A DNA stretch of 64,000 nt from Croceicoccus sp. Ery15 (lineage in GTDB: Bacteria; Pseudomonadota; Alphaproteobacteria; Sphingomonadales; Sphingomonadaceae): assembly GCF_020985305.1 (NCBI RefSeq), contig NZ_CP087588.1, forward strand, positions 1,364,001 to 1,428,000, given 5' to 3'. Below, one piece after another: positions 1 through 64,000 of the stretch (position 1 is the first letter of the stretch; each line of letters begins with the position of its first letter). The notes under the pieces are model-generated. The model did not search any database. It worked only from the letters and a program-made list of their open reading frames with translations, and was not told the origin of the DNA. The translations under genes were made by a program, and so were the position numbers.

Positions 1-206
1 TCCATATCCTTCTGGTGCGAATTGGGCACCGGAAGCTGGCAATCCTCGCACTCGCGGTCGATCTCGGGGTCGTCGTCGACCTCGGTCCGGCCCATGCCCA
101 TCAATTGCGCGGTCATGGTGATCGGCATCATCCACCACTCCAGCCAAAAGGCCTGAAGCGACAGGTTGAGGTCTCGCGGTTTGCAATCGTCGGTCATGGC
201 GTTCAC
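1..206 (-). CDS. Hypothetical small protein, cut by the window edge
   Basis: The reverse strand is open from a GTG at 206 (or ATG at 197) to the window edge, giving at least 65 codons. The product begins MTDDCKPRDL and continues with an aromatic amphipathic stretch (QAFWLEWWMMP), then an acidic region with a CEDC cysteine pair. A GGGAG ribosome-binding sequence sits about 6 bases before the GTG, which favours that start. It lies downstream of guaA on the same strand, but a terminator hairpin separates the two. I do not recognise a family. The phasin-like aromatic helix is only suggestive, and the C-terminus is outside the window. Confidence 0.6.
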   Translation of the reverse strand, partial: MNAMTDDCKPRDLNLSLQAFWLEWWMMPITMTAQLMGMGRTEVDDDPEIDRECEDCQLPVPNSHQKDM

Positions 207-217
207 CGGACACTCCC

Positions 218-241
218 AAAAAACCGCCAGTCGCGTGGCGG
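218..241 (-). terminator. Intrinsic terminator downstream of guaA
   Basis: On the reverse strand a CCGCCA / TGGCGG stem (6 bp, loop CGCGAC) is followed directly by six T residues. It ends only about 12 bases before the start of the edge gene at 206, so it either ends guaA transcription or acts as an attenuator in front of that small gene. Confidence 0.6.
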
Positions 242-391
242 CCTGTTATACGGGCGACATGCTATGCCTGTTCACCCTTTCCGGGGAACGGAGGGAATGT
301 TATCTTGTTCCGGCGCTTGAGGGAACCGGTTTAATGCACGCGCCGCAAAGACGCGTGATGCACTTTCAAGAACCGCAATTCGCTCGCGGGA

Positions 392-2008
392 TTATTCCCA
401 CTCGATGGTCCCCGGCGGCTTCGACGTGTAGTCATAGACCACGCGGTTGATGCCCTTCACCTCGTTCACGATGCGCGTCGCGCATTGGGCAAGGAATGCG
501 CCATCAAAGGGATAGACGTCGGCTGTCATGCCATCGGTGCTGGTCACCGCGCGCAGGGCGCAGACGAAGTCATAGGTGCGATAATCCCCCATCACACCCA
601 CGGTCTTGACCGGCAAAAGAACGGCGAAGGCCTGCCAGATCGCGTCATACAGGCCGGCGTTGCGGATTTCTTCGAGATAGATCGCATCGGCCTTGCGCAA
701 GATGTCTGCCTTTTCGCGGCTGACTTCGCCCGGAATGCGGATGGCAAGACCGGGTCCGGGGAACGGATGGCGGCCCACGAAAATATCGGGCAGGCCCAGT
801 TCGCGGCCCAGTTCGCGTACTTCGTCCTTGAACAATTCGCGCAAGGGTTCGACCAGATCCATGTTCATGCGCTCGGGCAGGCCGCCGACATTATGGTGGC
901 TCTTGATCGTCACCGACGGCCCGCCGGTAAACGAAACGCTTTCGATCACGTCAGGATAAAGCGTGCCCTGCGCAAGGAAGTCGGCGCCGCCGATCTTGTT
1001 GGCCTCGTCCTCGAACACGTCGATAAAGGTCTTGCCGATGAACTTGCGCTTGGCTTCAGGGTCGGAGACGCCCTCAAGCCCCTTCATAAACAGCGTCGTC
1101 GCGTCCACGTGGACCAGCGGGATATTGTAATGGCCGCGAAACAGCGAAACGACCTGATCCGCCTCGCCCATGCGCATCAGCCCGTGATCGACGAAAACAC
1201 AGGTCAGCTGGTCGCCGATGGCCTCGTGGATCAGAACGGCGGCCACCGCGCTGTCGACACCGCCCGACAACCCGCAAATGACTTTGGCGTCGCCGACCTG
1301 CTCGCGGATTTCGGCGATCTTCACCTCGCGGAACTGCGCCATGGTCCAGTCGCCCGCACAGCCGCAGACATGGCGCACGAAATTGGCGATCAGCTTTCCG
1401 CCATCGGGCGTGTGCACGACTTCGGGATGGAATTGCGTTCCGTAAAAGCGGCGCTTTTCGTCCGCGATCACGGCAAAGGGTGCGCCGTCGCTGGTGGCCA
1501 CGATTTCGAAGCCGGGTGCGAATTTGGTCACCTTGTCGCCATGGCTCATCCAGACCTGATGACGTTCGCCCGATTGCCACAGCCCGTCGAACAGCGCGCA
1601 TTTCTCGGTCACGGTCAGGAACGCGCGGCCGAATTCGCCGCCCTCGCCGGTTTCGTGCCCCGGACGGACTTCTCCGCCCAGCTGATGCGTCATGACCTGC
1701 TGGCCGTAACAGATGCCCAGAATCGGCACCCCCGCCTCGAACAGCATTTGCGGCGCGCGGGGGCTGTTCTCGTCGGGCACGCTGGCGGGGCTGCCCGACA
1801 GGATGATCCCGCGCGGCTTCATCCGCTTGAACGCCTCTTCCGCCATGGTGAACGGCGCGATTTCGGAATAGACGCCCGCCTCGCGCACGCGGCGCGCGAT
1901 CAGTTGCGTTACCTGACTGCCAAAATCGACGATCAGGATCGTGTCCGCGCTGGAATCGGAGCCGATGCGCGCCGCCGCGCCCGAATTTGCTGAGGGTTCA
2001 TGAGCCAT
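392..2008 (-). CDS. guaA: GMP synthase (glutamine-hydrolysing)
   Basis: Converts XMP to GMP with glutamine and ATP, the last step of guanine nucleotide synthesis in the cytoplasm. The 538-residue product has the two expected halves. The N-terminal class I glutamine amidotransferase shows the nucleophile in GICYGQQ (Cys100) and the His/Glu pair in QFHPEV (194 and 196). The ATP pyrophosphatase half has the P-loop SGGVDS at 248-253, and the C-terminal dimerisation domain ends in GTIEWE, the usual family terminus. The first 20 residues are an extension before the conserved ILIVDFGSQ, so the true start could be slightly later, although no better Met is visible. It is monocistronic, with a terminator after it. 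Confidence 0.98.
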
Positions 2009-2265
2009 GGCCGCGCGATAGAAACGGTTCCCGATTCTGTCCAGATGCGCCGGTCAATTCGGATCAGAGGGCAACTATCACACCCTTTCCGCCACATGCT
2101 TCGTTAATACACAATTTAGTGTTGCATAAAACGCAAGCGTAGGGGCTTTTTTCGCATTTGCACAATCGAATGGTGCAGTGCACAACACACTCGAACGAAT
2201 GATAACTGGCTGACCAAAACCAGACTGGATGTTTGAACCTGGCGGCAACTTTTTAGGAGGAAAAT

Positions 2266-2571
2266 ATGCGTAAGTTTATCGTTCCTGCTCTGGCCGCTCT
2301 TGCCACTTTCGGCATTGCTCCGGCCGCGCACGCTGAAGACGTCGAAGTCCGCGTGGACTTCTCGGATCTCGACCTGTCGCAGGAAACCGACGTAAATGCG
2401 CTCAAGTCGCGCGTTCTCGCCGAAGTGACCGAAACCTGCAATGAAGAGGTTCCGACCTTCGCCAGCCGTCTGCTCGTCCGTTCGTGCATCCGCGACGCGA
2501 TGGAACAGGCCGATGCGCAGATCGAAGCGCAGCGTTCGCTGGCCATGGGCTCGACCGCCGAACTCGGCTGA
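2266..2571 (+). CDS. UrcA-like secreted small protein
   Basis: A 101-residue protein with a clear signal peptide (MRKFIVPALAALATFGIAPAAHA, cleavage after AHA). The mature part has the UrcA-family pattern: a strand with V-V-FSDLDLS, then an amphipathic helix, and two cysteines (in TETCNEE and VRSCIRDAM) that probably form a disulfide. UrcA proteins are common in Sphingomonadales and Caulobacterales; their function is unknown. AGGAGG lies 7 bases before the ATG, an unusually strong ribosome-binding site. A terminator follows at once, so it is a single-gene unit, and strong expression is plausible. Confidence 0.7.
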   Translation: MRKFIVPALAALATFGIAPAAHAEDVEVRVDFSDLDLSQETDVNALKSRVLAEVTETCNEEVPTFASRLLVRSCIRDAMEQADAQIEAQRSLAMGSTAELG

Positions 2572-2595
2572 TCGCACCAGGCAGAATTCCGAAGG

Positions 2596-2638
2596 GGGCC
2601 GTTCCGGATCGCCGGAGCGGCCCTTTTCCTTTGGTTTT
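2596..2638 (+). terminator. Intrinsic terminator after the UrcA-like gene
   Basis: A 12-bp stem GGGCCGTTCCGG / CCGGAGCGGCCC (one G-T wobble) with loop ATCG is followed by TTTTCCTTTGGTTTT. It separates the UrcA-like gene from gyrB. Confidence 0.85.
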
Positions 2639-2640
2639 AG

Positions 2641-5262
<2,622 letters not shown>

Positions 5263-5271
5263 CCGGATAAG

Positions 5272-5301
5272 CCGCTGCCTGCGCCAACGCGCGGGCGGCG
5301 G
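5272..5301. terminator. Probable bidirectional terminator between gyrB and the ROK kinase
   Basis: A 13-bp stem (5272-5284 / 5289-5301, two G-T wobbles, loop CAAC) sits exactly in the gap between two convergent stop codons. Neither strand has a strong T run, so its strength is uncertain. Confidence 0.45.
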
Positions 5302-5302
5302 T

Positions 5303-6223
<921 letters not shown>

Positions 6224-6286
6224 GCCATCCTTTCACGCAATTTCGCAGTTGCAATGCAACACGACACGGACCGATAAGCACAGGCC

Positions 6287-9200
6287 ATGATACGCGCCGC
6301 TCTGCATCACCGCACCGCCTATGTCTATGACAGGCCCGTCCGTCTTGGCCCGCAGGTGATCCGCCTGCGCCCAGCCCCGCACACACGGACAGAGGTGCCC
6401 AATTACGCGCTGAAAATCGAACCGGCGGGCCATTTCATCAACTGGCAACAAGACCCGCATGGCAACTGGCTGGCACGCGTCGTCTTTCCCGAACGCGTGA
6501 CCAGCTTTTCCATTGATGTCGATCTGATCGCGGACATGGCGGTCATCAACCCCTTCGACTTTTTCGTCGAGGAAGAGGCCGAAGAGGTCCCCTTTTCCTA
6601 TACCGACGAAGCAAGGGCCGAGCTTGCCGCCTATTTCGATGCCGAACCTGCGGGCGAGAAGTTCGAGGCACTGGTCGGCGAATGGGCAGGCAAGCAGCAG
6701 GGCCGCACCATCGATTTTCTGGTGGCCATCAATCAGGCGCTGGAACAGCGGATTTCCTATGTCGTGCGCATGGAACCCGGCGTGCAGACGCCCGAAGAGA
6801 CGCTGGAACTGGGCACAGGCAGTTGCCGCGATACGGGCTGGCTGCTGGTAAACCTGTTGCGGCGGCTGGGTTATGCCGCGCGTTTCGTATCGGGCTATCT
6901 GATCCAGATGAAGGCCGATGTCGAACCGGTCGAAGGTCCCAAGGGGCCCGAGGCCGATTTCACCGATCTTCATGCATGGTGCGAGATTTTCGTCCCCGGC
7001 GCAGGCTGGATCGGGCTGGACCCCACCAGCGGGCTGTTCGCGGGCGAAGGCCATATTCCGCTGGCCGCAACGCCGCATTTCCGCTCTGCCGCGCCGATCA
7101 CCGGCGTGGCCGAACCCGCCGAAGTCGATTTCACCTTCGAGATGAGCGTCGACCGTGTGCACGAGGCTGTGCGCATCACCAAGCCCTTTACCGACGGCCG
7201 CTGGCAGGCTCTGCTCGATCTGGGTGCCAGGGTGGACGAGGCGCTGGAAGCAGGTGATGTGCGCCTGACCATGGGGGGCGAACCGACCTTTGTCGCGGCG
7301 GCCGACCCCGAAGCGCCCGAATGGAACGGCGAGGCCGTGGGCCCGACCAAGGCCGATTATGCCAACCGCCTGATCCGCAAGTTGCGCGACCGTTTCGCGC
7401 CGGGGGCCCTGCTGCACCACGGACAGGGCAAATGGTATCCGGGCGAAAGCCTGCCACGCTGGGGCTTTTCGCTCTATTGGCGGCACGATGGCGCGCCGAT
7501 CTGGCAAAACCCCGATCTGATCGCGGGCGGCAGCGACGATCCCGATGCGGCGGTCGAACAGATCGTCGATGCCGAAGACGCACAAGCGCTGATCGAAGGC
7601 ACCGCGACGGTGCTGGGGCTTGGCGGCGAAACGGTGCAGGCGGTTTACGAAGACCCGCAGAAATGGATCGAGCGCGAGGGGGAACTGCCGGTCAATGTGA
7701 CGGCGCTCGACCCCAAGATCGAAGACCCCGAGGAACGCCAGCGCATCGTAAAAACCTTTACGCGCGGGCTGACCAAGCCGGTGGGTTTCGCCCTGCCGAT
7801 CCAGCGGCAACAGGCCCAGCCCGCCAAGGGTCCGCGGTGGAAGACCGAACAATGGACCACGCGGCGTGGCGCGCTGTTCGCGGTGCCGGGCGATTCGGCA
7901 CTGGGCTATCGCCTGCCGCTCGGCTCGCTGCCGCATGTGTCCAAATCCGACTTTCCCTATATCCACCCGCGCGTATCCACCGATGCGGCCGAGCCATTGG
8001 CCGATTTCCGGCGGCAGTCGGTCCCCGTCGGCAGCGACAGCCGCGAGGCCGCGCCACCTGCCGAGGGCTTTGCGCCGACCGGTCAGCGGGTCGAGCGCGT
8101 CGCAGGGCCCGATGGTCATGCACAGGACCGCGTCGAACAGGAAATCAGCGCCGATGCCGTCCGCACCGCCATGACGGTCGAGCCGCGCGGCGATTACCTG
8201 TCGGTGTTCATCCCGCCGGTCGAAGCGATGGAGGATTTCCTCGAACTTGTCGCCGCGATCGAGGACGTCGCCGCGAAAATGGACAAGCCGGTGCGGATCG
8301 AGGGGTATTCCCCGCCGCCCGACCCGCGCGTCAACGTGCTGAAGGTCACTCCCGATCCCGGCGTGATCGAGGTGAACATCCACCCTGCTGCCAGTTTCGA
8401 GGAAATCCGCGCGATTACCGAAGGGCTGTACGAAGACGCGCGCGAAGTGGGGCTGACGGCCGACAAGTTCATGGTCGACGGGCGTTCGGTAGGCACGGGC
8501 GGTGGCAACCATATCGTGCTGGGCGGCAAGACCCTGCCCGACAGCCCCTTCGTGCGGCGGCCTGACCTGCTGAAAAGCTTTGTGCTTTACTGGCAGCGCC
8601 ATCCGTCGCTGTCCTATCTGTTTTCCGGCCTGTTCATCGGCCCCACCAGCCAGGCCCCGCGCTTCGACGAAGCCCGGCATGACAGCCTGTACGAGCTGGA
8701 TATCGCGCTGGCGCAAGTGCCCGGCCCCGAAACGCCGCCGCAATTCCCGTGGATCAGCGATCTGCTGTTCCGCAACCTGCTGGTCGACGTAACGGGCAAT
8801 ACGCATCGCAGCGAAATTTGCATCGACAAGCTCTATTCGCCCGACGGGCCGACGGGACGCCTTGGGCTGGTCGAGTTCCGCGGCTTCGAAATGCCGCCCG
8901 ACGCGAAGATGAGCGTGGCGCAATTGCTGTTGATCCGCGCGCTGACGGCCATGTTCTGGCAGCGCCCCCTGTCGGGTTCGCTGGTCCGTTGGGGCACCAG
9001 CCTGCACGACCGGTTTCTGCTGCCCCATTTCTGCTGGTCCGATTTCCTCGACGTGCTTCAGGACCTGCGCGAGGCGGGCTTCGATTTCGACCCGAACTGG
9101 TTCGAGGCGCAACGCCAGTTCCGTTTCCCGATCCATGGCGAGGTCGAGGCGGGCGGCGTGGCGCTGGAAATCGCCCATGCGCTGGAGCCGTGGAACGTGC

Positions 9201-9673
9201 TGGGAGAAACCGGCGCGATCGGCGGCACGGTGCGCTATGTCGATTCCAGCACCGAACGGCTGCAGGTCAAGGCACGCGGGCTTGTCCCCGGACGCCATGT
9301 CGTTGCCTGCAACGGGCGCCGCGTGCCGTTGCACCCCACGGGCAAGCCGGGAGAAGCGGTCGGCGGCATCCGGTACAAGGCCTGGGCCCCGCCCTCGTGC
9401 CTCCATCCGCTCCTCGCCGCAGACGCTCCGCTCACCTTCGATGTGTTCGACAGCTGGAACAATCGCTCGCTGGGTGGTTGTGTCTATCATGTGGCGCATC
9501 CGGGCGGACGATCCTATGACGACGTACCGGTCAATGATTTCGAGGCGGAGGCACGCCGCCGGGCACGGTTCCAGCCGTTCGGCCACACGCCCGGCGATGT
9601 CGAGATTCCGCCCGCAGAGGATGGGGGAGAGTTCCCGATGACACTGGACCTGCGACGGCCCAAGCGCGGATAA
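6287..9673 (+). CDS. Transglutaminase-like protein with DUF2126 domain
   Basis: A 1128-residue cytoplasmic protein. Residues 1-300 hold a bacterial transglutaminase N domain and a transglutaminase/papain-like core with Cys180 (GSCRDTG), His229 (LHAWCEIF) and Asp245 (GLDPTSG), a complete triad. The rest (roughly 310-1128) is a DUF2126-type region with the conserved [18 protein letters not shown] and [10 protein letters not shown] blocks. Its stop codon overlaps the start of the next gene (TAATG), so the three genes from here to 13109 form one translationally coupled operon. The same set (transglutaminase/DUF2126, circularly permuted ATP-grasp with alpha-E, second transglutaminase) recurs in many proteobacteria. 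Its product is not established; peptide or isopeptide-bond formation is an inference from the fold classes. Confidence 0.9.
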
Positions 9674-12195
9674 TGAACGACGGTTCGCCTGTTTTTCAGG
9701 GGGATACCCTTTTCGGCCCCGATCCCGGCAGCGATCCGCTGGGCTGGTATCCCGCGCCCGAAAGCGGCGATATCTTCGCCTCTGCCAGCAGCGATATGGC
9801 GCCGCTGTGGCATCGTGTGGCCGCCGCCCTGTGCCAGCTTGGCGAAGGCAATCTGGGGCAGATACAGTCCTATCTCGACCGCAATGTCGAGGATCTGGGC
9901 CTTGCCTTCCGCCTGACAGGGGACGAGCGGGAGCGGCCATGGCCATTGGGGCCGATGCCGGTGCTGATCGGCGCATCCGAATGGGACGTTCTGGAAGCGG
10001 GGCTGATCCAGCGGGCCGAATTGCTCGAACATGTCGTCGCCGACATCTATAGCGCGCAAAATCTGGTGGGCGAAGGGCATTTGCCCGCCGCTCTGGCCAG
10101 CGGAAGCCCCAATTTCGCGCGCAAAATGGTCGGTTTGCGTCCCCCGGGCGGCTATCATTTGCGCGTCTATGCCGTCGATCTGGCACGCGGTCCCAATGGC
10201 GAATGGCGCGTGCTGGCCGATCGCACGCGGCTGCCCACCGGCATCGGCTATGCGCTGGAAAACCGGCTGGCGCTGATCCGCAGTACCGGCAATCTGCTGG
10301 CGGGCATCGGCGCGCGCCGCATTACCGAATTTTTCGAGGCCCTGCGGTTCGGGATTGCCGAGGATTGCCAGCGGTCGGACCCGCGCATCGGCCTGTTGAC
10401 CCCCGGACGGTTTAACCAGAGCTATCCCGAACAGGCGCATCTGGCCCGCCATCTCGGCTTCTCTCTGGTCGAAGGCCGCGACCTGACGGTGCGCGACGGG
10501 CGACTTTATGTGCGCACGGTTGCCGGGTTGAAGCGGATCGACGGGTTGTGGCGCTGGATCAATACCGCCGATATCGATCCGCTGGCATTCGACCAGCATT
10601 CGCAGATCGGCGTCGCGGGACTGATCGAGGCGTGCCGGTCGGGGCAATTGTCGGTGGCGAACTGGCCGGGTGCGGGCGTGGTGGAATCGCGCGCCATGTC
10701 GGCCTTTCTGCCGCGGCTTGCCCAGGTGGTGACCGGCGGGCCGCTGATCCTGCCCAATGCGGCGACATGGTGGTGCGGGCAAAAGGCCGAGCGGGACGAG
10801 GCGCTGGCCCGTTTCGACGAGCTGGTCTTTGCCTCCTCGTTTCGTGGCAGCATCCCCGGCATTCCCGAAGGCAGCACGCGTATCGGCGCGCAGATTCCGC
10901 CCGAAGAGCGAGTAGTACTGCTGCAAGGGCTGGCCCGCCGCCCGATGGATTATGTCGCGCAGGAAATCGTCGAAACCTCGACCGCGCCCGCCATCGTCGA
11001 CGGGCGGTTCGAACCGCGCCGTTTTACTTTGCGCTGCTTTCTTGCGCGCGGGGCGAACGGGCAATGGGTGGTCATGCCGGGCGGCTTCGCGCGCATTTCC
11101 AAACAGGGCCATCTGCGCACCGCCTTGATGGAGCGCGACGATTTCTCCGCCGATCTGTGCGTGGTCGACGGACAAGGAAGCGCCCGTACCGTGCGCCCGC
11201 CCAATCTGGACCCGCCATCGGTGCGGCGCGGCGGCGGGCAATTGCCCAGCCAGGCCGCCGATAATCTGTTCTGGTTGGGCCGTTATGGCGAACGCCTGAA
11301 CCTGACCGCTCGGATCGTGCGCATTCTGGTTGAAAATTCCGATGGCCCCGCAGGACGCGCCGCCGTGCCCGAAGCGGTGACCACCGCCGACCGGCTGGCT
11401 GCGCTGCTACGCCAATGGGGTGCCGCGCCTGCTCCGACCAAAGAGGAAGCGCATCCCGCCCCGCACGACATGGCGGTCGCCGCACTGACCGACAAGACGC
11501 TGAACGGGTCGATCCCCGTTCTTATCGAAAAGGCGCAGCAGATCGCGCTTTTGCTGCGCGACCGGTTGTCGCGCGACAGCTGGCGCGCGGTTCAGCGGCC
11601 CCTGCCTCCCGTGGATGCAATGGACAGCGATACGCTGATCGATGCGTGCGACATGGTGGTCGGGCGCGGCGCTGCGGTGGCGCAATTGCTGTCGGACAAT
11701 ATGGGGCGCAGCGCGGCATGGCGCTTCTTTGACATGGGCATCGCGATCGAACGCGGGTCGATGATGCTGCAGGCAGCACAAGCCATAGTTCCCGGTAGTG
11801 CCAGCGCCGAAGACCTGACTGCGCTGCTCGACCTGATCGACGGCATATCGCTTTATCGCAGCCGCTATCTCACGATCCCCTTCATCGCGCCCGTGCTCGA
11901 CATGGCGCTGCTTGACCCTGCGGAGCCGCGCGGCCTTGCCTATCAGGCCAAGCGCGTGGCCGAACATCTGGCCGCCCTGCCTGACCTTCGCGAAGACGGC
12001 CTTCCCGAAGAGCCGCTGCGCATGGCGCAAATGCTCGACGCGAAGATCGGCGGCCTCGATGCCGAAGACCTCGACACCAATGTGCTTCAGGGGCTGCGCG
12101 ACGATCTGGGCGCCTTGTCGGCTGCGATCGGGCGGCGCTATTTCCTGCAACCGGACAGGCCCGCCCCGCGCGATCCGGGGGCGCTGCTGGCATGA
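9673..12195 (+). CDS. Circularly permuted type 2 ATP-grasp protein fused to an alpha-E domain
   Basis: An 840-residue protein joining two units that are separate genes in many bacteria. Residues about 1-490 are the circularly permuted ATP-grasp ligase (conserved LTPGRFNQSYPEQAHLAR, and LRCFLARG near the end of the domain). Residues about 510-830 are the all-helical alpha-E domain, starting at LPSQAADNLFWLGRYGERL. ATP-grasp enzymes of this class are presumed to ligate a carboxylate to an amine; the substrate is unknown. It sits between two transglutaminase-like genes, overlapping both (TAATG upstream, ATGA downstream), so all three products should be made in fixed ratio. Confidence 0.9.
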   Translation: MNDGSPVFQGDTLFGPDPGSDPLGWYPAPESGDIFASASSDMAPLWHRVAAALCQLGEGNLGQIQSYLDRNVEDLGLAFRLTGDERERPWPLGPMPVLIGASEWDVLEAGLIQRAELLEHVVADIYSAQNLVGEGHLPAALASGSPNFARKMVGLRPPGGYHLRVYAVDLARGPNGEWRVLADRTRLPTGIGYALENRLALIRSTGNLLAGIGARRITEFFEALRFGIAEDCQRSDPRIGLLTPGRFNQSYPEQAHLARHLGFSLVEGRDLTVRDGRLYVRTVAGLKRIDGLWRWINTADIDPLAFDQHSQIGVAGLIEACRSGQLSVANWPGAGVVESRAMSAFLPRLAQVVTGGPLILPNAATWWCGQKAERDEALARFDELVFASSFRGSIPGIPEGSTRIGAQIPPEERVVLLQGLARRPMDYVAQEIVETSTAPAIVDGRFEPRRFTLRCFLARGANGQWVVMPGGFARISKQGHLRTALMERDDFSADLCVVDGQGSARTVRPPNLDPPSVRRGGGQLPSQAADNLFWLGRYGERLNLTARIVRILVENSDGPAGRAAVPEAVTTADRLAALLRQWGAAPAPTKEEAHPAPHDMAVAALTDKTLNGSIPVLIEKAQQIALLLRDRLSRDSWRAVQRPLPPVDAMDSDTLIDACDMVVGRGAAVAQLLSDNMGRSAAWRFFDMGIAIERGSMMLQAAQAIVPGSASAEDLTALLDLIDGISLYRSRYLTIPFIAPVLDMALLDPAEPRGLAYQAKRVAEHLAALPDLREDGLPEEPLRMAQMLDAKIGGLDAEDLDTNVLQGLRDDLGALSAAIGRRYFLQPDRPAPRDPGALLA

Positions 12196-13109
12196 GCGGC
12201 CCCGTCACCTTCCGCGTCAAACATCGCACCGACCTGTCCTATGCCGCCCCCGTGGCGCAGGCGCGCTTCAACATCAGGCTCAAACCCTATCCATGGGCGG
12301 GGCAGGAGATTTCGGACCAGTCGCTCGTGCTCGATCCTGTGCCCGCCAGCGCGGTGGACGAGGACGGGCCCTATCTCGTCAACACCACGCGCGTCCGGTT
12401 TGAGCAGCCGCTCAGCGAATTGACCGTGCAGAGCAGCTTTACCGTCGCGATCACCCCGCCGCGCGCACCCGCGACGGCCATGACGATCGAGGACGTGCGC
12501 GAAATGGCCGCCGCTTCACGCGATCTCAGCGTATGGTCGCCCGCGCCCTATCTGTTCGCGTCGCGCATCGCAGGGCTGGATCAGGCAATCGCGGACTGGG
12601 CCGCGCCGATCCTGTCGCCCGACCGTTCGATCGTGCAGGCCGCCCATGATCTGACCCATGCGGTGCATGAAAAGATCGCCTATGTGTCCGGCTCCTCCAC
12701 CAGCCGCACACCCCCGCAAGAGGCATTCGCGGCGGGACGCGGCGTGTGTCAGGATCAAAGCCACGTGATGATCGCCGCGCTGCGTTCGCATGCGATCCCG
12801 GCGGCCTATATCTCGGGCTATCTCAACACCCGCCCGCCGCCGGGTCAGGAAAAGCTGGTCGGCGCCGATGCGATGCATGCATGGGTGGCGGTATGGTGCG
12901 GAGAGGATGGCTGGGTCGCATTCGATCCGACCAACGACCGGCTGGCCGATACCGATCACGTGACCGTGGGCATGGGGCGCGATTTTGCCGATGTCTCGCC
13001 CATCGACGGCGTGTTCGTGGGTTCGGCGGTGCAGGATCTGAAATATGCGGTCGATGTCCGCCGCATCGACGAAATGGCGGATCAGGGGGCAGGCACGCCC
13101 GCCCCCTGA
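12192..13109 (+). CDS. Transglutaminase-like protein, third gene of the ATP-grasp operon
   Basis: A 305-residue protein with a beta-rich bacterial transglutaminase N domain (about 1-95) and a core with Cys186 (GRGVCQDQSHV), His229 (DAMHAWVAV) and Asp in FDPTND, so the triad is intact. No signal peptide or membrane segment is seen. It overlaps the ATP-grasp gene by ATGA. A strong hairpin covers its stop codon. It is about one quarter the length of the first transglutaminase gene and lacks the DUF2126 part, so the two are unlikely to be redundant. Confidence 0.9.
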   Translation: MSGPVTFRVKHRTDLSYAAPVAQARFNIRLKPYPWAGQEISDQSLVLDPVPASAVDEDGPYLVNTTRVRFEQPLSELTVQSSFTVAITPPRAPATAMTIEDVREMAAASRDLSVWSPAPYLFASRIAGLDQAIADWAAPILSPDRSIVQAAHDLTHAVHEKIAYVSGSSTSRTPPQEAFAAGRGVCQDQSHVMIAALRSHAIPAAYISGYLNTRPPPGQEKLVGADAMHAWVAVWCGEDGWVAFDPTNDRLADTDHVTVGMGRDFADVSPIDGVFVGSAVQDLKYAVDVRRIDEMADQGAGTPAP

Positions 13110-13111
13110 TC
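13080..13111. terminator. Hairpin between the transglutaminase operon and proC
   Basis: A perfect 11-bp stem GATCAGGGGGC / GCCCCCTGATC with a 10-base loop overlaps the transglutaminase stop codon and lies in the convergent gap before proC. There is no clear T run, so it may act as a bidirectional transcription block or mRNA end protector. Confidence 0.55.
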
Positions 13112-13122
13112 CGGTATTCCCG

Positions 13123-13977
13123 TCAATCCCGCGCCAGTTCGCGCGAGCGTTCGGCGGCCGCCTCGACCGCTTCGGCCAGCAGGGCGCGCAGGCGGCCCGT
13201 GCCCATCAGCACATCCAGCGCCGCCGCCGTGGTGCCGTTGGGGCTGGTCACATTGCTGCGAAGCTGGCCCGGATCCTCGTCCGACGAACGCGCATAGACC
13301 GCCGCGCCATAGACCGTCTGGATCGCCAGCTCTTTCGCCAGATCTTCGGGAAGTCCCGATTTGACGCCCGCCTCGGCCATCGCCTCGATAAAATGGAAGA
13401 CATAGGCAGGGCCAGAACCAGACACGCCGGTTACCGCGTCCATCAGGCTCTCTTCCTCGACAAAGGCGACGCTGCCGCTGGCCGACAGCAGCGTTTCGCA
13501 AACGGCGCGTGCTTCACCGGTCACGGCATCATTGGCACAGCAGACCATCATGCCCTTGCCCACGGCCGCGGGCGTATTGGGCATGCAGCGGATAACCGCG
13601 CTCCCCTCGCCCAGCGCCTTTTCGATGGTGCCCAGCAAGGTGCCCGCCGCAACCGATACGAATGTCGTGCCCGCCGCCGCAAAGGGGCGGTAATCGGCCA
13701 GCACCTTGGCCATCACCTGCGGCTTGACCGCGATGATCGCCATCGCCGGGGCCTCTCCGCCGATGATATCGTCCACGCTGGCATGAACCTTGGCGCCCGT
13801 TCCCCCTGCGCGTTTACGCAGATCGTCATTGGGTTCGACCACGTCGATCCGATTCGCCGGTGTGCCCTGTTCGATCCAGCCTTTCAGCATGGCAAAGCCC
13901 ATGTTCCCGCATCCGACGAGAAGCACCCGACCATCGGGTTGCGCGTTCGTTTCGTTGCTGGAAATATCCGTGCTCAT
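13123..13977 (-). CDS. proC: Pyrroline-5-carboxylate reductase
   Basis: Last step of proline synthesis: NAD(P)H reduction of pyrroline-5-carboxylate. I use the ATG of MSTDISSN (284 residues); AGAGGAAT lies just before it, and the frame extension upstream is not reductase-like. The N-terminal Rossmann motif reads LLVGCGNMGFAM, and the C-terminal dimerisation domain carries DAVTGVSGSGPAYVF, the family signature. It is divergent from putA across about 150 bp, so synthesis and breakdown of proline share one regulatory region. No Lrp-type regulator gene is seen next to them. Confidence 0.95.
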   Translation of the reverse strand: MSTDISSNETNAQPDGRVLLVGCGNMGFAMLKGWIEQGTPANRIDVVEPNDDLRKRAGGTGAKVHASVDDIIGGEAPAMAIIAVKPQVMAKVLADYRPFAAAGTTFVSVAAGTLLGTIEKALGEGSAVIRCMPNTPAAVGKGMMVCCANDAVTGEARAVCETLLSASGSVAFVEEESLMDAVTGVSGSGPAYVFHFIEAMAEAGVKSGLPEDLAKELAIQTVYGAAVYARSSDEDPGQLRSNVTSPNGTTAAALDVLMGTGRLRALLAEAVEAAAERSRELARD

Positions 13978-14126
13978 AATTCCTCTTTCAGGTCGAATGT
14001 CTGTCTTTTCGGATCGAAGTCCGCTGCGAACGGTTGCAGCTAACATAAAGAGATGATTTGGCCACCCGCAGCAGGCGGGAATTTGCCGATCAGGAGAGAC
14101 AACGTTCAACCCGCCGAAAGGACCCC

Positions 14127-17100
14127 ATGCTCGACAGGACTGCCGATTTGAACGACAAGTTTGCCCGTTTTGCGCCCCCCATCCGCGAAGCAACGCCGCT
14201 GCGACAGGCGATTACCGATGCCTATCGCCGCCCCGAACCGCAGGCCGTGGCCGAATTGCTGCCGCGCGCGACCATGCCCGACCATTTGCGCCAGCAGATC
14301 GAACAGACCGCCCGCGATCTGGTGCTGAAAGTCCGCAAGAAGCAGGACGGCTGGGGCGTCGACGGCCTGATGCAGGAATATTCGCTGTCCAGCGAAGAGG
14401 GCGTCGCGCTGATGTGTCTGGCCGAAGCCCTGCTGCGCATTCCCGATGCGGGCACGCGCGACGCGCTGGTGAAGGACAAGATCGCGCGCGGCAACTGGCG
14501 TTCGCATCTGGCGCCCGATCACTCACTGTTCGTGAACGCGGCCACATGGGGTCTTGTTGTCACGGGCGAGCTTTCCGAACGAACCGACGAATTCGGCCTT
14601 GCCGCCGCGCTGAAACGCCTGATCGCCCGCGCGGGCGAGCCGGTGATCCGGTCGGGCGTGCGCCTTGCCATGGAATTCATGGGCGAACATTTCGTCGCGG
14701 GCGAGACGATCGAGGAAGCGATCAAGCACGCCAAGGGCCCCGAAGCGCGGGGCTTTACCTATAGCTATGACATGCTGGGCGAGGCCGCGGTCGATCTGAA
14801 CGATGCCGCAGCCTATTACGCAGCCTATGAGAAGGCGATCCATGCCATCGGCCGCCGCGCCGACGGAAAGCCGGTCCACACCGCGCCGGGCATTTCGGTC
14901 AAGCTGTCGGCCCTGCACCCGCGTTACCAGCGCGCACAGGCCGGACGGGTGATGAAGGAACTGCTGCCCCGCGTCCGTGCACTGGCCGTGCTGGCGAAAT
15001 CATATGGCATCGGCTTTAACATCGATGCCGAGGAAGCCGACCGGCTGGAACTGTCGCTCGACATTATCGAGGAACTGGCCACCGCGCACGAGCTGGCGGG
15101 CTGGAACGGGCTTGGCTGCGTCATCCAGGCGTATGGCAAGCGTTGCCCGCAAGTGCTGGACTGGCTGATCGATCTGGCCAAACGGTCCGAACGCCGCATT
15201 CCGGTGCGTCTGGTGAAAGGCGCCTATTGGGATGCCGAGATCAAGCGCGCCCAGCTGGACGGGCTGCCGGATTTTCCCGTCTATACGCGCAAGGTTCACA
15301 CCGACCTGTCCTATATCGCCTGCGCCCGCCAGCTGATCGAGGCGCGCGAGCATATTTTTCCGCAATTCGCCACGCATAACGCGCAGACTCTGGCGACGAT
15401 CTATCACCTTGCGGACGAGATCAAGGGCCGCCCGTTCGAGGCAGGCGATTACGAGTTCCAGTGCCTGCACGGCATGGGCGAGGAACTGTATGACGAGGTC
15501 GTTCCCAAGAAAAAGCTGAACCGCCCCTGCCGCATCTATGCGCCGGTCGGCACGCATGAGACGCTGCTCGCCTATCTGGTGCGGCGCTTGCTGGAAAACG
15601 GGGCCAACAGCTCGTTCCTGAACCGCATTTCCAATCCCGATGTCGCCATCGCGGATCTGACTGCCGATCCGGCGCAGCAAGTGGCCGAAATGGAACGCCC
15701 CGGCAGCATGCATCCGCAGATCTCCCTGCCCCTGGGAATATTCCCGATGCGGCTGAATTCGGCAGGCATCGACCTGACGAACGAGGATCGTCTGGCCGAA
15801 CTGACCGAAAATCTGAAGGAAAGCGCCAGCCGCGAATGGGTGGCGGGCGAAGCGGGCACCGGCACGCCCCGCGATGTGACCAATCCGGCGGACCGGCGCG
15901 ATATCGTCGGGGTCAGCCACGATCTGTCGCCCGACGATGTGCCGGCCATTGCCTCTATCGTCGCCGCATCGCACTGGAACGAGGTGCCCGTCAGCCAAAG
16001 GGCTTCGGCGCTGCACCGCGCGGCCGATACGATGCAGGCGCAAATGGGCGTGCTGATCGGCCTGACCATCCGCGAGGCGGGCAAGAGCGCCACCAATGCC
16101 ATTGCCGAAGTACGCGAGGCGATCGATTTCCTGCGCTATTACGCGAACCGCGCGGTCGAAAGCTTTGGGCACGAGCAGGAGCCTTTGGGCACGATCTGCT
16201 GTATTTCGCCGTGGAACTTCCCGCTTGCCATCTTCACCGGACAGGTCGCGGCCGCATTGGTCGGCGGCAATTCGGTGCTGGCGAAACCGGCCGAGGAAAC
16301 GCCTTTGGTCGCCGCCGAAGCCGTGCGTATCCTGCACGAGGCAGGGATTCCCGACCACGCTCTGCGGCTGGTTCCCGGCGACGGCGCGGTGGGCGCGGCA
16401 CTGGTCGCGTCGGAAGATGTGCACGGCGTGATGTTCACCGGATCGACACAGGTCGCACAGCTGATTCAAAAGCGATTGTCCAAGCGCCTGTCGCCTGCGG
16501 GCAAGCCGATCCCGCTGATCGCGGAAACAGGCGGCATCAATGCGATGATCGTCGATTCCTCCGCCCTTGCCGAACAGGTGGTGCGCGATGTGATCGCCAG
16601 CGCCTTCGACAGCGCGGGGCAGCGTTGTTCGGCCCTGCGCCTGCTGTGCATTCAGGACGATGTCTATGACCGCACACTGGGCCTGTTGAAGGGGGCATTG
16701 GCGCAGCTGGCGATCGGTTCCACCACGCAATTGTCGAACGATATCGGCCCCGTCATCACCGACGAGGCGCTGGAAGGTATCGAGAGCCATATCGCCGAGA
16801 TGGAGGTCGCTGGGCACAAGGTCACGCGGCTGAAACTGCCGCAAGGGGTCGAGCATGGCAGCTTTGTAGCGCCGACCATCATCGAACTGGATTCGACGAC
16901 CGAACTGACCCGTGAAGTGTTCGGGCCGGTGCTGCATGTCACCCGTTTCGCGCGCCACGATCTTGTGCCGTTGGTGCACGAGATCAACCTGTCGGGATAT
17001 GGGTTGACCTTTGGCCTGCACACGCGGCTGGACGGCACGGTCGATCAGGTCGCCCGCGTGATCGAGGCGGGGAATATCTATATCAACCGCAATCAGATCG

Positions 17101-17765
17101 GCGCGATCGTGGGCAGCCAGCCGTTTGGCGGGCATCGCCTGTCGGGCACGGGGCCAAAGGCGGGCGGTCCGCTTTACCTGGGCCGCCTTGTCAGCCAGCC
17201 CCCTGCCCTGCCAATGGCGCTGTCCGATCCGGCCGTGCACCAATATTCGCAATGGCTGCGCATGCGCGGCGAGATTGCAGCATCCGACGCCGCCCGTGCC
17301 TGTGCCGATCAGGGCGGGCTGGGTTACCGCGAAGTCCTGCCCGGTCCGGTGGGCGAACGGAACAGCTATGAACTGCGCAAGCGGGGCCATATTCTGGTCC
17401 GACCCAAGACCACGGCCGGTTTCCAGCAGCAGCTGGCCGCCGTGCTGGCCACCGGCAATATCGCCTTGCTCGAAGATATGGGCTGGTCCGCCGATCTTCC
17501 CCCCGAATTGCACGGAAGGGTCGAGGCGCTGGCGCATCAGCCGGTCGCGGGCGCGCTGGTCGAAGGGGACGAAAGCGATCTGCGCGCGGCGCTGGCCGAA
17601 TTTGCCGGGCGCGACGGGCCGCTGGTGCTGACCCAATCCGCCAGCGAGGCGGATTGCGCATCGGACAAGCCCGCCTATTGCCTGCACTGGCTGTTGGAGG
17701 AAGTCTCGATCTCGGTCGACACGACGGCAGCGGGCGGCAATGCCAGCCTGATGACGCTTGAATAA
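14127..17765 (+). CDS. putA: Bifunctional proline dehydrogenase / glutamate-semialdehyde dehydrogenase
   Basis: Oxidises proline to glutamate in two FAD- and NAD-dependent steps with channelled intermediate. The start is the ATG of MLDRTADL, with AAAGGA upstream; the product has 1212 residues. Order seen: helical arm, proline dehydrogenase barrel (about 130-470, including GISVKLSALHPRY and FNIDAEEADRLE), then the aldehyde dehydrogenase domain with its catalytic Cys834 in SAGQRCSALRL, then about 200 residues of C-terminal ALDH-like domain. No ribbon-helix-helix DNA-binding domain precedes the arm, so it is a long, non-repressor PutA. A 14-bp hairpin follows immediately. Confidence 0.96.
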   Translation: MLDRTADLNDKFARFAPPIREATPLRQAITDAYRRPEPQAVAELLPRATMPDHLRQQIEQTARDLVLKVRKKQDGWGVDGLMQEYSLSSEEGVALMCLAEALLRIPDAGTRDALVKDKIARGNWRSHLAPDHSLFVNAATWGLVVTGELSERTDEFGLAAALKRLIARAGEPVIRSGVRLAMEFMGEHFVAGETIEEAIKHAKGPEARGFTYSYDMLGEAAVDLNDAAAYYAAYEKAIHAIGRRADGKPVHTAPGISVKLSALHPRYQRAQAGRVMKELLPRVRALAVLAKSYGIGFNIDAEEADRLELSLDIIEELATAHELAGWNGLGCVIQAYGKRCPQVLDWLIDLAKRSERRIPVRLVKGAYWDAEIKRAQLDGLPDFPVYTRKVHTDLSYIACARQLIEAREHIFPQFATHNAQTLATIYHLADEIKGRPFEAGDYEFQCLHGMGEELYDEVVPKKKLNRPCRIYAPVGTHETLLAYLVRRLLENGANSSFLNRISNPDVAIADLTADPAQQVAEMERPGSMHPQISLPLGIFPMRLNSAGIDLTNEDRLAELTENLKESASREWVAGEAGTGTPRDVTNPADRRDIVGVSHDLSPDDVPAIASIVAASHWNEVPVSQRASALHRAADTMQAQMGVLIGLTIREAGKSATNAIAEVREAIDFLRYYANRAVESFGHEQEPLGTICCISPWNFPLAIFTGQVAAALVGGNSVLAKPAEETPLVAAEAVRILHEAGIPDHALRLVPGDGAVGAALVASEDVHGVMFTGSTQVAQLIQKRLSKRLSPAGKPIPLIAETGGINAMIVDSSALAEQVVRDVIASAFDSAGQRCSALRLLCIQDDVYDRTLGLLKGALAQLAIGSTTQLSNDIGPVITDEALEGIESHIAEMEVAGHKVTRLKLPQGVEHGSFVAPTIIELDSTTELTREVFGPVLHVTRFARHDLVPLVHEINLSGYGLTFGLHTRLDGTVDQVARVIEAGNIYINRNQIGAIVGSQPFGGHRLSGTGPKAGGPLYLGRLVSQPPALPMALSDPAVHQYSQWLRMRGEIAASDAARACADQGGLGYREVLPGPVGERNSYELRKRGHILVRPKTTAGFQQQLAAVLATGNIALLEDMGWSADLPPELHGRVEALAHQPVAGALVEGDESDLRAALAEFAGRDGPLVLTQSASEADCASDKPAYCLHWLLEEVSISVDTTAAGGNASLMTLE

Positions 17766-17767
17766 TC

Positions 17768-17801
17768 GTGTCGGGGCCGGTTTTGCGACCGGCCCCGACA
17801 C
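17768..17801. terminator. Bidirectional hairpin between putA and the glycoside hydrolase gene
   Basis: A perfect 14-bp stem, GTGTCGGGGCCGGT paired with ACCGGCCCCGACAC (loop TTTGCG), lies between two convergent stop codons (17765 and 17806). There is no long T run. Confidence 0.65.
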
Positions 17802-17805
17802 CGCG

Positions 17806-19641
17806 TCAGTTTAGATGCCAGCTGGGACATTCGACGGCGCTGGCAGTGCCCCTTTTGAACACTTTTGCGCGCATGCCGAACGCATCATTGCCCCATGTCT
17901 GGTTGGGACCGGCGGAAACCATCACCTTGTCCCCCGCAGCCAGATCGATATCCGCGCTGATCTGGGTCCGGCCGTTGGACAAAATCTTGGTCGTCAGCGT
18001 GTTGCCGTTGCGATCGATGGACAGGTCGATGCCATCGCCGCCCTCCTGACGCTTGTGGAAGCAGGCCGTGACAGTCACCGACATGGCCTTGTCTGCCTGC
18101 CATTGCCAAAGGGCCCGCAGAGGATCACTCGCATCGCGCGCCGGAACCGCGCCGTCGGGACCCAAGGCCAGCACCGCGTCCCACGCACTGCGCATGTCGC
18201 TGGTGTACCATTGCGCGGTATAGGTTAACGGGTTCATCCCGCCATCGCGGCTGCGCGCGAAATATGTCCAGTCGCCCGTGCCGAATTGCAGCAGCGTATC
18301 GGCCAGCACATTGCTGGTTCCCGGATCGCTGATATTGCCGCCTATGAATATCACCGGAACATCGGACACCTGCATCTGGCTGTTCGATGGCAAGCGGTTG
18401 CCATAGGCGTCATAGGCCTCGGTCGCGCCTTCCACTTGAATGGTGCGCGGCGTACCCCATACGACGGTCGCCCCCTTTCCATAGCGATAGGCGAACAGAC
18501 CGGAATCGCCGGTGTTCAGCTTGACCGGATTACCGTGGGGCAGCAGCTTTGTCGTGGCCAGACGCACGGCCCGCCCCTGCTGTTTTATTGTGGAGCCGTC
18601 GAACAGGCCCAGGTTGGGAAACCAGCGCTCTTCGAACAGCGCGTACCATATTGCCGCGTCGACCCCGGCAGCCGCCATCAGGGTGATCGATTTGATTCCT
18701 TCGGAGGCAGCAAGTTTCTGGTCGGTATGGTCATGCGCGAACTCGGACGCCCAGATCTCGACCTCTTTACCGTTGTCGCGCATCGCCTTTTTCAGCAACG
18801 CAATCTCCATCGGCAGGCCATAGGCATAGCCCGAATAGGGATGCACCGCGACGCCATCGATGTGATTCAGAATGCCCGCGGCAAAGAATTTTTCCAGATA
18901 GCCGGTGCCGATCAGATTGGTCGAACCCCCAAGGATGCGAATATCGTCATGGCTTGATCCCATGGCGGCCTCGATATCTTTCAACAGCGCGATATAGGTG
19001 TCTTCCAGATCGTAACCGTCCGGATAGCTAAGGCCGAGGCCGCCGCCGCCGTTGATTTCGTTCCCGATCTCGAACGCGGCAATGCACGATCCGAAATGAT
19101 CGGCCACGGCACGCAGAAATTTGGCAAAGGCCGCGCGAGAAGCGGGGGAATAGACAAACTTACCGCCGTCGTAATTCGGGTTTGTCGGTATCTGGACAAG
19201 CAATAGTTTCTTGCCGCGCGCGCAGGCAGCCTCAAGCTTTTGCGCGGTCGCGCCGGTAAAGTCGATCTTGCCTTTGGTGATCTCGGCCTGATCCCACTCC
19301 ATCTCGTCACGCAGAAGAGTGACGGAAATCTCGTCGGCCCGGTCGATCGTATCAAGCTGCCAACCCTGACTGAAATGGGTGGCAGCGCCCAGTTCCATCG
19401 TCCCTGATGGCACGCTGACCGAAGTGGGTGCGGGAGCAGGTGCTGGTGCCGGAGATGGCGCAGGAGTTGGTGCCGGAGTTGGTGCCGGAGTTGGTGCAGG
19501 TGTCGGACCCGGCGTCGGCGCGGGCGCTGCGGTTACAGGAAGAGAAGCAACCGTTTCGGTGCCCGCTTCGCCCCCGCCACAGCCAGCCAGACAGGCCAGC
19601 GCCGTTCCTGCCAGTAACAACATTCCCCGACTGTTCGCCAT
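17806..19641 (-). CDS. Secreted glycoside-hydrolase-like lipoprotein with Pro/Thr/Ala linker
   Basis: A 611-residue exported protein. It starts MANSRGMLLL; a lipobox (LACLAGC) marks it as a lipoprotein. A low-complexity PTPA-repeat linker of about 45 residues follows. The catalytic part is a TIM-barrel hydrolase of the GH39/PslG type: FEIGNEING holds the likely acid/base Glu and EIWASEFAHD the likely nucleophile Glu. The last 170 residues look like a beta-sandwich accessory domain. Related enzymes act on exopolysaccharide or plant glycans; the substrate is not predictable. It is surface-anchored by inference. It stands alone, with fghA upstream on the same strand but 177 bp away. Confidence 0.75.
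   Translation of the reverse strand: MANSRGMLLLAGTALACLAGCGGGEAGTETVASLPVTAAPAPTPGPTPAPTPAPTPAPTPAPSPAPAPAPAPTSVSVPSGTMELGAATHFSQGWQLDTIDRADEISVTLLRDEMEWDQAEITKGKIDFTGATAQKLEAACARGKKLLLVQIPTNPNYDGGKFVYSPASRAAFAKFLRAVADHFGSCIAAFEIGNEINGGGGLGLSYPDGYDLEDTYIALLKDIEAAMGSSHDDIRILGGSTNLIGTGYLEKFFAAGILNHIDGVAVHPYSGYAYGLPMEIALLKKAMRDNGKEVEIWASEFAHDHTDQKLAASEGIKSITLMAAAGVDAAIWYALFEERWFPNLGLFDGSTIKQQGRAVRLATTKLLPHGNPVKLNTGDSGLFAYRYGKGATVVWGTPRTIQVEGATEAYDAYGNRLPSNSQMQVSDVPVIFIGGNISDPGTSNVLADTLLQFGTGDWTYFARSRDGGMNPLTYTAQWYTSDMRSAWDAVLALGPDGAVPARDASDPLRALWQWQADKAMSVTVTACFHKRQEGGDGIDLSIDRNGNTLTTKILSNGRTQISADIDLAAGDKVMVSAGPNQTWGNDAFGMRAKVFKRGTASAVECPSWHLN
19463..19498. repeat. 12-bp tandem repeat coding the PTPA linker
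   Basis: Three copies of GGAGTTGGTGCC (the last ends in A) lie in tandem inside the lipoprotein linker, with degenerate copies on both sides. Each unit codes four residues, so copy-number change would alter linker length without breaking the frame. Confidence 0.85.
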
Positions 19642-19818
19642 GAAGCCCGCCCTTCGCAAGTGCGATTTGTTGCCAGATCGCGGCGGGCCCGATCCCGAAT
19701 ACGGCCCGTCGCTTGCGCCATGGCTTTGTGGGAAAGGGTAAATTTGGGATTAACGCGCCTCCCCCGATCGGCTCTGACGTGGGGAAGGCGCGGCGGAATG
19801 TTATACGGAAGAAAAGCG

Positions 19819-20658
19819 TCAGCCTTTCAGCCGCGCGGCATGCCATGCGACATGCTCGGCCATAAATGTCGAGATGAAGTAATAGGAATGATCATATCCC
19901 GCCTGCATGCGGATGTCGGCCTTCATTCCGGCAGCGGTTACCGCCTGTTCAAGCAGGCCGGTTTTCAGCTGTTCTTCAAGGAAATTATCCGCCGTCCCCT
20001 GATCGACCAAAAGATCGGGCAGGCGCGCGCCGTCCGCGATCAGGGCGCAGGCGTCATACTCGCGCCAGGCGGCTTGGTCGGACCCGATATAGCCTGTCAG
20101 CGCCTTTTCGCCCCAAGGGCAGTTCAACGGACTGACGATGGGCGCAAACGCGCTGGTCGAACGGAACCGCCCCGGATTGCGCAGCGATATGGTCAGCGCG
20201 CCATGCCCGCCCATCGAATGGCCGGTAATGCCCTGCCGCGCCATATCGGCGGGGAAATGAGCCTGTATCAGCGCGGGCAATTCCTCTTCGATATAGCGGC
20301 GCATGTTGAAATGCGTGGCCCATGGCTTCTGTGTCGCATCGACATAGAACCCTGCCCCCTTGCCAAAGTCATAGGCTTCGTCATCGGGAACATCGTCGCC
20401 GCGCGGGGATGTATCGGGCGCGACGAAGATAATGCCGTGCTGCGCGCAGGCGGCGCGATATTCGCCCTTTTCGGTCACATTGGCTTGGGTGCAAGTCAGA
20501 CCCGACAGATAGGTCAGCACCGGCAGCATTGCACCTTCGGCATGGTCGGGCACGAAGACGGAGAATGTCATCTCCGTATTCGTCGCCTTACTCTGGTGCT
20601 TATAGACGCCCTGCGTGCCGCCGTGGCTGCGATTCAGCGATATCGTTTCGAGTGTCAC
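19819..20658 (-). CDS. fghA: S-formylglutathione hydrolase
   Basis: Hydrolyses S-formylglutathione to formate and glutathione, the second step of formaldehyde detoxification. I choose the GTG at 20658, which overlaps the stop of the upstream VOC gene as GTGA and gives the usual N-terminus VTLETISLNRSHGG (279 residues); GGAG lies about 8 bases upstream. It is an esterase D-type alpha/beta hydrolase with Ser in GHSMGGHG, Asp in DQGTADNF and His in YDHSYYF. It is the last gene of the frmA-VOC-fghA operon. Confidence 0.95.
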   Translation of the reverse strand: MTLETISLNRSHGGTQGVYKHQSKATNTEMTFSVFVPDHAEGAMLPVLTYLSGLTCTQANVTEKGEYRAACAQHGIIFVAPDTSPRGDDVPDDEAYDFGKGAGFYVDATQKPWATHFNMRRYIEEELPALIQAHFPADMARQGITGHSMGGHGALTISLRNPGRFRSTSAFAPIVSPLNCPWGEKALTGYIGSDQAAWREYDACALIADGARLPDLLVDQGTADNFLEEQLKTGLLEQAVTAAGMKADIRMQAGYDHSYYFISTFMAEHVAWHAARLKG

Positions 20659-21047
20659 TTCGGCTCCATGAATTTCATTGCGCATAATTTGTGCCCGTCA
20701 GGATCGCGCAAATAGGCGAGATAAATCTGCCCGCGCGCGCCTCGGTCGCGGATGCCGGGCGCATCCTCGATCAGCGTGCCGCCATGGTCCAGCCCCGCCC
20801 GAACCCATGCCGCACCCTGTTCGGGGCTGTCGACGCGGAAACCGATGGTCGAGCCGTTGCTGACAGTCGCTTCTTTTTCGTCCAGCGGTGCGCCCACGAT
20901 CAGCAAGGCGCCATCGTGGCTGTAGAAATAGCGGTCGCGGTCGGGGTCCTTCGCCCCTTCCCCGCCGCCCAGCGCACCGATCAACGCGTCATAGAAACGC
21001 TTGGCACGGGCGGTATCATTGCTACCGATATGGACGTGGCTGAACAT
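20655..21047 (-). CDS. VOC (glyoxalase-like) family protein
   Basis: A 130-residue single-domain protein of the vicinal oxygen chelate fold. It has the starting strand MFSHVHIGSND, then the helix RAKRFYDALI, and ends in the typical YLRDPDGHKLCAMKF. The metal ligands appear to be His5 and a late Glu or His, as in small glyoxalase/bleomycin-resistance-type proteins. It lies between frmA and fghA with a good AGGAGAG ribosome-binding site and overlaps fghA. A role with glutathione adducts is an inference from the neighbours; its substrate is unknown. Confidence 0.85.
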   Translation of the reverse strand: MFSHVHIGSNDTARAKRFYDALIGALGGGEGAKDPDRDRYFYSHDGALLIVGAPLDEKEATVSNGSTIGFRVDSPEQGAAWVRAGLDHGGTLIEDAPGIRDRGARGQIYLAYLRDPDGHKLCAMKFMEPK

Positions 21048-21082
21048 AAGGCTCTCCTCAATTGGCCAGAGCCCGCCTGCTA

Positions 21083-22195
21083 TCAGTAAACGACCACGCT
21101 GCGAATGCTCTCGCCCGCATGCATCAGGTCAAACCCCTTGTTGATTTCCTCAAGGGTCAAGACATGGGTGATCATCGGGTCGATCTCGATCTGGCCGTTC
21201 ATGTACCAGTCGACGATCTTGGGCACATCGGTCCGGCCCTTCGCGCCGCCGAATGCCGTGCCCTTCCACACGCGGCCAGTGACCAGCTGGAACGGGCGCG
21301 TGCTGATTTCCTTGCCTGCTTCGGCCACGCCGATGATGATGCTTTCGCCCCAGCCGCGATGACATGCTTCCAGCGCGGTGCGCATCACATTGGTGTTGCC
21401 CGTGCAGTCAAAGGTGTAATCCGCGCCCCCGTCGGTCATGGCGACGACCTTCTGCACGATGTCGTCATGGCTCATGCCCTTGGTGTTGAGGAAGTCGGTC
21501 ATGCCGAACTTGCGGCCCCATTCCTCGCGGTCGGGGTTGAGGTCGATGCCGATGATCTTCGACGCGCCTGCCATCTTCGCGCCCTGAATGACGTTGAGGC
21601 CAATACCGCCAAGGCCGAACACGACCACATTGTCGCCCACCTGCACCTTGGCCGTGTTGGTCACCGCGCCGACACCGGTGGTGACGCCGCAGCCGATGTA
21701 GCAGCTGGTCTTGAACGGAGCGTCCTCGCGGATCTTGGCAACCGCGATTTCGGGCAGGACGGTAAAATTCGAGAAGGTCGAGCAGCCCATGTAGTGATGG
21801 ATCATCTCGCCCTTATAGCTGAAGCGGCTGGTGCCGTCGGGCATCAGCCCCTTGCCCTGCGTGGCGCGGATCGCGGTGCACAGATTGGTCTTGCCCGACA
21901 GGCAGGATTTACACTGGCGGCATTCGGGGGTGTAGAGCGGGATGACGTGATCATCGGGCTTTACGCTGGTCACGCCCGGCCCGATTTCGCGAACGATGCC
22001 TGCGCCTTCATGGCCGAGGATCGAGGGGAACAGCCCCTCGCTGTCCAGCCCGTCCAGCGTATAGGCATCGGTATGGCACAGGCCCGTCGCCATGATCTCG
22101 ACCAGAACCTCGCCCTCCTTGGGGCCTTCCAGATCGACCTCGACGATCTCGAGGGGCTTTTTCGCCTCGAAAGCTACGGCGGCGCGGGTTTTCAT
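21083..22195 (-). CDS. frmA: S-(hydroxymethyl)glutathione dehydrogenase (class III alcohol dehydrogenase)
   Basis: Oxidises the glutathione-formaldehyde adduct with NAD. The 370-residue product has the catalytic zinc site (Cys in [10 protein letters not shown], His in GHEGAG, Cys in [14 protein letters not shown] SCYIGCGV), the structural zinc cluster [15 protein letters not shown], and the Rossmann motif [13 protein letters not shown]. It ends SIRSVVVY, the family terminus. First gene of the operon with a VOC protein and fghA (35 bp to the next gene). A LysR gene is divergent 120 bp away and is the obvious candidate regulator. Confidence 0.96.
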
Positions 22196-22314
22196 ATATG
22201 TGCTCCAATCGAAAGAACGGCTTTGGCTGCATCATAGACATCGAACCGGATGGTGATAAAGCGCGATAGCTGCAAAGCATTATCCCCATATGGCAATAAT
22301 CACGGGCGCTTCCT

Positions 22315-23190
22315 ATGATCTCTGGCTGGGACGGTATCGAGGAATTTGTCGCGGTTGCCCGCGCCGGCAGCTTTACCGCAGGCGCACGGGCATTCGACGC
22401 ATCGGTCACGCATATGAGCCGGTCGATCGGGCGGCTGGAACAAAGGCTGGAAACCCGCCTGTTCAACCGCACTACGCGCTCTCTGTACCTCACCGAAACT
22501 GGCCGCGTGTTCTTTGCCCAATGCCAGCGGCTGGTCGAAGAGCGCGAGGAAGCGATTGCCGCGCTCAGCCAGCATAACGAGCCGTTCGGCCTGTTGCGCG
22601 TTACCTGTTCCTATGCGCTGGGTGAGCGATTCATTTCACCCCTGCTGCGCGAATTCGCCCAGATGCACGCAGGTGTTCAGGTGGAAATCGACCTCGACAA
22701 CGATGTCGTCGATATCGCAGGGCGCGGGTACGATCTGGCCGTGCGCACCGGCCATCTGGAAGATTCCCGCCTGATCGCCACCCGCGTCGCCCAGCGCGAG
22801 CTGATCACCGTCGCCTCGCGCGATTATATCTCGCACCATGGCAAGCCCGCGCGGATCGCCGATCTGGCGGCACACGAATGCCTCACCGGCTCCGCCTCGC
22901 AATGGCAGTTCCGCTATGGCCAGACCTGGCGGCCCGACGGACGGTGGAAATGCAATTCGGGGTCGTCGCTGCTCGACGCTTGCCTCGCGGGCATGGGCAT
23001 ATGCCAGATTCCCGCTTTTTACGTGGGCGAACATCTTGCCGCGGGACGGCTGCAGTCCGTGCTGGACGATCAAAAGCCGGAGGACGAGCCGATCTGGGCC
23101 GTCTATTCCGCCCGTCGCCAGCTGGCACCCAAGGTGACGCGACTGGTGAGCCATTTGCGCACGCGGCTGCAGGCCATGCTGGACGGGTGA
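22315..23190 (+). CDS. LysR-family transcriptional regulator
   Basis: A 291-residue regulator with an N-terminal winged helix-turn-helix (about 5-65: FVAVARAGSFTAGARAF, then HMSRSIGRLEQRLETRLFNRTTR) and a C-terminal periplasmic-binding-protein-like effector domain. Divergent from frmA, the standard position for a regulator of the neighbouring operon. The sensed effector cannot be told. It is the last core gene before the island junction. Confidence 0.9.
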   Translation: MISGWDGIEEFVAVARAGSFTAGARAFDASVTHMSRSIGRLEQRLETRLFNRTTRSLYLTETGRVFFAQCQRLVEEREEAIAALSQHNEPFGLLRVTCSYALGERFISPLLREFAQMHAGVQVEIDLDNDVVDIAGRGYDLAVRTGHLEDSRLIATRVAQRELITVASRDYISHHGKPARIADLAAHECLTGSASQWQFRYGQTWRPDGRWKCNSGSSLLDACLAGMGICQIPAFYVGEHLAAGRLQSVLDDQKPEDEPIWAVYSARRQLAPKVTRLVSHLRTRLQAMLDG

Positions 23191-23218
23191 AGGCAGAACG
23201 CTGGCCTACGGGCCGCTC

Positions 23219-23245
23219 CGGTGGTGGCAGGGCTTGAATCGAACC
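23219..23245. repeat. Left attachment site (degenerate copy of the tRNA-Tyr 3' end)
   Basis: CGGTGGTGG-CAGGGCTTG-AATCGAACC matches the tRNA-Tyr 3' end at 44574-44601 in 25 of 28 aligned positions (one gap, two substitutions). It lies 28 bp after the LysR stop. The direct repeat orientation fits an att duplication. The mismatches suggest an old insertion or a secondary core site. Confidence 0.7.
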
Positions 23246-23297
23246 GCAAAAATAACGCTTTGATATCAATCCTGTTCTTGGAACAAATGCAGGCTTT

Positions 23298-23319
23298 CCC
23301 CCACACTCTCCCCCACATT
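23298..23319. repeat. Left arm-type integrase sites (two CCCCCACAYT copies)
   Basis: CCCCCACACT (23298-23307) and CCCCCACATT (23310-23319) sit about 55 bp inside the left att. The same decamer occurs four times near the right end, so these are probably the integrase arm-binding sites. Confidence 0.6.
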
Positions 23320-23449
23320 TTCGTTCATTTAACGATGGTTCGGTTCAGCGTTTTGACCGAAAAGCTGAATAAGTGGGTGGTTCGTTGAGCGCCTTATCGC
23401 AACATAATGGCACGTTCTGACACTGTCCAATTGCGAGTTTGCGGCCTGG

Positions 23450-23644
23450 TCAGTTCAACGCCCGATGCCGCTCAACCAGCCTATGCAAACTGGCTGTCGT
23501 GATGCGCGTTGCCTTGCCAATCTTGACCGTTTCGAGTTCGCCGCTGGAGATCAGCTCGTAGAGCTTTGTGCGCCCGACGCCGATCATACGGGCAGCGTCA
23601 TTGACCTTGACACAGATCGGCTCGACAGGTTGCTGCGCACTCAT
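23450..23644 (-). CDS. Excisionase-type helix-turn-helix protein
   Basis: A 64-residue DNA-binding protein of the excisionase/MerR-like class: VNDAARMIGVGRTKLYELISSGELETVKIGKATRI, then the wing. These proteins bend DNA at att sites or regulate the integrase. Overlaps the AlpA-like gene upstream (ATGA), so the two are co-translated. Position just inside the left att supports a role in excision. Confidence 0.75.
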   Translation of the reverse strand: MSAQQPVEPICVKVNDAARMIGVGRTKLYELISSGELETVKIGKATRITTASLHRLVERHRALN

Positions 23645-23847
23645 TCTGCCGGTTCCTCTTCACGATAGTGCGCAGGATCGGCAATCCAGCGATTGATTGC
23701 GGACTCATGCCAGCCTGCGCCGTGGACGCTTATCTTCACCTGTGACGGGAAAGTCCCCTCGGCGATCTTGCGATAGATGGTGGAGCGAGAGAGACCTGTG
23801 CGGTCGAGCACGGTCTTCAGTCGGATGATGCGTTCGGTATTAGACAT
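23641..23847 (-). CDS. AlpA-family regulator
   Basis: A 68-residue protein with the AlpA pattern (IIRLKTVLDRTGLSRSTIY, then a GTFPSQVKIS stretch and GWHESAINRWI). AlpA proteins control integrase genes on P4-like islands. It overlaps the next gene by four bases. Two different small helix-turn-helix genes in tandem are typical of integrative mobilizable elements. Confidence 0.85.
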   Translation of the reverse strand: MSNTERIIRLKTVLDRTGLSRSTIYRKIAEGTFPSQVKISVHGAGWHESAINRWIADPAHYREEEPAE

Positions 23848-24498
23848 TGGGCGTTCTCACACATTGACATTGGCAGCCCCTCTACGGAACATAATGAGAA
23901 CTTTTTGACAGGACGCAAGAGTCAGATTGAGCTAGAATTTGGGCAAATCGTCAGCAATTTGTGAGGCTTGGAACGCTTTTGGACAGTTAGAGACCTTTAC
24001 GGACAAACTGCTCAACAGCTGACGGTTCTGAAAATTTTCGCGCCCAGCGCGAATTAGCGACCGACGCGCGCGAAATTGCGACGGCAAGGACGTATTTCCG
24101 CGCCAACGGTGCCAGGATCTGCGCGAATCGTAAAAAAATGCACCGCTATCGCGATCCTTGCTGATTTCGAATTGGCATGAGGCGAGTGATTTATTTGCGG
24201 TCGAACCTGTCTGCCCGAAATGGCTAAAACTGGGCCGTCAGGAGACTGTCCGGTTTCAGGTGTGACCTTGGAGAAAGCAGCTATTCACGCTTCTTAGTAG
24301 GTGTGATGATTTCTGCTCTTGCGACAGAGGGAACCGCAGCGCCCAATTGCCAAATCGTTCGCCCCATATACTCAATGCACCTACTTGCTTTTGCGCACGG
24401 GGCACCACGGTTCCGATATCGGATGAACAAACGGAACGGCGGCGATCTTCGATCCAAACAAGCTATAGGCAACCTTTGCCCCGTGCTATTATAAGAAA
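23848..24498. other. 650-bp gap without a convincing gene
   Basis: Upstream region of the AlpA-like gene. No open frame looks protein-like. It is more AT-rich than its surroundings and has several TTCGCGC / GCGCGAA elements between about 24041 and 24075, one pair forming a short hairpin with loop CCA. It may hold the AlpA promoter or a former gene. Confidence 0.5.
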
Positions 24499-24714
24499 AT
24501 GAACAGCGACGAACTTGTCCGCCGGGTCCGCGCCGCGACAGAGAACGAGGTTGCTACAGCACTGGAAGGTGCCAAGGTAGCCTTGCCGCTCACAACCGCT
24601 TACGAGGCTTTGGAATACTTCAATTGCATGGTCGATGTGCTAACCGGACAGCGGGCAAAGGACGACGCTGCTGACCGCGACCACATCCCCCCGGGTTTTG
24701 GCAGTACAGGCTAA
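24499..24714 (+). CDS. Hypothetical small protein
   Basis: A 71-residue open frame starting MNSDELVRRV, predicted mostly helical in the first 55 residues (ATALEGAKVALPLTTAYEALEYF) with a polar tail. No family recognised and no strong ribosome-binding site, so it could be spurious. The even spread of hydrophobic residues and the location in front of the permease on the same strand speak for it. Confidence 0.4.
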   Translation: MNSDELVRRVRAATENEVATALEGAKVALPLTTAYEALEYFNCMVDVLTGQRAKDDAADRDHIPPGFGSTG

Positions 24715-24885
24715 CATCTCTGGCTGCCCGGGCTTCCGGCAATTTGGTGATGTGAGAAAGGCTTTCTGATCCGGCACTTCCCTGCGCGCGGACGCAAGCA
24801 TTTGGTGCCTCCACCGTCCATAAGCTCTTGGTTGGCTCCTCCGCCGAACGAGATCCCTGTCGAAACCTGAGCAAGGAGAGCTTTT

Positions 24886-26703
24886 TTGGTTGCTCCGTCC
24901 CCACATGCGATCGGAGCGATGTTGATCGCGGTAACGGCGTTCTGGTTTTTTGCGAGCGGTCGTGTCCGGATAGAGATTGTCTCGCTCGTTCTGATCGCCG
25001 TGCTCGCGATTAGCGCCTATTTTTTCCCGATCGAGCATGACGGATCCTACACCGGGCTGGAAATTGCCTTTGGCGGATTTGGCCATGAAGCGCTGATCGC
25101 TATCTGCGCCCTCATGATCCTCGGGCGCGGGCTGGTCGTGACCGGTGCACTTGAACCGGCAGGACGTTTGCTCACGCGTCTGTGGAAGTTCAGCAGGTTG
25201 CTGGGCCTCCTGTTCTCGCTCGTGGTCGGTGGCCTGATGAGCATGTTCGTGAACGATACGCCGGTGCTGGTCCTGACCATGCCAATCATGATCAACCTGG
25301 CCATCCGCGCCGGCATACCCGCATCGAAAACGCTGATGCCGATGAATTGCGCCATTCTCATCGGCGGGATGGCTACAACGATCGGAACCTCCACCAATCT
25401 GCTGGTGGTTTCCATTGCAGAGGATCTTGGCCTTCCCCGATTTGGCATATTCCATTTCACTGATGTGGCGCTTCTCGCCGCCCTGGTTGCGCTGCCATAC
25501 CTCTGGCTTGTCATGCCGCGTCTGCTCCCTGCCCACAGTGCGAGTGACGAGCAGTTGACCCGTCGATTTCGGTCCATGCTCTTCCCACGGGAAGCCTCGC
25601 CTGCAATCGGCCAATCCCTGCAGGCTCTGCGCAGGAGGTTCGATGGGGCGCTTGAAGTGGTCGGGGCTGTTCGCAAGGGCAGCTTGCAGACCGATTCTCG
25701 GTTCATTGTAGAATTTGGCGATGCCATAGAGGTCGAGGGCACAAGCGCCGAGTTGCAGGAACTCAGTTCGGCGATGAAAATGCCTCTCGTGCGCCCGGCA
25801 ATGATGGAGACCGTCGAGACCTTTGCCGGAGACAAGGGTGAAGGCCAGGTGATGGCGGAGCTCGTCATTGGAGCGGATTCCTCGCTCATCGGGCAGACTA
25901 TAAGATCAGCACAAGTCATCGACCGTTATGGCGTTGCAGTCATGGGGCTTCATCATCCGGAACAGGCGTTTTTCCCTGGCAGGTCCAGGGCCGATGCTGA
26001 ACGCCTGGAAGTTGGCGATGTGCTGTGGGTACAGGGCGGCAGCGCTGCGTTGGAGCAAATCCAGATCAGCGAAGGCACAATGATGCTCGAGGGCGCAGCG
26101 GAAATTCCGCGTACGGCGAAGGCTGGCCTTGCCTTGCTGATATTTGCGGGAGTTGTCCTGCTTGCGGCGCTGCATCTTGTCCCCATTGCAGTCGCGGCCC
26201 TTGCGGGATCGATCGTCATGCTGGCGACGGGATGCGTGAAGTTCGATCAGTTGGGCCAGGCCTTGAGCGCCAAGGTTATCGTGCTTGTCGCCGCCAGCAT
26301 CGCGCTTGGCCGGGCATTACTGGAAACGGGCGCAGCGGAGTGGCTTGGCAGTTCGCTTGCGCTTGGGATGCAGGGCTTTCCGGGAGCGGTAGTCCTGGCG
26401 GTCATGATGGCCTTTGCGACATTGCTCACGAATTTCTCGTCAAACACGGCCGCCGCGGCGGTAGGCACGCCCATCGCGGTGAGCCTGGCCGAACAACTTG
26501 CCACACCAGCGGAGCCATTGGTTCTCGCCGTGCTGTTCGGATGCAATTTATGCTATGCAACTCCCATTGCCTACCAGACCAACATCTTGATCATGAGCGC
26601 GGGTGGATATCACTTCCGGGACTATGTGCGCGCCGGCCTGCCCCTTGTCCTGCTGATGATTTGCACGCTTTCGGTGTTGCTGGTCTGGAAATACCAACTT
26701 TGA
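24886..26703 (+). CDS. SLC13-family permease with TrkA-C domains
   Basis: A 605-residue inner-membrane transporter. The start is TTG at 24886 with AAGGAG about 8 bases upstream. Membrane helices occupy about 5-225 and 410-605; between them are two soluble RCK/TrkA-C-like regions (about 240-400, e.g. VEFGDAIEVEGTSAELQEL and ELVIGADSSLIGQTIR). The signatures FVNDTPVLVLTMPI and NFSSNTAAAAVGTPI are the two pseudo-repeat N-T motifs of the SLC13/ArsB ion-transporter superfamily. The substrate is an anion such as sulfate or a dicarboxylate by family knowledge. First gene of the island's plus-strand cargo block. Confidence 0.9.
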   Translation: MVAPSPHAIGAMLIAVTAFWFFASGRVRIEIVSLVLIAVLAISAYFFPIEHDGSYTGLEIAFGGFGHEALIAICALMILGRGLVVTGALEPAGRLLTRLWKFSRLLGLLFSLVVGGLMSMFVNDTPVLVLTMPIMINLAIRAGIPASKTLMPMNCAILIGGMATTIGTSTNLLVVSIAEDLGLPRFGIFHFTDVALLAALVALPYLWLVMPRLLPAHSASDEQLTRRFRSMLFPREASPAIGQSLQALRRRFDGALEVVGAVRKGSLQTDSRFIVEFGDAIEVEGTSAELQELSSAMKMPLVRPAMMETVETFAGDKGEGQVMAELVIGADSSLIGQTIRSAQVIDRYGVAVMGLHHPEQAFFPGRSRADAERLEVGDVLWVQGGSAALEQIQISEGTMMLEGAAEIPRTAKAGLALLIFAGVVLLAALHLVPIAVAALAGSIVMLATGCVKFDQLGQALSAKVIVLVAASIALGRALLETGAAEWLGSSLALGMQGFPGAVVLAVMMAFATLLTNFSSNTAAAAVGTPIAVSLAEQLATPAEPLVLAVLFGCNLCYATPIAYQTNILIMSAGGYHFRDYVRAGLPLVLLMICTLSVLLVWKYQL

Positions 26704-26923
26704 GAAACATGGCTCATTCGAGCCCTCCGTAGGAGGAGGCATTTCATCCTCTCAATGTTCTCACTGCGACCTTGTTTTTTTGGGGGTGCACCCCATTTCA
26801 CAATAGCTACCTGTCGCGAACGACGGTGACTGGCGTGGCCGAAACGCCTCTTTCCTTCTTTTACGCCTCTTAGTTGCGGATGCAGCCAATCAGGGCTGCC
26901 CCAGAGCGGAAGGAATGCGCGTG

Positions 26924-27130
26924 ATGACCCAGCACGGGAAAGTCAGCGACTACAACGAAACAACTGGCACGGGCTTCATTGCACCCGAGAAGGGTGGCGG
27001 ACCCTTGCCATTCACGTGGGCCGATCTCCAGGACAAAGCTCAATTGCCGAAGCAGAATGACCGCTATGGGTACGATACGCAATCTGACCATGACGGCGAG
27101 ATTTGCGCCGTGAACCTGAAGAAGGCCTGA
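26924..27130 (+). CDS. Degenerate cold-shock-domain protein (left triad, gene 1)
   Basis: A 68-residue protein resembling CspA. It keeps the first strand (GKVSDYN) and an RNP1-like motif (TGTGFIAP in place of KGYGFI). RNP2 (normally FVHFS) is replaced by FTWADLQ, and the C-terminal half carries RYGYDT. I choose the MTQHGKV start because AAGGA lies 9 bases before it. Its closest relative in the window is the product at 42629-42886, which shares MT-HGK, GTG, DLQ and RYGYDT. Loss of RNP2 aromatics suggests nucleic-acid binding is changed. Gene 1 of a three-gene set with 27196 and 27377. Confidence 0.7.
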   Translation: MTQHGKVSDYNETTGTGFIAPEKGGGPLPFTWADLQDKAQLPKQNDRYGYDTQSDHDGEICAVNLKKA

Positions 27131-27195
27131 TCAGAAGTAAACTCGCCCGGCGGGAAATCCCCCATTGGGTGGCTCCAACCAGGAAAGGAGCAGTG

Positions 27196-27363
27196 ATGGA
27201 CCTCAATCAGCTTTACGCCAACCATCAACGTGCCCTTGTCGATGCGCGGCGGTCGGAGGGTCGCGAAGATCGGCCGACCTACTTCGATCTGGTGGAATAT
27301 TATGCGAAGCGCATCGGCCAGCATCGGGACGAAGCTCGCGTCCGGCGACACCATTCTATTTGA
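27196..27363 (+). CDS. YFDLV-motif small protein (left triad, gene 2)
   Basis: A 55-residue protein beginning MDLNQLYANHQRAL and containing YFDLVEYYAKRI. AAGGAG precedes the ATG. Mostly helical and polar, cytoplasmic. Paralogues are at 42363-42560 (MTLDQL, YFDLVGYYEKRI) and 41163-41387 (MDLNLEYAAHQRAL, no YFDLV). No function is known to me. It sits between the degenerate cold-shock gene and the VGPYxYT gene, as its paralogue does on the other side of the island. Confidence 0.65.
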   Translation: MDLNQLYANHQRALVDARRSEGREDRPTYFDLVEYYAKRIGQHRDEARVRRHHSI

Positions 27364-27376
27364 GAGGCATCGGGCT

Positions 27377-27748
27377 ATGAAAGAGCAATCTCCCGGTTTT
27401 CCCTTCGACGCGGAACCGCCGGTGGAACTCGTCAAGAGACGCGCCGCACTTACCTTTCAGGAACGTGAGATCTCTGCGCTGGAACGGATTTCCGATCAGC
27501 TTGCCTTGTTGAAGGACATGTTTGCCGTTTGTCGCGAGCAAGATCCCCCGGCAGTGACATCTACGTCAAGCCGGCCTCAAGGATTTCGGGAAGGTGAGGT
27601 CGAAAGAAACGCGTTCAGTCCGCCCGAGCCGGAGATCCCTGCCGGGATCACAGCGAGTACCGTGACGAACTACCGGGTCGGTCCTTACAATTATACGGAC
27701 CTCGAGCTCGCAAAGGCTGAATTGCAGCGCCAGAGATCTGCCCGATAG
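27377..27748 (+). CDS. VGPYxYT-motif protein (left triad, gene 3)
   Basis: A 123-residue protein. I use the ATG of MKEQSPGF. The middle is a predicted helix (LTFQEREISALERISDQLALLKDMF). The C-terminal 35 residues hold ITASTVTNYRVGPYNYTDL, then a basic helix. This tail aligns closely with the product at 42151-42360 and more weakly with 30671-30862. The tail looks like a beta hairpin plus helix; function unknown. Starts 13 bases after the previous gene, so it is probably co-transcribed. Confidence 0.65.
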   Translation: MKEQSPGFPFDAEPPVELVKRRAALTFQEREISALERISDQLALLKDMFAVCREQDPPAVTSTSSRPQGFREGEVERNAFSPPEPEIPAGITASTVTNYRVGPYNYTDLELAKAELQRQRSAR

Positions 27749-27797
27749 GCCAGCTTTGGTGACAGTCTCCGCACCAGGAACGACAAAGGAAACGAAA

Positions 27798-28034
27798 ATG
27801 GAAGCCGAAGCAACCGAGCTGGAGCGCAGAGTACTCGCGCATGCCAGGATTCTTCAGTCGTTGATCTGCTTTCTTGCAGAAAACCAGCCCGAAATTCTCG
27901 AGCGCTTGAAGTCAGCCTTCGGCACCGGCCATAACGTCGGGGAATACGAGCAAGACTACAGTTCAACCGAACAATATGGCGACATGTTCGTCAGGATGAT
28001 CGAAAAGGAAATCGCTCGCGGTGCGCCTCGCTGA
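27798..28034 (+). CDS. Hypothetical small helical protein
   Basis: A 78-residue protein starting MEAEATELERRVLAH with AAGGAAACGAAA in front. One long hydrophobic-heptad helix (HARILQSLICFLAENQPEILERLKSAF) followed by an acidic tail. No paralogue found in the window and no family recognised. Fifty bases after the left triad and 150 before nhaA. Confidence 0.6.
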   Translation: MEAEATELERRVLAHARILQSLICFLAENQPEILERLKSAFGTGHNVGEYEQDYSSTEQYGDMFVRMIEKEIARGAPR

Positions 28035-28179
28035 ACGCAACCTCCGGTTTTGACCTTCCGACGAGGCATGGAACATCATCGATAAGAACAGGAACCAGGG
28101 TCTTCCGATCGAAGTCGCCGATCGCGTAACCAGGCCATTTGCGCGCTTCCTCAAGATTGAGGCTGCGGCAGGGGGACTG

Positions 28180-29463
28180 TTGCTCCTTTGCGCCATGGTC
28201 GCACTGGTGTTGGCCAACTCGCCCTTGTCCGCCCCTTTCCTGAACTTCTGGAAGATGCCGATAGGCCTTCAGGTGGGTCAGCTGGATTTCACCCGCTCGT
28301 TGCATCACTGGATCAACGATGCCTTGATGACCTTGTTCTTTTTCGTCGTCTCACTCGAACTCAAGCGGGAATTCGCTCTGGGCGAGCTTCGCAATCCGAG
28401 AGTCGCGGCCTTGCCCTTCCTGGCCGCGCTCGGCGGCATGGCGGTTCCCGTCTCCATCTATCTCGTCCTCATGAACGGGCAGCCCGGTGTACACGGCTGG
28501 GGAACCGTGATGGCGACCGATACGGCCTTTGTGATCGGCGGCCTTGCGCTGTTTGGATCATCCATACCTGCGCAGTTGCGGATATTTCTGGTTTCTCTGG
28601 CGATCTTCGATGACGTTGGCGCCATATCCGTCGTTGCGGTCGCATATGGCGAGACACTGAACTTCGGTGCACTTGGCCTGGCAATGCTTGGTCTTGGCGT
28701 TGTGGCGACGTCCGCTCGCATAGGAATCAGGAGCATCCCGGTCTATTTTGTGCTCGGCGGAGGCATCTGGCTATGCTTCGATGCCTCCGGTCTTCATGCG
28801 ACAATTGCCGGCGTAATTCTCGGCTTGATGACTCCTGCTCGTCCATGGGTGGGCGATGAACGGCTACGCTCCATTATGGGAAAATTGACGTCCTACCCGA
28901 CTGGCGAGCACTGGAGCGGCGACACATCGGAACGTCACGATCTGAGGGAAACCGGACGTGCGATCGAGGAATCGCTCTCTCCCCTGGAACGCCTGGAAAT
29001 GATGCTGCACCCCTGGCTCGGGTTTGCGGTCATGCCGATTTTTGCACTGGCCAACGCCGGCGTGGCATTTTCGGGAGTCGATCTGGACCAGCGGGTCTCC
29101 GCTGCCATCTTCGCGGGTTTGGTGGTCGGCAAACCGACAGGTGTGCTGCTGTTCGCATGGTTGGCAGTGCGCTTCCGTGTCGCAACACTCGGTAACGGGC
29201 TCGACTGGGTATTTCTGACGGCTGGAGCCTTCCTGACGGGAATCGGCTTCACGATGTCCATCTTCATTTCGAACCTGGCTTTCACTTCGGCATTGATGCC
29301 GGCTGCCAAGCTGGGAGTTTTCCTGGGGTCGGCGACATCCGCGATAATCGGGTTGCTGATCCTGCTCTGGTGGACATCGAGACGAAATCAGGAGCAATCG
29401 TCCGAAGAGGCGACGGAGACCTCGACGTTCATCGCATCCACCAGTCCCGACAAGCCCACATAG
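28180..29463 (+). CDS. nhaA: Na+/H+ antiporter NhaA (start uncertain)
   Basis: Inner-membrane antiporter exporting Na+ for 2 H+, giving salt and alkaline tolerance. Seen: TDTAFVIGGLALFG and the transport-site Asp pair in IFDDVGAISVVAVAYG, plus about 11 hydrophobic helices. The listed TTG start drops the first helix's beginning. NhaA-like sequence (VTRPFARFLKIEAAGG) continues upstream in the same frame to about 28126, with the frame open back to 28054 but no ATG, GTG or TTG there. Either an ATT/ATC start or a one-base error after the out-of-frame ATG at 28068 is needed. The 3' end overlaps the convergent transglutaminase gene by 76 bp. Confidence 0.9.
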   Translation: MLLCAMVALVLANSPLSAPFLNFWKMPIGLQVGQLDFTRSLHHWINDALMTLFFFVVSLELKREFALGELRNPRVAALPFLAALGGMAVPVSIYLVLMNGQPGVHGWGTVMATDTAFVIGGLALFGSSIPAQLRIFLVSLAIFDDVGAISVVAVAYGETLNFGALGLAMLGLGVVATSARIGIRSIPVYFVLGGGIWLCFDASGLHATIAGVILGLMTPARPWVGDERLRSIMGKLTSYPTGEHWSGDTSERHDLRETGRAIEESLSPLERLEMMLHPWLGFAVMPIFALANAGVAFSGVDLDQRVSAAIFAGLVVGKPTGVLLFAWLAVRFRVATLGNGLDWVFLTAGAFLTGIGFTMSIFISNLAFTSALMPAAKLGVFLGSATSAIIGLLILLWWTSRRNQEQSSEEATETSTFIASTSPDKPT

Positions 29464-30266
29464 GTTCCGGCGACCGGAATCGTTTGCCCGATTTCGCGGG
29501 CTACTGCCACAGGCACGAGATTGGCCCCGCCAACACTGCGATTGGTTGGATCGAAGGGTATCCAGCCGGCTCCCGGCACAAAGACTTCCGCCCAGGCGTG
29601 TGTCGACCCGGCCCCCGAAGTGCCGTCCAGAATTTGATCCGGATTGTGGAGATAGCCGGAAATGATCCTCGCCCCGAAGCCGAGGCTTCTGGCCGCTTCG
29701 ACAAACAGCACAGCAAAATCCCGGCACGAGCCCCAGCCGCGTTTCAAGGTTTGCTCTGGCGACTGAGTGCCCTCGTCATCACGCGACTGGTATGCGATCC
29801 ATCCGGTCACGCCGGTACTCAGATCCTTGAGCATGGCCAGTGTATCGGTCGGATTGCCGCCAACGAACGCCTGCGCCCAATCGCGTAATCTACCGCCCGG
29901 ATCAGGATAGCTCTGCACGGTCAGGGCACCGAGGTCGGTCCATTCGTCGTCGGCGTAGCGGAAGGGGTAGGAAATTGCGGACGCCGCTATATCGAACACG
30001 GGCCATGCGACCGCTTCAAGCTGTACGCGCGCGGAGCTTGCGATAACGAGCTCTTCGGTCAGCCCCGTGAAAATCGCTGTCGCGACGGCATTCCCGAAGA
30101 CGTCATGCGCCCAGGATACCTGAGCTTGCGGCAGGATCGTAAGATCGAATGTCTTGAGACGGACCTCGCAGCTTTCGCGCGGCCGAAGCATAAGCCGGTG
30201 CGGCCCGAGCTGAACCGGCACCTGATAGCGGTAGCTCGTGCGATGCCTGATGAGCAGTTCTTGCAT
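29388..30266 (-). CDS. Transglutaminase-like protein (island copy)
   Basis: A 292-residue protein with a bacterial transglutaminase N domain (about 1-85) and a core with Cys181 (GSCRDFAVLF), His in STHAWAEVF and Asp in PFDPTNRS; the triad is complete. Close in design to the core-genome copy at 12192 but without ATP-grasp partner on the island. Last gene of a minus-strand run that starts at 34852; six bases separate it from the gene upstream. Substrate unknown. Confidence 0.88.
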   Translation of the reverse strand: MQELLIRHRTSYRYQVPVQLGPHRLMLRPRESCEVRLKTFDLTILPQAQVSWAHDVFGNAVATAIFTGLTEELVIASSARVQLEAVAWPVFDIAASAISYPFRYADDEWTDLGALTVQSYPDPGGRLRDWAQAFVGGNPTDTLAMLKDLSTGVTGWIAYQSRDDEGTQSPEQTLKRGWGSCRDFAVLFVEAARSLGFGARIISGYLHNPDQILDGTSGAGSTHAWAEVFVPGAGWIPFDPTNRSVGGANLVPVAVAREIGQTIPVAGTYVGLSGLVDAMNVEVSVASSDDCS

Positions 30267-30272
30267 GAGCTA

Positions 30273-30539
30273 TCAAACGTCCGCGAAACCGCGATCCGGA
30301 TTCTCGCTGAAACTTCGTATGTCATGGTCGTCGCTCCGCTGCTGCTGCACTTGCATGATTTCGGCGATCGCGCGTGTACGGCGCTTGCGTGCTTCCCGCC
30401 GTTCTGCTGCCGTCGCTTCATGCCCCCAGGCGATTGCAGCTCTCAGAGCCACAATCCGGACATTTTCGAGCGGCTCGCTCCTGGCGCGTTCCCATTGAAT
30501 GGCTTCCTGTGCACGGCACTGGTCGGATGTAAGTTCCAT
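30273..30539 (-). CDS. LENVR-motif small protein (copy 1)
   Basis: An 88-residue, very polar protein: MELTSDQCRAQEAI, then EPLENVRIVALRAAIAW, then an Arg/Glu-rich helix. CAGGAAAGGAC lies about 8 bases before the ATG. The LENVR--ALR motif also occurs in the 77-residue product at 40450-40683, so these are paralogues on the same island. Probable cytoplasmic helical protein, function unknown. Confidence 0.65.
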   Translation of the reverse strand: MELTSDQCRAQEAIQWERARSEPLENVRIVALRAAIAWGHEATAAERREARKRRTRAIAEIMQVQQQRSDDHDIRSFSENPDRGFADV

Positions 30540-30670
30540 TGGTAGTCCTTTCCTGGACGGTGAGCATGGATTGGACTCAATTGTTCATGGCAAGTTTGGC
30601 GCCGGGTGGCCCGGCCGCTTGCACGACAACTGGCCAGCCCGGCTTCCCATCAGAAGTTCCGGGCAGTGCC

Positions 30671-30862
30671 TCAGAATGCGATCTCTCTGCGCTTCGCCTC
30701 GGCAAGCGCATCGGCGAGCTTCGAATAGCGATAAAGCCCAACCAGATAAACCGCAGCGGGCACGCGCGTGATGCCGTATCGCTGCATTGCTTCCAGTTCG
30801 GCATCGCTTGCGTCCTCAATCGGGAGTGCTGTTGGATTGTCGGTCCTATTTATTCCTTTCAA
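30671..30862 (-). CDS. VGxYRY-motif small protein, probably coupled to GH130
   Basis: A 63-residue frame whose TTG start overlaps the GH130 stop as TTGA. Its C-terminus ITRVPAAVYLVGLYRYSKL, followed by ADALAEAKRRE, resembles the VGPYxYT tails of the two triad proteins. No good ribosome-binding site, so initiation may depend on coupling; the ATG within EAMQRYG is an alternative. Function unknown. Confidence 0.5.
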   Translation of the reverse strand: MKGINRTDNPTALPIEDASDAELEAMQRYGITRVPAAVYLVGLYRYSKLADALAEAKRREIAF

Positions 30863-32160
30863 GATTTCAGAAGTTCGAGCAGCGCCGCAGTCTCAACGGT
30901 TGCGAAGGTCGAAAAGGTGTCGGAGATGGCATAGGGAAGCACGATTCTGCCCTCCAGTTGCATGGCGCCGCAGGTGTACACGACGTTCGGCACATAGCCT
31001 TCGCGTTCGGATGCCTCCGGCTGGATGAGTGGTTGGCGGGATCGTCCAATGACCTTGGAGGGATCGTCCTTATCCAGCAGCACGGCGCCGATCGAATAGT
31101 GTCTGACCGGGCCGACACCGTGCGTGAAGAGCAACCATCCCTCGTCCAGTTCGATAGTCGAACCGCAATTGCCGATCTGGATAAACTCCCACGCATGCGT
31201 AGGCTGGAGGATAGGCTTGCCAGGCCCCCATTCATGCAGATTGTCGGAATAGATGAGGTAGAGATTTTCGTTGTCGTGGCGCGCTATCATCGCGTAGCGC
31301 CCGCCAATCTTCCGAGGGAATAGCGCCATTCCCTTGTTGCGTGCGCCTACACCTTTGAGCGGTGCCATGCGGAATGAAACGAAGTCCTCCGTTTCAAGTA
31401 ACTCAGACCTGATGGCCTGGCCGCTATAGGCGGTGTAGGTCGCGTAATATGTGGTCTTGCCTTCGTGCTCGAACGCAACGAAGCGCGCATCCTCGATACC
31501 ATTTGCCTGATGCTCTGTGATGGGAAAGATCACCCGCTCGGTAATCTCGCTGGCGGGATCGAAGGCGAGTTCCACCCGATCACCAACTCGCGCGGTAATT
31601 TCGGGAGCACTCGCAAGGCGCTCCGGGGCATCGATCGTAACAGTACCATCAGCCGCGACATTGCCGGTCCGGAAGGTCAGCGACGAGATGTGGCCTTCGC
31701 CCACTGCCCTTGCGCTCAGGATGAATCGGCCTCCGGTGGTGCCGAACTGATTTGGATGCGGGACAATGCTTGGGTTGAACAGCGCGGCTGCCTCGAAGCT
31801 GTATTCATTGAGGAAATAGGCGCCGATCAACTGATGCCGCGCTTCGGATAACGATGGATCGCAGGCAAATGCGCCGGACATTTCTGTCGCTCGCCGATCG
31901 AAGATGTCGCGCAGGTTCCGGTGCCTGCCTTTGAAGTTCGCGAGCGTTGCCGCCAGCAACGTTTCGATGCCTGTTTCATCGAGGGCGAGAATTCGCTCGA
32001 AGATGCGGCAAGCTCTCGATTTGTCGATCCGGTTCAGGGCTCTGGGCTCAGGTGCTGGCTCGAATGGACGCAGCACCACGCGCGCGGGATCCGGCCTCAG
32101 GTGCAGCGTCTGGCGATTGAAAAATGGCGTCGTGCGCGTGGTCGTTTCATGCATCGTCAC
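30859..32160 (-). CDS. Glycoside hydrolase family 130 (glycan phosphorylase)
   Basis: A 433-residue five-bladed beta-propeller enzyme of GH130, a family of beta-mannoside (mannosyl-glucose and mannan oligosaccharide) phosphorylases. Signatures: ALFNPSIVPHPNQ, NGIEDARFV with the catalytic Asp, GVGARNKGMALFPRKI, ARHDNENLYLIYSDN, and TEHGVG-like LFTHGVGPVRHYSIGAVLL. No signal peptide, so cytoplasmic. It begins inside the end of the glycosyltransferase gene (14-base overlap). The pairing suggests turnover of a mannose- or glucose-containing glycan made by the neighbour. Confidence 0.9.
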   Translation of the reverse strand: MTMHETTTRTTPFFNRQTLHLRPDPARVVLRPFEPAPEPRALNRIDKSRACRIFERILALDETGIETLLAATLANFKGRHRNLRDIFDRRATEMSGAFACDPSLSEARHQLIGAYFLNEYSFEAAALFNPSIVPHPNQFGTTGGRFILSARAVGEGHISSLTFRTGNVAADGTVTIDAPERLASAPEITARVGDRVELAFDPASEITERVIFPITEHQANGIEDARFVAFEHEGKTTYYATYTAYSGQAIRSELLETEDFVSFRMAPLKGVGARNKGMALFPRKIGGRYAMIARHDNENLYLIYSDNLHEWGPGKPILQPTHAWEFIQIGNCGSTIELDEGWLLFTHGVGPVRHYSIGAVLLDKDDPSKVIGRSRQPLIQPEASEREGYVPNVVYTCGAMQLEGRIVLPYAISDTFSTFATVETAALLELLKS

Positions 32161-34327
32161 GGTCCAGACAAACAGAGGGTTCAGGGCTGTGGCCGATCGA
32201 CACGGTGTCGCTGCGGGTCATCCCTTCAAGGACATGCATGTCCGCCAGCCCCAGCAGATAGGACAAGACGGACTCGGCGCCCCGGTTTTCGTTCGCGCGG
32301 TCGGGATGAAGGCCATCCCGGCAACTCCCGGATTCGATATCGACCAATGCAATGGCGAGATCGTTCTCCCCCAGGAACCAGGCGAATGCCCGCCTTGCCT
32401 CATCCGGCCATGGCGCTGCCGGATCGATTGCATTCGCAGCCACGCATGCGGCGATCGTTGCGCAGGCTTCCAGCGGCTGTTGATCGAACAGGCGGGGAGT
32501 CGTGCGTTTCCGCGTGAACCCCATCGAGCCGACAGGCCGGAAATGGCCCTGCGGAGCCGTTTGAACGCGGATAAGCCAGCGCAAGCTGCGAAGCCCAGCT
32601 TCGGTGAAATGATTGATCTTCGTCGCTTTGCCGGTGCGGATCAATGCTTCACACAGACGGGCATTATCATAGGTCAGCCGGTCTTCGAACCAGGTCCATC
32701 CACGCGTTTCGGTCGCAATCAGCAGGCGCTCAAGCCGCTGACCCAATTCTCCACGCCGTGTGTCGGCGTTCCTGTCCTGCGGACAAGTCGCGCAATAGTG
32801 GTCGAGGCCGAGCAGCGTGAAGGCCCATGCCCGCGGAGACGTGAAGGACAGGGCACTCTCCAGCGCCTCGCAAAACAAGCGCTGGGCCCAAGCTGCTCGT
32901 GTCGAATCCGAAGCGTAGCGTGCGCACGTGCCGAGCGCCCACAATGTCCGGCCGTGACTGTCTTCGGACCCTACGGACTCCAGCCATTGTCGGCTAAAAC
33001 CCATAAAATTGCGGAAGCGACGTTCGTCCGTGTTCCAGGCATGCTGGACAAAGGCTGCAAATCGCTGGGACATGGCTTCTGCAAAGGGCTCATCCAGTCC
33101 GTTTTCAGGAGTGCAGCACAGCAACAATCCCCTGGCATTGTCATCGATGCAATAGCCGTGATGGCGATCCGGGATTGAGAACACTGCATGCTGGAACATC
33201 CCGGTGTCGTCGCACATGTCGACGAGATGCCGCGCAGACGCTGCCGGAAGCATGCAGTTTGCGGTCAACAAGTGCTCCGGCGGCAGAACGTCTGCCAACT
33301 GACTTGTCGGCAGAGCCCGGCGCGCTGCGCCAAAACACTGGACATACCGCTTCGCCGTATTCGCCCAGATCATTGGGCGACTGGCCGCATAGGCCTTTTT
33401 TGCCATGTCCAGACGCGCTGAGACGTCTTCGAGCAGGCCAGCGACAGCGCGGCCCAGACTCGCCGGATCGCCGAATGGCACCAGGACTCCCGAGCCGTCT
33501 TCGAGCAGTTCGGCGGCATGCCAATAGGGGGTAGAGACGACGGGCCGGCCCAGGCCGTGGGAATAGGCCAATGTGCCCGACGTCATCTGGGCCTCATCCA
33601 GATACGGCGTCACATAGAGGTCGCACATGGCGATATGGTCGAGCAGTTCGGGGCGATCGACAAACCGGTTCAGGAACACAACGTGATCTTTGAGCCCTAG
33701 GGCTTCGACCTGCCGGACAAGGCTTTCACGGTACGCTTCCCCGGCTTCCCGCAGAAGCTGCGGATGCGTCGCTCCCATCACCACATAGAGAGCATCGGGC
33801 GAGCGCGCGATGATCGCTGGCATCGCCTCGATCATCGTTTCGATACCCTTGTTCGGGCTGATGAGACCAAAGGTCAAGATGACATTGCGGCCCGAGAAAC
33901 CGAGCCTGTGCTTCGCTCCCAGCGTGTCTACGAAGGGTGCGTCAGGAATGCCATGGGGAATGACATCGATCTTTCCGGGATCGGCGCGATAGGTTTCGAC
34001 GAGGATGTGCCTGCCCTTGCGCGCCATGACGACGAGGCGCCTCGATGCAGCAACGATTGCTTCTGTGACCTCGCGTTGATCATCGCTTGGCCGGTCGAGA
34101 ACGGTGTGAAGCGTAGTGACCAGTGGCACCTTCAACGCCGCAATGAAGTCGAGAATGAGCCTGCCGGCTTCCCCGCCGAATATTCCGAACTCGTGCTGCA
34201 GGCAGACGAGGTCGAAACCCTCCCGATTTATGAATTTGGCTGCGTTGCGATATTGCTCCGGATCATCCTGGTCGATCCCGAGCCGAACCGAGGGAGGATA
34301 GTCATGGACGCTTCCCGGGTCGCGCAT
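32147..34327 (-). CDS. Two-domain protein: GT4-type glycosyltransferase plus helical-barrel domain (5' end disrupted)
   Basis: At least 726 residues. The first half is a GT4 glycosyltransferase: CLQHEFGIFGGEAG, then the donor-site pattern VILTFGLISPNKGIETMIEA, and SGTLAYSHGLGRPVVSTPYWHAAELL-type acceptor loop. The second half (about 380-720) looks like an alpha/alpha barrel of the glycosidase type (HHGYCIDDNARGLLL, EDSHGRTLWALGTCARY, TYDNARLCEALI). Homologous sequence continues upstream (RIAFVGNALPRRCGIATF) up to 34439, without a usable start; see findings for a likely T-run frameshift. It precedes GH130 on the same transcript and its stop overlaps GH130's start. Confidence 0.85.
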   Translation of the reverse strand: MRDPGSVHDYPPSVRLGIDQDDPEQYRNAAKFINREGFDLVCLQHEFGIFGGEAGRLILDFIAALKVPLVTTLHTVLDRPSDDQREVTEAIVAASRRLVVMARKGRHILVETYRADPGKIDVIPHGIPDAPFVDTLGAKHRLGFSGRNVILTFGLISPNKGIETMIEAMPAIIARSPDALYVVMGATHPQLLREAGEAYRESLVRQVEALGLKDHVVFLNRFVDRPELLDHIAMCDLYVTPYLDEAQMTSGTLAYSHGLGRPVVSTPYWHAAELLEDGSGVLVPFGDPASLGRAVAGLLEDVSARLDMAKKAYAASRPMIWANTAKRYVQCFGAARRALPTSQLADVLPPEHLLTANCMLPAASARHLVDMCDDTGMFQHAVFSIPDRHHGYCIDDNARGLLLCCTPENGLDEPFAEAMSQRFAAFVQHAWNTDERRFRNFMGFSRQWLESVGSEDSHGRTLWALGTCARYASDSTRAAWAQRLFCEALESALSFTSPRAWAFTLLGLDHYCATCPQDRNADTRRGELGQRLERLLIATETRGWTWFEDRLTYDNARLCEALIRTGKATKINHFTEAGLRSLRWLIRVQTAPQGHFRPVGSMGFTRKRTTPRLFDQQPLEACATIAACVAANAIDPAAPWPDEARRAFAWFLGENDLAIALVDIESGSCRDGLHPDRANENRGAESVLSYLLGLADMHVLEGMTRSDTVSIGHSPEPSVCLDRDDA

Positions 34328-34468
34328 GACGATAATGGCGGTTTCGGCAACTCCGGCCGAGGATCGGAGCGCCAGTTCAAGGTCTGTCGTGAATGTCGCT
34401 ATGCCGCAGCGGCGCGGCAGGGCGTTACCGACAAATGCAATCCGGAGTGAGCGCGCTGAAAAATCGTC

Positions 34469-34852
34469 TCACAGCTTTCCTTTCGGCTTCTTCATCAACT
34501 CGCTAACGGGAGATACCGGCGGCTTGGGGCCAGTTTTAGGCTTTTCGGCCTTGGGTTTGCGTATCTCACGATTGCTGCGCTTCTGCGATTTGGCCATCTC
34601 AACATGCCCGCCTTCATTTTCCCAAGCGGCCAGGCCGGGGATCAATCCAGACGGCTCGTTCGCTTCCGACGCCATCTGGCCATCAGAACTGTTGGTAAGG
34701 GTATAAGGACGGTGAGCGTAAGGATGTTCTTTGAGCAGTTTTTGAAACATGTTCAGCTTCCGCCGCAAGGGTTTGATCTTTGCCGCATCGTCAACTGCAG
34801 GGTGCTGCATGAGCGTAACTTGTTCATTTTCTAGGATTTGATTGAGGCACAT
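34469..34852 (-). CDS. Hypothetical protein with WENEGG motif
   Basis: A 127-residue protein starting MCLNQILENEQVTLMQH. The first half is a helical segment (KIKPLRRKLNMFQKLLKEH), followed by AAWENEGG and a Lys/Pro-rich basic tail. The WENEGG hexamer is shared with the 69-residue protein at 42151-42360. First gene of a minus-strand operon (this gene, glycosyltransferase, GH130, two small genes, transglutaminase). Its stop overlaps a GTG that is probably the original start of the glycosyltransferase. A 24-bp palindrome lies about 100 bp upstream. Confidence 0.6.
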   Translation of the reverse strand: MCLNQILENEQVTLMQHPAVDDAAKIKPLRRKLNMFQKLLKEHPYAHRPYTLTNSSDGQMASEANEPSGLIPGLAAWENEGGHVEMAKSQKRSNREIRKPKAEKPKTGPKPPVSPVSELMKKPKGKL

Positions 34853-34954
34853 GGTGCGCACTCCCACATCAAGCGGGGGCGCGGTCGGTCCCTCGGTCAC
34901 ACATGGCTCGGAAGATTTTTATGTGATGGATGCTTGTAGCATACTTCGCGCGGA

Positions 34955-34978
34955 CCGCTTCACGAATTCGTGAAGCGG
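34955..34978. repeat. Perfect 24-bp palindrome
   Basis: CCGCTTCACGAA followed by its exact reverse complement TTCGTGAAGCGG. It lies between traD (stop at 35140) and the WENEGG gene (start at 34852), both minus strand. It could be an operator for the cargo operon or a cruciform/terminator after traD; there is no adjoining T run. Confidence 0.8.
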
Positions 34979-35139
34979 GCTTCAAATTGTCATTTGGAAC
35001 GGAGCCTTGAGGGTAGCCAAAAAACATTGTCCGCTTTCCGGCGCATCAGCCGCCCGCCCAATGACCGCCTCTGGGGCGCTTATCTGCCATCAGCCAGCAG
35101 ACGGAAAGCCATAAGAATTCACCATGACGCTGATCTAAC

Positions 35140-35412
35140 TCAGTCCTGCTGCTCCGCCTCAAACGCCCGCCTTCCCTTGCGCCGGAACAGCACCAGCGCT
35201 TGCGCCCCATCCGGTCCGCGCAGCTTAGCGGCGACGGTGAGGAAAGCGCCGTAGAGCGCGGCGCGGTCATCGTCGGTAAGGTCGACCAGATCGGCCTTGG
35301 CGACCAGGCCGCCAAGCTCGATCAGTTGCCGGGTCCGCTCACGACGTTTGACCTGCCACTCGCGCATGTCGGTTCTTGCCTTCGCCGCTTCAAGCCGGTG
35401 CCGCGCCGCCAT
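35140..35412 (-). CDS. traD: Conjugal transfer protein TraD (Ti-type)
   Basis: A 90-residue protein, MAARHRLEAAKARTDMREW, then RERTRQLIELGGLVAKADL, the conserved block of small TraD proteins of Agrobacterium-type mobilization regions. It is not the coupling ATPase TraD of F plasmids. It overlaps the end of traC by 23 bases. Thought to be an accessory relaxosome factor. Confidence 0.85.
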   Translation of the reverse strand: MAARHRLEAAKARTDMREWQVKRRERTRQLIELGGLVAKADLVDLTDDDRAALYGAFLTVAAKLRGPDGAQALVLFRRKGRRAFEAEQQD

Positions 35413-35695
35413 CGAGCGGGAGAGTGCCTTCCGGCTGCTGGCGAGGTCCGCTCGAAGTGTCGCGTGACTTGCCCTGAAAGAATGCCGCGCCGCGCTTGCG
35501 CCAGCCCTCCCCGATTGCCTTGTCGGAGTTGGCAGCAGCATCGAGCAGCGCGCCTGCAAGGACATCGGCATCGAGCGCGTCGGCTCCGGTTGCCATGACC
35601 AGCACGCCTAGGTCACGCACGCGGCGTTCCTTCAACTGCTTGGCCCTGTCGGCAAGTGCCTTGAGTTCCGAATCAAAATCGCGGGGTTTGCGCAT
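35390..35695 (-). CDS. traC: Conjugal transfer protein TraC (Ti-type)
   Basis: A 101-residue protein; the ATG of MRKPRDFD is preceded by GGAGACTTCCC. Predicted N-terminal coiled coil (ELKALADRAKQLKERRVRDLGVLVMATGADALD is split here into helices), with the pattern of TraC accessory proteins that pair with TraA. Transcribed away from traA across the probable oriT. Confidence 0.75.
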   Translation of the reverse strand: MRKPRDFDSELKALADRAKQLKERRVRDLGVLVMATGADALDADVLAGALLDAAANSDKAIGEGWRKRGAAFFQGKSRDTSSGPRQQPEGTLPLDGGAAPA

Positions 35696-35810
35696 GGGAA
35701 GTCTCCATCGTTGGTGTGATGGAGCCATGATAATCGGTGAGCTTTCTCAATGCAGTAAGGTCGCCGGGACAATGTGATACCGCCTAGTCCCGATCAGGAT
35801 TTTATCATGA

Positions 35811-35826
35811 GAGGGCGCGCTTATAC
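35811..35826 (-). other. Probable oriT nick region (RSF1010/Ti type)
   Basis: The reverse strand reads GTATAAGCGCGCCCTC between divergent traC and traA. This closely matches the Q-type nic consensus (TAAG followed by TGCGCCCT), with one difference (C for T after TAAG). The expected cut would be just after TAAG or within TA/AG as in Ti and RSF1010 origins. Location between traC and traA is the usual one. Confidence 0.75.
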
Positions 35827-35868
35827 GTCGTGCCGACGCAGGCTTTGCGGTGTAACTGGAATGCCGCC

Positions 35869-38754
35869 ATGGCAATCTTTCACTTCAGCGCAAAGGTAAT
35901 CGGACGGTCGAGCGGACGCAGCGCCGTAGCGGCTGCGGCCTATCGTGCGGGCGAGCAACTGCACGATGAGCGGATCGACAGAACCCATGATTTCACCAAC
36001 AAGGCAGGCGTTCTTCATTCCGAAGTGATGCTGCCAAAAGGCGCGCCAGAAGCCTTCACGGATCGCGCCAACTTGTGGAACGCGGTCGAAGCTGCCGAGA
36101 AGCGCAAGGATGCCCAGCTATCCCGCGAAGTCGAGTTCGCGCTGCCACGCGAACTGTCGAAGAAAGACAACGTCAAGCTGGCACGCGAGTTCGTGAAAGC
36201 CGAGTTCGTCGAGAAAGGCATGATCGCCGATCTCAATGTCCATTGGGATATCGGCGAAGACGGCAAGGCCAAGCCGCACGTGCATGTCATGCTAACGATG
36301 CGCGAGGTCACGAAAGACGGCTTTGGCGCAAAGGTTCGCGACTGGAACAAGACCGCGCTGATCGAACAATGGCGCGAGCGCTGGGCCGATCATGTGAACC
36401 GTGCGCTGGCGGAACGCGACATCGACGCGCGGATCGATCATCGCAGCCTGGAGGCGCAGGGCATTGCGCTGGAGCCGCAGGACAAGATCGGCCCCGCAGC
36501 CTCGCGCATTGGCGGGCGAGGACTGGAAGCCGAGCGGATCGAAGAACACCGCGCCATCGCCCAGCGCAATGGAGAGCGGATTATTGCCAGCCCGGTGCTG
36601 GCGCTCGATGCAATCACGCACCAGCAGGCGACGTTCACTAAGCGCGATCTCGCGGCCTTCGTTCACCGACACAGCGATGGCAAGGAGCAGTTCGACGCGG
36701 CCTACTATGCGGTGCGCAGTTCGCCCGACCTGATTGCGCTGGGCAAGGACGGACGCGGGCAGGATCGGTTCACGTCGCGGGCAATGATCGAGACCGAACA
36801 ACGCCTGCATCACGCCGCCGACACGATGGCGCAGCGCACCAAGCATAATGTCAGCAACGCTCAGCGGAACGACGCTTTCGCCAGTGCTGCGAAGCGCGGC
36901 TTGGTACTCTCCGGCGAACAGAAATCCGCCTTCGAGCACGTGACCAAGAAGGGCGGCCTTGCCGTGGTCGTTGGCTACGCAGGAACGGGCAAAAGCGCGA
37001 TGCTGGGCGTCGCGCGCGAGGCATGGGAAAGCGCGGGCTACCATGTTCGCGGCGCAGCGCTTTCCGGCATTGCTGCCGAGGGGTTGGAGAACGGCTCCGG
37101 TATCGCATCTCGCACTATCGCCAGCCTTGAGCATCAATGGGGCAAGGGGCGAGAGAATCTGACTGCCAAGGATGTGCTCGTCATCGACGAAGCGGGGATG
37201 GTCGGCACACGCCAGATGGAGCGCGTTTTGTCCCATGCCGCCAAGGCCGGTGCGAAAGTGGTCCTGGTCGGTGACCAGCAGCAGCTTCAGGCCATCGAGG
37301 CAGGCGCAGCCTTCCGGGCTATCCATGAACGCCACGGCGGTGTCGAGATCAGCGAGGTCCGCCGCCAGCTATCCGCATGGCAACAGGATGCCACCAGGCA
37401 CCTCGCCACGGGCCGTACCGGCGAAGCACTCCAGGCCTACGAAGAACGTGGCATGGTCCATGCTGCCGACACACGTGAGGCGGCGCGCACGGCGCTGATC
37501 GAGCGGTGGAATAGCGAGCGACAGGGCAGCCCCGAAGACAGCCGGATCATCCTTACGCACACCAATGACGAGGTGCGCGAGCTGAACCAGATGGCACGCG
37601 GGAAGATGCGCGAGGCTGACGCTTTGGGCTCGGATGCCACGATCAAGGCGGCACGCGGCGAGCGGCAGTTCGCCAGCGGCGACCGCATCATCTTCCTGCG
37701 CAACGAGCGCGGGCTTGGGGTCAAGAACGGGACGCTCGGCACGGTCGCAATGGCTAGCGCGCAGCGCATGGCCGTGCGCACCGACGATGGCCGCGAGGTT
37801 GCGTTCGACACGAAGGATTATGCCCATATCGATCATGGCTACGCCGCCACCATCCACAAGGCGCAGGGCATGACGGTGGACCGCACCCATGTGCTCGCCA
37901 CGCCCGGCATGGATAGCCATTCCGCATATGTCGCCATGTCGCGCCACCGCGACGGGATGGCGCTGCACTATGGGAGCGATGACTTTGCCGACCAGTCGAA
38001 ACTTGTCCGCACGCTGAGCCGCGAGCGCGGAAAGGACATGGCGGGAGATTACCGCCCCAAGCAGGCCTTCGCCGAACTGCGTGGGATCAGCTTCCGCGAG
38101 CGGATCGTGCAGATGGTTCGGCAGGTGCCGGAGAAGACCAAATCGATCTTCGGAAATTTCCGTCCGCAGGCCCGTCAGCTTGAGCCGATTCCGGCGCAGG
38201 CAAACACGCAGAACGAGCAGCGCCGAGCGGTCGAACGCTACGCCCGCGCGCTTGGCGATATCGGCACGATGCAGGCCCAGGGCTTGCCCGTTCTTCCGCA
38301 CCAGAAGGACGCGCTGGAGAAGGCAGGAAAGGCGCTCAGTGCGATCCGGCCCCATGCCGCCACCGATCTCGCCAAGGCGCTGGAGCGGCGTCCTGAACTA
38401 GTTGCAGAGGCCGCAGGCGGGCGCAGCCAGGAAGCCATGCGCGCCATGCAGCACGAAGCCGCAGTCCGCACTGATCCTGCGCTGCGAACCGAGCGCTTTG
38501 TCAGCGACTGGCAGGGGTTGAGCACGGCGCGCAAGCAGCTTGAGCAGCAAGGTGATCGAGCAGGCGCAGCCCGCATGTCGGCCAAACAGAATGAGCTGGC
38601 CAAGACGCTTGAACGCGATCCGCAGGTCGAACGCCTGCTGCGCGGCAAGACCCGCGAACTCGGCATCGATCCCAAGCCCGAACGCAGCATCGCAAACGAA
38701 CTCACCGCAACCCTTTCCCGCGAGCGCACCCGTGCTTTCGACATGGGCATTTAG
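35869..38754 (+). CDS. traA: Conjugative relaxase TraA with helicase domain
   Basis: A 961-residue MOB-Q-type relaxase. I use the ATG of MAIFHFSAKVIGRS, the family start. The N-terminal MobA/MobL nuclease has the candidate active Tyr25 (AAYRAGE) and the metal-binding KPHVHVMLTMR near 140. A RecD2-like helicase follows: Walker A GYAGTGKSAML near 369, Walker B VIDEAGMVGTRQM near 440, and the C-terminal AATIHKAQGMTVD motif near 660. It should nick oriT beside it and unwind the transferred strand. No virB/trb genes were seen on the island, so it needs a helper. Confidence 0.95.
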   Translation: MAIFHFSAKVIGRSSGRSAVAAAAYRAGEQLHDERIDRTHDFTNKAGVLHSEVMLPKGAPEAFTDRANLWNAVEAAEKRKDAQLSREVEFALPRELSKKDNVKLAREFVKAEFVEKGMIADLNVHWDIGEDGKAKPHVHVMLTMREVTKDGFGAKVRDWNKTALIEQWRERWADHVNRALAERDIDARIDHRSLEAQGIALEPQDKIGPAASRIGGRGLEAERIEEHRAIAQRNGERIIASPVLALDAITHQQATFTKRDLAAFVHRHSDGKEQFDAAYYAVRSSPDLIALGKDGRGQDRFTSRAMIETEQRLHHAADTMAQRTKHNVSNAQRNDAFASAAKRGLVLSGEQKSAFEHVTKKGGLAVVVGYAGTGKSAMLGVAREAWESAGYHVRGAALSGIAAEGLENGSGIASRTIASLEHQWGKGRENLTAKDVLVIDEAGMVGTRQMERVLSHAAKAGAKVVLVGDQQQLQAIEAGAAFRAIHERHGGVEISEVRRQLSAWQQDATRHLATGRTGEALQAYEERGMVHAADTREAARTALIERWNSERQGSPEDSRIILTHTNDEVRELNQMARGKMREADALGSDATIKAARGERQFASGDRIIFLRNERGLGVKNGTLGTVAMASAQRMAVRTDDGREVAFDTKDYAHIDHGYAATIHKAQGMTVDRTHVLATPGMDSHSAYVAMSRHRDGMALHYGSDDFADQSKLVRTLSRERGKDMAGDYRPKQAFAELRGISFRERIVQMVRQVPEKTKSIFGNFRPQARQLEPIPAQANTQNEQRRAVERYARALGDIGTMQAQGLPVLPHQKDALEKAGKALSAIRPHAATDLAKALERRPELVAEAAGGRSQEAMRAMQHEAAVRTDPALRTERFVSDWQGLSTARKQLEQQGDRAGAARMSAKQNELAKTLERDPQVERLLRGKTRELGIDPKPERSIANELTATLSRERTRAFDMGI

Positions 38755-38764
38755 GAGAAACGAC

Positions 38765-39529
38765 ATGGAAGACGACCACATCGACGAAGTGCAGCTGGAC
38801 CTCGAAGTCGAGGAACCACCCGCCCATCAACCGGAACCGGAGTTGAACGCGGTGGAAGAATCCGATCCGGCGACGGAGGCCTTCGCTCGCCTCGAAGGCG
38901 AAATGGCAATGGTGCGCCATACAGTGCAGAACATGGCCAGGGAGCGAGCCGACATCGTAATCCCGGACTACACGGCGACACTCGGCCAGATGGCCGATCA
39001 GCTGGCAAAGGTCTCGAAGACGTTGAGCACAATCGGCAGCAAGCCCGCCATCGAGCTGACGCCGGAAGACATCGCGGTTCAGATCAAACGCACCTCTCTC
39101 GACATGCTGCGCGACAGCAGCGACCTGTTCCGGCAGGGTCGCAAAGATCTGGACATCGCAACTGGTCGGCTCGCTGCAATTGTCGGGCGCGTCCGCACGG
39201 AGGACGTGCAGAAGCGTCAGACCTGGCGCTTCGCAGGCATGGGGCTGGCTGCCGGCATCCTGCTCTGGTCGATCCTTCCCGGCACCATCGCCCGCGCCAT
39301 GCCCGAAAGCTGGCATTGGCCCGAACGAATGGCTCGCAAGGCGATAGGCGAACCAACCATCGTGGAGGCGGGAATACGGATGATCCGGTCACAGAATCCC
39401 GCAGCGTGGGAAGAGCTAGCAACGGCGCAGCGCATCCTGAGCGCAAACCGCGAAACCATCGACCAATGTATAGAACGGGCGCGGAAACTTCAACGACGTG
39501 TCAATTGTACAATACAAGTGTCACCTTGA
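38765..39529 (+). CDS. DUF6118-like membrane protein
   Basis: A 254-residue protein with an acidic N-terminus, a helical middle (TEAFARLEGEMAMVRHTVQ, then RADIVIPDYTATLG, then KPAIELTPEDIA) and one membrane helix near 165 (FAGMGLAAGILLWSILPG). TAGGAGAAACGAC precedes the ATG and the gap to traA is 10 bases, so it is co-transcribed with the relaxase. Proteins like this commonly follow traA in sphingomonad islands; I assign DUF6118 from memory of the motif pattern. Function unknown. Confidence 0.7.
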   Translation: MEDDHIDEVQLDLEVEEPPAHQPEPELNAVEESDPATEAFARLEGEMAMVRHTVQNMARERADIVIPDYTATLGQMADQLAKVSKTLSTIGSKPAIELTPEDIAVQIKRTSLDMLRDSSDLFRQGRKDLDIATGRLAAIVGRVRTEDVQKRQTWRFAGMGLAAGILLWSILPGTIARAMPESWHWPERMARKAIGEPTIVEAGIRMIRSQNPAAWEELATAQRILSANRETIDQCIERARKLQRRVNCTIQVSP

Positions 39530-39672
39530 AGAAGGAAAGCAGTCCATTTCTAGTGGGGCACCTAGTCAAGCCAACGCTCCATCATGGTGCAACTTGGTGG
39601 GCTTGGTGCACTGTCACACGTTCGAAGCGGACAGGCGGAAACGCCAGAAGGCAGAACCTGCCAGCTTGGACC

Positions 39673-39705
39673 AAAAAAGACCCCCATTCCCATCGGGAAT
39701 GGGGG
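39673..39705 (-). terminator. Intrinsic terminator after the ParS-like gene
   Basis: On the reverse strand a perfect 11-bp stem CCCCCATTCCC / GGGAATGGGGG (loop GAT) is followed by TCTTTTTTGG. It ends the minus-strand cargo block that begins at 42886 and faces the traA operon. Confidence 0.85.
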
Positions 39706-39790
39706 CCCTGAAGTCGAGGTTGGCACCGCAAAATGCGATGCGTCCCTTCGGGTCGCCTGGTTGCAGGTCTTGCTGCATTCTGCTGCGTGG

Positions 39791-40036
39791 CTATTCCTTG
39801 ACAGGAACCGCTTCTGGATACTGGATTTCGGCGAGCGCGCCTTCGACAAGAGCGCGTCCCTCTTCGCTTTCGATGACGAGGTCGATCGGCCGTCCGCCCA
39901 ACTTGTCATTTGGCGCGTTCATGAATGAAATCGCAGCCTCTCGCCCAAGAACAAGCATTGCCAATCGCGTGGCATCGCCCTGGCGGCGTGCCGCAGCTGG
40001 CGTGAGACGCACCGCCGATTTGCGGAACGGCGTCAA
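39791..40036 (-). CDS. ParS/MbcA/Xre-type antitoxin fragment (orphan)
   Basis: An 81-residue protein. The C-terminal part FMNAPNDKLGGRPIDLVI, then SEEGRALVEGALAEI, is the toxin-binding domain of ParS/MbcA/Xre antitoxins (DUF2384). RLTPAAARRQGDATRLAMLVLG precedes it. No RES-domain toxin gene is adjacent. Only a TTG start is available; an intact GTG start with an excellent GAGGAG site lies upstream in another frame (40083), so the gene may be interrupted by a one-base change in a T run at 40035-40038. Confidence 0.7.
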   Translation of the reverse strand: MTPFRKSAVRLTPAAARRQGDATRLAMLVLGREAAISFMNAPNDKLGGRPIDLVIESEEGRALVEGALAEIQYPEAVPVKE

Positions 40037-40354
40037 AAGACGGCTTTCGCCATGAGTCCGGATGGGGCGTATCGGGAATTCACGTCAGTCTCCTCGTGCA
40101 AAGCGGGAGCCCAACCTGTCTCTCAGTCGCAGGACGCCAAAGTGGTACTTACAGCGATGGGGCAAGGCGTAGCAGCTTGGCAGGATCAAGTCTTGCAAAT
40201 AATTCCCAACGCAAGTCGAGCCCTGCGCAACACAACCTGCCGATGCCGCTGGCGTATAGATCAATCTACCCCGAAGCGCGTTTGATAATTTGTCGTTCCA
40301 GACTGCGGAGCGACTATCCCGGGAGGATTTCGCCCTGATGCCGGTTTTGCCCGC
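40037..40354. other. Gap with no intact gene
   Basis: Contains the likely disrupted 5' end of the ParS-like gene (GTG at 40083, reverse strand). No other protein-like frame is seen on either strand. Confidence 0.5.
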
Positions 40355-40495
40355 GACGGTTTTGTCGTCGAAGACGAACTACTCATTGGAATGGATGTCG
40401 TCGACCAATTGCAAACCTGGGACTTTCAGACGCTCGAAGCCGGGACAGGTCACTTCTTATCAAAAGAAGCCCCGTCCTGCAGCGAGTTCGCCTGA
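40355..40495 (+). pseudogene. Remnant of a response-regulator receiver domain
   Basis: A plus-strand frame reads GFVVEDELLIGMDVVDQLQ, then TWDFQTLEAGTG, then unrelated residues and a stop. This matches the first 30 residues of a receiver domain (the acidic VVEDE pocket, then the first helix and second strand), as in sphingomonad VLVVEDEPLIAMD proteins. No start codon, no phosphorylation Asp, and the rest of the domain is missing. It overlaps the 3' end of the minus-strand gene at 40450. Evidence that a larger regulatory gene was lost from the island. Confidence 0.65.
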
Positions 40496-40683
40496 GAATC
40501 GTCCGCCTTCTTCAACCGGGCCTTTTCGCGATCAGCTTCGACCTTCCTGGCGTGGTCAGCCAGTTTCGAAAACATCGCCTCGGAGCGCAATGCTCGTAAA
40601 CGAACGTTTTCCAACGTCGCCTCCGCTGCCTCCGTCTTGGCTTCAGCCGCGCGAGCGGAATAGAATTTGTAACCTTGCTGCAT
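40450..40683 (-). CDS. LENVR-motif small protein (copy 2)
   Basis: A 77-residue protein: MQQGYKFYSARAAEAKTEA, then ATLENVRLRALRSEAMF, then a charged helix. GGGGAGGTCTGA precedes the ATG. Paralogue of the 88-residue product at 30273-30539. Probable cytoplasmic coiled coil. Downstream of cspA on the same strand. Confidence 0.65.
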   Translation of the reverse strand: MQQGYKFYSARAAEAKTEAAEATLENVRLRALRSEAMFSKLADHARKVEADREKARLKKADDSQANSLQDGASFDKK

Positions 40684-40760
40684 TCAGACCTCCCCTCGAA
40701 TGATTGATAGCACGCGCCGCGAGGGCCAATTCCTTCACGGCGCTCGCCATCGTCACAGGA

Positions 40761-40970
40761 TCAGTCGGCGACGCTGAGATTGACCGCGCTAGCCTTACCG
40801 TTGCGACCGGTTTCCACTTCGTAATTGAGGCGCTGGTCCTTATCGAGCGTCTGCATGCCAGCGGCCTGCACAGCAGAAATATGCACGAAGCTGTCGGCGG
40901 AGCCATCGTCTGGCTGGATGAAGCCATAGCCCTTGTCGCCATTGAAGAATTTTACGGTACCGATAGTCAT
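40761..40970 (-). CDS. cspA: Cold-shock protein CspA family
   Basis: A 69-residue single-stranded nucleic acid binding protein; start at MTIGTVKFF with AAGGAAGCGAA upstream. Both RNA-binding motifs are intact: KGYGFIQP (RNP1) and SFVHISAV (RNP2). It contrasts with the two degenerate relatives on the same island (26924 and 42629). Acts as an RNA chaperone at low temperature or stress by family knowledge. Confidence 0.93.
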   Translation of the reverse strand: MTIGTVKFFNGDKGYGFIQPDDGSADSFVHISAVQAAGMQTLDKDQRLNYEVETGRNGKASAVNLSVAD

Positions 40971-41162
40971 TTCGCTTCCTTTCAAGAAACGGATTGGGCC
41001 GGTCCGCGAAGTTGCGAACCGGATTCGTGCGTCAAGTCGTCAATTGAAAGGAGGTCGTCGTCTTATTGGTATGAAAAGCGGAATGATCCGATTTCCGCGC
41101 CAATCGTCGATACCCGTCGAAATTCAACGAGAGCAGAGTTTGTATCGCACGTTTCCGCGCAA

Positions 41163-41387
41163 CTAGATAGTCGGTTCGGGTCCTGTCCGTGAAACGGTGG
41201 GAGCTGTGAATTGCGCCTGGCTCCAAGCACATGCCGCTGCAGCACCCAAACCGTGCTGAAACTCGCTTATCCGCCCCGCTATTCGGGAGGCCTTTGCGAG
41301 CTTCGCGAGCCGGTCATCGTCGTTGGCGGCAACACCGGCACCCATGAGCGCGCGCTGGTGTGCAGCATATTCAAGGTTCAGGTCCAT
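41163..41387 (-). CDS. MDLN-type small protein (diverged relative of triad gene 2)
   Basis: A 74-residue protein starting MDLNLEYAAHQRALMGAG; the first 14 residues match the triad gene at 27196 (MDLNQLYANHQRAL) almost exactly. The YFDLV motif is absent; the rest is an Ala-rich helix and a Pro/Thr tail. AGGAGAACTGAC precedes the ATG. Sits between a 50-residue gene and cspA. Confidence 0.6.
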   Translation of the reverse strand: MDLNLEYAAHQRALMGAGVAANDDDRLAKLAKASRIAGRISEFQHGLGAAAACAWSQAQFTAPTVSRTGPEPTI

Positions 41388-41444
41388 GTCAGTTCTCCTG
41401 CGTGGGCGGGAATGCTGCTGCATGGCCGCTGGTTGAATTGCGTG

Positions 41445-41597
41445 TCAGTCGACCATGGTCGCGACGAGGCGTCGCAATTCGAGGGTCGGGATCATTGCGA
41501 CAATGGGCGAATAACCCTTTCTCGCCAGCGAGTGTGATGCGCCATAGCGCGGCGAAAGTATGGCACGCGACGTGGCGCGTGCAGTGCTGTTGTTCAT
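41445..41597 (-). CDS. Very small hypothetical protein (50 residues)
   Basis: Open frame MNNSTARATSRAILSPRYG, later YSPIVAMIPTLELRRLVATMVD at the end (split here for length: YSPIVAMIP and TLELRRLVATMVD). The C-terminal TLELRRLVA-M(V/I)D pattern looks protein-like and I have the impression it recurs in small sphingomonad proteins near cold-shock genes. Weak ribosome-binding site (GGATACAAGACAA). Between infA and the MDLN gene on the same strand. Confidence 0.55.
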   Translation of the reverse strand: MNNSTARATSRAILSPRYGASHSLARKGYSPIVAMIPTLELRRLVATMVD

Positions 41598-41642
41598 TTG
41601 TCTTGTATCCGGCAGGTCCATCCTGCCGCCTTTATAAGAGTG

Positions 41643-41909
41643 TCAGCGCCTGTATCCGCGTTTGCGACCACCGCCAGGGCCTTGCCCGGGTGTTCGTTCG
41701 CGAAAGACGATCCGGCCTTTGGTCAGATCGTAGGGCGTCAGTTCGACATGTACGCGGTCTCCAACGACCGATCGGATGCGGTAGCGGCGCATCTTGCCTG
41801 CAGTGTAGCAGATCAGACGATGCTCATTATCGAGGGTGACGCCGAAGCGGCCATCGGGCAGGATCTCGTTGATCTCACCCTCCATCGTAATGAGCTCTTC
41901 CTTCGCCAA
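41643..41909 (-). CDS. infA: Translation initiation factor IF-1 paralogue
   Basis: An 88-residue OB-fold protein: [20 protein letters not shown], then [20 protein letters not shown], then [15 protein letters not shown]. Normal IF-1 is about 72 residues; this one has an extra basic Gly-rich tail ([14 protein letters not shown]). The mobile context and diverged core mark it as a second, accessory IF-1 rather than the housekeeping copy. With cspA nearby, it could adjust translation under stress (inference). Confidence 0.88.
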
Positions 41910-41968
41910 TCCATCTTCCTAGCGTACGAAAAATCATCCGCACGGACGTATTCCGTCGCGGAACCATA

Positions 41969-42139
41969 GTGCATGAAAAGGAAGTGGTGCCGATCTCACG
42001 CTTGTGCGCAAACTGCGGCAATCATAATCCGTCGCAAACGACGTTAGGCAATATCTATATAACAGCGTATAAAAAAATTTCAACGGTCTCGGTCGAATGG
42101 CTTGGAAATTGTCGCTTGTGTCGACGGGTGCCGCTGTGA
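41969..42139 (+). CDS. Possible small zinc-ribbon protein
   Basis: A 56-codon plus-strand frame from a GTG, with two CxxC pairs: LCANCGNHN near residue 13 and GNCRLCRRVPL near 49. The base composition is clearly more AT-rich than its neighbours. Only a weak GGA is found before the GTG. Two well-spaced CxxC pairs in so short a frame are unlikely by chance, but the ORF is divergent from infA and overlaps its upstream region, so it may also be promoter DNA. Confidence 0.4.
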   Translation: MHEKEVVPISRLCANCGNHNPSQTTLGNIYITAYKKISTVSVEWLGNCRLCRRVPL

Positions 42140-42150
42140 CCGGATCGCGC

Positions 42151-42360
42151 TCATTCAGCTTCAGACTGACGCCGGTGCTCGGCCAGCGCGTCGTCCAGAC
42201 TGGTATATCTGTATGGACCGACGCAGTATTGGGTGATGGTCACCGCAGTGACCCCTTCGGGCAATACCGGCGATGAAATGGGCGTGGCCGAGCCACCTTC
42301 ATTTTCCCACTCGTTTGTCGTCTGGGCCTTGCCGCTTTGCGCTTCGGGAACCTGGCTCAT
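42151..42360 (-). CDS. VGPYxYT-motif protein (right triad, gene 3)
   Basis: A 69-residue protein. N-terminal part has EWENEGGSAT; the C-terminal part GVTAVTITQYCVGPYRYTSL, then DDALAEHRRQ, aligns with the tail of the left-side protein at 27377. Starts two bases after the stop of gene 2 (TAGGTATG), so translation is coupled. Function unknown. Confidence 0.65.
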   Translation of the reverse strand: MSQVPEAQSGKAQTTNEWENEGGSATPISSPVLPEGVTAVTITQYCVGPYRYTSLDDALAEHRRQSEAE

Positions 42361-42362
42361 AC

Positions 42363-42560
42363 CTATTGGAACCTATCCGATGGAAGCTGGTCCCGTGGCG
42401 CGCCAGTCCATGACTGAAGCGAACCGGCTCGCGCTGCCCTGATGCGCTTTTCATAATAGCCGACAAGATCGAAATAGGTCTCTCGGTCTACCAACGAACC
42501 TGATCGCACCGCATTGGCCTTTGCAAGCTCGTAGTTGAAAATCAGTTGATCGAGCGTCAT
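42363..42560 (-). CDS. YFDLV-motif small protein (right triad, gene 2)
   Basis: A 65-residue protein beginning MTLDQLIFNYELAKANAV and containing YFDLVGYYEKRI, the same motif and spacing as the left copy at 27196. AGAGGAGTTCGCC precedes the ATG. Helical, polar, no known family. Confidence 0.65.
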   Translation of the reverse strand: MTLDQLIFNYELAKANAVRSGSLVDRETYFDLVGYYEKRIRAARAGSLQSWTGAPRDQLPSDRFQ

Positions 42561-42582
42561 GGCGAACTCCTCTCGCACCGCT

Positions 42583-42619
42583 AAGAAAAGTCAGCCGAGG
42601 CCTTTCGGCCCCGGCTGAC
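42583..42619 (-). terminator. Internal terminator between right triad genes 1 and 2
   Basis: On the reverse strand a 13-bp stem (GTCAGCCGGGGCC / GGCCTCGGCTGAC, one mismatch, loop GAAA) is followed by TTTTCTTAG. It lies within the triad, so gene 1 would be expressed more than genes 2 and 3, by partial termination. Confidence 0.75.
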
Positions 42620-42628
42620 ATTCACGAG

Positions 42629-42886
42629 CTAGCCCTGCTGGGCGCGCGCCTGCTGCTCCTGCAGGCCGGGACCTTCGCCCTGCTGCGGCTGCAGGTTGAT
42701 GGCCCGCATGTTGCCACCGTTGACCTCGCTGGTGTCGTAACCGTAGCGCTGATCGACGCTGGGCTCCTGTGCTTCCTGCTGCAGATCCTTCCGTCCGAAC
42801 GCCAGCGCGTCGCCGCCCTGGTCCGGGGTAATCATGCCGGTGCCCTTGTCACTGTTGTAGCTCTTGATCTTGCCGAAATGTGTCAT
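42629..42886 (-). CDS. Degenerate cold-shock-domain protein (right triad, gene 1)
   Basis: An 85-residue protein: MTHFGKIKSYNSDKGTGMI, then DLQQEAQEP and QRYGYDTSEV. Like its left paralogue it keeps a diverged RNP1 (KGTGMI) but loses the aromatic RNP2 (FGRKDLQ). It has a Gln/Gly-rich tail. AAGGAATCGAC precedes the ATG. Promoter region is the 305 bp upstream toward the integrase gene. Confidence 0.7.
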   Translation of the reverse strand: MTHFGKIKSYNSDKGTGMITPDQGGDALAFGRKDLQQEAQEPSVDQRYGYDTSEVNGGNMRAINLQPQQGEGPGLQEQQARAQQG

Positions 42887-43191
42887 GTCGATTCCTTCAG
42901 TATGAATGCAGCGCGCCAGAATTGGATCGGCTGCGACTAAGAGGCGGAACTGAAGGAGGTGGCTTCTCTAAACTGGATGCCTAAGACCGTCGATTGCGAC
43001 TGGTAGCTGTATCTAAGATGGGGGCGCTTGGCTGGACATAAAAGGCCGAGCCGAAAACATATCCAAGGGATAATCAATGCCGGAGCGGCGCCCATCGCAA
43101 CCAATTCTCCGAAAAATGAATTGCATTCAATTTAACCTGGGATGGCCATAATCATCAATGTACGGCGTGAACTGCTATGATCATGCACTCA
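42887..43191. other. 305-bp gap before the integrase gene end
   Basis: Upstream region of the right triad; the integrase gene, on the same strand, ends at its right edge. No protein-like frame seen. Rich in AT near 43050-43160. It probably holds the triad promoter; no clear consensus -35/-10 could be assigned by eye. Confidence 0.5.
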
Positions 43192-44379
43192 CTACGAAGC
43201 AACATGCGCAGAGCAATAGTCTCCCCACGCTTCCATCAGCTTCACCCGTGCGCCAGGATTGTCCGGTGTGCCCAAATAAGTCGTGCGGCGATAGGCGGCC
43301 TGCACTGCGTCAGGCGTTTTGTGCGCGAGAGCCGCTTCGACAACCGCATTGGGGAAGCCTTCGTTTGCCGCCCAGTCGGTAAAGCTGGAGCGGAAACCGT
43401 GGACGTGGAAAGGCTCCTGCATGTCGCGCATGACCTTAAGCAGTGTCATGTTGGACATCGCCTTACCGGTCATGCCGGGGAATATCACTTCGGCTCCCTC
43501 AAGCCGCATTGCGTCCGCCTTCACAAGCACCGCCAGAGCTTCCTCTGACAGCGGCACGATGTGCGCCCTGTTGCGCTTCATGTGTTCGGCAGGGATTGTC
43601 CAAAGGCGCTGGTCCAGATCGAATTCGTCCCATTTCGCGAGCCGCACTTCCTGCGAACGAACGCCAGTCAGAATAAGAAGGTCGAGCGCGAGACGCGAGT
43701 AGGATGGCTTTCGGCGTAGCGCGGTCAGGAATGGAGGAACGGCCACGTATGGCATCGCCTTGCGGTTGGCCGGTTTCTTGATCTGTCGCGGCAGACCTCG
43801 CCCCGCTTTCAAGCTGCTATTGCCCGATGGAGCTTCGGTAGAGCGCCAGCCCTTGGCATGGGAATAGTCCAGCACTGCGCAAATCCTGTTGCGAACCTGG
43901 CGGGCCGTTTCCGGGATTTCCTGCCAGATCGGCGTCAGGACCGAGATGATGTCCGCAGCGGTGATTCCGCCAGTCGTCATGTCGCCCAGTTTCGGGAAGG
44001 CGTAGTTCTCCAGACTGGCGAGCCACTGGCGACCATAGACATCGCTTTTCCAGCCTGCCTCGTTCTCCGAATGATATTGGGTGGCGGCTTCGCGGAAGGT
44101 GACCTTGGCAGCTTCCTCGTCCTTGCGCTCAGTCAGCACGTCGCGCTTCTCGACCTTGACCGCCTTGCGCAGGTCGGCGGCCTTCGCGCGCGCCTCGGCC
44201 AGTGTCACCAGCTTTGCACTGCCCACGCCGATGTCTCGTCGTTTGCCATCCTGCTGGAGTCGCAAATTCCAGTAGGCACCCCCGCGTTTGTCCACTTTCA
44301 GGAATAATCCGTCACCGTCCTGATAGGTGCCCGGATTCGCCAATGCTGCCTTGACCGCTACCGCCGTGAGTTTGCCCAT
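43192..44379 (-). CDS. int: P4-type tyrosine integrase
   Basis: A 395-residue site-specific recombinase. I use the ATG of MGKLTAVAVKAAL, the usual start. Order: DUF4102-type arm-binding domain (about 1-90), core-binding SAM-like domain (about 100-190), catalytic domain with Arg in TGVRSQEVRL, His-x-x-Arg in HGFRSSFTDWA, and Tyr363 in VQAAYRRTTYLG. It lies 200 bp from the 3' end of tRNA-Tyr and should recombine there. Arm-site decamers lie just upstream of its start. Confidence 0.95.
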   Translation of the reverse strand: MGKLTAVAVKAALANPGTYQDGDGLFLKVDKRGGAYWNLRLQQDGKRRDIGVGSAKLVTLAEARAKAADLRKAVKVEKRDVLTERKDEEAAKVTFREAATQYHSENEAGWKSDVYGRQWLASLENYAFPKLGDMTTGGITAADIISVLTPIWQEIPETARQVRNRICAVLDYSHAKGWRSTEAPSGNSSLKAGRGLPRQIKKPANRKAMPYVAVPPFLTALRRKPSYSRLALDLLILTGVRSQEVRLAKWDEFDLDQRLWTIPAEHMKRNRAHIVPLSEEALAVLVKADAMRLEGAEVIFPGMTGKAMSNMTLLKVMRDMQEPFHVHGFRSSFTDWAANEGFPNAVVEAALAHKTPDAVQAAYRRTTYLGTPDNPGARVKLMEAWGDYCSAHVAS

Positions 44380-44386
44380 TGCTCTA

Positions 44387-44464
44387 CCCCCACACTTCTC
44401 GGGACCGAGTTGCGAAACCAAAGTGTGGGGGTAAGCCACTTTACCCCCACATTACCCCCACACT
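44387..44464. repeat. Right arm-type integrase sites (four CCCCCACAYT copies)
   Basis: CCCCCACACT at 44387-44396, its inverted form AGTGTGGGGG at 44422-44431, CCCCCACATT at 44444-44453 and CCCCCACACT at 44455-44464. They lie between the integrase start and tRNA-Tyr, and two more copies are at the left end. Confidence 0.65.
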
Positions 44465-44573
44465 TTGTTCCGGTTGCAGGCAAATTGCAGCGGTCAAATG
44501 CGGACAGCAAAGGCGATAATACCCTTGGTTTTCTGCGATTTCTAGGGCTTTTCGGGGATGTTCTGAGAAAGGG

Positions 44574-44601
44574 CGGTGGTGGACAGGGCTGGATTCGAAC
44601 C
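44574..44601. repeat. Right attachment site (tRNA-Tyr 3' end)
   Basis: CGGTGGTGGACAGGGCTGG then ATTCGAACC, covering the CCA end, acceptor stem and T arm of tRNA-Tyr. Repeated imperfectly at 23219-23245. Confidence 0.75.
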
Positions 44602-44662
44602 AGCGTACGCTTGCGCGGGCAGATTTACAGTCTGCTGCCTTTAACCACTCGGCCACCTGTCC
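44577..44662 (-). tRNA. tRNA-Tyr (anticodon GTA)
   Basis: The reverse strand folds as a class II tRNA: acceptor GGACAGG, D arm, anticodon arm GCAGACTGTAAATCTGC with anticodon GTA, long variable arm CCGCGCAAGCGTACG, T arm GGTTCGAATCC, and acceptor end CCTGTCC followed by A and an encoded CCA. It is intact, as expected for island insertion that restores the 3' end. Confidence 0.97.
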
Positions 44663-44840
44663 ACACCGGTGCATGATGGGCCCGAAAAGACCCTTGGCGA
44701 AATGCTCCGTAACCGGAGCCAATCGGCCGAGAGGCGCCCCTTTGGCGAAGCTGCGCTTGCCTGTCAATGGGGGGACTGGCAACAGCGCGTTGATAAAGCA
44801 GATTCATGGCCGCACCGGCCATTCCAGAAACGAGGTATCA

Positions 44841-45644
44841 GTGGCCAACAAGGGCGAGAAGAAAGCATTGCGCGGACGCGCGGGGCGCATGCAGGGCGGA
44901 CGCGGCAGCGGGCGCGGCACCAAGGGCGCGGTGCGCCTGTGGGGCCGTCACGCCGTGCTTGCCGCCATGGAAAACCCCCATCGCAGCATCAACCGCATCT
45001 GGGCCACCCATGAAATGATGGACGAATTGCGCGCCGAAGGGATCGAGCCTGCCCCGGACGTTCGCGTCGAATTCGCCCAGAACACCGACCTTGCCCGTCT
45101 GGTCGCGCGCGATGCGCCGCATCAGAATATCGTGATCGAATGCGACCCCCTGCCCGATCTGTTCCTGAAGGACATTCTGGAAGGCGATCCCGCCGCCCCC
45201 GTGGTCATGCTGGATCAGGTGACCGATCCGCATAATGTGGGCGCCATCATGCGCTCTGCCGCGGCGTTCGGCGCGGCCTGCATTGTCACGCAGGACCGGC
45301 ACGCCCCGCCCGAATCGGGCGTTCTGGCCAAATCCGCATCGGGCGCGCTGGAAACCCTGCCGTGGGTGCGTGTCGTGAACCTTGCCCGCGCCCTGGATGA
45401 ACTGGCCGAGGCGGGATACTGGCGCATCGGCCTTGACGGGGACGGCGAGGTGACCCTGGCCGAGGCGTTGCCAGCCGGCCCCGTCGCGCTGGTTCTGGGC
45501 GCCGAGGGCGACGGTTTGCGCCACAATATCGGTCAACATTGCGACCAGATCGCGCGCCTGCCGATCAGCTCTACGGTAGAGAGCCTGAACGTGTCGAACG
45601 CGGCGGCGATTTCGCTTTACGCCTGCGCAATGCGTTCGTTCTAA
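44841..45644 (+). CDS. rlmB: 23S rRNA 2'-O-methyltransferase, RlmB/TrmH type
   Basis: A 267-residue SPOUT methyltransferase. I use the GTG of VANKGEKK (GAGG just upstream). An N-terminal basic stretch is followed by the RNA-binding substrate domain (LWGRHAVLAAM) and the knotted catalytic domain: motif 1 DPHNVGAIMRSAAAFG, motif 2 ALVLGAEGDGLR, motif 3 ISSTVESLNVSNAAAI. This order is that of RlmB (Gm2251 of 23S rRNA). Divergent from tRNA-Tyr. Confidence 0.9.
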   Translation: MANKGEKKALRGRAGRMQGGRGSGRGTKGAVRLWGRHAVLAAMENPHRSINRIWATHEMMDELRAEGIEPAPDVRVEFAQNTDLARLVARDAPHQNIVIECDPLPDLFLKDILEGDPAAPVVMLDQVTDPHNVGAIMRSAAAFGAACIVTQDRHAPPESGVLAKSASGALETLPWVRVVNLARALDELAEAGYWRIGLDGDGEVTLAEALPAGPVALVLGAEGDGLRHNIGQHCDQIARLPISSTVESLNVSNAAAISLYACAMRSF

Positions 45645-45694
45645 ACAGGCTGCAAAGGGACGGGCCGGACGATTCGGCCCGAAGGGGGGATCAC

Positions 45695-46522
45695 ATGTTT
45701 CTGAACAAACTGGCGCGCGCGTCGCGCATTCTGCTGGCCGGTGCGGGCGCGATGGCGTTGACGGGGTGCCTGTTCACGCCCGGCAAGTTCGATTCGCAAC
45801 TGGTGCTGACCAAGGGCGGCCATTTCAGCTTTAGCTATGAGGGTGAGATCACCACCATGGGGCTGAGCCAGATGGCCGCGATGGACGAGCCGGAACCGTT
45901 CGAACCCGCCTGCTATGACGAGGATATGGAGCTGCGCGACTGCACCGGCGAGGAAATTCAGGAGCAGCAGGCCGACTGGGAAGACGAACAGGCCGAAGAC
46001 GCGCGCGACAAGGAGCAATTCGCCAAGATGTTCGCCGGCATGGATCCCAGCGATCCCGAAATGGCCGAAAAGCTGGTCGCGTCGCTGAAAAAGATGCGTG
46101 GCTGGGAAGAAGTCTCGCATCGCGGCAATGGCGTCTATGATGTGAAGTTCCGCACCGATGGCATGCTGACGCACAGTTTCCTGTTTCCGGTGCTGGAAGA
46201 CATGCCGGGGATGACGCAATTCGTGTCTGTCACCCCGCGCGCCGATGGCAGCGTGCGCGTAACGGCCCCCGGCTTCGGCGGCGACCAGTCGGGCATGGGA
46301 CAGAGCATGTCGATGATGATGGCGATGGGCGCAGCAAAGAACAATGGCGGTGACGATACCGAAATCGTCCTGCCCGACGGCCAGTTCACCATCCGCACCG
46401 ATGGAGAGATCCTGACCAACAACACCGACGACGGCCCCGTGACCGAAGGGACGCTGAAGGTGCTGCACTGGACCGTCGACACGACCAGCAAGGTCGCGCC
46501 CACCGCGCTGATCAGGCTGTAA
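45695..46522 (+). CDS. Hypothetical lipoprotein
   Basis: A 275-residue exported protein with signal peptide and lipobox (LLAGAGAMALTGC). Mature part has a hydrophilic acidic segment (EEIQEQQADWEDEQAEDARDK is split across about 85-105), a Met-rich stretch (MGQSMSMMMAMG) and beta-rich ends. AGGGGGGA precedes the ATG; a small CGGGCCG / CGGCCCG hairpin lies between it and rlmB. I recognise no family; such conserved lipoproteins near rlmB occur in sphingomonads but are unstudied. Faces the HU gene across a strong terminator. Confidence 0.75.
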   Translation: MFLNKLARASRILLAGAGAMALTGCLFTPGKFDSQLVLTKGGHFSFSYEGEITTMGLSQMAAMDEPEPFEPACYDEDMELRDCTGEEIQEQQADWEDEQAEDARDKEQFAKMFAGMDPSDPEMAEKLVASLKKMRGWEEVSHRGNGVYDVKFRTDGMLTHSFLFPVLEDMPGMTQFVSVTPRADGSVRVTAPGFGGDQSGMGQSMSMMMAMGAAKNNGGDDTEIVLPDGQFTIRTDGEILTNNTDDGPVTEGTLKVLHWTVDTTSKVAPTALIRL

Positions 46523-46565
46523 CGCGCGCCCATACGCGATCGATTTAATCCGGATCGGCCATAGA

Positions 46566-46602
46566 AAAACCGCGCGGAGGGCATGGCCTTCCGCGCGGTT
46601 TT
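46566..46602. terminator. Strong bidirectional terminator
   Basis: A 17-bp stem (AAAACCGCGCGGAGGGC / GCCTTCCGCGCGGTTTT, one G-T wobble, loop ATG) with an A run on one side and a T run on the other, placed between the convergent lipoprotein and HU genes. Confidence 0.9.
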
Positions 46603-46652
46603 GCTTGCCGTGTCCGCCGCGCTTTTCAGGCGGCGGTGCCAGCGTGCGGTGA

Positions 46653-46925
46653 TCAGTTCACCGAGTCCTTCAGGCCCTTGCCGGCCTTGAACTTGGGCTG
46701 GGTCGATGCCTTGATGGTCATCGGCTCGCCGGTACGCGGGTTGCGGCCGGTCGATGCCTTGCGCTTGGCGACCGAGAAGGTGCCGAAGCCTACCAGACGA
46801 ACCTCATCCCCTTTTGCCAGCGAGGCGGTGATCGCGTCGAAAACGCCTTCCACGGCCTTGGTGGCATCGCTGCGCGACAGTCCGCTGGTTTCGGCGACTT
46901 CGCTGATCAGCTCGTTCTTGTTCAT
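46653..46925 (-). CDS. hup: DNA-binding protein HU
   Basis: A 90-residue nucleoid protein: MNKNELISEVAETSGLSRSD, then the beta arm FGTFSVAKRKASTGRNPRTG. The NPRTG turn carries the intercalating Pro. Downstream of lon on the same strand, the usual order in proteobacteria. Confidence 0.97.
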   Translation of the reverse strand: MNKNELISEVAETSGLSRSDATKAVEGVFDAITASLAKGDEVRLVGFGTFSVAKRKASTGRNPRTGEPMTIKASTQPKFKAGKGLKDSVN

Positions 46926-47246
46926 TTAGGTAAACCCCCTTCAGTCAGGTTTGTCTTTATGGGTAACAACGATCCCTCCGCATTCGGCCGGAATCGAAAG
47001 CGCGGATGGCGGGCAAGTGAGCATTTTTTACACCGCTGTCAAAGCCAAAACTTGGCCTCAACTGGCGAAAATCCGCGATTCTTTGAACGAATGCGGCCTT
47101 AGATACGACGAGTTGAGCAGGCGCAGCAGAGCCTTGCCGAGAATGCTGCAACGCACCACGGGCCGACGGGCTTTTTATATGACAGAAAAGCGCAATTTAC
47201 CGCTGGCGGGGCAAGGCGATTCGCCATCCCTGTCCCGCCAGCCTAA
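46926..47246. other. 321-bp region between lon and hup
   Basis: No protein-like frame. It holds the hup ribosome-binding site (GAAGGGGGTTTACCTAA near the start), the likely hup promoter, and a hairpin directly after lon (separate entry). Confidence 0.5.
47202..47242 (-). terminator. Hairpin after lon
   Basis: A 9-bp outer stem GCTGGCGGG / CCCGCCAGC with an inner GGCG / CGCC stem, immediately after the lon stop. It is followed on the reverse strand by GGTAAATTGCGCTTTTC, so termination strength is moderate. Confidence 0.45.
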
Positions 47247-49634
47247 TTAATGTGCGGTCGGCGAAAGCCCTCCGCCCGCAAGCCCGCTGGGCTGGCTGGC
47301 CAGATCGTCTTCCTCGCTCCATTCGATCGGCATGACCGGTTCGGCCAGGGCGCGGGCCAGCACTTCGTCGACATGTTCGACCGGAACGATCTCCAGACGC
47401 TCGACGATATTGGCCGGAATTTCGACCAGATCCTTCTTGTTTTCCTCGGGGATCAGCACGGTGGTGATCCCGCCGCGCAGGGCCGCCAGCAGCTTTTCCT
47501 TTAGCCCGCCGATGGCCAGCACGCGGCCACGCAGCGTGACCTCGCCCGTCATCGCCACATCGGCGCGCACGGGAATGCCGGTCAGCGTCGAGACGATAGA
47601 TGTGACCATGCCGATGCCCGCGCTGGGCCCGTCCTTGGGCACCGCGCCTTCGGGAAGGTGGATATGGATATCCTTGTGGCGGAAGATCGACGGCTTGATG
47701 CCGTAATGCGGCGCGCGCGCCTTCACGAAGGAGAATGCGGCCTGCACGCTCTCGTTCATCACCTCGCCCAGCTTGCCGGTCGTCTTCACCGCGCCCTTGC
47801 CGGGGACGGTAACGCTTTCGATGGTCAGCAATTCGCCACCCACCTCGGTCCATGCAAGTCCAGTGACTGCGCCGATCTGGTTTTCCTCGTCCGAAACGCC
47901 GTGGCGGAACTTGCGCACACCGGCAAAGTCGCCAAGGTTTTCGGGCGTGATCACCACGCTCTCAACCTCGCCCTCAAGGATCTTGCGCAGGCTCTTGCGC
48001 GCCAGACGGGCAATCTCGCGCTCCAGCGTGCGGACGCCGGCTTCGCGCGTATAGAAACGGATCAAATCGCGCAGCGCGGGTTCGGTCAATTCGAACTCGC
48101 CCTTTTTCAGGCCGTGGGCCTCGACCTGCTTTTCGATCAGGTGACGCTCGGCGATCTCGACCTTCTCGTCCTCGGTGTAACCCTCCAGCCGGATGATCTC
48201 CATACGGTCGAGCAGCGGCTGCGGCAGGTTCAGCGAGTTCGCCGTGCAGACGAACATCACGTCCGAGAGATCGTAATCGATCTCCAGATAATGGTCCTGA
48301 AACTTCGCGTTCTGTTCGGGGTCCAGCACTTCCAGCAGCGCCGACGCCGGATCGCCGCGGAAATCCTGACCCAGCTTGTCGATCTCATCCAAAAGGAAAA
48401 GCGGGTTCGACGCACCGGCCTTTTTCAGATTGGTCACGATCTTGCCCGGCAAAGAGCCGATATAGGTGCGGCGGTGCCCCCTGATCTCGGCCTCGTCCCG
48501 AACGCCGCCCAGCGACTGGCGCACGAATTCGCGTCCCGTCGCCTTGGCAATCGAACGGCCCAGCGAGGTCTTGCCCACACCCGGAGGGCCGACGAGGCAC
48601 AGGATAGGCCCCTTCAACTTGTTGGTGCGCGCCTGCACGGCCAGATATTCGATGATCCGGTCCTTGACCTTGTCGAGCGCATAGTGATCGGCGTCGAGCA
48701 CTTCCTGCGCCTTGGCGATGTCTTTCTTGACGCGGCTCTTCTTGCCCCACGGCAGGCCGAGCAGCACGTCGAGGTAATTGCGGATGACGGTTGCCTCCGC
48801 GCTCATCGGCTGCATCGAGCGCAGCTTCTTCAGCTCGGAATTCGCCTTTGAGCGTGCCTCTTTCGACAGCTTGGCCTTTTCGATCTTCTCGGCCAGTTCG
48901 GCGAGTTCATCACCGTCTTCACCGTCGCCGCCCAGTTCGGACTGGATCGCCTTGAGCTGTTCGTTGAGGTAATATTCCCGCTGCGTCTTTTCCATCTGCC
49001 GCTTCACGCGGCCACGGATGCGGCGCTCCACCTGCAGCACGCCCAGTTCGCCCTCCATGAAGGACAGCGACATTTCCAGCCGCTTCACCGGATCCCGCTC
49101 GGTCAACATCGCCTGCTTGTCGGAAACCTTGGCGGCGATATTGGCCGCGACCGCATCGGCAAGCCGCGATGCATCGTCGATCTCGCCCAGCTGCTCGCCG
49201 GCATCGGCGGACAGCTTCTTGTTCAGCTTGGCGTAGTCGTTGAACTGTTCCAGCACCTGCCGCATCAGGGCCGACACTTCGGTCCCGCTGGCGGTAATTT
49301 CATCCATCAGCTCGACATTGGCGACGAGCATGTCGTTCTGCAGCGCCATGGATTTGACCGAGGCACGCTCCTGCCCCTCGACCAGCACGCGGACCGTGCC
49401 ATCGGGCAATTTCAGCAATTGCAGCACGCTGGCGATCACGCCGATGTCGTAAAGATCGTCCGATGCCGGATCGTCGCAACCGGGGTCAAGCTGGGCGACC
49501 AGCATGATATCCTTGTCGCCCGCCATGGCGGCTTCCAGCGCGGCGACCGATTTTTCGCGTCCCACGAAGAGCGGCACGACCATGCCGGGGAACACCACGA
49601 TATCGCGCAGGGGGAGGAGCGGGTAGCTGTTCAT
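47247..49634 (-). CDS. lon: ATP-dependent protease La
   Basis: Cytosolic AAA+ serine protease that degrades misfolded and regulatory proteins. The 795-residue product has the LAN substrate domain (about 1-200), AAA+ module with Walker [15 protein letters not shown], and the protease domain with Ser671 in [10 protein letters not shown]. Length fits the LonA family. Upstream 309 bp carry no gene. Confidence 0.97.
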
Positions 49635-49943
49635 CTGTCACTTTCCGATTGACCGGCCGGCCGGACTGAAGTGCAGCCCCGCTTGCCTGATGGCGACATA
49701 ACGACCGGGTTCATACAACGGCCCGATTGTCACCTTTTATACATGCGCCCGCCGCTGCGGGAGCCCGATGGCTCCGTTTTCGACCCTTTTATGCCGTTTG
49801 CGCGCATGAAATGCGCACTGGCAAGCCGCTTTGGCAGGCGTTTCCCGCAGAATATGGGGCATATGCGGCACGGGACAAGTTCCCCGCCGCACTAATCCGA
49901 ACGGGACGAAACCGTCCCGTCGGAGCAGTCGCAAGACGCGCGA
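49635..49943. other. 309-bp gap upstream of lon
   Basis: Holds the lon promoter region. A perfect hairpin (ACGGGACG / CGTCCCGT, 49901-49920, loop AAAC) near the ybaB stop may end the dnaX-ybaB transcript. Another short hairpin (GGAGCC / GGCTCC at 49760-49775) is of unknown meaning. recR, often the next gene after ybaB, is absent here. Confidence 0.5.
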
Positions 49944-50288
49944 TCAGAAACCCAGCTTCGACAGGTCGAAACCGGCGGGCAGGCCCGAACCCTGCTGCAC
50001 CTTCTGCATTTCCTCGTTCGCGCGGCTGTCGGCGCGGCTGCGGGCATCGTTGAAGGCGGCCGCGATCAGATCTTCCAGCATCTGCTTGTCCGAGGGCACC
50101 ATCAGGCTGTCATCGATGGAAACGCCCAGAATGCGACCCTTGGCGGTGCAGCGAATCTTGACCAGCCCGCCGCCCGATACGCCTTCCACCTCGATCGCGT
50201 CGAGCGTGGCCTGCGCCTCGTTCATCTGCTTCTGGATGTTCTGCGCGGCCTGTTGTGCGGCCTGGAACATTTCTTCCATCGATTTCAT
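49944..50288 (-). CDS. YbaB/EbfC family nucleoid-associated protein
   Basis: A 114-residue small DNA-binding protein: MKSMEEMFQAAQQAAQNIQ, then LVKIRCTAKGRILGVSIDDSL. GTG three bases earlier is an alternative start (AAGGATCGAA upstream). Directly after dnaX (about 10 bases), the common dnaX-ybaB arrangement. Confidence 0.95.
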   Translation of the reverse strand: MKSMEEMFQAAQQAAQNIQKQMNEAQATLDAIEVEGVSGGGLVKIRCTAKGRILGVSIDDSLMVPSDKQMLEDLIAAAFNDARSRADSRANEEMQKVQQGSGLPAGFDLSKLGF

Positions 50289-50299
50289 CACTTCGATCC

Positions 50300-52153
<1,854 letters not shown>

Positions 52154-52237
52154 GCCCGCCAATCTAGAAGCGCCGCGCGCGATTGTCGAAGGCGTACCGA
52201 TAATTGCCTGTGGGATTATGCCCGACCCACGCCACGC

Positions 52238-52262
52238 AAACAATGAAAATCAGTTGCAATAG
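52238..52262 (-). promoter_or_regulatory. Candidate Fur box upstream of exbB
   Basis: The reverse strand contains ACTGATTTTCATT, matching 10 of 13 positions of the core Fur site (AATGATAATCATT). It lies about 70-90 bp upstream of exbB, between it and dnaX. Iron regulation of the downstream TonB-siderophore genes makes functional sense, but the match is imperfect. Confidence 0.4.
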
Positions 52263-52329
52263 CGCTGCGCCGGTGTAATGGACGCTCGCAAGTTGCGGAT
52301 GACTCGCAATAGAGGGTGGAATTTCAAGA

Positions 52330-53082
52330 ATGCGTAAGCTGATCCCATGGGGGGCAGCCGTGGGGCTGCTATGTGTGACGTCTCCGGCGTGGGCCAATCC
52401 CGCGGCGGAAGTGCCGACCGACCTTTCGGTCGGTTCGATGTTCGCGCAGGCCGACTGGGTGGTAAAGCTGGTGATGATCGGGTTGATCGTCGCCTCGGTC
52501 GTCACATGGACCGTGTTCTTCGCCAAACATATCGAATTGCGCAAGGCGGGCCGCGATGCCGACGGGCTGCGCGATATGTTCGCTTCCGCCCGCTCGCTTG
52601 CCGATCTGCCTGCCGCTGCCGAAAACTCGCCGCTGGTCCGGCTGACGCGCGAGGAGCTGACGCAATCCGCCGATGCACTGGATGACCGCGAGGGGCTGAA
52701 AGAACGCATCATCTCGCGCTTTGACCGGCATGAGGCATTGCTGGCGCGCAAGATGACGCAGGGCGTGACCATTCTGGCCACTATCGGCGCAACCGCCCCC
52801 TTCGTCGGCCTGTTCGGGACCGTCTGGGGCATTATGAACGCCTTTATCGGCATTGCCGAAAAGCAGACGACCAATCTGGCGGTCGTCGCCCCCGGTATTG
52901 CCGAGGCGCTGCTGGCGACCGCGCTGGGGCTGGTCGCGGCCATTCCCGCCGTCGTCATCTATAACCATTTCGCCCGCCAGATCGCAGCCCATCGCGCCAT
53001 CGTCAGCGACAGCGCCGCCGCGCTGCTGCGCCTTGTCTCGCGCGATCTCAGCCGCGACACGCTGCGCGCGGCACAGGGCTGA
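52330..53082 (+). CDS. exbB: TonB-system energiser ExbB
   Basis: A 250-residue inner-membrane proton channel subunit. Signal-peptide-like N-terminus (LCVTSPAWA), first membrane helix near 38-58 (VVKLVMIGLIVASVVTWTVFF), then a cytoplasmic loop, and two more helices including TIGATAPFVGLFGTVWGIM and ALLATALGLVAAIPAVVIYN, both typical of the MotA/TolQ/ExbB family. First gene of exbB-exbD-tonB-receptor. Confidence 0.93.
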   Translation: MRKLIPWGAAVGLLCVTSPAWANPAAEVPTDLSVGSMFAQADWVVKLVMIGLIVASVVTWTVFFAKHIELRKAGRDADGLRDMFASARSLADLPAAAENSPLVRLTREELTQSADALDDREGLKERIISRFDRHEALLARKMTQGVTILATIGATAPFVGLFGTVWGIMNAFIGIAEKQTTNLAVVAPGIAEALLATALGLVAAIPAVVIYNHFARQIAAHRAIVSDSAAALLRLVSRDLSRDTLRAAQG

Positions 53083-53087
53083 TCGCC

Positions 53088-53509
<422 letters not shown>

Positions 53510-53513
<4 letters not shown>

Positions 53514-54298
53514 GCACGGCAGCCGCCCCCATGGCCACGATGCCCGATACTACGCGCCATTGGGCGATGGCGGGCGCGGTTGCGCTGGCGGCGCATGGCG
53601 CGGCGATCGCGCTGGTCGTGGGGCTCGTCGCGCAGAACAGCGATCGTGCCGAGCCGGAACCGGTGATGATCGTCGAGCTTCCGCCCGAAGGCATCGAAAC
53701 CGCGGCCGAGGCGGCAGCCGCCCCCGCGGCAGCGGCAGAGCGCGAACCGCAGCAGGCCGAACAGGCCCAACCGCAGCCGCAACCGGTGGATATTCCGCCG
53801 ACCCGCGCGCCCGCGCCCGAACAGGCCGTGAACCTGCCGCCGCCCGCCGTGCCTGCACGACCCGCGCCGCCGCGTCCCGTGAAACAGCCCGTCCAGACCG
53901 CCGCCGCGCCCGTCGCGGCATCGGCCCCCGCCGAACGCGCCGCCCCTGCGGCTGTGGCCAAAGGCGCACCCGATTCCCCCGGCGACAACCCGCGCGCCAA
54001 GGCTGCGGAGACGGATTATTATTCGCTGCTGTCCGCGCATCTGAACCGCAAGAAAAAATATCCGACCGAGGCGAAGAAGGCGATGCAGCAAGGCATTGTC
54101 ACCGTCCGCTTTACCGTCGCGCGCGACGGCAGCGTGTCAGGCGTCTCGATCCGCAAGACCAGTGGGCACGAATTGCTCGATCAGGCGACACTCGACCTGA
54201 TGCAGCGCGTCGCGCCCCTGCCCCGCTTCCCCCGAAGCATGACGAAGGACAGCGTCACCATTTCGCTGCCCATCGAATACTCGCTCAGAACAGCCTGA
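53510..54298 (+). CDS. tonB: TonB energy-transducing protein
   Basis: A 262-residue inner-membrane-anchored protein: one N-terminal helix (AMAGAVALAAHGAAIALVVGL), a long Pro/Ala/Glu-rich periplasmic spacer, and the C-terminal domain with the conserved YPTEAKKAMQQGIVTVRF and VSGVSIRKTSGHELLD. Connects ExbBD to the receptor encoded next (19 bases away), so the four genes form one transport unit. Confidence 0.93.
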
Positions 54299-54317
54299 AA
54301 ACAGAGGAAATAATCGC

Positions 54318-56666
54318 ATGAGGAACCTCAACAAGGGCGTGAAGCGCCCCGTAAGCCTGCGCCGTCTGGGGCGCGATGGCGCCGCAGTCGTCGGCCTGTC
54401 GGCCGCGATGATCGCCAGCCCCGCCTATGCCCAGAGCGTCGAGGATGACGAAGTCGTGCTCGACACGCTGCGGATCGAGGATGCGACCGCCGATGTGAAC
54501 CCCAATGCCGAACCTGGCGCTCCCTACAAGGCGCGCACCTCGGGCGATTTCCGCCTGACGCGTCCCATCGCCGAACTCCCGAACACCATCTCGGTGCTGA
54601 CCGAGGAACAGATCGAGGATTCGGGCTATACCGACCTTGCCCGCATCCTCGACGCGCAGCCCGGTGTGACCGTCGCCACGGGTGAGAACGGCAATGCGTT
54701 CGGCGACCGCTATATCATCCGCGGTCAGGAAGCGCGCAGTGACGTGTTCGTCGATGGCCTGCGCGATCCCGGCATGACGACCCGCGAAAGCTTTGCCGTC
54801 GATCAGGTCGAGATTTCCAAGGGTCCCAATTCGACCTTCGCAGGCCGCGGCACGGCGGGCGGCGCGGTAAACCTGATCACCAAGCAGGCGACCACCGATT
54901 ACGATTTCATCAAGGCGAGCGCCGGCATCGGTAGCGACCGCTTTGTCCGCACCACGCTCGACGCGAACATCGTCGCCAGCGACACCATCGCGGTGCGCGC
55001 CAACGCGCTTTACGGCTATACCGAAATCCCCGATCGCGGCCCCACCGACCGCGAACGTCTGGGCCTTGCCGTTTCGGGAACCTATTCCCCGTCGCAGGAT
55101 TTTGCCCTGACGCTCGACTATTACGGCCTGCGCGCCGAGGATAATGCCGACCTTGGCGATTACCTCGACGGCGATGCCAGCACCGGCGATCGCAAGCCTG
55201 TCGAAACGCCGGTCTATGCGCAGAGCCAGGATTTCCAGAAATCCGATGTCGATGTGTTCACCGGCCGTCTGGACTGGCGGATTGCCGATAATATGACGCT
55301 CAGCAACCGCATGCGTTACGGCATGTCGGACAATGGCTATGTCGTCACCGGCGCGCGCGGCACGACCACCGATGCGACCGATCCCAATGGCGAATACGAT
55401 ACGATTTCCTTCTCGACCCATCAGGGCTGGCAGGAAGTCGACTATTTCGCGAACCAGGCCAACCTGCTGATCGAAAGCGAGATGCTGGGCGGTCATAACG
55501 ATCTGATCATCGGTATCGAATATACCGACCAGCGCGTGCTGAACGGCGTTTACGACGTACAGAACAATGGCGCGACCAATTGCGTCGTGTCGGGTCGCGG
55601 CGGCACCAACCCCAGCTGGTGCGGCATCGGTCCCGACGGGCAGGTCGTGAACGGCATCAATACCCTGCTGGGCCGCGACATTACCAAGGACCGCTGGGAC
55701 CAGGACTGGCAGATGGAAACCATCTCGGCCTATGTCATGGACACGATCGACCTGACCACCGCGCTGACCCTGTTCGGCGGCGTGCGTTACGATCACTTCA
55801 GCTTCGATCTGGGCCTGCAGGGCAGCGATCTGGTCGAATCCGGCTATGATTACAGCGACGATTTCTGGAACGGCCATCTGGGCGTGACCTATCAGCTGTT
55901 CGAAGACGGCATGATCTATGCCTCTGCCGCAACGGCCGCCGATGTGAACTGCGGCGAATCCGACGTTGGCACCAATGCGGGCTATGGCGGCTGTATCGTG
56001 CTCGACGGGCAGATCGGCATGGGCAAGCCGGAACGCTCCGTGAATCTTGAGCTTGGCACCAAGTTCAACCTGTTCGACGACAAGTTCCTGCTGACCGCCG
56101 CGGTGTTCCAGATCACCAAGAGCGATGTGTTCGAGGCATCGGGCGGCGGGTATGAACCCACCGGCACCGGCAACACCGGCAAGAACCGCGTGCGCGGCGT
56201 GGAGCTGGGCCTTGCAGGCAATATCACGCCCGAATGGTCGATGCAGGGCGGCGTGACACTGATGGATGCCGAAGTGCGCGAATCCGCCAGCAATCCGGAC
56301 AGCGTCGGCCTGACCCTGTCGAACTTTGCCGACTTCCAGGCGCAGTTCCAGACGCGGTACCAGATCGGCGATTTCGCACTGGGCTTTGCGGTGAAGCACA
56401 AGAGCAAGCGCTATGCCGGCCAGCCCGATACGGCGCCCGGCTTTGGCACGCGTGAAGACGGCAGCACCTATTACAGCCAGCCGGTTCCGGCCTATACGGT
56501 GGGCGACCTGTTTGCCGAGTACAAGTTCAACCGGAACATGGATTTCCGCCTGAACGTCAACAACCTCACTAACGAGGATTACTATACGGCGGCCTATCGC
56601 AGCGGCGCGTTCCTGTACAAGGGCGATGCGCGGCAGATCGTGGGCACGCTGAACCTGCGTTACTGA
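54318..56666 (+). CDS. TonB-dependent siderophore receptor
   Basis: A 782-residue outer-membrane receptor. Signal peptide ends near AYAQS; the plug (about 70-200) carries the pattern DRYIIRGQEARSDVFVDGLRD, then VEISKGPNSTFAGRG and GGAVNLITKQA; the 22-strand barrel ends in NLRY. The family pattern (PIAELPNTISVLTEEQIEDSG) is close to catecholate and hydroxamate siderophore receptors (Fiu/FhuE-like). It sits next to an NRPS and its activating enzyme, so uptake of the product is the likely role. Confidence 0.9.
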   Translation: MRNLNKGVKRPVSLRRLGRDGAAVVGLSAAMIASPAYAQSVEDDEVVLDTLRIEDATADVNPNAEPGAPYKARTSGDFRLTRPIAELPNTISVLTEEQIEDSGYTDLARILDAQPGVTVATGENGNAFGDRYIIRGQEARSDVFVDGLRDPGMTTRESFAVDQVEISKGPNSTFAGRGTAGGAVNLITKQATTDYDFIKASAGIGSDRFVRTTLDANIVASDTIAVRANALYGYTEIPDRGPTDRERLGLAVSGTYSPSQDFALTLDYYGLRAEDNADLGDYLDGDASTGDRKPVETPVYAQSQDFQKSDVDVFTGRLDWRIADNMTLSNRMRYGMSDNGYVVTGARGTTTDATDPNGEYDTISFSTHQGWQEVDYFANQANLLIESEMLGGHNDLIIGIEYTDQRVLNGVYDVQNNGATNCVVSGRGGTNPSWCGIGPDGQVVNGINTLLGRDITKDRWDQDWQMETISAYVMDTIDLTTALTLFGGVRYDHFSFDLGLQGSDLVESGYDYSDDFWNGHLGVTYQLFEDGMIYASAATAADVNCGESDVGTNAGYGGCIVLDGQIGMGKPERSVNLELGTKFNLFDDKFLLTAAVFQITKSDVFEASGGGYEPTGTGNTGKNRVRGVELGLAGNITPEWSMQGGVTLMDAEVRESASNPDSVGLTLSNFADFQAQFQTRYQIGDFALGFAVKHKSKRYAGQPDTAPGFGTREDGSTYYSQPVPAYTVGDLFAEYKFNRNMDFRLNVNNLTNEDYYTAAYRSGAFLYKGDARQIVGTLNLRY

Positions 56667-56731
56667 TGCAATTGGCGGGGGGCGGTTCGTTCCGCCTCCC
56701 GCTTTTGCCCTGAATGGGTTAGGCACAGCCT

Positions 56732-57415
56732 ATGCTGACCGTAATCGAAAACCTGCTGACCGCCGACGAAGTCCGGCATTTCCGCGCCCGCCTATACGAT
56801 GCGGACTGGGCGGACGGCGCCGCTTCGGCAGGCACGCGATCGATCGCCGTCAAACAGAATTTACAGCTGGGCCGGCAGGACGAAACCGCGCGCGAACTGG
56901 GCGCGGAAATCCTGCGCCGTCTGGGGCATCATCCCCTGTTCGTCTCGGCCTCTCTGGCAGAAGTGATCTGGCCGCCGGTCTTCAACCTGTATCAGGACGG
57001 CGGCCATTACGGCACCCATTCGGACGCCGCACTGATGCGCCTGCCAGAAGCAAACCTTACGCTGCGCAGCGATCTTTCGGCCACGCTGTTCCTGTCCGAT
57101 CCCAAGGATTACGACGGCGGCGAATTGCTGATCGAACAGGCTTTCGGCGCGCAGGCGGTAAAGCTGGCGGCAGGCGATATGGTACTTTATCCCAGCTCAA
57201 GCCTGCATCAGGTCACGCCCGTCACACGCGGGCAGCGCATTTGCGCCATCACATGGATCCAAAGCGCCGTGGCAGACACTGCCGCGCGCGAATTGCTGTT
57301 CGATCTCGACCAGTCGGTCCAATCGCTCTCTGTCGGCAAGGCCAAGGACGATCCCGATATCGACCGGCTGATCCATGTCTATCACAACCTGCTGCGCCGC
57401 TGGGCCAAACCGTGA
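56732..57415 (+). CDS. piuC: Fe2+/2-oxoglutarate-dependent hydroxylase, PiuC type
   Basis: A 227-residue PKHD-type dioxygenase. Iron ligands: His and Asp in GTHSDAALM and His in SSLHQVTPV, with Arg in TRGQRICAI for 2-oxoglutarate. PiuC genes commonly accompany TonB siderophore receptors; the hydroxylated target is unknown. Its stop overlaps the next gene's start. Confidence 0.93.
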   Translation: MLTVIENLLTADEVRHFRARLYDADWADGAASAGTRSIAVKQNLQLGRQDETARELGAEILRRLGHHPLFVSASLAEVIWPPVFNLYQDGGHYGTHSDAALMRLPEANLTLRSDLSATLFLSDPKDYDGGELLIEQAFGAQAVKLAAGDMVLYPSSSLHQVTPVTRGQRICAITWIQSAVADTAARELLFDLDQSVQSLSVGKAKDDPDIDRLIHVYHNLLRRWAKP

Positions 57416-57999
57416 TGCGGGGCAAACGATTGCTGTTGTGGGCCGTGCTGGCACTGCCCGCCGCGTTGATGACCTACGACCTGCTCAGCGGGCGGGTGCT
57501 GGCCATGGACCTGCTGCATCCCAGCGGCGAGTTATCGGTGCGGCTGATGGTCGCCGCCATGTTGCCCGGACCATTGGCGGAATTCTTCGGCCTCAACCGC
57601 TTTTTCCGTGCTTGGCTGGCGGTCCGGCGCAATCTGGGTGTGGCGGCATTCCTTTACGGTCTGCTCCATCTGGCGATCTATGTGGCTGATATGCGCATGC
57701 TGTCCGCCATTGTGGACGAGCTGACTCTGCCCGCGATCTGGACCGGATGGCTGGCGCTGGCGCTGATGTCTGTGCCTGCCGCGATCAGTTTCAACGCCGC
57801 GATGCGCGCGCTGAAACGGCGGTGGAAGCAGGTGCAGATGTTCGTCTATCCCGCCTTCACACTGGCGCTGGTCCACTGGCTGCTGCTCGATTGGGCATGG
57901 CAGCCAGCCATCATTCACCTCGCCCCGCTTATCGCAGCGTGGCTGTTGCGCCTGATCGCGCGTAGCCGCAAGACACCGATAGAAAGGTCCGCCGTATGA
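57415..57999 (+). CDS. Ferric-reductase-like transmembrane protein
   Basis: A 194-residue inner-membrane protein with about six helices, e.g. LLLWAVLALPAALMTY and WLALALMSVPAAISFN. The central His residues (GLLHLAIYV near 85 and FTLALVHWLL near 145) fit heme ligands of ferric-reductase/MsrQ-type membrane domains. ATG at 57415 overlaps the piuC stop (TGATG). Possible role: reducing ferric-siderophore iron (inference). Confidence 0.75.
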   Translation: MRGKRLLLWAVLALPAALMTYDLLSGRVLAMDLLHPSGELSVRLMVAAMLPGPLAEFFGLNRFFRAWLAVRRNLGVAAFLYGLLHLAIYVADMRMLSAIVDELTLPAIWTGWLALALMSVPAAISFNAAMRALKRRWKQVQMFVYPAFTLALVHWLLLDWAWQPAIIHLAPLIAAWLLRLIARSRKTPIERSAV

Positions 58000-58322
58000 A
58001 ACGCACCCGCCAGTATCTCGCCCTTGCCGCCGCGTCCGTGCTTGGCCTCGGCATAGCCACTCCCGCGCTGGCCGATGGCGATGTCGTCTGCGGCGGCGGC
58101 CCCAAGGACAAGTGGCAGCCCGAAAACAGACTGAAGAAAGAGGCATGGCTGGAAGGCTGGGAAATCCTGAAGGTTCAGGTAGAGGGGGACTGCTATGAAG
58201 TCTATGCCCGCACCGAGCAGGGTCAGGCGATCGAGGCATTCTTTCACCCCGTCACCCTGCAAAAGCTTGTCGTGTTCCGCCGCGGGCAGGAAATCTATCG
58301 CGCCAAGGGGTTCAAAGGCTGA
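57996..58322 (+). CDS. PepSY-domain periplasmic protein
   Basis: A 108-residue exported protein with signal peptide (LGLGIATPALA). Mature part has two cysteines (VVCGGG and DCYEVY) and a single PepSY-like domain (LEGWEILKVQVEGDCYEVYA). Overlaps the membrane gene by ATGA, so they likely work together. PepSY proteins of this kind are often partners of iron reductases. Confidence 0.8.
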   Translation: MKRTRQYLALAAASVLGLGIATPALADGDVVCGGGPKDKWQPENRLKKEAWLEGWEILKVQVEGDCYEVYARTEQGQAIEAFFHPVTLQKLVVFRRGQEIYRAKGFKG

Positions 58323-58377
58323 CCGGCCTCGACCGGTATGGCATGTGCCGCAGCGGACTATGCGCTAAAGCAACGGC

Positions 58378-59046
58378 ATGAACCGCCCAGTTTCCACCGC
58401 AGTAATGCCGTGCGACATTTTAGCCGCGATGTTTACCGTGCCGGTGGCCGCCATGCGGTGTGCGATACCGCTGGCCGGAGCCCGATTATGGCCCGCCGAA
58501 GAAGCCGCCATCGCGCAATCTGTGGCCAAGCGGCGCGACGAATTCGCGGCGGGGCGGGCCTGCGCCCATAGCTGCCTTGACCAACTGGGCCTTCAGGCCG
58601 GTCCGATCCCCGCAGGCGAGATGGGCATGCCGCTTTGGCCGAATGGCGTGACCGGAAGCATCACCCATAGCGCCGGGATCGCCATGGCCGTCGCCCTGCG
58701 CAATGGCGCAGTGCGGGCACTGGGGATCGACATCGAACCCGTCGGCAGCGTCACCGAAACCATGCATGCCATCGTGCTGACACCGGCCGAACGCGCCGCC
58801 CTCCCCTCGCAAGATCGCGCCATCGCCGCCACGGCGATCTTCTCGGCCAAAGAGGCTTTCTACAAGGCGCAGTTCCCGATCAGCCGCCGTTTCGTCGACT
58901 ATTGCGAAGTCGCTGTGGAACTGGCGGAGGGGCGGTTTTCAGTTCAGATCCAGTCGGATGTTCCGTCCATCGGTGCGACAGGCCAGCGTTTCTACGGTCG
59001 CTGGTGCATGCTTGACGGCCACGTCCTGACCGCCATCGCACTTTAG
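58378..59046 (+). CDS. EntD-type 4'-phosphopantetheinyl transferase
   Basis: A 222-residue enzyme that attaches the phosphopantetheine arm to NRPS carrier domains. Motifs: KRRDEFAAGRACAH, WPNGVTGSITHSAG, GIDIEPV with the metal-binding Asp/Glu, and FSAKEAFYK. No better start than the ATG of MNRPVSTAV is visible. It is convergent with the NRPS and the two 3' ends overlap by 108 bp, so each reads through the other's end. Confidence 0.92.
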   Translation: MNRPVSTAVMPCDILAAMFTVPVAAMRCAIPLAGARLWPAEEAAIAQSVAKRRDEFAAGRACAHSCLDQLGLQAGPIPAGEMGMPLWPNGVTGSITHSAGIAMAVALRNGAVRALGIDIEPVGSVTETMHAIVLTPAERAALPSQDRAIAATAIFSAKEAFYKAQFPISRRFVDYCEVAVELAEGRFSVQIQSDVPSIGATGQRFYGRWCMLDGHVLTAIAL

Positions 59047-62000
59047 CGTTCCGGCCCCGTTGCCCTGCAGGCTGCGAACGATGTAATCGGTCAATCGCGT
59101 AAGTTGCGGATCGTGCAGCAGGGCATGATGGCCGCAATCGAAGTGATAGACTTCCACCCCCGCGCAATGATTGCTCCAGCCGCCGGTGCCGGTGGGATCG
59201 ACGAAGGTTGCCCAGAAGTTCTCGGCAATCGTGCCGCTGGCGCGGGTCCAGTGAATGGTTGCCGCAATATCGCTGGAAACATAGGATTTCTGCGCCTTTT
59301 CCGCCCGATCCTCGGCCAGACGCAGCCGGTATTCCAGCTCGGACTCTCCCTTCCGGCGTGTCGGCAGATAGCCGAACATACGGCGGGCGCGAAACTGCAA
59401 ATGGCCTGGCACCTTACGCAGGGGCAGGCTGGCAATCTCGTCGAAATGACTGCGCCAGCGGGCACGCTGGCTGGTCAGATACATTGTGCCGGGCGCATAG
59501 GCATCGACCACCCACAAGGTCTCTACCGTCTGACCCAGCCGTTCCAGCACTGCCGCCACTTCTACCGCCAGATTACCCCCGGACGAAAAGCCGATTATCG
59601 TGAACGGCCCATCGGGCTGCAGGCGCTGCATCATATCCGCGACGATTTCGGCATAATCCTGCATCGTGGGCCAGCGGGTTTTGCCAAAGTCCAGATCGTG
59701 CAATTCAAACGCATAGACCGCACGGTCATCGCCCAGTTTTTGGGCCATATTTTCGAACTGCAGTGCAACCCCGCCCGCGCCGGGAATGCAGAATATCGCT
59801 TGCTGCCCCGGACTGCCGCGCAGGCGGACCAGCCCGTCGGGCAAATCCGCCGCGCCGCCGACTGGCAGGCGTTCGGCGATCTTGCGGATCGTCCGCCCCT
59901 CTACAACCGACCGGACCGGGAAGCGTAAGCCCATTTGCTGCTCCACACGTACCAGCATTTGCAGGGCGAGCAGCGAATGGCCGCCCAATGCGAAGAAATC
60001 GTCGTCGATCCCCACTTGCGCAATGCCCAGCATGTCTTGCCAGATCATTGCCATCGCGACCTCGATCTCGTTACGCGGGGGCGCGTGGTTGCGGCTGCTC
60101 TGCGCAGGCAATGGATCGGGCAGCGCCTTGCGGTCGATCTTGCCGCTGGGCGTCAACGGCAGCGCGTCGAGCGGCATGAAAATCGCAGGCACCATATAGG
60201 CAGGCAGGCTGTTCGCCAGATCCGCCTGCCACTGCGCGACATCGGGAACCCCGCCCTCTGCCACCACATAGGCGACCAGCTGCGCGCCCTGCATCGCATC
60301 TTCGCGCGCGATCACCACGCATTGCGAGACGCCCGAAAGCGTTTCCAGCCGCGCCTCGATCTCCCCCAGTTCGATGCGCTGGCCGCGGATTTTCACCTGA
60401 AAATCGCTGCGGCCCAGATATTCGATCGCGCCATCGGGAAGATAGCGGCCGATATCGCCGGTTTTGTACAGTCGCGCGCCTTCGCCGTCTGCGAACGGAT
60501 CAGCGACAAAACGTTCCGCCGTCAGTTCGGGCCGGTTCAGATAGCCGCGCCCGACCTGTACGCCGCCAATGTGGATATGGCCGACAGCGCCATGCGCCAC
60601 GGGGCGCATGTGATCGTCGAGGATGTGGATCGCCGTATTGGCGACCGGCCGGCCGATCGGCACGACCGTCCTTTCGCCGCCACGCTGACAGGTCCAATGC
60701 GTCACATCGACCGCAGCCTCGGTCGGGCCATAAAGGTTGTGAAGGTCGGCATCGGCGAAGCGGGCGAAGAAAGCCTGTTGCAGATCATGGCTCAACGCCT
60801 CGCCGCTGCAGATCACGCGTCGGATCGACGTGCATTCGTCTGCCGCCGGCTCCTCCAGGAAAACGCGCAGCATCGAGGGCACGAAATGCAGCGTTGTAAT
60901 GCCGCTCTGACGGATAAGGTCGGCCAGATAGGCGCTGTCGCGATGCCCTTCGGGCCGCGCAATCACCAGACGCGCGCCCACCATCAGCGGCCAGAAGAAT
61001 TCCCAGACCGAAACGTCGAAGCTGAACGGTGTTTTCTGCAACACGCGATCACCCGCAGTCAGCCCGTATTCGGCCTGCATCCAGTTCAGCCGGTTCACGA
61101 TACCGCGATGTTCGTTCATCGCCGCCTTGGGCCGTCCCGTCGATCCAGAGGTAAAGATGACATAGGCAAGGTCGCCGGGCGCGTTTTCGACCTCCGGGCG
61201 CGTATCAGCCTCGCTCTCAAGCCCGGCGCCATCGGGTTCCAGTTCGATGACGGCACCCGTGAATGCGGGCAGGCCATCGCGCAGATGCGGCTGGCACAGC
61301 ACCACGCGCGGGGCGGCATCGTCCAGCATATCGGCCAGACGCGCCGACGGCAGCGCAGGGTCGAGCGGCGCATAGGCCCCGCCCGCCTTCAGCACGGCAT
61401 AGATCGCAACGACCATCTCAAGGCTGCGATCGGCACAAATCCCCACCAGCACATCGGGCCCGACGCCCGAACGGCGCAAGACATGGGCCAGCCGGTTCGC
61501 CCGCCGGTCCAGTTCGCCATAGCTGAGCGTCTTGCCCTCGAAATCCAGCGCTATCGCGTCGGGCGAGCGCGCGGCCTGCGCCTCGAATGCGGCATGCAGA
61601 CGCTCGGGCGTGCCATAATCAACCCGCGTATCGTTGAATCGATGCAACAGGCGTGTACGTTCGCCGTCCGACAAATGCTCGACGGCGTTCAGCGATGCCG
61701 CATTCTCGCCTTCCAGCAAATCGGCAAGGCTGGTCAGCACCGCCTCTACACTCGCACACAAATCGGCGGGGGCGACGGGCGCGCGGGCCTGTGCCTCCAG
61801 CATAAAATCATCACCCAGATCGTCGACCGACAATTCCAGCGCGAAATTGGTACGTTCTTCAAACGCCAGAAGTTCAAGGCCCATTTGCGCAATGGCGGCC
61901 CCCATGGCGTGAACGCCCGTATGCGCCTCGTCACCCCTGATCTGCACATGGCGGAAATTGATGAGCGCGTTGAACAGCGGCGCGCCCGCACCAAGGCCGG

Positions 62001-64000
62001 TGCAATTCTGCGCCATCGACAGCGCCGCATGTTCATGCCGCAACAGGCCTGCCAATGCGCCATGCATGTCCGACAGCGCATCGCCGACCGGCCGGTCGCC
62101 CAGCCGCAGGCGTACAGGCAGCGTGTTGATCATCGGACCGAAAATATTGCGCGCATTCTCGCCCGCTTGCATCCGGCCGAACAGAACCGTGCCGAATGTC
62201 ACATCCTCCCGCCCCGAACTGCGTGCGAGCACGATACCCCATGCAAGGTGGAACAGGCTGGCGACGCTGACGCCCCTGCCTTTGGCGAGGCTGCGCAATC
62301 GTGCCGCCAATCCGCCGCCCAGCCGCAGCCGCGCCTCATCGATCCCGGCGTCAGATGCGGTTTCGCCCAGCGCAAAGCCGATCGTCGGCTCGTCCACATC
62401 GCCCAGAGTTTCGCGGAAATATGCACGCGAAACATCGCTTTGCGCCTTTTCCTTCGTATGCGCCACGAAATGCCTGAACGGCAGAGGTTCGGGCAGTGAC
62501 GCCCCCTGATCGGCCATCAGCGCGATGATCTCGCCGCTCATCAACTCGTCGGTGGTGTGGTCCTCTATCAGGTGGTGATGCGAACGCAGGATCAGCCAGC
62601 GGTCGTTTGCCTTGTCATGCGCATAAAACAGGCGAATGGTGGGCGCGCGGTCGACGAGCAGGCGATGGCGGCGCATATCGAACCGCGCCAGCAATTGCGC
62701 TGCAATGTCGCCGCCCGCGGGATCGAGCGCGAGTTCCTCCACCGGAACCTGCGCCTGGCGGCACACCACCTGCACCGGCACGTGCAACCCTTCGCCCAGA
62801 AAGGCGCTGCGCAAAATGTCATGCCGGTCCACCACGGCCTGCATCGCCGCGGCATATCGCATCACCTGTTCGCGCGAAGTCGCCGCCATCAGCGTGGTGA
62901 CCAGATAGGGATCGCCCTTGGCCGTCACACGATGGTGATAAAGGATGCCTTCCTGCAGCGGGGTCAGCGGATAGATATCCTGAATATTCGCCGCGCCGCC
63001 CGGTATCGTGCGTTCGATCGTCGCGATTTCCCCTGCCGACAGATCGACAAGGTCCAGCATATCGGGCCGGATCGACGGGCAGTTGGCAGGGATGCGGCTG
63101 TGGCCCGAGAAACCCTCGGGCACATAGACCGTCGCCATTTCCGCCATGGCCGCGACAGTCGGGTTTAGAAAGATATCCCCTGCCGACAGGGTCAGCCCTG
63201 CGGCGCGCAGGCGTTGCAGCACCTCGATCACCAGCAGCGAGTAACCGCCCAGTTCGAAGAAATCGTCCTGTGCGCCCACGCGGTCCACGCGCAGCACATC
63301 GCGCCAGATACCCGCGATCAGTTCCTGCCGCGGCCCTTCTGGCGCGACAAAAGCAGCGCTGGCCTGCGCCTCACCCGGTTCGGGCAGTTTCGCCCGGTCG
63401 AGCTTCCCGTTCTCGGTCAGTGGCAACTGGTCCATCGGCACGAAATGCGACGGGACCATGTAGTCGGGCAGACCCGCACGCAAATTTGCACGCAGGCGCG
63501 GAACCAGTGCATCCATCGCCTCGTCCGTGACGAGATAGGCCACAATCCGCTGCTCGCCCGCGCAATCGGGACGGGCAATCACCGCGACATTGGCAATGGC
63601 CGGATCGGCGGCAATCTGCGCTTCGATCTCGCCCAGTTCGATGCGGAAGCCGCGGATTTTCACCTGATGATCGGCGCGGCCCAGATATTCGACCTCGCCC
63701 TCCTCGTTCCGCAGGGCAAGGTCGCCCGTGCGATACAGCCGCGCGCCCGCCACTTCGGAAAAGGGATCGGGCAGGAACCGTTCTGCCGTCAGTTCGGGGC
63801 GGTTGAGATAGCCCGACGCCACCCCCGCGCCGCCGACATAGATTTCGCCGCACACGCCGGTGGGGGACGGCTGCATCCCCTCGTCCAGAATGTGCATGGT
63901 CAGGTCGGGGATCGGCTCTCCGATGATGCTGCCGCGTCCTGCGTCCAGATCGCGCATGGAGACCGGGCGGTATGTGACATGCACGGTCGTCTCGGTAATG
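58939..64000 (-). CDS. Non-ribosomal peptide synthetase, terminal modules (cut by window edge)
   Basis: At least 1687 residues, open to the edge. Order: C-terminal half of an adenylation domain (ITETTVHVTYRP at the edge; YRTGDLALR near 90), carrier domain (DDFFELGGYSLL, Ser249 of the fragment), condensation domain (HHHLIEDH near 468), complete adenylation domain (about 790-1300; A3 motif FTSGSTGRPKA near 943), carrier domain (FFALGGHSLL near 1336), thioesterase (GFSSGGNL near 1465, VVDAYAP, and His in DCGHHALLHD). The ten specificity residues read by hand are D-V-W-H-I-S-L-V-D-K, matching serine (EntF is DVWHFSLVDK). So the last residue is probably Ser, released by hydrolysis or cyclisation. 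Confidence 0.92.
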   Translation of the reverse strand, partial: ITETTVHVTYRPVSMRDLDAGRGSIIGEPIPDLTMHILDEGMQPSPTGVCGEIYVGGAGVASGYLNRPELTAERFLPDPFSEVAGARLYRTGDLALRNEEGEVEYLGRADHQVKIRGFRIELGEIEAQIAADPAIANVAVIARPDCAGEQRIVAYLVTDEAMDALVPRLRANLRAGLPDYMVPSHFVPMDQLPLTENGKLDRAKLPEPGEAQASAAFVAPEGPRQELIAGIWRDVLRVDRVGAQDDFFELGGYSLLVIEVLQRLRAAGLTLSAGDIFLNPTVAAMAEMATVYVPEGFSGHSRIPANCPSIRPDMLDLVDLSAGEIATIERTIPGGAANIQDIYPLTPLQEGILYHHRVTAKGDPYLVTTLMAATSREQVMRYAAAMQAVVDRHDILRSAFLGEGLHVPVQVVCRQAQVPVEELALDPAGGDIAAQLLARFDMRRHRLLVDRAPTIRLFYAHDKANDRWLILRSHHHLIEDHTTDELMSGEIIALMADQGASLPEPLPFRHFVAHTKEKAQSDVSRAYFRETLGDVDEPTIGFALGETASDAGIDEARLRLGGGLAARLRSLAKGRGVSVASLFHLAWGIVLARSSGREDVTFGTVLFGRMQAGENARNIFGPMINTLPVRLRLGDRPVGDALSDMHGALAGLLRHEHAALSMAQNCTGLGAGAPLFNALINFRHVQIRGDEAHTGVHAMGAAIAQMGLELLAFEERTNFALELSVDDLGDDFMLEAQARAPVAPADLCASVEAVLTSLADLLEGENAASLNAVEHLSDGERTRLLHRFNDTRVDYGTPERLHAAFEAQAARSPDAIALDFEGKTLSYGELDRRANRLAHVLRRSGVGPDVLVGICADRSLEMVVAIYAVLKAGGAYAPLDPALPSARLADMLDDAAPRVVLCQPHLRDGLPAFTGAVIELEPDGAGLESEADTRPEVENAPGDLAYVIFTSGSTGRPKAAMNEHRGIVNRLNWMQAEYGLTAGDRVLQKTPFSFDVSVWEFFWPLMVGARLVIARPEGHRDSAYLADLIRQSGITTLHFVPSMLRVFLEEPAADECTSIRRVICSGEALSHDLQQAFFARFADADLHNLYGPTEAAVDVTHWTCQRGGERTVVPIGRPVANTAIHILDDHMRPVAHGAVGHIHIGGVQVGRGYLNRPELTAERFVADPFADGEGARLYKTGDIGRYLPDGAIEYLGRSDFQVKIRGQRIELGEIEARLETLSGVSQCVVIAREDAMQGAQLVAYVVAEGGVPDVAQWQADLANSLPAYMVPAIFMPLDALPLTPSGKIDRKALPDPLPAQSSRNHAPPRNEIEVAMAMIWQDMLGIAQVGIDDDFFALGGHSLLALQMLVRVEQQMGLRFPVRSVVEGRTIRKIAERLPVGGAADLPDGLVRLRGSPGQQAIFCIPGAGGVALQFENMAQKLGDDRAVYAFELHDLDFGKTRWPTMQDYAEIVADMMQRLQPDGPFTIIGFSSGGNLAVEVAAVLERLGQTVETLWVVDAYAPGTMYLTSQRARWRSHFDEIASLPLRKVPGHLQFRARRMFGYLPTRRKGESELEYRLRLAEDRAEKAQKSYVSSDIAATIHWTRASGTIAENFWATFVDPTGTGGWSNHCAGVEVYHFDCGHHALLHDPQLTRLTDYIVRSLQGNGAGTLKCDGGQDVAVKHAPATVETLACRTDGRNIRLDLN

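Follow-up and report, generated by a model that had tools for sequence, protein, structure and literature searches.

Gene content of the two sets

The window (the whole stretch of 64,000 nucleotides of Croceicoccus sp. Ery15 that was analysed) carries two three-gene sets. The left set lies on the plus strand and comprises a csp-like gene (26924-27130) encoding a degenerate cold-shock domain in a short form without Q-rich tail, a Y gene (27196-27363; YFDLV motif) and a V gene (27377-27748; VGPYxYT motif), the last two taken from the ORF list and homologue searches. The right set lies on the minus strand and comprises a csp-like gene whose product has a Q-rich C-terminal tail (42629-42886; Pfam CSD, predicted structure), a Y gene (42363-42560; homologue searches, identity comparison) and a V gene (42151-42360; 16 homologues). 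All six ORFs were found at the starts given in an earlier note on this DNA, and the two sets face inward, as it had described; a 974-aa ORF (35830-38754), presumably relaxase-like, lies between them.

Left and right copies are 46% (csp-like) and 47% (Y) identical. This likeness exceeds chance and continues upstream of the genes as a common leader. When the whole genome was searched with the right csp-like protein, the closest match after the protein itself was the left copy (E 5e-15); four others were weaker, led by the window's canonical CspA (E 8e-5). For the left Y protein, the right copy (E 2e-6) was the only other match with an E value below 0.05. Copies in other genomes share 82-86% identity with the right csp-like protein, which is thus far closer to them than to the left copy; the left one clusters with a protein from a different genome (L110; support 94/93, in a poorly resolved tree with long branches). 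A recent duplication within this genome is ruled out by these identities and the tree, and the word "duplicated" in the earlier note does not hold in the sense of local copying. Judged from their sequences, the two sets are diverged paralogues. dN/dS is 0.2-0.4 for the right csp-like, Y and V genes against their nearest relatives (point estimates without significance test); on these values, the notion that the right copy is a degenerate pseudogene free of selection was dismissed.

Degenerate cold-shock proteins

The csp-like proteins match the cold-shock family PF00313 weakly: the left one scores 13.7 bits (ORF from 26915) and the right one 17.6 bits, both below the cut-off of 27. A profile of csp-like proteins, which holds one canonical row, matches cold-shock proteins of known structure, with 3cam in first place (E 1.1e-10). 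The AlphaFold2 model of the right protein has a predicted five-stranded barrel-like fold with a disordered tail (mean pLDDT 81.6, pTM 0.69). Apart from the sub-threshold score and the Q-rich tail, these proteins differ from the family by the nearly constant loss of the RNP aromatics. The earlier note had reported this loss for RNP2, and it proves wider. Among 32 aligned degenerate members (30 of 63 homologues and both window copies), RNP2 has lost F in 32/32 and H in 32/32, and RNP1 has lost the first aromatic in 32/32 and the second in 31/32, the left window copy alone keeping F. Similarity of the csp-like protein to the retron Se72 effector was also seen (E 0.011, far below cut-off).

Y and V proteins and their association with csp-like genes

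For the two Y proteins of the window, Pfam gave no match at E<=1, and V and the fused Y-V proteins have no consistent Pfam match. Y may be linked to DUF4072 (PF13284) through a paralogue encoded downstream of the right set (41163-41369, minus strand), which has in common with Y the start MDLN..YAxHQRAL; this DUF4072-like protein scores 17.9 bits, under the cut-off of 24.6. The predicted structure of a fused Y-V protein (a helical hairpin, a disordered linker, then two short strands and a helix; pTM 0.30) is too weak to indicate a function.

Degenerate and canonical csp loci were separated by regular expressions, one row (L100) being moved by hand. With this classification, both Y and V lie within 900 nt downstream in 36 of the 55 main-type degenerate loci that have a leader, as separate genes in 24 and as one fused Y-V ORF in 12; the others have Y only (7), V only (4) or neither (8). 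Canonical csp loci with a leader have a Y-like ORF in 1/22 and V in 0/22. In a protein search blind to the leader, a leader lay no more than 1.2 kb upstream of 12/13 fused Y-V matches, 22/40 V-only and 10/45 Y-only matches, the last lying mostly away from leaders (35/45). The three genes are thus a conserved unit, as had been proposed, and their homologues are often neighbours. The csp-like/Y/V sets belong to a putative stress operon common to many sphingomonad bacteria.

A leader RNA common to both sets

A 5' leader of about 116 nt precedes both sets and is conserved in 22 aligned csp-like leaders. The right leader (42893-43008, minus strand, first nucleotide 43008; 101.9 bits for R1, 100.4 bits for R2) ends at the Shine-Dalgarno sequence, 7 nt before the AUG of the csp-like gene. 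The left leader belongs to the same family (26805-26914, plus strand; R1 80.9 bits, R2 78 bits). In the genome itself, the covariance model found only these two leaders at E<=1.

Of 397 Sphingomonadaceae genomes, 87 carry the leader; searches that spanned more than 40 genomes were run with stricter filters, by which weak matches are lost. In a sample of the class (289 genomes), a single match fell outside the family, in G499; no csp gene follows it, and it was therefore judged a chance match. At least 100 R1 matches were listed, reduced to 95 by removing 5 repeat views and to 94 distinct loci by removing one identical locus; R2 gave 110 matches, and downstream genes were classified for the 94 loci plus G162. 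A csp-family gene lies directly downstream of 87 of the 94 distinct leaders (55 main degenerate type, 10 KSFD subtype, 22 canonical), the matches ending a few nucleotides before the csp start codon; some leaders precede genes other than csp. The model was built from degenerate csp loci, so that its matches before the 22 canonical csp genes are independent of the training set.

Rfam (4227 models) gave no match above cut-off at E<=10 for either the right leader of the window or a single canonical one. With the full library, no leader match was found in the window at gathering thresholds, in four loci at E<=1 or in 16 loci at gathering thresholds. The cspA thermoregulator, which we take to be RF01766, was not hit in any full-library scan of the window and leader loci. 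A known Rfam element is ruled out by these scans for the loci covered. An Rfam match to sul1 in L047 lies elsewhere, on the opposite strand.

Predicted closed fold

In the right leader, the Shine-Dalgarno sequence GAAGGA (42893-42898, minus strand) is predicted to be paired. Its partner would be the anti-Shine-Dalgarno UCCUUC (42952-42957, minus strand), which can pair either with it (P3) or with the 5' segment (P-alt). The pairs of the P1 hairpin (42986-43004, minus strand) are invariant or nearly so in 22 leaders, and its positions also take part in the alternative fold. Between 10 and 45 °C, the Shine-Dalgarno sequence of the right leader has a predicted unpaired probability of 0.02-0.03; shuffles reach 0.33 at 25 °C.

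In the 22-leader alignment, which was not fitted to structure, 84.7% of the cells of the closed fold are paired, against 31-51% when slid, and 40 cells carry double changes, against 23.2 after shuffling (0/500 shuffles as high). In the model-fitted 93-row alignment, 87.3% are paired (34-51% slid), and double changes affect 22 of 28 pairs, with 262 cells against 104.3 (0/500); those of P3 are mostly at its end pair. When arms were swapped, a leader's own arms paired better in 76/86 cases for P2, 57/72 for inner P4, 59/82 for P3, 37/63 for outer P4 and 27/47 for P1. Unaided RNAalifold recovered P1 and part of P4 only from the 22 leaders (13 pairs, covariation term -0.24). The Shine-Dalgarno sequence is less accessible than in shuffles in 55/61 degenerate and 18/21 canonical leaders and no better hidden than in shuffles in 6/61 and 3/21, with 7 of the 93 leaders left out as having no recognisable Shine-Dalgarno core. 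A pairing of a second GUCG with P1 is absent from some leaders and was dropped. Sequence statistics show the conservation and covariation of the closed fold and a hiding of the Shine-Dalgarno sequence beyond that of shuffles.

The leader tracks csp homologues, which have common ancestry, and might have been copied along with them without any regulatory role. The compensating double changes make this very improbable, as does the persistence of the leader between degenerate and canonical csp genes that have little sequence in common.

Predicted alternative fold

In P-alt, UUCCUUC is paired with the nearly invariant 5' end of the leader, and this fold and the closed fold are mutually exclusive. 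In truncated transcripts, the predicted pairing of the anti-Shine-Dalgarno with the 5' segment has a mean probability of 0.54 at 10 °C (0.16 in dinucleotide shuffles of the same transcripts) and of 0.42 at 37 °C (0.14 in the shuffles); 83/93 leaders exceed their shuffles at 10 °C and 77/93 at 37 °C. In an alignment made without fitting to P-alt, 89.5% of the cells pair, against 29-67% slid, the P-alt registers having been read from the same sequences. Double changes affect 8 of 15 pairs, against 3.3 after shuffling (0/500); the cells that carry them are few (12 against 7.1, 12/500 shuffles as high, by a statistic that ignores kinship). By these alignment statistics, the P-alt pairing is conserved. 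The leader is thus predicted computationally to adopt two mutually exclusive folds, one of which hides the Shine-Dalgarno sequence.

Each set is probably an operon (degenerate csp, Y and V genes) headed by a member of a Sphingomonadaceae csp-leader family that acts as a translational switch. The fused Y-V ORFs (12 loci) were counted in favour of this explanation. In the closed state, the 5' segment would be in P1, P2 would stand alone and UUCCUUC would pair with GAAGGA (P3, around P4), so that ribosomes would be unable to load. In the open state, the 5' segment would pair across P2 with UUCCUUC...CGCCUCUUAGY (P-alt), and the Shine-Dalgarno sequence would be freed. P-alt can form before the Shine-Dalgarno sequence is transcribed, and the mechanism is therefore likely to be kinetic: conditions that trap the early fold, cold being the first candidate, would keep the gene expressed, and the leader would refold at growth temperature and so silence it. 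We infer that both folds occur in cells.

The 5' segment is the best-conserved part of the leader and the genes controlled are csp homologues. P1 and the 5' segment could accordingly be the site of a Csp or other RNA-binding protein that chooses the fold, temperature acting through this protein only; Caulobacter and Sinorhizobium csp genes are under post-transcriptional control, according to PMC8552747 and PMC5928217. Such autoregulation is quite unlikely: the dual use of the 5' segment in P1 and P-alt already accounts for its conservation, the degenerate proteins lack the nucleic-acid-binding aromatics and some leaders sit before non-csp genes.

Promoter-like elements and temperature

The translational switch proposed here may act together with a promoter. 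A promoter-like element, CTTG...CCCATT, precedes the left leader (26771-26797, plus strand). The right leader is preceded by a -10-like CCATCT (43016-43021, minus strand), its -35 region, CTTTTA, being a poor match; both were counted by eye. The pattern TTG-N17-19-CYAY is found upstream of 53/64 degenerate and 11/22 canonical leaders, against means of 1.9 and 0.5 in dinucleotide shuffles, and the stricter CTTG-N16-18-CCYAY upstream of 19/64 and 8/22; both patterns were picked after the upstream sequences had been inspected. The element presumably resembles an RpoH (heat-shock sigma) promoter, so that a heat or oxidative signal fits as well as cold.

These promoter counts, far above those of shuffles, also suit an RNA thermometer of heat or oxidative stress, ROSE- or fourU-like, in which P3 would melt on warming and the operon would belong to the heat-shock response. 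The predicted cost of freeing the Shine-Dalgarno sequence does drop as temperature rises (6.5 kcal/mol at 10 °C, 3.9 at 45 °C). Its accessibility is nevertheless nearly constant: equilibrium folding at 10-45 °C predicted no opening, with median unpaired probabilities of 0.05-0.09 (degenerate) and 0 (canonical), and neither a simple melting thermometer nor an equilibrium cold opening is predicted in this range. Besides, no Rfam thermometer family was matched, melting would make the conserved alternative fold superfluous and the -35 region of the right window copy is poor. The heat-shock explanation is therefore unlikely. The best reading remains a switch leader of the csp family, which parallels the cspA thermosensor of E. 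coli without matching it, cold being the putative signal.

Comparison with known csp leaders

The 5'UTR of E. coli cspA is a thermosensor (Giuliodori et al. 2010, as cited in PMC6386945; PMC9947658), the cold form of which is described as resembling a transcriptional intermediate (PMC6386945). Both are cis-acting csp leaders with two folds (predicted in the present case) that differ in the accessibility of the translation start, and P-alt would likewise correspond to a transcriptional intermediate; they differ in that the E. coli leader is said to associate with the coding region at 37 °C, whereas the segment that closes the start, an anti-Shine-Dalgarno, lies here within the leader. The two Sphingomonadaceae leaders scanned at E<=10 also differ in matching no Rfam model above cut-off. 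Their promoter is presumably RpoH-like, unlike that of E. coli cspA.

Caulobacter crescentus cspA and cspB, also alphaproteobacterial csp genes, have long 5'UTRs that influence both the stability of the mRNA and its translation, according to PMC8552747. The present leader is set apart from them by model search, its model being confined to Sphingomonadaceae in the class sample apart from the one apparent chance match. A literature search turned up no account of a csp switch leader in Sphingomonadaceae.

The leader would be a counterpart, absent from catalogues so far, to the cold-shock RNA thermosensor of E. coli, in a family often found in sea water, in soil and at polluted sites. Post-transcriptional control of csp genes is known in E. 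coli and reported for Caulobacter; the leader, if it acts as proposed, would solve this problem independently, within 116 nt and by letting two pairings compete for a single anti-Shine-Dalgarno. Three uncharacterized proteins also become more approachable through it, among them a branch of the cold-shock domain that has kept the (predicted) fold and the operon and has lost the residues presumed to bind RNA. The csp-like, Y and V proteins may cooperate, either within the translation machinery or on it.

Right-hand cassette and its putative mobile setting

On the minus strand, the right set continues, around the DUF4072-like gene, into a second gene for translation initiation factor IF-1 (41643-41909, TTG start; Pfam eIF-1a 70.6 bits on 41885-41643, cut-off 30.2), a gene for a 58-aa protein ending in LRRLVATMVD (41445-41621) and a canonical cspA with intact RNP motifs (40761-40970; Pfam CSD 73.9 bits), before which the leader model has no match. 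The cassette IF-1 is 62% identical to the product of the genome's other infA (C1:97288) and 95-99% identical to that of four other cassettes. An ORF that we take to be integrase-like (43192-44439) adjoins tRNA-Tyr (44577-44662); together with the presumed relaxase ORF, it forms the setting of the right copy, a candidate integrative mobilizable element.

It is possible, if doubtful, that the right cluster is a mobile cold-translation cassette on an integrative element, supplying a switchable leader, an RNA chaperone and an initiation factor of its own, by which a recipient would re-tune translation initiation under stress, the degenerate csp and Y-V proteins being a new ribosome-associated pair without RNP-type nucleic-acid binding. 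The link of chromosomal copies to rpsL and the second IF-1 of mobile copies make a role in translation initiation under stress testable, synteny being scored by short protein motifs in DNA pieces of unequal length. The common leader, the longer right-hand cassette and the Y members away from csp genes had escaped the earlier note.

Two gene sets and their descent

Both sets of genes for a degenerate cold-shock-domain protein (csp-like), a YFDLV protein (Y) and a VGPYxYT protein (V) are present at the positions named in the earlier note. Between the left (plus strand) and right (minus strand) copies, csp-like proteins are 46% identical and Y proteins 47%; the likeness continues for about 100-120 nt 5' of the first start codon, where some blocks are more alike than the coding DNA. 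The csp-like proteins of loci L039, L040 and L064 in other genomes are 82-86% identical to the right one, well above its identity to the left one, and a recent origin of the right set by copying is not borne out. The two copies are old paralogues. In a csp tree that is poorly resolved overall, the left csp-like gene groups with that of L110 (support 94/93, long branches), and canonical csp genes (RNP motifs intact) form a single clade (support 100/100). Pairwise dN/dS (Nei-Gojobori, no test) ranges from 0.05 to 0.42 in csp-like genes, from 0.11 to 0.60 in Y and from 0.12 to 0.28 in V, where one pair is saturated. The setting of the left copy is unlike that of the right: its flanks (24886-26703, 28180-29463) carry ORFs taken to be transporter-like and an NhaA-like antiporter.

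Association of csp-like, Y and V

The right csp-like protein as query retrieved 11 named loci in the genome collection (Altererythrobacter, Aurantiacibacter, Qipengyuania, Erythrobacter, Novosphingobium and two MAGs), and matches at E<=1e-6 in 12 of 148 relatives' genomes, three of canonical type. The order csp-like, Y, V recurs across the loci inspected; among these, Y and V form a single ORF in L034 and L047. The L047 fusion finds 170 relatives (E<=1e-3), and most of the 120 listed are of fused length. Neighbours were counted at 94 distinct loci, all found via the leader RNA described below. Main-type degenerate csp genes (n=55) are accompanied by both Y and V in 36 cases (12 fused), by Y only in 7, by V only in 4 and by neither in 8. 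That the three genes form a conserved unit is supported by the repeated order and by these 36 loci. A V-like ORF follows 1 of 10 genes of the degenerate KSFD subtype; next to canonical csp genes, a Y-like ORF is found in 1/22 and V in 0/22.

For a reverse check blind to the leader, a fused Y-V alignment was searched against 397 family genomes, giving 98 matches in 71. A leader lies within 1.2 kb upstream of 12/13 fused, 22/40 V and 10/45 Y matches; V and the fusion therefore accompany leader and csp, and Y belongs to a wider family. A match to this alignment follows 39 of 110 leaders. The natural fusion counts as evidence for joint action of Y and V.

Predicted proteins

The csp-like proteins have lost the RNP residues, of which the earlier note named the RNP2 aromatics. 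The predicted structure has five strands and a Q-rich tail that is disordered; the csp-like profile, which contains one canonical row, finds solved cold-shock proteins. The tail (ending ...QARAQQG; 42629-42700) is kept in most main-type proteins and absent from the left copy. Overall confidence is low for the other two predictions, a helical hairpin for Y and, for V, a disordered linker followed by two short strands and a helix. As a guess, csp-like and Y-V could be protein-protein adaptors near the ribosome.

Structured leader RNA

Twenty-two leaders align: a promoter-like TTGTAA...CCATCT is followed by AGCTACCWGTCGCRATCGACGGT and finally by the Shine-Dalgarno GAAGGA. Unaided, RNAalifold gives P1 (the 5' hairpin) and part of P4, nothing more. 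Single-sequence folds give P1, a P2 hairpin of variable sequence and a UUCCUUC/GAAGGA pairing (P3) around P4, which suggests a closed fold of these predicted elements.

Covariation was first counted on a MAFFT alignment of the 22 leaders, not structure-fitted: 84.7% of cells are paired (31-51% when slid), and double-change cells number 40 vs 23.2 shuffled (0/500 as high); the signal from pairs with double changes is weaker (10 vs 8.0; 28/500). After fitting to the model, an alignment of 93 distinct leaders has 87.3% of its cells paired (34-51% slid), with double changes at 22/28 pairs and 262 double-change cells vs 104.3. When arms were swapped between leaders, own arms were better for P2 (76/86), inner P4 (57/72) and P3 (59/82), less clearly for outer P4 (37/63) and P1 (27/47).

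Distribution of the leader

Covariance model R1 was built from degenerate csp leaders and R2 from the family matches of R1. R1 matches 62/397 family genomes (E<=0.01); R2 matches 87/397, in 28/96 genera (E<=1e-3). In its own genome R2 finds the two window sites only; in the class sample it finds 4/289 genomes, three inside the family and the fourth without a csp gene downstream. A csp-family gene lies directly 3' in 87/94 loci, mostly 5-9 nt past the model end. The 22 canonical csp genes among the targets are an independent check, since R1 came from degenerate ones. On the leaders scanned, every Rfam family stayed below its cut-off, and no published account of leader or operon was found in the open-licence literature covered.

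In L073 and L091, a Y/DUF4072-like gene is directly behind the leader, and a canonical CspA-like motif occurs some hundreds of nt farther on. In L090 (reverse complement of 2511-2627), a copy is directly 5' of a gene whose product is presumably a DUF892/YciF-like stress protein; the leader may thus have spread beyond csp genes. Extra copies within one locus occur in L045 (5690-5806, 5879-5994), L048 (4650-4765), L106 (3782-3898) and L086, one of them arranged in tandem with no intervening csp gene. Genomes G266, G341 and G454 (genus g105) have three to five copies each; these precede KSFD and canonical csp genes, and Y-V is missing there save one weak V-like ORF.

Alternative folding and promoter

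Compared with shuffled upstream sequence, the real sequence is predicted to make the Shine-Dalgarno less accessible in 55/61 degenerate and 18/21 canonical leaders. Some leaders, L027 and L042 among them, are predicted in single-sequence folds to prefer pairing of the 5' end with the anti-Shine-Dalgarno (P-alt). In 93 transcripts cut before P4, the mean probability of this pairing is 0.54 (10 C), 0.49 (25 C) and 0.42 (37 C), and falls to 0.16, 0.15 and 0.14 when the 5' segment is dinucleotide-shuffled; the real value is higher in 83, 80 and 77 of 93, respectively. The commonest P-alt pairs, counted on the alignment whose fitting had used the closed fold and left P-alt out, are kept in 89.5% of cells (29-67% slid), with double changes at 8/15 pairs vs 3.3 shuffled (0/500); such cells are few (12 vs 7.1). 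Double use of the 5' segment, in P1 and P-alt, would explain why P1 is nearly invariant.

At equilibrium the closed fold wins, more so in the cold: the median cost of freeing the Shine-Dalgarno is 6.5 kcal/mol at 10 C and 4.5 at 37 C. Any cold switch would therefore have to be kinetic or protein-helped. In E. coli, the cspA 5'UTR in the cold is described as resembling an intermediate of transcription (PMC6386945). Heat or oxidative stress is a rival candidate for the switch signal, mainly on account of the promoter, whose best forms (CTTG...CCCCAT) resemble alphaproteobacterial RpoH promoters. The pattern TTG-N17-19-CYAY, picked after viewing the upstream sequences, is found 5' of 53/64 degenerate and 11/22 canonical leaders (1.9 and 0.5 in shuffles); its spacing places the RNA start near the A of AGCUA.

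Cassette and surroundings

Downstream of fused Y-V, rpsL is found in 9/12 loci. In a second locus type (9 distinct loci, the right window copy included), IF-1 is at a fixed distance behind V, followed, where the piece reaches that far, by a 58-aa protein and canonical CspA. Between five cassettes this IF-1 keeps 95-99% identity; it shares only 62% with the other IF-1 of the genome. In L039 it is farther off, with an insertion in between; an ORF presumably IstB-like and a long ORF (6667-8935) lie between Y and IF-1, apparently splitting the cassette. The window, L039 and L048 carry the same integrase-like ORF upstream; in the first two it adjoins a tRNA gene. In E. coli, IF3 and IF1 increase in the cold and aid the translational bias of cold shock (PMC6386945); a csp cassette that brings an IF-1 along would hence make sense as a translation-tuning module.

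About 200 nt upstream of the cassette IF-1 are conserved, with a hairpin-like stretch CGTCGTTTGCGACGG (41910-42110, minus strand; L040, L045, L048, L049); the csp leader model has no match in this region. An Rfam sul1 RNA match (56.3 bits, cut-off 36.2) is found at L047:5640-5693 (minus strand), where it points away from the csp operon and precedes a transporter-like ORF.
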